Shown: piece by piece, positions 1 to 24,693 of the stretch | How positions within the stretch are numbered: the stretch's first letter is position 1 | Layout of the letters: every line of letters begins with the position of its first letter | The notes under the pieces: model-generated | Databases searched by the model: none | What the model was told of the DNA's origin: nothing | What the model saw: the letters and a program-made list of their open reading frames with translations, nothing else | IMG/VR virus record: IMGVR_UViG_3300033150_000018 | Location: 1 to 24,693 of that record | DNA: 24,693 nt | Strand: one strand, 5' to 3' | From: a virus | Made by a program: the position numbers and the translations under genes

Positions 1-134
1 TGTCTGAGCATGGGTGTGAAGTGTTTCACTCTACAATAATTCATGGATATAAAAAAGCAAAGAAGATGGTTGAAGAAGATGAAGATTATAAAGCTATCGT
101 TAACACAATCGAATTACAAAACTTAAAAGTATAG
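1..134 (+). CDS. C-terminal end of a DnaA-domain-IV-like DNA-binding protein (5' partial)
   Basis: The frame starting at position 3 is open from the window edge to a TAG at 132-134 and gives about 43 residues. They include FHSTIIHGYKKAKKMVEED, which resembles the DnaA signature in the DNA-binding helix-turn-helix of DnaA domain IV (typically DHSTVLHA followed by a helix). The rest of the gene lies outside the window, so it is unknown whether an AAA+ ATPase domain is attached; the second such protein in this window (6678-7082) has none. The family binds double-stranded DNA, so replication-origin recognition or transcription control are the obvious roles. The next gene starts one base after the stop, so it is probably in the same operon. 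The homology call rests on one short motif. Confidence 0.5.
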   Translation, partial: SEHGCEVFHSTIIHGYKKAKKMVEEDEDYKAIVNTIELQNLKV

Positions 135-135
135 A

Positions 136-528
136 ATGTTTAAACGGACTGACATCATGAAGCAAGCTCTTGAAGACCCAAAAAGTATTAAGAACATTTT
201 ACCTAAGGGTATTAGTGTTATTGGTAGGGGTGTAAAGATTCAGCAGTTTGATGATGAAATACAAATACTCAACATGGGAAAAGGCGGTGACTATTTTAAA
301 GAATGTTCCGATGAAGAGTATGCTTTCTTTCTGGAAGACGGGTGGAGAAAAGGTTGCACTAAAGTAAGTATGAGCAACTGTCTTCATAAGTTATCTATAA
401 TAGAAAGCAGAATTAAAACTGAATTAAATACTCGTAAGAACGATAAGCATATTCAGAACTTAAAGAACCGTCGAGAAACTTTATTAATTAAATACACTAA
501 TTTAAAAACAGAACTAAATAAAATTTAA
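136..528 (+). CDS. Unknown phage protein with C-terminal coiled coil
   Basis: I do not assign a function. The 130-residue product has a mixed N-terminal half containing GKGGDYFKECSDEEYAFF and a GWRKGC segment around residues 70-75. From about residue 80 to the end it is a highly charged helix (KLSIIESRIKTEL, then NLKNRRETLLIKYTNLKTEL) that should form a coiled coil or a long helical hairpin. ATG at 136 lies one base after the upstream stop, and the next ATG (530) lies one base after its own TAA, which supports a tight operon with the recombination genes. There is no Shine-Dalgarno sequence. A GTTTAAAC palindrome sits in the start region (138-145, inside codons 1-4). A role accessory to recombination or replication is suggested only by its position. 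Confidence 0.8.
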   Translation: MFKRTDIMKQALEDPKSIKNILPKGISVIGRGVKIQQFDDEIQILNMGKGGDYFKECSDEEYAFFLEDGWRKGCTKVSMSNCLHKLSIIESRIKTELNTRKNDKHIQNLKNRRETLLIKYTNLKTELNKI

Positions 529-529
529 T

Positions 530-1111
530 ATGGAAAATGTTTATAAAAATCTGAGTGCAATCTCAGTTGCCGATAAGGTAGAGAAAAAAGGAAGGTTTGA
601 TTATTTATCATGGGCATGGGCTTGGCACTATATCAAGCAAGAATATCCAACAGCTAACCGTACTGTATATGAAAACGATATGGGTATCCCATACTTTACT
701 GACGGTAAGTTTGCAAATGTTAAAGTTGGAATTACTATCAATGGTGTAGAACATATTGATTATCTTCCAGTGTTAGATAATGCTAACCGTTCTATTCCAA
801 TAACAAAGGTAACTTCTTTTGATGTCAACAATGCTATTCAAAGAGAAAAAGATAAAGCAATAGCAATGCACGGATTAGGATTATCATTATGGATAGGAGA
901 AGACACAGCTCGTTTAAACAAAGCGGAAGAAAAGCCAGTAGTTAAAAAAGATGTGAAGCTAAAACTAACCGTAGATAAATGGGATAAAGTTTTAATGTAT
1001 ATAGCTAAGAACAAAGATAAAGGATTAGAATATATAGTATCTCAGCTTAGCACTAAGTATACAGTTACTACCGCAGATAAAAACAAAATCAAAAAAGCTA
1101 TTAATGGATAG
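530..1111 (+). CDS. Sak3-type (DUF1071) single-strand annealing protein
   Basis: The 193-residue product has the hallmarks of the DUF1071/Sak3 group of phage annealing proteins: near residue 23 an F-D-Y-L-S-W-A-W-A-W stretch, then a helix ending in EYPTANRTVYEN and the G-I-P-Y motif. Later come VTSFDVNNAIQREKDKAIA and MHGLGLSLW, the segment that ends the annealing core near residue 125. After a charged linker there is a separate helical C-terminal segment (about residues 140-193). Such proteins coat ssDNA and anneal complementary strands during phage recombination. The gene overlaps the following exonuclease gene by 8 bp, the classic pairing of annealing protein with processive exonuclease, and an SSB-like protein follows soon after. 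Assignment comes from motif memory and context. Confidence 0.85.
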   Translation: MENVYKNLSAISVADKVEKKGRFDYLSWAWAWHYIKQEYPTANRTVYENDMGIPYFTDGKFANVKVGITINGVEHIDYLPVLDNANRSIPITKVTSFDVNNAIQREKDKAIAMHGLGLSLWIGEDTARLNKAEEKPVVKKDVKLKLTVDKWDKVLMYIAKNKDKGLEYIVSQLSTKYTVTTADKNKIKKAING

Positions 1112-1904
1112 AGAAACAATACTCAAGAAGCTTCAGAAAGATTCAGAGTATTATGGTAAGTTTGGCAAGCAGTTTCTTTCTGCTTCCAATATAAGACAAT
1201 TACTATATGAACCTACTGAGTTTAATAAAACAATAAAGACATTACCTTTATTGCATGGTAGATATTTTCACACCAGTATTCTGGAACCCGAAAAGATAGA
1301 TACAATACCAGTATTCAATGCCTCATCAAGAACAACCAATGCGTTTAAACAGTTCGAAGCTGAGCATAACTTAGACAGTTATGATATCCTGTTAACCAAA
1401 GAAAAAGAAAAGTTAGATAAGTTAATTGATAAACTTTTGGGTAACTGGAAGGTGTTTGATATTATTATTGGAGACGGCGTAGAGTATGAGGTTCCAAACA
1501 TAAAGGAGATTCATGGTCAAATGTTTAAAGGTAAGTGTGACGTATTAGTTAACAAACCTTTTGAAGTAGAAGTTGAACAAGACGGTCAGACATTTGTTGT
1601 TGATTATCCAGACGGTGCTATTGTAGATTTAAAAACCAGTTCATCTATTTTTAAATTCAGACATTCCTGTAATGCTTATTGTTATAATTCACAAGCATAT
1701 ATATACCAAGAGCTATTTGAAAAACCATTTTTATTTATTGTAATTGATAAGAATGATGGGCTACTTAAGTTTGCCCCGTGTAGTCCAGAGTTTATTGACA
1801 AGGGGGAAGATAATGTTAAAAAAGCAATTAAAGTTTATGAGAAATTTTATAGCGATGAAGCGACTTGCGACATCGATGATTATGTATATACAGAAATTTT
1901 ATGA
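1104..1904 (+). CDS. RecE/YqaJ-like PD-(D/E)XK exonuclease
   Basis: The 266-residue product has the motif set of phage RecE-like exonucleases. A conserved G-x3-H-x4-E-P motif (H56, E61 in GRYFHTSILEP) is followed by a metal-binding Asp in GKCDV (D146), the catalytic D-x-K in IVDLKTS (D175, K177) and the Q-x3-Y helix motif in NSQAYIY (Q197, Y201). These residues match the PDDEXK_1/exodeoxyribonuclease VIII architecture, which resects a 5' strand to expose 3' ssDNA for the annealing protein encoded just upstream. ATG at 1104 overlaps the end of that gene by 8 bp, consistent with translational coupling. All catalytic positions appear intact and the length is typical. Two GTTTAAAC sites lie in or beside the gene (1343, 1908). 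Confidence 0.87.
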   Translation: MDRETILKKLQKDSEYYGKFGKQFLSASNIRQLLYEPTEFNKTIKTLPLLHGRYFHTSILEPEKIDTIPVFNASSRTTNAFKQFEAEHNLDSYDILLTKEKEKLDKLIDKLLGNWKVFDIIIGDGVEYEVPNIKEIHGQMFKGKCDVLVNKPFEVEVEQDGQTFVVDYPDGAIVDLKTSSSIFKFRHSCNAYCYNSQAYIYQELFEKPFLFIVIDKNDGLLKFAPCSPEFIDKGEDNVKKAIKVYEKFYSDEATCDIDDYVYTEIL

Positions 1905-2043
1905 GTCGTTTAAACGATTCACTAAAGTTGATGATAAAAAATTGTGGATAGAAGTTCCAACTATCTACATGAGCACACAAGAGAAACAAGATTGTATCTC
2001 TAATGCTGTTAATATTTTGGAGCGTAACATTAAAATCAAATAA
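1882..2043 (+). CDS. Small unknown ORF between exonuclease and SSB-like gene
   Basis: This 53-residue ORF, beginning MYIQKFYESFKRFTKVDDKK and ending with a charged helix (CISNAVNILERNIKIK), fills what would otherwise be a 140-bp hole in a closely packed operon. It overlaps the exonuclease by 23 bp and ends one base before the next ATG. The start is uncertain: ATG codons at 1876 and 1882 are both in frame and neither has a Shine-Dalgarno sequence. I chose 1882 for the shorter overlap. The frame is open much further upstream, but that part is a shadow of the exonuclease gene. The composition looks coding, but I recognise no family. It carries the perfect decamer palindrome CGTTTAAACG at 1907-1916. 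Confidence 0.55.
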   Translation: MYIQKFYESFKRFTKVDDKKLWIEVPTIYMSTQEKQDCISNAVNILERNIKIK

Positions 2044-2044
2044 T

Positions 2045-2296
2045 ATGAGCGAAGTAAAAGAAGAAAAGCTGTATTGTGGTAGTGGTGTAGAAAAGTTTGA
2101 CGGTAATCTTATTGAGATTAACGTATGCTTATCTAAGATTCCTCAAGAACATAGGTTCGAATATGAGGGGAAGTGGTATACTAAACTTAAAGTTAATAAG
2201 AAAAAAGAAACTGACGAGTACGGTAAGACACACTCAGTGGAGGTTAACACTTGGAAACCTAAACCACAAAATGATACAGACGACTTGGGATTCTAA
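2045..2296 (+). CDS. Small protein with SSB-like acidic C-terminal tip
   Basis: The start is the ATG at 2045, one base after the preceding stop. An earlier in-frame ATG at 2003 would run through the previous ORF and is less likely. The 83-residue product is predicted mostly beta (CGSGVEKFDGNLIEINVCLS, then WYTKLKVNKKKETDEYGKTH) and ends in a short linker and an acidic-hydrophobic tip, DTDDLGF. That ending resembles the DDIPF-type tail with which single-strand binding proteins recruit partners. Together with the annealing protein and exonuclease immediately upstream, this suggests an SSB-like or recombination-accessory role. It is shorter than a normal OB-fold SSB (about 110-180 residues), so it could be a reduced OB fold or simply a protein that uses an SSB-type interaction tail. 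Existence is secure; function is inferred. Confidence 0.72.
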   Translation: MSEVKEEKLYCGSGVEKFDGNLIEINVCLSKIPQEHRFEYEGKWYTKLKVNKKKETDEYGKTHSVEVNTWKPKPQNDTDDLGF

Positions 2297-2329
2297 GATT
2301 GTTTGGAGCCGTAAGGCACAGCGTAATTT

Positions 2330-2389
2330 AGGGGGGCGTCACAACGACGATTAATTAATACTAATGTAATATTAAATGTTTTCCCCCCT
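2330..2389 (+). terminator. Possible G6/C6 stem, terminator-like
   Basis: AGGGGGG (2330-2336) and CCCCCCT (2383-2389) are complementary over 7 bp, an unusual G/C run in AT-rich DNA. They lie 34 bp after the SSB-like gene's stop codon and are followed by TTCTTT. The 46-nt loop is long for an intrinsic terminator, but its centre (about 2351-2376, alternating TTAATTAATAC...GTAATATTAA) can fold on itself. It could also be an unrelated structured RNA element or coincidence. Confidence 0.3.
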
Positions 2390-2403
2390 TCTTTATGCTG
2401 ACT

Positions 2404-2491
2404 ATGACAAACTCAAATTAAATTAACAGACTGACAAAATAATTTTGATTTTATATTTAAGTATCTCTATATTATTACTTTACTTTGTCAT
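2404..2491. repeat. Inverted and direct TGACAAA repeats flanking the putative promoter
   Basis: ATGACAAA (2404-2411) and its exact reverse complement TTTGTCAT (2484-2491) bracket the candidate promoter, with a third copy, TGACAAA, at 2432-2438. Three copies of a 7-mer in 88 bp of intergenic DNA suggest operator half-sites for a regulator, but such AT-rich words also arise by chance. Confidence 0.35.
2440..2473 (+). promoter_or_regulatory. Candidate promoter for the primase-helicase operon
   Basis: Two readings overlap. TAATTTTG at 2440-2447 matches the Bacteroidota -7 consensus TAnnTTTG, although no clear TTG lies about 20 bp upstream. Alternatively, TTGATT (2445-2450) and TATATT (2468-2473), separated by 17 bp, resemble a sigma70-type -35/-10 pair. 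Either would start transcription some 40-70 bp before the ATG at 2521. The high A+T content makes chance matches likely; the support comes mainly from the location. Confidence 0.35.
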
Positions 2492-2520
2492 TCTCGTCAT
2501 AAAAAATAGAATATAATTAA

Positions 2521-4926
2521 ATGGAAATAACAATCTTCAAAGATATTAAAGTAACCTCACAGCCTTTTTACAGGAGTGCTTTAGTTATCTTGAATAGAAT
2601 AAAAGAAGGGGCTTCTAAGGATTTAGTTAAAAAAATTCGTGAAGAAAAAGATAAGGATATAATTAATTCACTAAAACAAAAACTACCTGCTATATGTTTT
2701 AGCGGTAAGTTTACTAAAAGGAATGATAAGTCATTAACTCAACACAGTGGTTTAATTTGTTTAGACTTTGATGGTTACACTAATCAAAGAGATTTACTGC
2801 AAGAAAAAGAAAGACTATCTAAAAACAATTATGTTTATTCAGTTTTTATATCACCTTCTGGTAAGGGATTAAAAGCTATAGTAAAGATACCACCACTGCC
2901 AGACAATCATGTTAGTTACTTTAATAGTCTGGAAAAATATTTTGCTTCACCTCAGTTTGATAAGACATGTAAAAATGTATCGCGTGTATGTTATGAAAGT
3001 TATGACCCGCTGATTCATATCAATGAGAACGCAAGTGTATGGGATAAGCAAGAAGAAAAAGAATATACTGAAGTTATTAAGAACGTAGACTTACAAACTA
3101 TACCAATCACTGATGAGAATAAAATTGTAGAGATACTTGTAAAGTGGTGGCAAAAGAAATTTCCTATGAACGAAGGACAAAGAAACAATAATGCTTATGT
3201 TCTTGCAGCTGCATTCAACGACTATGGTGTTACAAAAACTCTGGCAGAATATGTTCTTGGTGGATTCGAAACCAGTTCGTTTAAACGCAGTGAGATTAAA
3301 CGCACAATAGATTCTGCTTATTCACAAATACAAAACTTTAATACTAAATATTATGAGGACGATGATAAAGTCACCATGATAAAACATAAATTAAAAAGAG
3401 GTGTATCTAAAAAAGAATTAAGAACTCAGCTAACTGAGCTCGACCCTAACTTAGTTGAGAATGTAATAAACAGATTAGAAGAAGAACAATCTAACCATCA
3501 GTTCTGGACTAAGAATGAGAAGGGTGTAATAAAAATAGTACATGTATCCTTTAAAAACTTTTTAGAAGAGAATGGTTTCTACAAGTTTTGTCCTGAAGGT
3601 TCTAAGAACTATGTCTTTGTGAAGGTTACAAATAATTTAATAGACCACACTTCGGAAAAAGAAATAAAAGACTACATACTAAATTATCTATTAGACTTAG
3701 ATGATATATCAGTATACAATTATTTTGCTGAGCACACCAGATATTTTAGGGAAGAATTTTTAACTCTGCTTTCTTCAATTGATGTATACTTTATTGAAGA
3801 TAAAAAAAATACTTCCTATTTATATTATCGTAATGGTGCAGTAGAAATATCATACAATAATATAAAACAGATTGATTACTTAGACCTTGGTGGTTACGTT
3901 TGGAAAGACCATGTAATAGATAGAGACTTTGCATTGTGTGAAAGTGTTGATTGTGATTACCAAAAGTTTATCCAAAACATTTGTGGTAATTCAACAGAGC
4001 GTGTAAACAGTATGCGTTCTACAATAGGATACATGTTACATGGTTGGAAGAACTTAGCTTATTGTCCTGCTGTTATACTAAATGATGAAATGATTTCTGA
4101 TAATCCAGAGGGTGGTAGTGGTAAAGGTTTGTGGGTCAATGGATTAAGTCACATGAAAAAAGTTGTAGTCATAGACGGTAAGTCATTCAACTTTGAGCGT
4201 TCGTTTGCTTATCAACTTGTAAGTGCTGACACTCAGGTACTCACCTTTGATGATGTTAAAAAACATTTTGATTTCGAAAGATTATTTTCTGTAGTAACAG
4301 AAGGATTAACATTAGAAAAGAAAAACAAAGATGCAATTAAGATTCCATTTGCTAAATCTCCTAAGATAGTTATAACAACTAACTATGCTATCAAAGGTAA
4401 AGGCACATCGTTTGAACGTCGTAAGTGGGAATTAGAATTAGCTCACCATTATAATAAAGATTACACACCTCTTGAAGAGTTTGGTAAACTTATGTTTGGT
4501 GATTGGAATGATGAAGAGTGGTGTCAGTTTGATAACTACATGATACAATGTTTGCAATTGTATTTAGAAAAAGGATTAATCAGAAGTGAGTTTGTCAATC
4601 TTAAAATTAGAAAGCTTTCAGCTGAAACTTGTCACGAATTTATTGAATGGTGTGGCGTGATTGGAGATAACCCTATACATGATAAGTTAAAAGTAGGAGG
4701 TAAAGTACCTAAGAATGATTTGTATACTGACTTTGTAGAAGATAACCCAGACTTTGCTCCTAAATCTAAGATGAGTGTGTCGCGTGTTAGGTTTTCTAAA
4801 TGGTTGGTTGCATTCTCACAATACCAATATGGTTGTGCACCTGAAGAAGGTAGAGACATGCACGCTCGTTGGATTAGATTCAGACATAAATCAGAGTTAA
4901 ACGAACAACAAGACTTTCCATTTTGA
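2521..4926 (+). CDS. Primase-helicase: VirE N-terminal/AEP-like primase fused to DUF5906-type helicase
   Basis: This 801-residue protein carries two enzymes. The N-terminal third looks like a VirE-N/archaeo-eukaryotic primase-like domain: a D-F-D catalytic pair in LICLDFDGY (D82, D84), a SPSGKGLK loop (about 111-118) and the late motif NVSRVCYESYDP (about 152-163). A helical linker follows. The C-terminal half is an SF3/DUF5906-like AAA+ helicase with Walker A GGSGKG (K535, followed by Gly rather than Ser/Thr, as I recall for this group), Walker B LTFDDV (D577/D578), sensor-1 ITTN (N621) and a following FERRKWELE arginine-finger region. It should prime and unwind at the phage fork. It is the first gene after the only intergenic region and overlaps the next gene by four bases (TTGA). 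The fusion is typical of Bacteroidota phages and elements. Confidence 0.88.
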   Translation: MEITIFKDIKVTSQPFYRSALVILNRIKEGASKDLVKKIREEKDKDIINSLKQKLPAICFSGKFTKRNDKSLTQHSGLICLDFDGYTNQRDLLQEKERLSKNNYVYSVFISPSGKGLKAIVKIPPLPDNHVSYFNSLEKYFASPQFDKTCKNVSRVCYESYDPLIHINENASVWDKQEEKEYTEVIKNVDLQTIPITDENKIVEILVKWWQKKFPMNEGQRNNNAYVLAAAFNDYGVTKTLAEYVLGGFETSSFKRSEIKRTIDSAYSQIQNFNTKYYEDDDKVTMIKHKLKRGVSKKELRTQLTELDPNLVENVINRLEEEQSNHQFWTKNEKGVIKIVHVSFKNFLEENGFYKFCPEGSKNYVFVKVTNNLIDHTSEKEIKDYILNYLLDLDDISVYNYFAEHTRYFREEFLTLLSSIDVYFIEDKKNTSYLYYRNGAVEISYNNIKQIDYLDLGGYVWKDHVIDRDFALCESVDCDYQKFIQNICGNSTERVNSMRSTIGYMLHGWKNLAYCPAVILNDEMISDNPEGGSGKGLWVNGLSHMKKVVVIDGKSFNFERSFAYQLVSADTQVLTFDDVKKHFDFERLFSVVTEGLTLEKKNKDAIKIPFAKSPKIVITTNYAIKGKGTSFERRKWELELAHHYNKDYTPLEEFGKLMFGDWNDEEWCQFDNYMIQCLQLYLEKGLIRSEFVNLKIRKLSAETCHEFIEWCGVIGDNPIHDKLKVGGKVPKNDLYTDFVEDNPDFAPKSKMSVSRVRFSKWLVAFSQYQYGCAPEEGRDMHARWIRFRHKSELNEQQDFPF

Positions 4927-6194
4927 TAAAACTTAGAAGATACCAAAAACAAATTGTAACACAGGCTACAGATATTGTAACCCGATATGGATTCGTATAC
5001 TTAGCTATGGAAGTTAGGACGGGTAAAACATTAACAAGCTTAAGTGTATGCGAACGTTTAAACGCAACCAATGTTTTGTTTGTTACAAAGAAGAAAGCTA
5101 TATCAAGTATTGAAGATGACATGCAAAAACTACAGGCACCGTTTAAACTTACTGTCATTAACTATGAATCATTACATAAGATTAGTCATGATTGTATATA
5201 TGATTATTTAATATTAGATGAAGCTCATACTCTTGGTGCATTTCCAAAACAAAATAAAAGAAGTAAACAAATAAAAAGGTTTATAGATATACATACTCCA
5301 AGAGTTATATTACTTTCTGGTACACCAACACCTGAATCTTACAGCCAAATGTTTCATCAAGTGTCTGGTATTAATGGTAATCCTTTTGGTTATTGTAAAA
5401 ACTTTTATCAGTTTGCTCGCAACTATGTAGATGTAAAAAAGAAAATCATAAATGGTTTTCCTATTAATGATTACAAGGCTGGAAGAAAAGAGATACTTGA
5501 TAAGATGAAGAAGTATACCATATCTTACTCACAAAAAGAAGCAGGGTTCAAGGTACAAACTGATGAAGAGATTTTATACGTTGATATATGCGATGATGTT
5601 TCAGCTTTGATAAAAAGATTATCTAAAGATAGAGTTATAGAAGGAGAGAATGAAGTTGTACTTGCTGACACTCCTGTAAAACTTATGATTAAAACTCATC
5701 AGTTAAGTTCAGGCACAATTAAATTTGAGAGTGGTAACTCTATGGTATTGTGTTACAAGAAAGCTCAGTACATAAGACAAAAGTTTCAAGGAAAAAAGAT
5801 TGCTATCTTCTACAAATTTAAAGAAGAACTTAACGCATTGAAAGAAGAGTATGGCGATTTGTTATGCGAAACATTAGAAGAGTTTAATAACTCTGCGAAG
5901 TGTATAGCTTTACAAATTGTCAGTGGTAGAGAGGGAATTAGTTTGCGTAAAGCAGAAGCATTAGTATACTATAATATTGATTTCAGTGCCACAAGTTACT
6001 GGCAATCAAGAGATAGAATGACAACCAAGGACAGGTTGTATAATAAAATTTACTGGATATTCTCCAGAACAGGGATTGAAAAGCAGATATACAAAGCCGT
6101 TGTTAAAAAGAAAGATTACACATTAAATCATTTCAAGAAAGATTTATTAACTTTAGACGATGACGGAACAGCAGATTCAATCGAAGATAATTAA
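4923..6194 (+). CDS. SNF2-type superfamily 2 helicase/translocase
   Basis: The 423-residue product has the SF2 motifs in order: a Q-like RRYQ near residue 5, motif I EVRTGKT (30-36, K35), motif II DEAH in LILDEAHTLG (99-102), motif III SGTPTP (132-137), motif V around VSGREGISLRKAE and motif VI YWQSRDRM. The spacing and the late Q-S-R-D-R-M motif fit the compact SNF2-like helicases common in phages, which act as dsDNA translocases in replication fork remodelling or recombination. The start is TTG at 4923, overlapping the primase-helicase stop as TTGA. Without that TTG the RRYQ motif would be cut off. The gene overlaps the following VRR-NUC nuclease by 35 bp, suggesting the two act together. 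It carries two GTTTAAAC sites only 85 bp apart (5056, 5141). Confidence 0.88.
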   Translation: MIKLRRYQKQIVTQATDIVTRYGFVYLAMEVRTGKTLTSLSVCERLNATNVLFVTKKKAISSIEDDMQKLQAPFKLTVINYESLHKISHDCIYDYLILDEAHTLGAFPKQNKRSKQIKRFIDIHTPRVILLSGTPTPESYSQMFHQVSGINGNPFGYCKNFYQFARNYVDVKKKIINGFPINDYKAGRKEILDKMKKYTISYSQKEAGFKVQTDEEILYVDICDDVSALIKRLSKDRVIEGENEVVLADTPVKLMIKTHQLSSGTIKFESGNSMVLCYKKAQYIRQKFQGKKIAIFYKFKEELNALKEEYGDLLCETLEEFNNSAKCIALQIVSGREGISLRKAEALVYYNIDFSATSYWQSRDRMTTKDRLYNKIYWIFSRTGIEKQIYKAVVKKKDYTLNHFKKDLLTLDDDGTADSIEDN

Positions 6195-6402
6195 AGAGAA
6201 GGAGAGTGAAGGATACTATGTTATCAAACTAAAGATGACAAATAAAAACGGTATCCCTGACTTAATTGCAATACCTCCTAACTCTGACGTAGAATTTATT
6301 GAAGTTAAAAAATCGAATGGGAAAGTTTCTAAACTACAAAAATATAGAATCGATGAACTTGAAAGACATGGGTGTAAAGTTTTCGTACGAAAAGGACTAT
6401 GA
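6160..6402 (+). CDS. VRR-NUC domain nuclease
   Basis: This 80-residue protein is a stand-alone VRR-NUC fold. An N-terminal helix (TEQQIQSKIIKEKESEGYY) leads into a strand and then the catalytic signature G-I-P-D (D34) followed by E-V-K (E48, K50) in FIEVKKSNGKVSKLQ, with a C-terminal helix-strand. The length is normal for phage VRR-NUC proteins, which cut branched or structured DNA; known relatives include the nuclease domain of FAN1 and phage resolvase-like enzymes. ATG at 6160 overlaps the upstream helicase by 35 bp, so the two are probably translationally coupled, and a helicase-nuclease partnership in resolving replication or recombination intermediates is the natural inference. Confidence 0.87.
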   Translation: MTEQQIQSKIIKEKESEGYYVIKLKMTNKNGIPDLIAIPPNSDVEFIEVKKSNGKVSKLQKYRIDELERHGCKVFVRKGL

Positions 6403-6721
6403 CTTTGATGAAGATTTTTTAGAGACATTATATAATGCTCCACAGACTTTGTCTTTAGTTATAGCTTTATATATTGAAGAGCATTTGCCTGACTTACCTG
6501 TCAATGAATTATCTACACATCTTATGGCTGGCTTAGTATATCATTTTGATGAGCCTGTGCCATTTGTAATAGAAGTTACAAGACCAGACGAGTACCTTAC
6601 TATTCTTACTGACTTAGTGTTTATAGATATGGACGAGTACTTAGACTTTATTAATCTCAAATTAAATCTAAAAATCGATGAAAGATTCAGCTATCCAAGA
6701 CTTGTTACTAACAGCAAGTAA
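6368..6721 (+). CDS. Acidic unknown phage protein
   Basis: I recognise no family. The frame opens at 6299, but the first part lies inside the VRR-NUC gene. I place the start at the ATG at 6368 (MGVKFSYEKDYDFDEDF), giving 117 residues and a 35-bp overlap, the same as the overlap upstream. A GTG at 6371 is an alternative. The protein is strongly acidic and rich in Asp/Glu and aromatic residues, with amphipathic helices (ALYIEEHLPDLPVNELSTHL). It looks like a small soluble protein, possibly an interaction partner or DNA mimic, but nothing proves this. It overlaps the next gene by 44 bp in another frame, so expression is probably coupled. Confidence 0.65.
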   Translation: MGVKFSYEKDYDFDEDFLETLYNAPQTLSLVIALYIEEHLPDLPVNELSTHLMAGLVYHFDEPVPFVIEVTRPDEYLTILTDLVFIDMDEYLDFINLKLNLKIDERFSYPRLVTNSK

Positions 6722-7082
6722 ATATTTTAAAGTAGACATTCATACTAAATCCAGAAAACAAGAACATATAGAAGCTCGCGCTATTGTTTACAGCATCATG
6801 AGAGATTGTTTAAACATGACCTATAAAGATATTGGAAAAGTTTTTAACAAGAACCACGCTACTATTCTTCATGCAGTCAATGAACTACCTTACATGATTA
6901 AATACACTAAAGGATTAGGTGAAAAAAGACATGAACTTTTGGAATTATGGGGCTCCGCATACAGTGCTTATACAGTTATTGAGCGAGCTGAGAAGGTAAA
7001 ATATTTGCAGGATAAAATATTTTTGCTTAATTTGGAAGCGAAACTATTAACAAAACAATTAAACGAACTTCTTAATGTCTAA
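6678..7082 (+). CDS. DnaA-domain-IV-like DNA-binding protein
   Basis: The 134-residue product contains a good match to the DNA-binding domain IV of DnaA. Residues about 20-75 form helices around YKDIGKVFNKNHATILHAVN, which parallels the DnaA signature (IG..F..RDHSTVLHA). There is no AAA+ ATPase domain, Walker motif or domain I. The C-terminal ~35 residues (KYLQDKIFLLNLEAKLLTKQ) form a leucine-rich coiled coil, suggesting a dimer. Such truncated DnaA-like proteins occur in phages and could bind an origin, compete with host DnaA, or regulate transcription. Overlaps on both sides (44 bp upstream, 8 bp downstream) place it in the replication operon. A second protein with the same signature ends at position 134. 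Confidence 0.75.
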   Translation: MKDSAIQDLLLTASKYFKVDIHTKSRKQEHIEARAIVYSIMRDCLNMTYKDIGKVFNKNHATILHAVNELPYMIKYTKGLGEKRHELLELWGSAYSAYTVIERAEKVKYLQDKIFLLNLEAKLLTKQLNELLNV

Positions 7083-7323
7083 CTTAGATTGTAAATACAC
7101 AGTATCTGACATAGATAAAATTGTATCTTATAAAACCTGGTCTGATAGAAAAAAGATTGACACATTGTTACATATAGATTGCACTCAATACGCAAACTTG
7201 GGAACGGACAGTACAATAGGGGAGAAAAAAAATGTACGAACCCAATCAAGAATAATTTACCGCGCGATTAAATCAATCGATGAATCAAAAGGAAAACTCT
7301 TACTTGATTATATGGATAAATAG
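7075..7323 (+). CDS. Unknown small phage protein
   Basis: I do not recognise this 82-residue protein. It is charged and probably mostly helical, with a basic stretch from about residue 50 to 70 (KKNVRTQSRIIYRAIKSIDE) that could contact nucleic acid. ATG at 7075 overlaps the DnaA-like gene by 8 bp, and its TAG is followed three bases later by the next ATG. That arrangement, the lack of a gap and normal-looking codon use make it a real gene of the replication operon. Confidence 0.72.
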   Translation: MSNLDCKYTVSDIDKIVSYKTWSDRKKIDTLLHIDCTQYANLGTDSTIGEKKNVRTQSRIIYRAIKSIDESKGKLLLDYMDK

Positions 7324-7326
7324 GAG

Positions 7327-7521
7327 ATGACACCACCAGTTTCGAAGCATGACCAGCAGGCTATTTCTCACATAAACCATGTGACTAATAGTAGTCATGA
7401 CCTTGTAAACGACCTCTACGAAAACTTAATGGACCGTGACAACGAGAAGGCAAAGCAAACAGCTCAGCATATTTGCAAAGTCATGGCTGAACTGATTCAA
7501 TCACTAACCGATGATATATGA
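7327..7521 (+). CDS. Unknown small helical phage protein
   Basis: The 64-residue product is rich in His, Asp and Asn and should be almost all helix after the first 10 residues (INHVTNSSHDLVNDLYENLM, then EKAKQTAQHICKVMAELIQ). A GGAG sits directly against the ATG (TAGGAGATG), too close to act as a normal Shine-Dalgarno site. Its end overlaps the next start by four bases (ATGA), implying translational coupling. No function can be assigned; a small regulator or inhibitor is possible. Confidence 0.65.
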   Translation: MTPPVSKHDQQAISHINHVTNSSHDLVNDLYENLMDRDNEKAKQTAQHICKVMAELIQSLTDDI

Positions 7522-7835
7522 AAAAAGAAACTGCCCTCGAGCTGAAGACATTTGCTAAAACTATAGCAGAAAGATTTTCCAATAGCTCACGCGCTTGCAA
7601 CCACAACAACGAAACGTTTCAAGTCGACGAAGTAATACCGACATCTGACCACTCAGCTGTTATAAACTTTAAAAAAAATACAGGTAAAATTGCAGTAGCT
7701 TTTGCTTACTACATTACTAAAGGTCGGTCGAAGGGTTGGAAGTATTTTTTCCCAACCGATTCCCATGTGAACGGAATGCAGGCATTCCTTTTTTATAAGT
7801 TACAAGCGGAGCGGATAAACTATAGTAAGAATTAA
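7518..7835 (+). CDS. Conserved-looking unknown phage protein, last gene of the replication operon
   Basis: This 105-residue protein has a helical N-terminus, a beta core (NETFQVDEVIPTSDHSAVIN, then KIAVAFAYYI) and an aromatic C-terminal segment, KGWKYFFPTDSHVNGMQAF. The WKYFFPTDSH segment has the feel of a conserved family motif that I believe recurs in aquatic phages, but I know of no function. ATG at 7518 overlaps the upstream stop as ATGA. Its last 119 bp are antisense to the end of the convergent gene on the other strand, so the two operons share their 3' ends. It has an A8 run (about 7671-7678). Confidence 0.75.
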   Translation: MKKETALELKTFAKTIAERFSNSSRACNHNNETFQVDEVIPTSDHSAVINFKKNTGKIAVAFAYYITKGRSKGWKYFFPTDSHVNGMQAFLFYKLQAERINYSKN

Positions 7836-8064
7836 TATGCTTGTGTTCTTTTAACTCACCACACTTTTCATAATCTTCAAGCTCAATAAAGTATTCTATC
7901 AATACATCAAACACATCATCTTCCATCGTTACGACAGGCTTAGTGGGATTAAAAATAAAAGCTGGAGGGTTCTCTTCATCTTCTATTAATTGTTCGTAAG
8001 AAGCTTTCCCAGTTAGTAATTTATAACTGTTCATCATACATGTGTGTTCGTCAAAGTATTTCAT
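7717..8064 (-). CDS. Small acidic protein at the end of the virion operon
   Basis: The 115-residue product starts MKYFDEHTCMMNSYKLLTG and continues with an acidic helical region (EYFIELEDYEKCGELKEH) to about residue 77. I recognise no family. Its ATG overlaps the stop of the 2195-residue gene as ATGA, so it is translationally coupled to the virion operon. The C-terminal ~38 residues are encoded antisense to the conserved-looking end of the + strand gene at 7518-7835, and their composition (SHGNRLGKNTSNPSTDL) is unlike the rest. That part may be a read-through extension added after an earlier stop codon was lost. The first 77 residues look real; the extension is doubtful as a functional part. 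Confidence 0.7.
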   Translation of the reverse strand: MKYFDEHTCMMNSYKLLTGKASYEQLIEDEENPPAFIFNPTKPVVTMEDDVFDVLIEYFIELEDYEKCGELKEHKHINSYYSLSAPLVTYKKGMPAFRSHGNRLGKNTSNPSTDL

Positions 8065-11000
8065 CGTCTGTTTACTCTTACTCTTTTAGGTCTTCTGTTT
8101 CTTGTCTTTCTTCTGTCACCACTTCTTTCTCTTTGTGGTCTTCTTTTTTCTTTTTGTTTTTCTAATTCTTTTATACGTTTCTTTTGTTCAGGAGTAAGCT
8201 TTGTTTCAGGAGGAAACATATCTTTAATTATAACTCTTCTAACATCTTTGTAAAATGGAACCAATCCTAAATTACCTAACACCTCTAACAATAATCTATT
8301 TTCTATTTCATCCATAGCTTTCTGTCTTGTCTCAGGTTTCTTTGCGGTTTGACTACTAACACCTACCTTTAATAAACGAGACAAAGTATTTATCACGGGT
8401 CCATAAGGTCCAGAAAATGAATCAACAAATATTTCTTCTAAACTTTTCTTTTTCAAATCCTCTACACCAACCTGACTAAATACAATAGAGTGTTTATACT
8501 TATCATACTCCTCACCACCTCTTAAACCTTTTAATAAATCTCTGTTTACTGATTCTTCTAAATAGAAATTAATTGGTAGCATAGGTATGTTTCCTAACGA
8601 CTGTCTTGCAAGAAGAGATATCATTGCCCCAACTATCTGTCTTGCCATTACATCTTCTATGTCTTCGTCCTTATCATCTTTTGCGTCAAACAATTCTTCG
8701 TCTAACACACTTGATAACATACTGTAAGCTGTCATATATGCAGACATTCTAAATGTAATACCTGCAAGTAATCCTGCCGCTTCTGCTTTAGATAAATCAC
8801 CTTTATTAAATAAAGCAAATATTGCATTACGAGCAGTACCAAATTCAAACAAACTAAATCGAGCCATAAAAGAATTCGCCATTCTATATATACCCATCTG
8901 CATACTATCATCTGTTCTCCTCATGTTTTTTATAATAGCATCAGCTGCGTTATTAGAAGTAGCAACAGTGATTACTTCGTTGTCTGCTAAAGCTGTAGCG
9001 TTATCACGAGCTTCTTTAAACTCAGGTGATAAATATTTTGAGGTTCCGTCAGCTATTTCTTGAAAATCTTTTTTAGTAATCTTAACATCTTCACCAGTTA
9101 ATTCTTTTACTTGAGCTTCAAAATTCTGTGCCCAGTTTCCAAACCATAAAGGACGAGACATTGCTTTATCAGGAAATGTTATTATGTTTGATGCTATTGC
9201 ATTTACTATTCTACCTGTTAGTTTTAATCCTGAATACTTTAATATCTCTCCAAAGACATTGTTTAAACGACTTGTAGCTGAACCTGCTTTTGAATCTAAA
9301 CCACCGTAGTCTGACATCTGAGTATGTTTAGACTCCATCACATCAGGATTGTATAGTTTACTGGTTTGTGATGACCTTAGATTTGTCATAGCATCAAAAC
9401 CAGCTGTAACATTTTTAGGGTTAGCAACCCAAGTCCCAAAGTTTTTAAAAGCTCTCATTGCCACAGCAGGATTCTTTGCAATGATACCAAAGTTTGCAAT
9501 AATCTCAGCCCCCATTCTGTAAACAGAACCAAGAGTTGCTTGATAACCAAGACGCATCATGTTCATCGTGCTTAAGTTTCCACTTGGTGTGTCGGTATAA
9601 GTTCCTTTAAGTATAACATCTACTAACTCAGTCTTTGCTTTTTGAATAGCATTGATGGCTGCTTTTGCGTCTTTATTACCAGTCTTTGCTTCTTCTTTTA
9701 TTTTGTTTAAAGTTTGCTCAACCTCTCTCAAAGTCTGTGTCATTTCAAAATCCATTATAGTTTCTTGAGCACCACGCATAGCTGAATAACCTGGGTCAAA
9801 ACTAATAGCCTTAGCACCATTAGTTCTTTCAACTAATGTATTTGATTTAGCACTGTTAACATTGTTGTTTACTTTGTCAATTAATTTTTGTACACTTTGG
9901 TCTTTTGTTTTAGGGTCTAATACCACACGGTGACTATAATTATTATACAACTCTACAGGAACACCATGTAGGTTAGCAGCAATATATTCTGCATCTGAAG
10001 CTAAAGAATTATTTACATCATCATAAAGAGCTAAAGCTTTCTTTTCTTTAGCTGTTAAAGAGTTTTCTATTTTAGTTAAACTAATTTCTCCATCTACTTC
10101 AAACTCTGTTTTTAATTCATTTAATATTTTTGCATCCTGTTCGTTTAAGATACCATCGTTTTCTATTGCTTCTAAAGTTTTATTTACAAAATCTATAGCT
10201 GATGGAGTCTTAGCGTTTGGTTTGCCGTCAACAAAATTAGACTCATGCTCTCTTTGCAATTGAAGCATCCTTAGTTTATATTTCTTTTTAACTAACGCGT
10301 TTCTTGTTATACCTAACCTATTACCGTCGGTGTTTAACAATTTAGCAGCAGCATCTATTTTTGTTTGTAATCTTTTTACTCTTGACTTAACTGTTTCTAA
10401 AGACCGTGCTAACTTTCCAAATGTATTGTTATAAATAGTCTTACTATTTCTGTTTCCAAAAACATCATCGATAAAAAATGTAGAAAGACTACGGATTCTT
10501 TCAGTTAAAAACCCTCTTCCAGTTCTTAAATTTTTAATCTTACTATACATATTAGTCATAGCATCCACATACTTATTCATTCTAAACTTTTGTATCAGTG
10601 GATTTACTTTATTAAAACTATCAAGTGCATTTAATTTTGTAGCTATGTCTGTAACTGCTTTACCTGCGAAACCATTCTTTATGTTTTCTATAATTTGTTC
10701 TAATACTTTTAAGTCAGAATCATCCAGTTGCTTCATTTGTTCTGGAGTCATCTTGAGTACTTGACGAGCATCTTCCTTAGCTCTTTTATCTGGTATATTA
10801 TTTAGGTCTGCCTCAGTAACTTCCTTTTGTTTTTCAGAAATATTTTTAATAGCAGTGTCCGCATCAAAATCATCAGGCACAGGTTCTGCTTTTATACTAT
10901 CAATATCTTGATTAATATTCTCTTGTACTGCATTTAATATATCTAATGCTTTAGGTAAAGTCTCTTGAGCTTTCTTAAATGACGGAACTTTTTTACCAGA

Positions 11001-14000
11001 ACCATACTCTTTTGCTAACTCTATAAAAGAATCTAACTGAGCTTCTGGTATTAAAGAAGGGTTAATACTGAATAAAGTTTTTAATGCTGCTTTTAAATCA
11101 GCTGGTAGTACACCAGTCTTAGCACCACCTACTTGCTTCTTAGCTTTTTTGGATTGACTCTTCGCAGTGTTTAAACGCTGCACATAATCTTGTTTAGTAA
11201 ATACATTATCAACAAATGTAAGGAAGCTATCTACTGATTTTTTATTATTAAGATTTACATTGGCAAATCTTTTTGTAATAGCTTTTACTTTAGACTGTGA
11301 AATCTTACCAAGGTTTTTACCAAAGCTACTTATTAGACCAGCTATGTTTTTCATAGACTTTTTATAAGCAGCTGCTGATTCTCTTGCAGCTTTAGCTTGT
11401 TTTCTTATCTGGTCTTTAAGTGCTACTCTTTCGTTTACTACAACTTTTTTATCTTTAGGTTTCCCCAGTATCTTTTTAACACTTGGAGCTTTCTTAATTT
11501 TTATACCAAGTTTTTCATTTAGTTCTCTGACTAATTGGTTTCTTTCTATATCATTAAGTTGCTGATAAAGTTTTGAGTTCTGTAAATACTTTAAAGTATT
11601 GTCAAGTATTTTTTTAGGACTTGTGCTTTCACCTACCTTTCTACCTTTGGTCTTTTTAATTATATCATTAATGATACTCTGTACCCTGTTAGGGTCAGCT
11701 TTAGCTTCAGGTGTTGTTGGTGCACCTATATATTCGTTGGGAGATATTCCTTGCTTCTGAGCGTCACGATTTATCGCTGAGATGACTTTCTGATAAAGGC
11801 TTGACCCTTCTTGCCCTTGCTGAATGGAGCTTTGTCTACCATCTGAAAGAATCTGTTGCCTGCTCTTCGCGTCAATAAATCTTGAGTTGATTGCTTTTTT
11901 GTCTGAGACTTCATAAGTAATATTTTTTTCGTCTAATATATCTAACAGCTTTGCCAGCTTTGCATCCTTATCTGCATCACTAAAATCAAAGATGTCCAGC
12001 AAAGATAGTAAATTATTTGTTTCCGACAAAGTATACTCATCAATACCAGCTTCTTTCAGAGCTTGGAATGTACCTTCACTGTCTGAAACTTTAATTGTAA
12101 TCTCATTACCGTTGTGATTTTCTGCACCATCTGTCGTATATTCTGCAGCAATAGAAGACTCTTGTACTTCGGGTGCTAACGCAGCAGTTATTGCAGCATA
12201 TTGTGAAGCTTGTTCTAACGTTGCGTTTTTTAATTTTACAACATTACTTACCTCTCTAATCTTTGTGCCTGCATCATTTACATAACCACCTACTGACTCT
12301 TCAATTTCAATCTCTACTCCTAAATCATCTGCAATATTTTGAAGTGATTGTTTATACTCTTGGTATTGTGGGGACTTTCTTAAACCACCTGCTTCAGATG
12401 TAGACTCTATAGAAGTCTCAAAGAATGGTGCAACATTAACACTTACTTCCTCTTGCGTTTGCGTCTCGATAGGCTTGTCAGGAGTTTGGTTTTGGGTTTC
12501 GCCCTCTTGGGTAACGACCCCAGCGGCGTCTCCTTCTCCCACTTCTGGGCTATCTGTGGTAGATTCTTGTACATCCACCTGCGTTGCGCTTGACTCTTGA
12601 ATGGCATTGGCTCTTTCGTTTATTTGTTGTTCGGTTGGTTCAAGTATACCTTCAGATATTAGCTGGTCTTTAGCTTGTTCTTTAGCCTCTTCATCATCTA
12701 AATCTTTTACATTCTTAAACCTATCTACTTCAGCTGCAGTTTTCTTAGCAGCTTCTATTGCTAATTTAAGTAATTCTTTTTGTTTGTTTTTAACCTGCTC
12801 ATCAGAAGGTTTTTCTACACCCTCTTCTTGTAATGCTTGTATAGCTTCCAACTGTGATACAGAAAAATATTTTTCTAAACCATCTGGTAACTTTACAGTT
12901 TCTCCAACATCTGTTTCTGCTTCTTTTACAATAGCATCAAGCTCTTCATTTATTTCTTTTATTCTCTCTTTGTTTTCTGGAGAGTCTGGATTCTCCATAT
13001 TATCTCTTTCTTGAAGTAGCTCAATGTATCTACTTCTTCTTTCTCCTTTTAAGTTATCAGGTGTTTGCTGATTCAAGTTTGCTTCTTGTCTTCTTTTAGT
13101 ATATTTTTCTTCAAGAGCTGTGTCATTTTCAATAACAAATTGTGAATCTATTATTTCTTGGTCTGTCATGGTATCAATAGCAGCCTCAACATCTTGCTTA
13201 CTCATTAACATTTTAGTACCTTTCTTTGTCAGGTACCCATAGCTTGGTGGTTTAAAAAAGTTTTTACCTTTACCTACCATATTATTACCTATGTCTGTTA
13301 AGCTCATACCGCTTACTGCAGTGGGTATTGATAATACAGAAGAAGCTTGTCCTGTTATACCTTCAAATCCAATCTCAGCTACATCCATTTCTTGACCCGT
13401 AACTGCTCTTGCGGTAGCTTCACCACCTGCTCCACCAACAGCTTCAATACCTGCAGCTTTTAAAGCAGCTCTGGCTTTCATTCCTTTTGTTATAGCTTTA
13501 TCCGCAGCCTTTGCAGCCTTTATAGTACTACCCCCTATCTTACTTGCAGCACCCCTTGTAAACGCATCTATAGTACCTATAACAAGACCTCTTGCCATGG
13601 CTTTGTTTCTTATAGATTGCATAGCAGTAGGGTTGTTTAATATTTTTCTTACACCATCTTTGTCAAATTTAAATCCAGCACGGTCAACTTCTTCTTTCAT
13701 AAACTCAGTAAAGGCCAAACCTGTTTCAAGTGTAGCACTTGCTCCTAAGATGGCACCGTTTATACCACCTCCTACTGCTCCTACTGCACCCGCTATTGCA
13801 CTACCTATTGGTCCACCTATAGAACCCGCTATTGCACCTGTTCCTCCTGCAACTGTCGCACCTAATGCTCCACCAGCTGCTGCACCTCCTACCACTTCAG
13901 GGTTTACCATTGATGCAACTGACGATACAAATAACTGACCAATGACTGAAGGATTTTGAGCTACACCGAACATAAAACCTAAAACTCCCCCACCTTCATT

Positions 14001-14648
14001 TTCATATATTCGGTTGAAGTCTTTCATCTCATCAGACATACCATAGTTGTCCATGTTCTTAACAGCAGCAATATATTGTTCTACATCTGCATCTGAGGTT
14101 TCACTACCTGACATGAATAATCTTCGAGCATCATCTATGGTAGCACCTTGACCAAGACCTTGCGCTCCTGCTCTATACATATCACCAAAGAAATCTGTAA
14201 CTGTATTTTTACCCAGCATTTCTTCAAGCCAAGTATTCTTCTCACCAACATCTACGTTAGCACCAAACTTAGTACCGACAGGTTTATCGGGTAAGGGTTG
14301 TTTGACAAGTGATTGATTAAGAGAAGCAGGGTTTAAACGGTCTACACTTCTATTTGGTGAACCCAAAGAACCAGCTCCTTGCGGCGAAGGAGTCTCTTCT
14401 GCAGGAGTTTGTGTAGCCGAATCCACAGGCTGTTGAGGACCCTCTCCAGAAAAATCTTTTTTTTTTAAGGGTGTTAGAAACTCCCCAAACTGTTCTTCGC
14501 TTTCAAATACACCTTCTGGTAGCATCTCAAACAAATCTTCAGTTCCCTCATCTTCTATAAATTCTTGAAGCTCTTCTACATCTCTAAAGGTTCCCTCTGG
14601 AACCATAGCAAATAAGTCTTCTAATATTTTTAATTGAATCTCATTCAT
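8061..14648 (-). CDS. Giant (2195 aa) internal/ejection virion protein, possibly polyvalent
   Basis: Seen in order: two tandem copies of an acidic motif (VPEGTFRDVEELQEFI, LPEGVFESEEQFGEFL; residues about 14-57); an A10 tract coding three lysines (about 61-63); a Pro/Gln/Ser-rich linker; a Gly/Ala-rich membrane-type zone (about 245-305, repeated GxxxG); an acidic low-complexity linker (about 650-740); an alpha/beta domain (about 770-925); long basic and acidic helical or coiled-coil stretches; hydrophobic segments near 1960-1985 and 2000-2032; and a very basic tail (about 2150-2195) ending RRPKRVRVNRR. This resembles the large internal proteins that short-tailed phages eject into the cell with DNA. 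The 770-925 domain recalls domains of polyvalent proteins, but only from memory. I see no polymerase or lysozyme motif. The gene follows the 693-residue gene by 3 bp. Confidence 0.75.
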   Translation of the reverse strand: MNEIQLKILEDLFAMVPEGTFRDVEELQEFIEDEGTEDLFEMLPEGVFESEEQFGEFLTPLKKKDFSGEGPQQPVDSATQTPAEETPSPQGAGSLGSPNRSVDRLNPASLNQSLVKQPLPDKPVGTKFGANVDVGEKNTWLEEMLGKNTVTDFFGDMYRAGAQGLGQGATIDDARRLFMSGSETSDADVEQYIAAVKNMDNYGMSDEMKDFNRIYENEGGGVLGFMFGVAQNPSVIGQLFVSSVASMVNPEVVGGAAAGGALGATVAGGTGAIAGSIGGPIGSAIAGAVGAVGGGINGAILGASATLETGLAFTEFMKEEVDRAGFKFDKDGVRKILNNPTAMQSIRNKAMARGLVIGTIDAFTRGAASKIGGSTIKAAKAADKAITKGMKARAALKAAGIEAVGGAGGEATARAVTGQEMDVAEIGFEGITGQASSVLSIPTAVSGMSLTDIGNNMVGKGKNFFKPPSYGYLTKKGTKMLMSKQDVEAAIDTMTDQEIIDSQFVIENDTALEEKYTKRRQEANLNQQTPDNLKGERRSRYIELLQERDNMENPDSPENKERIKEINEELDAIVKEAETDVGETVKLPDGLEKYFSVSQLEAIQALQEEGVEKPSDEQVKNKQKELLKLAIEAAKKTAAEVDRFKNVKDLDDEEAKEQAKDQLISEGILEPTEQQINERANAIQESSATQVDVQESTTDSPEVGEGDAAGVVTQEGETQNQTPDKPIETQTQEEVSVNVAPFFETSIESTSEAGGLRKSPQYQEYKQSLQNIADDLGVEIEIEESVGGYVNDAGTKIREVSNVVKLKNATLEQASQYAAITAALAPEVQESSIAAEYTTDGAENHNGNEITIKVSDSEGTFQALKEAGIDEYTLSETNNLLSLLDIFDFSDADKDAKLAKLLDILDEKNITYEVSDKKAINSRFIDAKSRQQILSDGRQSSIQQGQEGSSLYQKVISAINRDAQKQGISPNEYIGAPTTPEAKADPNRVQSIINDIIKKTKGRKVGESTSPKKILDNTLKYLQNSKLYQQLNDIERNQLVRELNEKLGIKIKKAPSVKKILGKPKDKKVVVNERVALKDQIRKQAKAARESAAAYKKSMKNIAGLISSFGKNLGKISQSKVKAITKRFANVNLNNKKSVDSFLTFVDNVFTKQDYVQRLNTAKSQSKKAKKQVGGAKTGVLPADLKAALKTLFSINPSLIPEAQLDSFIELAKEYGSGKKVPSFKKAQETLPKALDILNAVQENINQDIDSIKAEPVPDDFDADTAIKNISEKQKEVTEADLNNIPDKRAKEDARQVLKMTPEQMKQLDDSDLKVLEQIIENIKNGFAGKAVTDIATKLNALDSFNKVNPLIQKFRMNKYVDAMTNMYSKIKNLRTGRGFLTERIRSLSTFFIDDVFGNRNSKTIYNNTFGKLARSLETVKSRVKRLQTKIDAAAKLLNTDGNRLGITRNALVKKKYKLRMLQLQREHESNFVDGKPNAKTPSAIDFVNKTLEAIENDGILNEQDAKILNELKTEFEVDGEISLTKIENSLTAKEKKALALYDDVNNSLASDAEYIAANLHGVPVELYNNYSHRVVLDPKTKDQSVQKLIDKVNNNVNSAKSNTLVERTNGAKAISFDPGYSAMRGAQETIMDFEMTQTLREVEQTLNKIKEEAKTGNKDAKAAINAIQKAKTELVDVILKGTYTDTPSGNLSTMNMMRLGYQATLGSVYRMGAEIIANFGIIAKNPAVAMRAFKNFGTWVANPKNVTAGFDAMTNLRSSQTSKLYNPDVMESKHTQMSDYGGLDSKAGSATSRLNNVFGEILKYSGLKLTGRIVNAIASNIITFPDKAMSRPLWFGNWAQNFEAQVKELTGEDVKITKKDFQEIADGTSKYLSPEFKEARDNATALADNEVITVATSNNAADAIIKNMRRTDDSMQMGIYRMANSFMARFSLFEFGTARNAIFALFNKGDLSKAEAAGLLAGITFRMSAYMTAYSMLSSVLDEELFDAKDDKDEDIEDVMARQIVGAMISLLARQSLGNIPMLPINFYLEESVNRDLLKGLRGGEEYDKYKHSIVFSQVGVEDLKKKSLEEIFVDSFSGPYGPVINTLSRLLKVGVSSQTAKKPETRQKAMDEIENRLLLEVLGNLGLVPFYKDVRRVIIKDMFPPETKLTPEQKKRIKELEKQKEKRRPQRERSGDRRKTRNRRPKRVRVNRR
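14459..14470 (-). other. A10 homopolymer (possible slippage site) in the 2195-aa gene
   Basis: The + strand has ten consecutive T between about 14457 and 14466, read as A10 in the coding strand (L-K-K-K-D). It falls just after the N-terminal tandem motif. Runs of nine or more A are known sites of RNA polymerase slippage, and here one added A gives a TAG within about 35 codons. Confidence 0.4.
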
Positions 14649-14651
14649 ATC

Positions 14652-16733
14652 TTATAATCCCATTTCTTTTTTGTAATCCAAATAGGTTTTAGTTGGATTA
14701 TCTTTTTTCCATACAGGATAAGTAGTCATATAAGTTTGACCTCCACCCTTTCTATTTTTATTAGCATCCTCGTTTACTATATTCATAGCTTGAGCAACTG
14801 AATCAGCCAACTGCTCCATGGTTGTATTTCTCTTTGCTCCACCAACATCAACTTTTACTTCTTCCATAGTAATCTCACCTGTGTTTTCATCCTTAACTGG
14901 TCTATTATATATTAAAGAAATTCTATTGTCCTTACCACTACCTGATACATCTATTTTTAAACCAGTGAAACCTGCGTCTCCAAATGCTTGCTTGTCAGCA
15001 GCAGACAAGAACCTATTAATAGTCTGAGTTAATACTCTTTGTATTTCATTATTAGTATTACCCGCTGTAGTTTCATCCATACCACCACTAACCTTTAAGT
15101 ATTCAGCAATTGTTTCTTCTTTACCATCTATCTCATAAACTTTAGCAGAAGTATTATCAGTAGAAGCCTGTTCAGTCACCTCTTCAAATCCTACATTTCT
15201 ATTTTTACCTCTATCACCTAATGTTACGTTATCCTCTATCCTTTGTGTAACTTCAGTGGTTGATAAGTCATATCCTTCTTTATCACCGAACGGACTTAAG
15301 ATATCATATAGAGCAGCTATATCTTCTTGTAATGTAGTTTGGTCAGCTACATTATCTTCTTCGTCATACGAAGTTCTTACTATTCTTATTGGCTCTCTAC
15401 CATCAAACTCTACTAATATGATATCATCTGTAATATCTACATTAGTTATGACAGGATTACCATTCTTAATATTTTGCTCGTTTCTTTGTTGTATCAACTT
15501 GTTTAATTGTGATTCAGAAGTTTTAAGGTCTTTGTTAGTTAATACACGATTTAAATCATTTAGATATCCGTTAATATTCTCATCCAGATTTTCTTCATTG
15601 GTTGTCGTCTGATTAGCTTGCTGACCACCAAGACCTGCGTTATTTTTAACAACCATATCTAACTGAGAATTGATTTGATTCTTAGCTAATCTTATTGCTT
15701 CTTCTTTCTGCTTATCACTTAGCTCTACGGTAGGTGGTTCTCCTTCACCAGTTTTGGCTAATATTTTTTTAGAGTCAGCTGCAGCTATCGCTGGGTCATC
15801 AGTAAAGCTATAACCTAAACCAGAGTTTATCAAGTATTCTGCAGCTGCGTTAGCATCTCCTGCCACACCTTGTGCTTGACCAGTTAACCACTCATCGAAA
15901 CTCATCTTACTACCATCTGCATTTTCAAAACCTTGACCTTCTACATCATCAAACAATTGTCTAAAGTCTTCAATACTTTTTACATCCTTACCACCAGATA
16001 AAACAGTATATGAAGTTAGGGTTGAACTTACAACCTCAGCTAAATTTTTTGTAACTAAGTTAGCTACATCTGCGTTTAAGTCTCTGGAATTTTCCTGATA
16101 GTTAATTAAATTTAACATAGTACCTGGAGTGGTATAAGCTTCTGGATTATCCTTACGACTTGGTAATATAAATTTACCTGGGTTATCAGGGTCTTCTTGC
16201 ATTTGAACTAATAGTAATTGACCAGTAGCTGGGTCAGACCACAGCTTTTTATTTTTAACATTACCAAAACTAAACCCTGTACCTCTAAAAAATTCTTCAA
16301 GATTAGATGCTTCTCCATTTTTTATTCTTTCTATACCTTCTTTATACTTTGCATCATAGTTTTTAGCATAGTTACTTAACCTTGAGTAACCGTCTTTTTG
16401 TTGTTGCATAATAAGCATATAGTCTTTGGGGTCTAATAAACCACGCCTAACTAAATCCATGTTTGCTTGTAATGTATTTTTTGAAAAGTCTGAACCGTCT
16501 ATCAAAAGACTATTCATAGAAGGAGCTTGAACGTCAGCTATTTCGCTGAGCTTGTTCATGGCATCATTGGTATCGTCTATTATTTTTTGTTTAGCAGCCG
16601 CTCTCTCATCACGGATAGTCTCTAACCCTTTGGTTAAATCTACCGCAACCTGTCCCCAATTTACTGCTTCCTCTCTTCCTGCGTATAAAGAGTACTTATT
16701 AGAAGCTGTAGGTTTTTGTGTGTTCTCAGCCAT
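14652..16733 (-). CDS. Probable internal virion/cargo protein, 693 aa
   Basis: I recognise no catalytic motif. The N-terminus (SLYAGREEAVNWGQVAVDLT) leads into a long charged helix with coiled-coil character (about 30-60) and further helices around DLVRRGLLDPKDYMLIMQQQ and YDAKYKEGIERIKNGEASNL. The middle is acidic and Asn/Gln-rich, and the C-terminal part contains beta segments (GLKIDVSGSGKDNRISLIYN), ending KKDNPTKTYLDYKKEMGL. The gene sits between the membrane-segment protein (281 aa) and the giant 2195-residue protein, separated from them by 3-4 bp. Three consecutive proteins of about 280, 700 and 2200 residues after the tail genes resemble the set of internal (ejection) proteins of podoviruses such as T7 gp14-gp15-gp16, or crAss-like cargo proteins. 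The role is inferred from context and composition. Confidence 0.65.
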   Translation of the reverse strand: MAENTQKPTASNKYSLYAGREEAVNWGQVAVDLTKGLETIRDERAAAKQKIIDDTNDAMNKLSEIADVQAPSMNSLLIDGSDFSKNTLQANMDLVRRGLLDPKDYMLIMQQQKDGYSRLSNYAKNYDAKYKEGIERIKNGEASNLEEFFRGTGFSFGNVKNKKLWSDPATGQLLLVQMQEDPDNPGKFILPSRKDNPEAYTTPGTMLNLINYQENSRDLNADVANLVTKNLAEVVSSTLTSYTVLSGGKDVKSIEDFRQLFDDVEGQGFENADGSKMSFDEWLTGQAQGVAGDANAAAEYLINSGLGYSFTDDPAIAAADSKKILAKTGEGEPPTVELSDKQKEEAIRLAKNQINSQLDMVVKNNAGLGGQQANQTTTNEENLDENINGYLNDLNRVLTNKDLKTSESQLNKLIQQRNEQNIKNGNPVITNVDITDDIILVEFDGREPIRIVRTSYDEEDNVADQTTLQEDIAALYDILSPFGDKEGYDLSTTEVTQRIEDNVTLGDRGKNRNVGFEEVTEQASTDNTSAKVYEIDGKEETIAEYLKVSGGMDETTAGNTNNEIQRVLTQTINRFLSAADKQAFGDAGFTGLKIDVSGSGKDNRISLIYNRPVKDENTGEITMEEVKVDVGGAKRNTTMEQLADSVAQAMNIVNEDANKNRKGGGQTYMTTYPVWKKDNPTKTYLDYKKEMGL

Positions 16734-16737
16734 ATCT

Positions 16738-17583
16738 CTAATATCCGTATAGTAATTTTTGTAATCCAGCTAAATCAGTTACATCTCCAATACCTGCTTG
16801 TAGGTCTTTGAATCTTGGGTCATCTCCAGTGAAAAACTCTTTAGCTTTTGTTATATCAAGATTACCTTTAGTGTTTAATTGTCTTACCTCTCTTGGAGTC
16901 AAGTCAAGTTTTCTTAATTTCTCAGCTCTTTGAGCTCGTGTCAATCCTGTTCCTCCCTCTTCTACAGTCTTACCTAAATCTTCACTTGTACCTAAACCTG
17001 ATTCTAAGTTAGTACCAGCTCTATCAGCTTTAGATGTACCAAACAATGGAACTAATGCAGCAGCTGAAGACGCTGCTTGTGCAGCTCCTTGTATACCACC
17101 TGCTATTTGTTGTGAATATTGACTACCATAATCTCTTGCTATTTGTGCTTGGTCAGCAGCTGCTCCTACTTCCATATCAATAAGCTGTTGATTTAACTTA
17201 TCTTTTGCTTCTGCTTTCATTTTCTGATTTTCATACAACGCATCTTGCATACCTGTACGAACAACTTCATTAGCTTGTGCGGCAGCTTGTTGTAAACCTC
17301 CGACACCAGCTGCTAAATTTCTTGCGTCTCCCTGTTGTAATGCAGCTAACGCTTGAGCTGCAACTTGTTGGTTCTGTTTAAACTGATTCTCAAAAGCATC
17401 AATAGGAACATTTAATGTTTCATAAAAATTCTTTTCTGCTCTTTCTTTGGCTTTTTGCATAAGAGCTTTCTGTTCTCTTTGTGCTTTCCTTTGGTCACGC
17501 TTAGCTTTTGCTGCATTAGCAAAACTAACACCCGAACCTACTGCAGACAAACCAACTCCTATTGCTGCTATTATTCCTGACAT
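16738..17583 (-). CDS. Probable internal virion protein with N-terminal membrane segment (T7 gp14-like role)
   Basis: The 281-residue product starts with a hydrophobic, Gly-rich segment (IIAAIGVGLSAVGSGVSFAN, residues 3-23) long enough to enter a membrane. A strongly basic/acidic coiled coil follows (KAKRDQRKAQREQKALMQKA), then Ala/Gln-rich helices (about 75-200), including a hydrophobic AAQAASSAAALVPLFG stretch. Length, N-terminal membrane segment and Gln/Ala-rich helices match the smallest ejection protein of podoviruses (T7 gp14 type), which forms a channel for DNA entry; sequence similarity is not claimed. It overlaps the upstream cupin-like gene by 13 bp and precedes the two larger candidate ejection proteins by 4 bp, supporting co-production. 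The leader is A/T-rich with no Shine-Dalgarno. Confidence 0.7.
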   Translation of the reverse strand: MSGIIAAIGVGLSAVGSGVSFANAAKAKRDQRKAQREQKALMQKAKERAEKNFYETLNVPIDAFENQFKQNQQVAAQALAALQQGDARNLAAGVGGLQQAAAQANEVVRTGMQDALYENQKMKAEAKDKLNQQLIDMEVGAAADQAQIARDYGSQYSQQIAGGIQGAAQAASSAAALVPLFGTSKADRAGTNLESGLGTSEDLGKTVEEGGTGLTRAQRAEKLRKLDLTPREVRQLNTKGNLDITKAKEFFTGDDPRFKDLQAGIGDVTDLAGLQKLLYGY

Positions 17584-18104
17584 AGTTTTAAAACTTTATT
17601 TATTACTTTTTTGGGCAGCTCTTTATAGCTTACCGCATATATTTCTTTTTCAGCTTCCTCTACTGTTTTTGCTTTGGTATTGTATACACACACCCACTTC
17701 GTGTCTTCATGAATATAAAATATTCTTTGTGTACCTACTACAGTTTGCACAGTATACGGTGCTTCTATTGTTACAATACTTCCTTCATCATTTAAAAATG
17801 AAACTTTGCCTTCGAGTAAAAAAGATGGATGGTCTTGTTTATGTATAAACGAAACACATACATGTCCCTGTGGCATAAAAATTTCTCTGGTATATAAACC
17901 ACCAGCAAAATGATGTTTCAAAGGATATCTTTCTTTCATTAAATCCTCCTGAGGTTTTCCAACTTCATGAGTAGCCGCTTCATCTAAAACAGATATTTGT
18001 TCACGAAAGGCAGCTATCTTATCCCACAAAATACCTTTGTTATAGTGAACAGCATTTAATATATCTTCTGGTTTATACTCTTGTGTTACCAAAGATTCTT
18101 GCAT
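17571..18104 (-). CDS. Cupin/jelly-roll-like protein in the virion operon
   Basis: The 177-residue product has a helical N-terminus (to about residue 60) followed by a beta-rich domain that reads as a small cupin. IFMPQGHVCVSFIHKQDHPS (H81, H88, H92) is followed by LLEGKVSFLNDEG, the H...H...L-x-G-x-V pattern of cupin motif 1. Later come strands APYTVQTVVGTQRIFYIHED and WVCVYNTKAKTVEEAEKEIY, with H at the motif-2 position. Cupins bind metals or sugars, or serve as structural jelly rolls. In a tail operon this may be a virion decoration, a tail assembly factor or an enzyme brought with the particle; the sequence does not decide. A TAnnTTTG-like box lies 20 bp upstream of the ATG in a 35-bp gap. 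Confidence 0.7.
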   Translation of the reverse strand: MQESLVTQEYKPEDILNAVHYNKGILWDKIAAFREQISVLDEAATHEVGKPQEDLMKERYPLKHHFAGGLYTREIFMPQGHVCVSFIHKQDHPSFLLEGKVSFLNDEGSIVTIEAPYTVQTVVGTQRIFYIHEDTKWVCVYNTKAKTVEEAEKEIYAVSYKELPKKVINKVLKLCQE

Positions 18105-18123
18105 GTTGTTATACTATTTGTCA

Positions 18124-18131
18124 CAAAGATA
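18124..18131 (-). promoter_or_regulatory. Candidate -7 box (TAnnTTTG) inside the virion operon
   Basis: On the minus strand TATCTTTG (18131 down to 18124) matches the Bacteroidota -7 consensus exactly and lies about 20 bp upstream of the cupin-like gene's ATG at 18104, in the longest gap (35 bp) of the late block. I see no TTTG about 20 bp further upstream, so this is a weak candidate for an internal promoter serving the cupin and internal-protein genes. Confidence 0.28.
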
Positions 18132-18139
18132 ATAAATTT

Positions 18140-18928
18140 CTATGGAAAACTTTTCATCACACTACTACCTACCGAGAACAACTCAACTTCGGTAACATCA
18201 TTGTTAGATAAAGTAAACTCCATAAAATATCCTCTCATACCATACGATTCAGCTACAGTGTTATTGGTGAATAAAATAAAATCTCCAAGAACAGGACCCA
18301 CTGGAGCTGGTGGCGTAGGAATAGTTTCGTTTACCGTAATAGTATTATTATTTCTATCTATTCCTGTTATAGTTCCCGCTACCGCTGGTGTTCCACCCTG
18401 AACTAAAGTATATATTACAGCTCCTATACTAACAATGTTTCCAATAGGTTGTCCTAATGTAACTACTCTTGCGGTTATTGGACCTGTAGGAGCAATACTA
18501 ACTGCACCTAATCCATTTGCATAACGTAAAGTAAAATCTGTTACACCTTCAAGATGTCTTACATAAGCAAACCACTCGCCTTCTTTTTGTTCGAAATGTA
18601 TTTCATCTACATCACCCTGACTTAAATCAGTTAACAAATTAGTACAATCCCATGCCGCATTACTTTCAAAAGAAAGAGTTTTAAATAACTTAATTGATAA
18701 AGTTGGCTCTGGATTAAACACACTGGTTATTGTAGAAGGAGCAAGCGTTCCTGATACATTGTAATATTCATTACGATTGGTATTAGTATTATGTCTGTAT
18801 AAGTTTCCGTTTTTAAACGTATACAAATAAGCATTCATACCAATTATAAATTCAGGTAAGAAAGAATAGAATGAAGGCCATCCGTCATTCTCTGGTTTAT
18901 ATGTTAAAGTATATTCTTGTATAGCCAT
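18140..18928 (-). CDS. Tail-complex structural protein of Bacteroidota-phage type
   Basis: This 262-residue protein begins with a pattern I associate with Bacteroidota and crAss-like phage tail proteins: YKPENDGWPSFYSFLPEFI and MNAYLYTFKNGNLYRHN, followed by a PSTITSVFNPEPTLSIKLFK strand pair. It is nearly all beta. Residues about 140-225 (TGPITARVVTLGQPIGNIVS to ETIPTPPAPVGPVLGDFI) look like an inserted small beta domain; the original fold seems to resume with YFMEFTLSNNDVTEVELFSV. Its place, directly after the tail and adhesin-like genes and before the cupin, suggests a ring, adaptor or tube component of the tail. The exact structural role is inferred, not shown. Upstream the gap is 4 bp; downstream it is 35 bp, the longest gap in this operon. 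Confidence 0.7.
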   Translation of the reverse strand: MAIQEYTLTYKPENDGWPSFYSFLPEFIIGMNAYLYTFKNGNLYRHNTNTNRNEYYNVSGTLAPSTITSVFNPEPTLSIKLFKTLSFESNAAWDCTNLLTDLSQGDVDEIHFEQKEGEWFAYVRHLEGVTDFTLRYANGLGAVSIAPTGPITARVVTLGQPIGNIVSIGAVIYTLVQGGTPAVAGTITGIDRNNNTITVNETIPTPPAPVGPVLGDFILFTNNTVAESYGMRGYFMEFTLSNNDVTEVELFSVGSSVMKSFP

Positions 18929-18932
18929 TTTC

Positions 18933-20489
18933 TTAAATTAATATACATAGTTGTCCGTTACATTCTGCTCTTGATGTAATAGTATTTTGAGTGTCAACTT
19001 GGAATATTCTAAATGTTCCAGTATTTGTGTTAGTACTTGTTGCTGCATAAGCATACCAACCTGCTGTTAAATTACTACCCGCTATTACATCTCCTACCGT
19101 TACATTTGCATAAGAGTCATTACCTGTTGTACCTCTTGGAGTGTTTATCAAATAATTGTTGTTACAGAATACGTTACACGAATTTCCAAGCGCACTTATA
19201 AAGAATGTAGTAGTTGGAGGTGTACATGTACCTAATGTTACTGTACCATTTAAAGCTACAGTCATATAAGTATTTACTCCGCTGTTCGAACTTAAATAAT
19301 AGATACCCGCTGTTAAAAGAGTATTACCCGCAGCATCAGAATAAACTGTATCACCATTAACAGGTGTTGCTCCTGCACCATCATGATAATATGTTTGTCC
19401 AGTTGCTGGTGCTGAACCTCCGTTACATATAGGATTTATAGAAGACTGAAGCACTGAAGCATTGAAAGCTGTATTACCACCTGTGTTTGTACAAGCTCCT
19501 GAAGAAACAACCACTCCATTTCTTACACCTATTGCCGTCGTGCTATTAATTATAATATATTTTAAGGCAGATGTATCGTTAACATAATTAGCTCCATTAG
19601 CATCGGTATACACCCAGTTTCCTATCTCAGGTAGTGAATTACTATCTTGTGTAAACGGACTGGTGTTACCTGTAGCATTACGAGCATAAAAATATTGTGT
19701 AGTATTAGCTGTACAATCTGCAGTGTTTTGTAATGCAGAGCCATTAAATGCTGGTAATTCCACAGGACATAAAAGTTCCCAGTCAAACACTGTACCACCC
19801 AAAGGAGCGAATACCTCTACCTCAATAGTAGTTACCGTAGGGTCTGTTTTTGGAACAATCATAGTAAATACAGGTGAAGGGTTGGTTGATGTATCAGTTG
19901 CACACCCAACTTGATTAGTAGATATAGTAACCTGACGGGTACCACCAGAAAGAACATAAGTATTGTTTACTAAGTTATACTCATTAATATTATTATAAGT
20001 ACCACAAGTGTTAAAATTATCATTACCTACATAGACTGGAGTGTGAGCTGATGGAGGTTGCTGGCTATTGACACCCGCATAATCCACAGCATTAGAATTA
20101 CAGTCTACTAACACCACTCCATTGTGATTGTTTTTAGCCGTCATTCTATTAACAGATACATTATTATATGTAGCCACCATACCATCTGGTATAGCTGCGT
20201 TCATTTTAGAATATATATATACAGCTCCTACATTGGAACCTACATCTATTACCGCATTAAAATATCCTGGTTGGTTAAAATTAGCTTGTACTCCTGAACC
20301 ACAAGGCACTGCACATGAATCACAAGATTGTGCATTTAAAAGAATACCATTTACTTGCTGTCTTACTATTCCATTTTGAGAATAGTACCCATCTGCAGAC
20401 AATGTAGTTAAAGCTGCATCATCATATACAGACGTTGCATTCGCAAAACTTAAACCATCAAAATAATATACACTATAACTTGCAGCCAT
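18933..20489 (-). CDS. Adhesin-like tail protein built of Cys-ended beta modules
   Basis: The 518-residue product is rich in Asn, Thr, Ser, Gly and Cys and almost free of Lys, typical of receptor-binding or decoration proteins. It contains about four copies of a 50-85-residue module with the pattern aromatic-rich strand, then VY(T/S)D(A/D), then L..G.YY, a V...G.V strand and a closing Cys: residues about 5-56, 262-333, 358-422 and 425-510. Between modules 1 and 2 lies a separate beta domain (about 64-255) that follows a CDSCAVPC cluster (56-63). The C-terminus of the neighbouring large tail protein ends with the same module and a related Cys cluster. I infer a surface-exposed adhesin or tail-tip protein; no enzymatic motif is seen. 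One-base gap from the upstream gene. Confidence 0.7.
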   Translation of the reverse strand: MAASYSVYYFDGLSFANATSVYDDAALTTLSADGYYSQNGIVRQQVNGILLNAQSCDSCAVPCGSGVQANFNQPGYFNAVIDVGSNVGAVYIYSKMNAAIPDGMVATYNNVSVNRMTAKNNHNGVVLVDCNSNAVDYAGVNSQQPPSAHTPVYVGNDNFNTCGTYNNINEYNLVNNTYVLSGGTRQVTISTNQVGCATDTSTNPSPVFTMIVPKTDPTVTTIEVEVFAPLGGTVFDWELLCPVELPAFNGSALQNTADCTANTTQYFYARNATGNTSPFTQDSNSLPEIGNWVYTDANGANYVNDTSALKYIIINSTTAIGVRNGVVVSSGACTNTGGNTAFNASVLQSSINPICNGGSAPATGQTYYHDGAGATPVNGDTVYSDAAGNTLLTAGIYYLSSNSGVNTYMTVALNGTVTLGTCTPPTTTFFISALGNSCNVFCNNNYLINTPRGTTGNDSYANVTVGDVIAGSNLTAGWYAYAATSTNTNTGTFRIFQVDTQNTITSRAECNGQLCILI

Positions 20490-20490
20490 A

Positions 20491-23400
20491 TTAACAACTT
20501 GTTTTTTCTATTACCATTCCTAAACTATTGACCCTAATATACTCATTTCCTGCTACTTTGTAATAACCAGCTGGTAGATTATTAATACCTTGACCTGGTG
20601 CATTACCTGCACATTGAGCATCCTCATAAACTAAATCATATAATTGTAATCCTGAAGCAGGTGTTCCCGAACTATAAAATGTTTGTGATAACGGTTGCTG
20701 ACAAGCAATACTTGCGCTGTTCTGTCTGGTACTCGCTTGAAAAGAAAAACACGGTACAGTACAATCACAACACGCTTCAGTAGCTGAAACATTAGAGTAA
20801 CATAAACTTTGTGCAGCTGTAAATCTAAAGTCATATACTAAGTATAAATACTGATTGTTTGTAGGCAACGAAAATGTTGGAGATGTAACAGTTGCTTCTC
20901 TAATATTTGTATTAGCAGGATTTGTTACTTGCCCATTTGGTATTGTAGTAGCTTGACTTAAAATACCAGCTACGCCCGCTGCATCATTTGCATATAACGT
21001 ATTGCTGGATAAATATTTAAAATTATCATTTGGATATTTCCAATCATAATCATCTGTTGACATTTTATTAACGCGCATGTTTAAACTTGCTCCGTTATAT
21101 GGATATACACCTACAGAACGCACTCCCGTTTGACTTTGGAAATAACTAAATAAATTTGGATTAGAGCCCATAGTTATTTGGTCAGTATCTATTGGACTAA
21201 TAGTTTGTGAATCAGACCATCCATACTCTACATGAATTAATGAACCGCTATCAATGTTTGAATTAATTACACATTTAAATACTGTTATAGTTAGTGGTGT
21301 AACACAATTAGGTGTTACGCTAAAGCTTGCTACTTGATTATTCTGAGGTGTAATTGTAACAGTAGCAGTAGTAGGTGTGTTCAATGTTTTTGATACAGTT
21401 AATGAACCTCCAGAAGACGTAGACCCAGAAGATGTAACGACACCATTCCAGTTTACTTCTACTATTACAGTTCCTAAAGTTACACCATAAACTACAGTAA
21501 AGTCACCTATTACAGTTCCAAAATCTATGGTATAAGAAACTGCTGAGGATGCTTTTGTTGTATTAAATTGTGAGCCACACTGATAAACTACTTCAGGTTG
21601 AGGAACTTTTCTGTTGTTTGTAGATAGAACATACTCATCCATATAAGGGTCATACCCTCCTAACTTTTGAGTTCCTAAAGCTTGTTGAAATGTATCTCTA
21701 AACCATGAACGCATACCCTTATCAGATATAACTTCTAACTGGTCACTTGTAGAATTTCCAACTAATCTTATAACACCTACTCTTTTAGTGTCAGTAAAAT
21801 AATAACTATCTCCATATACAGCAAAACTTTCTGGATTAAAACTAATACCATATTCTTCTGTTCTTGCTATTTGAGTTCCTAATATTGTAGGTGAACTAAC
21901 TATAGCACCACCTCCTGTTGAATCACTTATTAAATTTTTTGATGCAAGTACATAACTAATTTTATCTTCTTGTAATGTTAGTATATCTGTTTCTCTTGCA
22001 TATAATTTTTGTATTGGTCCAAAGCTCGTTTCTAATTCTTTAAAATTTGCAAGGCCTAAGTTAAACTCATTAAGATTATTAACTCCCGCATTGCTACTAA
22101 ACACTCCACTATAAGTTAGGTCAGCAAATCTGTGAGCTTCTTTAAAATCTTGTTCAGATACAGCTAATACTCTTTGCCCCATAGTTAAAGCTCTTCCAGC
22201 TAAATCATCTTTGATTTTAAAACTTTCTACACCATTAGCAAATGTATAACAATCTATAAATGGTAATGTTACTATAGCTGGCTGTGTAGTTGTTTGGTCT
22301 TGGTCGTTAGTATCACCACCAGACATGTGTAGGTAGTTTCCACTACCGTCTCTTACTACTGGATAAGATTCAGAAGCATCATAAAAAATATCAGGACTTG
22401 CGTCAACTGGTTCTGTTTCAAAAACAATCATAGTGTTTGCTCGTGTAACTACAATCTCACAACTTACAGACACATTTCTTCTTCTTGACACAGGCCATGC
22501 ACCAGCACATCCTTGTTTTTTAGTTTTAAAAACAAGACCTAAAGGAGAGGCTGGGTCACCAGGAGTGTCTTGAACAAATTGAAAAAATACAGAATCAGTA
22601 CCTACAGCAGCACCACTATTTGTGGTACAACTTACACCAGCTACTCCTGCTGAGTAACTACCAATTGCACTTTTATAAATAACTTCTATATTTCCATCTG
22701 CTTGTATTTTACCTGGTGAAGCATTGGCTGGGTTTATTTGGTCACCAACCCACCAACTTCTAAAGTCTGGATAATCGCTGGTAGAAAATAATGTTTGCTC
22801 CCACTTCCATTCAAACCCTTCACACGCTCCACCTCTTGCGCTTCTTTTAACTCTCATTTTTACTTCAATAATTGAGCCTGCAGGTATATCGTAATTAGTA
22901 GTTGTTTGAGGTGGACCCGCATCAGTTGTAAACAATGGGTATCTTACTCCGTGCTTACAAGTTCCATCATCTCCAGTACCTGTTACTTTTTTCAATCCAT
23001 TATCTATTACTGCATCAGGTGGAATATTAACATTAAAACCAGAAGGTTTTATTTCCATATACAAACCAGGTAATTGATTTGTGTTTACACCCATACCCTG
23101 AGCATTAGATAAAAAGTCTCTTGCTTGTGCTTCTACATTTAAAACTTTGGCTTTAACTACTTCAGTTATAGGACCACCAACATCTGTTTTTACTATTAAA
23201 GTGTCACCTGTTTTAACTTTATTTTGGTTATCACCTTCAAGTTTAAAATATGTAACTTGTGAGGTTTGAACTGTATAATAAAAATTAGAGAATATAGTTT
23301 CGTAACTACCCTTACTTGGCTTTACAACAAACTTATATCGCTGAGCCCAAGAAGGCGCATAGTTTTCGACGGTAGCTTTGATACTATTAAGAGTTATACT

Positions 23401-24693
23401 GTTTGCCGTTGGAATACTAATGGTATTAAAATTAGAAGTTAAAACTGTAGAAGCTCTACCATATTCATCTAAGTAAACAATACCAGTTGCAAAATCTCTA
23501 TTACTATGTAATGAACCTGTGTCTGCTTCAGAAGTAAACACCACATCAGCATTAGTAATTCTAAAATACTCATATAAGTCTGTCTGATTTACAACTGGTG
23601 GACCAGCAGAACCAGCACTTATATATTTCATTGCAATTACTTGTAGTCCTATTATATTACTACCTGGTGTTGTTGATATAGGCCAACCTTGTAGTGCGGT
23701 TGAACTTGTTACCCCACTTAATTCTTTTGTAAAAGTACATATCTGAGAAGGTACCTGTAGGTCATTATTAAACCTATCAGTCAAGGAACCCCCTTGTGAT
23801 GAGGTAGCTATGGGTTGAAAGTTTACACCCTCTTGCGTTCCTATTGCATTTTGAAAATCAGGACCAATAGCAAAATCATAAACAGAAGCATAGTCTTGAG
23901 TTAAAATAATCTGAAGTTCAAATGTTACTACACCATTAGTAAATAAATTGTTATCTATAAAACATTGTTCCGCTGTTGTTCCTCCTATAGATGAGTGTTC
24001 TATTTGTACACTTATATTAACCGATGACCCTTGCTTGAGCTGTGTTGCAATTGCAGATAAATCAATATTTACTTTTGCATTAGTTGCTGTTACTGTGTTT
24101 GCTGGGTCAATCGTATAGTTAACACCATTAACAATATTTACAGAATCAATTGCAGTAAAATCCACATTTTCACTAATCAACTCCGTGCTATAATTCATAG
24201 CAATTTTTTGTCCCAATTCATTTGTAATATTATATCCGTCTGTGTAGTTTCCATAGATAAGACGATTACCCATTAAAGTTAATGCTTGTGCTTTTCGTGG
24301 GACATTATCATATAGTCTTCCTAACTCATCAGTTCCTAATACAGAATATATTTTACTATTGTTAAACTGGAAAGTGTGAACTGAATTATCAGCCCAACCG
24401 TTTTCTAACTTGTTAAATCTTTCAATTACATATACGTTATTGGTGTTTGTATCTTTAAATAATAAATCAACTTCTTTTACTCTTTCACTACCAGTACTAA
24501 AAGAAACATTAACAGCATTGAATCTGTTTTTCATTCCTTCGTTGTTGTAATTTTTTACACTAAATTTAAACGCAGATGTAGCAAAAGCAGGTAGTGAAAA
24601 TAAAGACATAGCACTGTATTCATTATTAGCATATCTATATCTATAAGCAAAACATAAGAATCTATCTTCTATATAATTTTCTGAACCAGGTAA
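20491..24693 (-). CDS. Large tail protein, muzzle/nozzle-like (5' partial)
   Basis: The frame stays open to the right edge, giving 1400 residues without the true start. An ATG at 24609-24607 is internal, because codons before it continue a conserved-looking beta sequence (EDRFLCFAYRYRYANNEY, then SLFSLPAF). This and the later VPRKAQALTLMGNRLIYGNY pattern recur, as I remember, in large tail proteins of Bacteroidota phages including crAss-like phages, where the role is a tail nozzle ('muzzle') comparable to the T7 tail tubular protein B. The long core is beta-rich to about residue 1030. Then follow an Ig-like beta-sandwich rich in Thr/Ser/Val (about 1031-1135), more tail sequence, a CCDCTVPC cluster (about 1304-1311) and a terminal Cys-ended module shared with the next gene. 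It should be essential for DNA exit and host contact. Confidence 0.75.
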   Translation of the reverse strand, partial: LPGSENYIEDRFLCFAYRYRYANNEYSAMSLFSLPAFATSAFKFSVKNYNNEGMKNRFNAVNVSFSTGSERVKEVDLLFKDTNTNNVYVIERFNKLENGWADNSVHTFQFNNSKIYSVLGTDELGRLYDNVPRKAQALTLMGNRLIYGNYTDGYNITNELGQKIAMNYSTELISENVDFTAIDSVNIVNGVNYTIDPANTVTATNAKVNIDLSAIATQLKQGSSVNISVQIEHSSIGGTTAEQCFIDNNLFTNGVVTFELQIILTQDYASVYDFAIGPDFQNAIGTQEGVNFQPIATSSQGGSLTDRFNNDLQVPSQICTFTKELSGVTSSTALQGWPISTTPGSNIIGLQVIAMKYISAGSAGPPVVNQTDLYEYFRITNADVVFTSEADTGSLHSNRDFATGIVYLDEYGRASTVLTSNFNTISIPTANSITLNSIKATVENYAPSWAQRYKFVVKPSKGSYETIFSNFYYTVQTSQVTYFKLEGDNQNKVKTGDTLIVKTDVGGPITEVVKAKVLNVEAQARDFLSNAQGMGVNTNQLPGLYMEIKPSGFNVNIPPDAVIDNGLKKVTGTGDDGTCKHGVRYPLFTTDAGPPQTTTNYDIPAGSIIEVKMRVKRSARGGACEGFEWKWEQTLFSTSDYPDFRSWWVGDQINPANASPGKIQADGNIEVIYKSAIGSYSAGVAGVSCTTNSGAAVGTDSVFFQFVQDTPGDPASPLGLVFKTKKQGCAGAWPVSRRRNVSVSCEIVVTRANTMIVFETEPVDASPDIFYDASESYPVVRDGSGNYLHMSGGDTNDQDQTTTQPAIVTLPFIDCYTFANGVESFKIKDDLAGRALTMGQRVLAVSEQDFKEAHRFADLTYSGVFSSNAGVNNLNEFNLGLANFKELETSFGPIQKLYARETDILTLQEDKISYVLASKNLISDSTGGGAIVSSPTILGTQIARTEEYGISFNPESFAVYGDSYYFTDTKRVGVIRLVGNSTSDQLEVISDKGMRSWFRDTFQQALGTQKLGGYDPYMDEYVLSTNNRKVPQPEVVYQCGSQFNTTKASSAVSYTIDFGTVIGDFTVVYGVTLGTVIVEVNWNGVVTSSGSTSSGGSLTVSKTLNTPTTATVTITPQNNQVASFSVTPNCVTPLTITVFKCVINSNIDSGSLIHVEYGWSDSQTISPIDTDQITMGSNPNLFSYFQSQTGVRSVGVYPYNGASLNMRVNKMSTDDYDWKYPNDNFKYLSSNTLYANDAAGVAGILSQATTIPNGQVTNPANTNIREATVTSPTFSLPTNNQYLYLVYDFRFTAAQSLCYSNVSATEACCDCTVPCFSFQASTRQNSASIACQQPLSQTFYSSGTPASGLQLYDLVYEDAQCAGNAPGQGINNLPAGYYKVAGNEYIRVNSLGMVIEKTSC

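Follow-up and report, generated by a model that had tools for sequence, protein, structure and literature searches.

Two separate putative systems of DNA recognition can be discerned from the window, by which we mean the whole 24,693-nucleotide stretch of viral DNA analysed here. We consider it probable that two small DnaA-like proteins, A and B, mark the phage replication origin, and that a repeated octamer, GTTTAAAC, is the operator of a stoperator-like regulator belonging to the protein family phrog_6361. The octamer and the A/B pair are regarded as two separate things because a relative carrying both proteins (L027/G009) is devoid of sites in 60 kb and because two scans, one starting from the motif and one from the protein, both point to phrog_6361. 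The octamer matters more than the DnaA pair, since it ties a large phage family annotated as protease or similar to a likely DNA site.

The octamer GTTTAAAC is a perfect palindrome that occurs 13 times in the window, where 1.13 occurrences are expected and none of 100 shuffles reached 13. The whole 43-kb record contains 20 copies (approximately 2 expected), compared with one copy of the reversed control. Eight copies lie in the replication and recombination module: one overlaps the ATG of the gene at 136-528 (138-145), one is located directly past the exonuclease stop (1908-1915), and the others are found within the genes for the annealing protein (912-919), the exonuclease (1343-1350), the primase (3279-3286), the helicase (5056-5063 and 5141-5148) and B (6808-6815). 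Five more are in the late region (9261-9268, 11169-11176, 14331-14338, 17376-17383 and 21079-21086). Within the clade, none of the eight module sites varies where covered, at pairwise identities down to 78%, from which the octamer is judged to be under selection. Conservation around them stops one base beyond the octamer, and 9.1% of background 8-mer windows are invariant.

Related octamers were grouped as the family (G/C)T(T/G)TA(A/C)A(C/G), which was defined after seeing the loci concerned. A triple-octamer scan that used the motif alone retrieved 80 viral loci, 37 of them rich in octamers. In these 37 loci plus two further genomes, G004 and G007, the commonest protein cluster was phrog_6361 (25 of 39, next cluster 17), some of the loci being akin to each other or, in the phrog_6361 protein, to G004 (L170, 92% identical). 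No phrog_6361 was present in the stretch covered in 14 of the 37. When loci were instead selected by the protein, 57 of 68 were enriched in one family octamer (P<1e-4), against a mean of 0.42 and a maximum of 6 for 290 random analogous families; one of the 68 (L343) is the same contig as a motif-first locus (L169). Four mirrored-permutation controls scored 17, owing to the retention of GTTTAAAC or CTTTAAAG in the permuted set, and the next highest scored 4. Enrichment in a family octamer was seen in 8 of 80 control loci selected by primase, and these are exactly the known clade. Nine of the 11 protein-first loci without octamer still keep a Q-x-(T/N)-R signature, and seven octamer-positive ones are without the exact signature.

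The octamer also co-varies with the protein. On the protein tree the motif types group together, with 11 changes over 52 distinct protein-first rows compared with a mean of 19.8 and a minimum of 15 in 200 shuffles. On an earlier tree of 75 rows (71 different, nine motif-first rows being given a separate label), GTTTAAAC alone was only weakly clustered, since 24 of 500 shuffles gave an equally low value, and CTGTAAAG alone was not clustered at all. One alignment column splits the types, being Arg in 53 of 53 outer-G proteins and Tyr, Tyr and Ala in the outer-C proteins, a post hoc link, uncorrected for phylogeny, in which the C-type loci number three. Counts of family octamers are between 0 and 2 in each of five phages with an altered ribbon at the C-terminus of the protein (Eden, Armstrong, Katzastrophic, FP1 and Epa5), the Eden count covering two of the six family words. 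Tweety19, Powerpuff and G004, with 27, 27 and 46 octamers, respectively, have the many genome-wide site copies that are a trait of stoperators. The variant GTTTACAC is one base pair off a palindrome and is found on both strands (19/8, 16/6 and 17/22).

The phrog_6361 gene is absent from the window's record and from seven other motif-rich records, whose stretches stop short of its place. As eight of the 10 motif-rich records end before that place, its presence is judged from the other two, and in the window's phage the gene is expected in sequence that the record does not cover. The octamer link spans phages that infect actinobacteria, proteobacteria, a cyanobacterium and, probably, Bacteroidetes, the last because the named-host relatives of the window's primase are phages infecting Flavobacteriia and Bacteroides.

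The phrog_6361 protein is SprT-like with a C-terminal ribbon. The G004 protein matched the phrog_6361 PHROG profile at 8.8e-27, and relatives were identified by tblastn in 163 named phages. Its likeness to metalloproteases is weak: the protein scored 16.9 bits against a Pfam SprT-like cut-off of 25.6, the structure model had no Foldseek match at E<=0.001, and VIA-align gave a Z of 7.5 to SPRTN (6mdw/6mdx). The HExxH active-site motif reads HELVH in the G004 protein, and alignment A4 shows at least 90% conservation of the motif residues; it is degenerate in L107, L125 and L159 and absent from the short L112, L120 and L167 ORFs. The "SprT-like protease" of actinobacteriophages is phrog_6361, the same family as the first early gene of G004. 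Members are annotated as protease, transcription elongation protein, antirestriction or hypothetical, and none of the matches listed ties a DNA site to the family.

In several phages the octamer stands directly before the phrog_6361 gene, at 15-19 bp in ep3, Persinger, Mano and Mica and at 36 bp in Tweety19 and Powerpuff. In G004, where the gene is the first early ORF of at least 45 aa on its strand, three octamers are located approximately 270-340 bp upstream. No site was found within 250 bp upstream of 15 of 25 motif-first gene copies, including that of G004. One octamer site touches a ParB-like gene in Persinger and Mica.

We propose that GTTTAAAC is the cognate operator of the phrog_6361 protein, in which a SprT/Spartan-like metalloprotease-fold domain would precede a C-terminal ribbon recognizing (G/C)T(T/G)TA(A/C)A(C/G), probably as a dimer. 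The ribbon Arg is predicted to select the outer G, so that residue and outer base together provide a one-residue specificity prediction. Binding near its own gene would confer autoregulation, and occupation of tens of dispersed sites would repress or road-block early transcription in a stoperator-like manner. Alternatively, phrog_6361 may read the octamer for purposes other than transcription, such as marking the genome, condensing or segregating DNA, or the sequence-directed proteolysis of host proteins bound to DNA. Such a role would fit the spread of octamers over coding sequence and late genes (in G004, 35 of 46 are inside ORFs, unlike typical operators), an N-domain resembling SPRTN and the conservation of HExxH. 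We nevertheless think it somewhat unlikely, because octamers concentrate in the early 22% of the G004 genome (32 of 46, P=1e-11) and in the intergenic gaps of Tweety19 (12 of 27 vs 7.9%), several phages have one directly before the gene, and some members with degenerate or no HExxH have many sites.

The second system comprises A and B, which the initial annotation had described as two separate proteins with the DNA-binding signature of DnaA. Protein B (6678-7082, + strand, 134 aa) scored 49.2 bits to PF08299 Bac_DnaA_C in a Pfam profile search, above the curated cut-off of 31.5. The window carries only the C-terminal 43 residues of A (3-134, + strand), which alone gave no Pfam match; full-length A was taken from locus L002 (4030-4335), which shares 99.9% identity with the window across 8,064 aligned bases, and this complete protein of 101 aa scored 38.4 bits against the same profile. 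Profiles grown from A or from B reached equal totals, 118 proteins in 80 loci each. The structure model of B (pLDDT 86.4) matches DnaA domain IV in the PDB (3pvp, TM 0.85; 1j1v, TM 0.84, by target length) with an rmsd of 1.5-1.6 Å and Foldseek E values of 4e-4 to 2e-3, and it ends in a long helix (residues 103-132). No AAA family was identified by Pfam search in either A or B. The earlier description thus holds for both proteins, and the ATPase domain it had found missing from B is missing from A as well.

Genes of replication and recombination lie between the two on the + strand. Adjoining A is a protein of 130 aa (136-528) with no convincing family (best PHROG E 0.0095), followed by a Sak-type single-strand annealing protein (530-1111; PF06378, 1.4e-33; phrog_659, 1e-44), an exonuclease-VIII-like PDDEXK nuclease (1104-1904; PF12684, 6.5e-9; phrog_412, 3.5e-20), a primase/helicase of the BT4734-like/PriCT-1 type (2521-4926; PF08800, 2.9e-20; phrog_28855, 1025 bits), an SNF2/ResIII-type helicase (4923-6194; PF00176 and PF04851; phrog_62, 1.3e-52) and a VRR-NUC nuclease (6160-6402; PF08774, 2.8e-12). 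A is upstream of the module in all 68 testable relatives and B downstream in 39 of 59. Where both module sides are covered, 32 of 49 loci have both proteins and the remaining 17 have A only; the flanking of the recombination and primase genes by a homologous pair, as first described from the window, therefore recurs among its relatives.

The gap before the primase gene (2297-2520) is a candidate replication origin. It contains a hairpin-like G6/C6 repeat (recognized by eye) and, beyond it, an AT-rich stretch flanked by ATGAC (2404) and inverted GTCAT (2487 and 2496). Of 80 loci, 27 have NNRACR repeats upstream of the primase, compared with four of 400 control windows within the primase gene, and the window itself does not pass the strict repeat test. 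DnaA boxes with at most one mismatch have a density of 0.70 per kb in the primase-upstream gaps and 0.41 per kb overall. Classical boxes (TTATCCACA, at most two mismatches) are not enriched in the window (98 vs 100.7 expected) and were rejected as the sites concerned.

This AT-rich, repeat-bearing gap makes origin recognition the likeliest role of A and B. As stand-alone domain IV modules they most likely bind the repeats there, which would mark the phage origin for the phage primase and helicase, and the C-terminal helix of B may provide dimer or partner contacts. The initial suggestion of an origin-recognition pair is thus plausible in light of the repeats before the primase; the repeats are not significantly tied to the presence of B (19 of 43 vs 4 of 20, P=0.09), and we claim no such tie. 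It is rather unlikely that A and B regulate transcription, or compete for host DnaA boxes, instead of binding an origin. In favour of this reading, domain IV of DnaA is able by itself to bind DNA without initiating replication, and the gap is no more than a candidate origin. The conserved place of A and B beside the annealing, primase and helicase genes, the repeats before the primase and the lack of an excess of DnaA boxes in the window argue for origin binding.

Three other readers of the octamer were considered. ParB was set aside: PF02195 was above cut-off in none of 15 records, with one sub-threshold match in Mica, a set that left out Persinger and Katzastrophic, both of which have ParB-like annotations. 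That the reader is a host factor, with phrog_6361 a mere fellow traveller, is highly improbable; the phage loci in which the octamer recurs do differ widely in base composition (GC 0.29-0.55 among the 37 rich loci) and the window's own record is without the phrog_6361 gene, but octamer variants track the tree of the phage protein and one of its residues, and of four phages on Microbacterium foliorum, Percival has 14 copies of GTTTACAC whereas Eden, Armstrong and Katzastrophic, which differ from it in the phrog_6361 ribbon, have none. It is very unlikely that GTTTAAAC is read by A, by B or by a dimer of the two, along the lines that the initial annotation had suggested: a C-terminal helix of B that could dimerise and Phe at the DnaA Asp433 position of A (six of six GTTTAAAC-clade proteins vs 0 of 66 others, a single evolutionary contrast) speak for it, but L027/G009, 76% identical over the module, has both proteins and no GTTTAAAC in 60 kb, its B recognition helix (KNHATIMHA) is identical to that of motif-rich L003, and L116, a member of the window's own clade, is the sole one of the 80 motif-first loci to have an A/B homologue in its covered stretch.

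The phrog_6361 family may be a hidden gene switch in many unrelated phages. Powerpuff is reported to be homoimmune, and the study concerned could not identify its repressor (PMC8758107); phrog_6361 is a candidate for that repressor. A more far-reaching proposal, possible although we do not lean towards it, would make phrog_6361 the repressor in Arthrobacter phages of cluster AZ and Microbacterium phages of cluster EH, and also a stoperator-like regulator widespread among unrelated phages. Its ribbon would then be a new kind of 8-bp-palindrome reader, and its metalloprotease domain a built-in switch that could lift repression through cleavage of itself or a partner. A role in immunity need not extend to the window's phage, since no PF00589 integrase was found in 10 records including G004 and G007 (serine integrases were outside this search). 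No title or abstract opening in the literature searched links either octamer or SprT to phage regulation.

Compared with known systems, A and B resemble DnaA domain IV (PF08299; 1j1v, 3pvp) in sequence profile and, for B, in fold. They share its invariant Arg and the His and Thr of the recognition helix, residues with a known role in DnaA domain IV. Unlike full-length DnaA, they are without the AAA+ ATPase; the equivalent of Asp433 is Phe in A and Asn in B, and that of Thr435 is Ser or Ala. Stand-alone DnaA-C proteins of pelagiphages and the Olleya phage Harreka_1 are likewise small and annotated as DnaA-like or replication initiation proteins, with 29-39% identity in the 20 matches listed, none of which is covered to 80%, and the pair by itself is a modest addition to them. 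With the stoperators of Cluster A mycobacteriophages (PMC9283540), the octamer shares many genome-wide copies of one short site and a phage-encoded reader, the latter predicted here. The Cluster A site is asymmetric, and the repressor that reads it is a monomer possessing two DNA-binding domains (PMC9283540), whereas the octamer is an 8-bp palindrome or near-palindrome and its candidate reader combines a metalloprotease fold with a ribbon.

The window encodes two small proteins resembling DnaA domain IV, A and B, on either side of a recombination and primase module, as the initial annotation had claimed. B is complete (134 residues, 6678-7082) and scores 49.2 bits against Pfam Bac_DnaA_C, above the cut-off of 31.5. 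Only the final 43 residues of A lie in the window (3-134), and a Pfam search with this fragment by itself gave no match; L002, a record nearly identical to the window (99.9% across 8,064 aligned bases), carries the entire 101-residue A, which scores 38.4 bits and retrieves DnaA proteins of solved structure in a sequence search. Iterated profiles started from A and from B each collected 118 proteins in 80 loci. The resemblance of B extends to its predicted structure (pLDDT 86.4), which has a 30-residue helix at the C-terminal end and fits DNA-bound DnaA domain IV (3pvp, 1j1v; TM 0.84-0.85 by target length). No ATPase domain was found in B, again as annotated, or in A. DnaA contacts bases through an Arg plus the recognition-helix residues Asp433, His434, and Thr435. 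In our alignment (A5), one Arg and the His never vary, whereas the Asp433 position is occupied by Phe in A and by Asn in B. Gene A is seemingly broken across two frames in L045 (3867-4159), and in the octamer-free relative L027 (11161-11805) B is fused onward into the next gene (214 aa).

Genes between A and B include those for a Sak-type annealing protein, a nuclease resembling exonuclease VIII, a BT4734-like primase, a helicase, and a VRR-NUC nuclease. Among primase-selected loci (best 80 of 251 viral loci), A was present in all 68 whose upstream sequence reached 3.3 kb or more, and B in 39 of the 59 that had 4 kb or more downstream; 49 loci had both flanks, 32 with A and B and 17 with A alone. 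A is thus the core member, and B is often absent. Upstream of the primase (2297-2520), the window contains a G6/C6 repeat resembling a hairpin, together with ATGAC and GTCAT words in facing orientation with an AT-rich stretch between them, and relatives show a comparable arrangement of different words (TCAACA, TCGACA, TGAACA). A strict repeat test was passed by 27 of 80 primase-upstream gaps versus 4 of 400 windows within the primase gene; the window's own gap fails it. Repeats were associated with the presence of B at P = 0.09 only, and DnaA boxes (at most one mismatch) were somewhat denser in gaps (0.70 per kb) than overall (0.41 per kb). We infer a predicted origin in this gap, which would be bound by A and perhaps B.

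The window contains 13 copies of the dispersed octamer GTTTAAAC versus 1.13 expected (trinucleotide model computed per sequence), and the full record of 43,191 bases contains 20, versus one for the reversed control. In the clade alignment, the eight module sites are invariant wherever sequence is available, at pairwise identities as low as 78%, and conservation stops one base beyond the octamer. Early sites of the octamer-rich record G004 are retained in the window's record at 8 of 8 aligned places and late sites at 6 of 11, compared with 24.6% for background 8-mers. The octamer is real and under selection. G009 shares 79% identity with G004 over the aligned parts, contains no octamer in 60 kb, and lacks the phrog_6361 gene discussed below. 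The 105,284-base record G015 (L094-L099) seemingly joins two related phages, with 29 octamers in the first ~40 kb and one in the remainder. Module relatives L060 and L068 carry CGTAAGTC and ACTTACGA six times each, possibly a further dispersed site.

Scanning viral contigs for three closely spaced copies of GTTTAAAC yielded 82 stretches in 80 loci, some of which are related to one another; within the available sequence, an A/B homologue was seen in only one, L116, a member of the window's clade. After exclusion of two loci of this clade and one tandem array, 37 rich loci with at least 7 copies remained (7-26 copies versus 0.05-0.71 expected; GC 0.29-0.55). When their proteins were clustered with those of G004 and G007, the top cluster was phrog_6361, with weak SprT likeness, in 25 of 39, and the runner-up reached 17. 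Its profile matched in 28 of the 80 loci and gave no match in the available stretch of 14 of the 37 rich loci; the L170 copy of the protein is 92% identical to that of G004. Of ten motif-rich records, only G004 and G007 include the gene; the other eight reach at most ~4 kb upstream of A, compared with a distance of 5.5-6.1 kb for the gene in G004, and the window's record stops short of the predicted gene position. L174 (6526-6794) holds a perfect tandem array of ten exact GTTTAAAC with a 29-bp period, unlike the dispersed sites, and L153 (6546-6767) holds 13 copies, mostly spaced 16-17 bp with variable spacers, resembling an operator or iteron array. Among the matches listed, triple GTTTAAAC also occurs in numerous contigs of bacterial and archaeal genomes.

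Loci were also selected by the phrog_6361 protein without use of the motif (67 via alignment A3, one via A2). Of these 68, 57 were enriched (P < 1e-4) in one of six family octamers, with GTGTAAAC in 34, GTTTAAAC in 16, GTGTACAC in 4, CTGTAAAG in 2, and CTTTAAAG in 1, and 11 were not. Because the family was defined after inspecting these loci, random analogous families (n = 290) are the relevant control; they gave a mean of 0.42 enriched loci and a maximum of 6. Primase-selected loci were enriched in 8 of 80, which are the known clade. Among 13 named phages picked by protein, GTTTAAAC occurs in Pan1 (16), R5C (17), Mica (7), ep3, Persinger, and Mano (4 each), and 4A and Bogota (1 each), with none in five. 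Several GTTTAAAC-poor phages abound in GTTTACAC, including Bogota (39; 0.04 expected), Tweety19 (27; 0.10), Zeta1847 (22; 0.08), and 4A (13; 0.22). L400, a phrog_6361 locus without the octamer, has nine CATTGGCG versus 0.15 expected, which may be a diverged cognate site.

Octamer type follows the protein tree, taking 11 changes over 52 distinct protein-first rows (200 shuffles: mean 19.8, minimum 15). The first tree gave strong clustering for GTGTAAAC (7 changes versus 24.5), weak clustering for GTTTAAAC (24 of 500 shuffles equally low), and none for CTGTAAAG. A single alignment column splits the outer-base types, with Arg in 53 of 53 G...C loci and Tyr, Tyr, and Ala in three C...G loci (P = 3.6e-5, post hoc and without phylogenetic correction). 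Eden, Armstrong, Katzastrophic, FP1, and Epa5, whose ribbon lacks the Q-x-T-R stretch, have 0-2 family octamers. Against a simple rule, Q-x-(T/N)-R is kept in 9 of 11 octamer-free loci, and seven octamer-positive loci lack its exact form. The matching ORF is the C-terminal ribbon alone in L112, L120, and L167, and HExxH is degenerate in L107, L125, and L159, suggesting that the ribbon is the DNA-reading part.

An octamer lies 15-19 bp upstream of the annotated phrog_6361 start in ep3, Persinger, Mano, and Mica, and 36 bp upstream in Tweety19 and Powerpuff. Among 25 motif-first gene copies, some with uncertain start codons, a site lies within 250 bp upstream in 10 and not in 15, including G004, where the gene is the first early ORF of at least 45 aa on its strand, downstream of three octamers. 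Sites are intergenic in 12 of 27 cases in Tweety19 (7.9% expected) and 7 of 36 in Bogota (6.3%); of the 46 sites in G004, 32 are in the early 22% of the genome, and 11 lie outside any ORF of at least 45 aa (4.8% expected). One octamer each in Persinger (16174) and Mica (32519) reaches the start of a ParB-like gene. The opposite-strand operon G004:57002-59221 (L085) encodes 533- and 85-residue products resembling GroEL and GroES by eye.

The window's clade yielded no tyrosine integrase, and early-gene shut-off is therefore likelier there than immunity. According to PMC8758107, the AZ phage Powerpuff forms stable lysogens immune to AZ phages, and no repressor was identifiable in AZ or EH phages. 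Powerpuff carries the phrog_6361 gene and 27 copies of GTTTACAC (0.13 expected), and among the EH phages named in that paper Percival has 14 beside the 22 of Zeta1847. We propose the SprT-like protein as a candidate repressor of these AZ and EH phages; it would act in the manner of a stoperator reader, as described in PMC9283540.

Follow-up and report, generated by a model that had tools for sequence, protein, structure and literature searches.

The question raised by this virus DNA is why one short palindrome, GTTTAAAC, should recur so often along it. The window, that is, the whole stretch of 24,693 bases under analysis, holds 13 copies where about one is expected. The first-pass annotation had reported these copies, and every coordinate proved exact. 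They are listed here together with the truncated left end of the record; the sites are palindromes and are given without a strand.

1..135, plus strand: truncated left end of the record, near position 49,690 of the complete relative G004 (base 6 of the record aligns there); the dense array and the SprT-like gene of relatives (G004 55374-56003) fall beyond this end, outside the record
138..145: GTTTAAAC site overlapping the start codon of ORF 136-528, with G at +1
912..919: GTTTAAAC site within the Sak-like annealing gene
1343..1350: GTTTAAAC site within the exonuclease VIII-like gene
1908..1915: CGTTTAAACG site 4 bases 3' of the exonuclease gene
3279..3286: CGTTTAAACG site within the primase gene
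5056..5063: CGTTTAAACG site within the helicase gene
5141..5148: GTTTAAAC site within the helicase gene
6808..6815: GTTTAAAC site within ORF 6678-7082
9261..9268: GTTTAAAC site within the large minus-strand gene 8061-14648
11169..11176: GTTTAAAC site within the minus-strand gene 8061-14648
14331..14338: GTTTAAAC site within the minus-strand gene 8061-14648
17376..17383: GTTTAAAC site within the internal virion protein gene 16738-17583
21079..21086: GTTTAAAC site within the virion structural gene 20491-24609

Dinucleotide shuffles of the window gave a mean of 1.13 copies and a maximum of 4 (100 shuffles), in line with the single copy that had been predicted from base composition. Against a codon-shuffled background the enrichment also stands: synonymous shuffling within genes gave a mean of 1.10 (standard deviation 1.01, maximum 6 in 1000 shuffles), compared to 12 in-gene copies. 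In the full record of 43,191 bases, the octamer occurs 20 times, for 1.9 to 2.6 expected under Markov models of order 1 to 3 and 8.2 at maximal order, and it ranks first among all 8-mers (order 3, 20 versus 2.6). Codon shuffles and Markov models agree with the earlier view that protein sequence cannot explain the copies. That view had counted six copies read as Phe-Lys and seven as Leu-Asn; the seven hold, but the Phe-Lys copies number five, since the site at 1908, 4 bases past the stop of gene 1104-1904, falls either between genes or within a questionable ORF. An excess due to chance, codon usage or protein sequence could draw on the fact that the octamer includes the common TTTAAA, but it is refuted by the shuffles, the Markov models and the existence of site-free relatives of equal composition, and its probability is practically nil.

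With its flanks, the site has the consensus YGTTTAAACR. Symmetrically on the two sides, the flanks favour a pyrimidine at -1 and, weakly, certain bases from -4 to -6; the pyrimidine preference recurs in unrelated phage groups. Ten of the window's sites carry a C at -1 (or a G at +1), and the other three (1908, 3279, 5056) are CGTTTAAACG, as had been described. Octamers with a single mismatch to GTTTAAAC are at or below expectation; the core is therefore strict. Terminators and RNA hairpins were rejected, extended dyads amounting to 4 of 168 as against 3.5 with shuffled flanks. As for restriction and modification, the octamer is enriched and not avoided, and a general comparison of the genes common to array contigs did not bring up a methyltransferase as the shared gene. 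Separately, the record of the relative G000 lacks ATGCAT, CATATG, AGCGCT and TGCGCA (10.0, 7.6, 2.7 and 2.8 expected), possibly through restriction avoidance.

The window's Sak-like annealing protein, exonuclease, primase (phrog_28855) and helicase place the phage among podovirus-like phages whose known relatives infect Flavobacteriia. Judged from complete or longer IMG/VR relatives, the record is a fragment of a genome of about 62 kb. Two complete 62-kb relatives, G004 and G007 (the latter with a 77-base terminal repeat), have 46 and 42 sites, respectively. Three of the G004 sites fall within 74 bases (56272, 56297, 56338), in the divergent intergenic region ahead of the leftward early operon, and beyond this triplet the operon has one site per 100 to 500 bases. 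Counted from the early promoter, the number of sites per 4 kb is 15, then 9, then 4, then 0 to 3. The widening of site spacing that was first noticed in the window is real and continues outside the record; it is the tail of this fall in density from the early operon. Several intergenic G004 sites lie about 25 to 45 bases ahead of start codons, and others are inside genes. Two further observations were made on these genomes. G012 (105,284 bases) seems to be a join of two related phages, with 29 sites in positions 1-56,000 and one in the remainder. G004 encodes a GroEL (57002-58603) and, nearby, a GroES-like gene (58964-59221), homologous to the chaperonin 10 kd subunit of MW202828.

Comparison between relatives separates the sites from the phage family. 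Between G004 and G000 (about 80% DNA identity), 14 of 19 aligned sites are kept, where 24% would be expected for any octamer. G013, at 79% identity, keeps 0 of 23 aligned sites and has none in 60 kb. The enrichment expected in relatives is thus found in the complete ones described above, but other, equally close relatives have no sites at all, and for this reason the sites are part of a system linked to a gene, rather than a trait of the phage family. The site-free relatives retain the same terminase, primase and DnaA-like genes, which argues against a family-wide replication or packaging signal, an option left by the first-pass annotation.

In the site-bearing relatives, the first early gene (G004 55374-56003) encodes an SprT-like protein (PF10263) with a C-terminal zinc ribbon, and the three clustered sites lie 257 to 335 bases upstream of it in both G004 and G007. 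A homolog search found this gene absent from the site-free relatives. Within the primase family, the pair of complete genomes that carry the SprT-like gene have 88 sites versus 6.6 expected, and the truncated members of the window clade 179 versus 19.8; the 23 genomes lacking the gene have 28 versus 55.8. Three other proteins were rejected as readers. A wHTH protein next to groEL (G004 59216-59665, called 'repressor' in MW202828) is present in nearly all complete relatives, with sites or not, and is 86% identical in the site-free G013; a DnaA-domain-IV protein is likewise conserved in G013; and the protein of about 210 residues linked to a second array system (see below) has no homolog in the GTTTAAAC clade.

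Viral contigs with three close GTTTAAAC sites were also collected regardless of their genes, which gave at least 120 stretches. Among the matches listed, these are mostly unrelated phages (GC 0.4 to 0.5, with as many as 39 sites in 9 kb), the SprT-like gene is the one window-clade gene widely common to them, and its family is the most widespread in array loci (44 of 75). Some array contigs have no SprT-like homolog and may be fragments. In the reverse test, loci were picked solely because they encode relatives of the Venkman or Pan1 proteins, an array being defined as two or more sites at over three times the expectation. Arrays were present in 63 of 72 loci, counts that are not independent trials since the queries came from array phages and the loci are partly related; the octamer totalled 564 copies versus 38, and the next palindrome 25 versus 10.

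Isolates are in agreement, among phages of Methylophilales, Dinoroseobacter, Pseudanabaena, Burkholderia and E. coli. The Methylophilales phage Venkman has 34 copies of GTTTAAAC versus 2.1 expected, and the others are Pan1 (9 versus 0.13), R5C (8 versus 0.30), Mica (7 versus 0.12) and Bas97 (6 versus 0.51). Six of the 34 Venkman sites abut an ATG, and Mica and Bas97 each have a site 16 to 20 bases upstream of the SprT-like gene. The host span of gene and arrays includes Proteobacteria and Cyanobacteria; no relatives were found in genome contigs or E. coli genomes. The array phages Bas97 and Mica have integrases, and PF00589 and PF00239 gave no match in 13 records of the window's phage family. 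Other palindromes were seen in two of the isolates: ATAA-N5-TTAT in Pan1 (ON968452.1, L349; GC 63%), 8 versus 0.01 expected, and ACAAT-N1-ATTGT in Bas97 (PQ850606.1, L350), 6 versus 0.03.

When homologs were grouped at 50% identity, 15 of the 20 resulting SprT-like lineages had arrays. Of the 17 lineages that possess a KQxTR motif, 15 have arrays, and of the three that lack it (Eden, FP1, L419) none does. The homolog is present and the array absent in the actinophages tested (Eden, Stuff and DrSierra) and in loci L391 and L407, DrSierra being an array-free member of an array-bearing lineage. This Arthrobacter phage (L356), which has an SprT-like gene and no GTTTAAAC, contains CTTGCGCAAG five times versus 0.06 expected, perhaps the site of its own homolog.

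The co-occurrence of gene and array across unrelated phages suggests the SprT-like protein as a reader that controls the virus genome. The sites could instead be read by a host factor or by another linked gene, with the SprT-like gene as a mere companion; binding by the SprT-like protein is, after all, what we infer, and the Sak-like annealing gene is also common to 11 array contigs. The latter is, however, retained by the site-free G013, and the octamer is seen in phages of several bacterial phyla, over a GC range of 0.29 to 0.66, with the SprT-like gene as the only constant found. We regard a companion role as distinctly unlikely. The best fit is one of the possibilities raised at first, a site in the DNA to which a phage regulator or nucleoid-like protein binds, and the co-occurrence names a candidate for its reader.

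The PF10263 profile matches 21 of 24 aligned members of the protein family, with E values as low as 1.7e-9. The window-clade member scores E 0.006, below the curated cut-off, and has 35 to 41% identity to proteins annotated SprT-like. The predicted model of the SprT-like protein is confident (pLDDT 89), the KQxTR linker being the least certain part, and a fold search with the SprT-like model returned no solved structural relative. The eukaryotic relative SPRTN is a DNA-dependent protease (PMC5127644), and the window clade, Venkman, Pan1 and others retain the catalytic HExxH. The phage protein may likewise act on proteins at the sites: it would load at GTTTAAAC and cleave or remove proteins on phage DNA (host silencers, stalled polymerases, crosslinks), the array marking self DNA for clearing, and the sites do span whole genomes. 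On the other hand, HExxH is kept in only 23 of the 40 long homologs on array contigs and lost in 17, and a further 19 matches on such contigs are shorter than 150 residues; in many matches only the ribbon is left, or HExxH is gone. Since numerous array phages lack HExxH or the greater part of the protease domain, protease activity is dispensable for keeping the array, and a protease role at the sites cannot be the sole one. That site density is highest around early genes and start codons also points to regulation. We consider clearing by a DNA-bound protease unlikely.

Our preferred reading is that the phage SprT-like protein binds YGTTTAAACR, with the ribbon as reader, and that the sites form a dispersed operator array lowering early transcription; we give it a probability of roughly 0.6. 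Physical binding, the reading role of the ribbon and repression are all what we infer from sequence comparison. Acting as a symmetric complex, the protein would read GTTTAAAC mainly through its C-terminal zinc ribbon and the KQ(S/T)TR motif that comes before it, and would sit in the early promoter region, close to start codons and at numerous positions within early genes. Once the protein accumulates, early transcription would most likely fall, that of its own gene included, in a mode of action akin to operators plus stoperators. Repressors do not usually have a strict 8-bp core, and the sites within late genes need explaining if the protein is one. It could also be supposed that the signal acts in RNA, GUUUAAAC near start codons serving as a signal for translation or mRNA decay that the zinc ribbon reads. 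The six Venkman sites next to an ATG lie exactly between ribosome-binding site and ATG, and several intergenic G004 sites are near start codons. A strict palindrome, however, suits a symmetric protein on duplex DNA, the flank preferences are symmetric and most sites are inside genes, which makes an RNA signal highly improbable.

The same phage family offers a second system of dispersed palindromes, designated group B.

MW202828.1 43,749-55,158 (L008, L009), G020, G021, G023 and L196-L223: group B arrays, GTGTC-N6-GACAC

Among the relatives with such palindromes, MW202828 has 14 identical copies of GTGTCGTTAACGACAC, and others have GTGTC-N6-GACAC. As a widespread site the 16-mer of MW202828 was rejected, with single matches only, in 8 stretches. 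These arrays track the protein of about 210 residues, which is the product of the first early gene of MW202828; loci picked by this protein had an array in 26 of 29 cases, and a fold search with it gave no solved relative. Group B arrays show that dispersed sites going with a single early gene are a recurrent device of the phage family. As with GTTTAAAC, the palindromes are dispersed, densest in the early operon and linked to one early gene; the site differs, the protein is unrelated, and the group B core is asymmetric and oriented with early transcription (84 to 8). A variant and a further palindrome were noted. G017 has GTCTG-N6-CAGAC arms with the core GTTTGAAC at 5252, 7157, 7423 and 8706, around a divergent homolog of the 210-residue protein (7966-8628). 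The relatives L036 and L038 have an excess of the palindrome GGGAG-N8-CTCCC (log-probability about 9).

More broadly, the data may reflect a mobile gene-plus-site system found across bacterial phyla, in which an SprT-like zinc-ribbon protein is paired with a fixed 8-bp word present dozens of times per genome, by which the phage would mark its own DNA and control it, or clear it by proteolysis. We hold this wider proposal tentatively, at slightly less than even odds. If the SprT-like protein does read the sites, phage SprT-like proteins, whose annotations go no further than protease or 'transcription elongation protein', would gain a DNA target, and there would be a case of a new gene that seems to write one word into many genomes. 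Selection on the sites would then be measurable across phages, and the question could be put to the test in the E. coli phage Bas97, an isolate from a widely used laboratory host species. We know of no phage system in which a metalloprotease family is coupled to a recognition word spread over the genome.

How does this arrangement compare with known systems? Chi and DNA-uptake sequences are also short over-represented words independent of reading frame, but they are strand-asymmetric and host-specific, whereas GTTTAAAC is a palindrome that goes with a phage gene. With the SprT/SPRTN family (PF10263), the phage protein shares the SprT-like domain, HExxH in many members and a C-terminal zinc ribbon, and SPRTN acts on DNA; unlike that family, many array phages have lost the catalytic motif. 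No description of a sequence-specific site or genome-wide array was found for the family, and a literature search of incomplete coverage returned no link of phage SprT-like proteins to a site and no GTTTAAAC arrays. The system that this one probably works most like is that of the stoperators of cluster A mycobacteriophages (L5, Bxb1 repressor), where 20 to 30 sites for a phage regulator are spread genome-wide, some at the early promoter and many inside the early region, and are absent from heteroimmune relatives (PMC6550527, PMC9283540). There, the repressor blocks transcription elongation at its sites. The likeness lies in the presence of at least 20 to 30 sites throughout the genome, 46 in G004 and 42 in G007. 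The stoperator regulator is the immunity repressor of a temperate phage. The protein linked to GTTTAAAC is SprT-like. Two defining features of stoperators, asymmetry and diversification, fail here: stoperators are 13 to 14 bp long, asymmetric and oriented with transcription, and their consensus diversifies among relatives, whereas GTTTAAAC is a strict palindrome of 8 to 10 bp with symmetric flanks, and its octamer is identical in unrelated phages of several host phyla.
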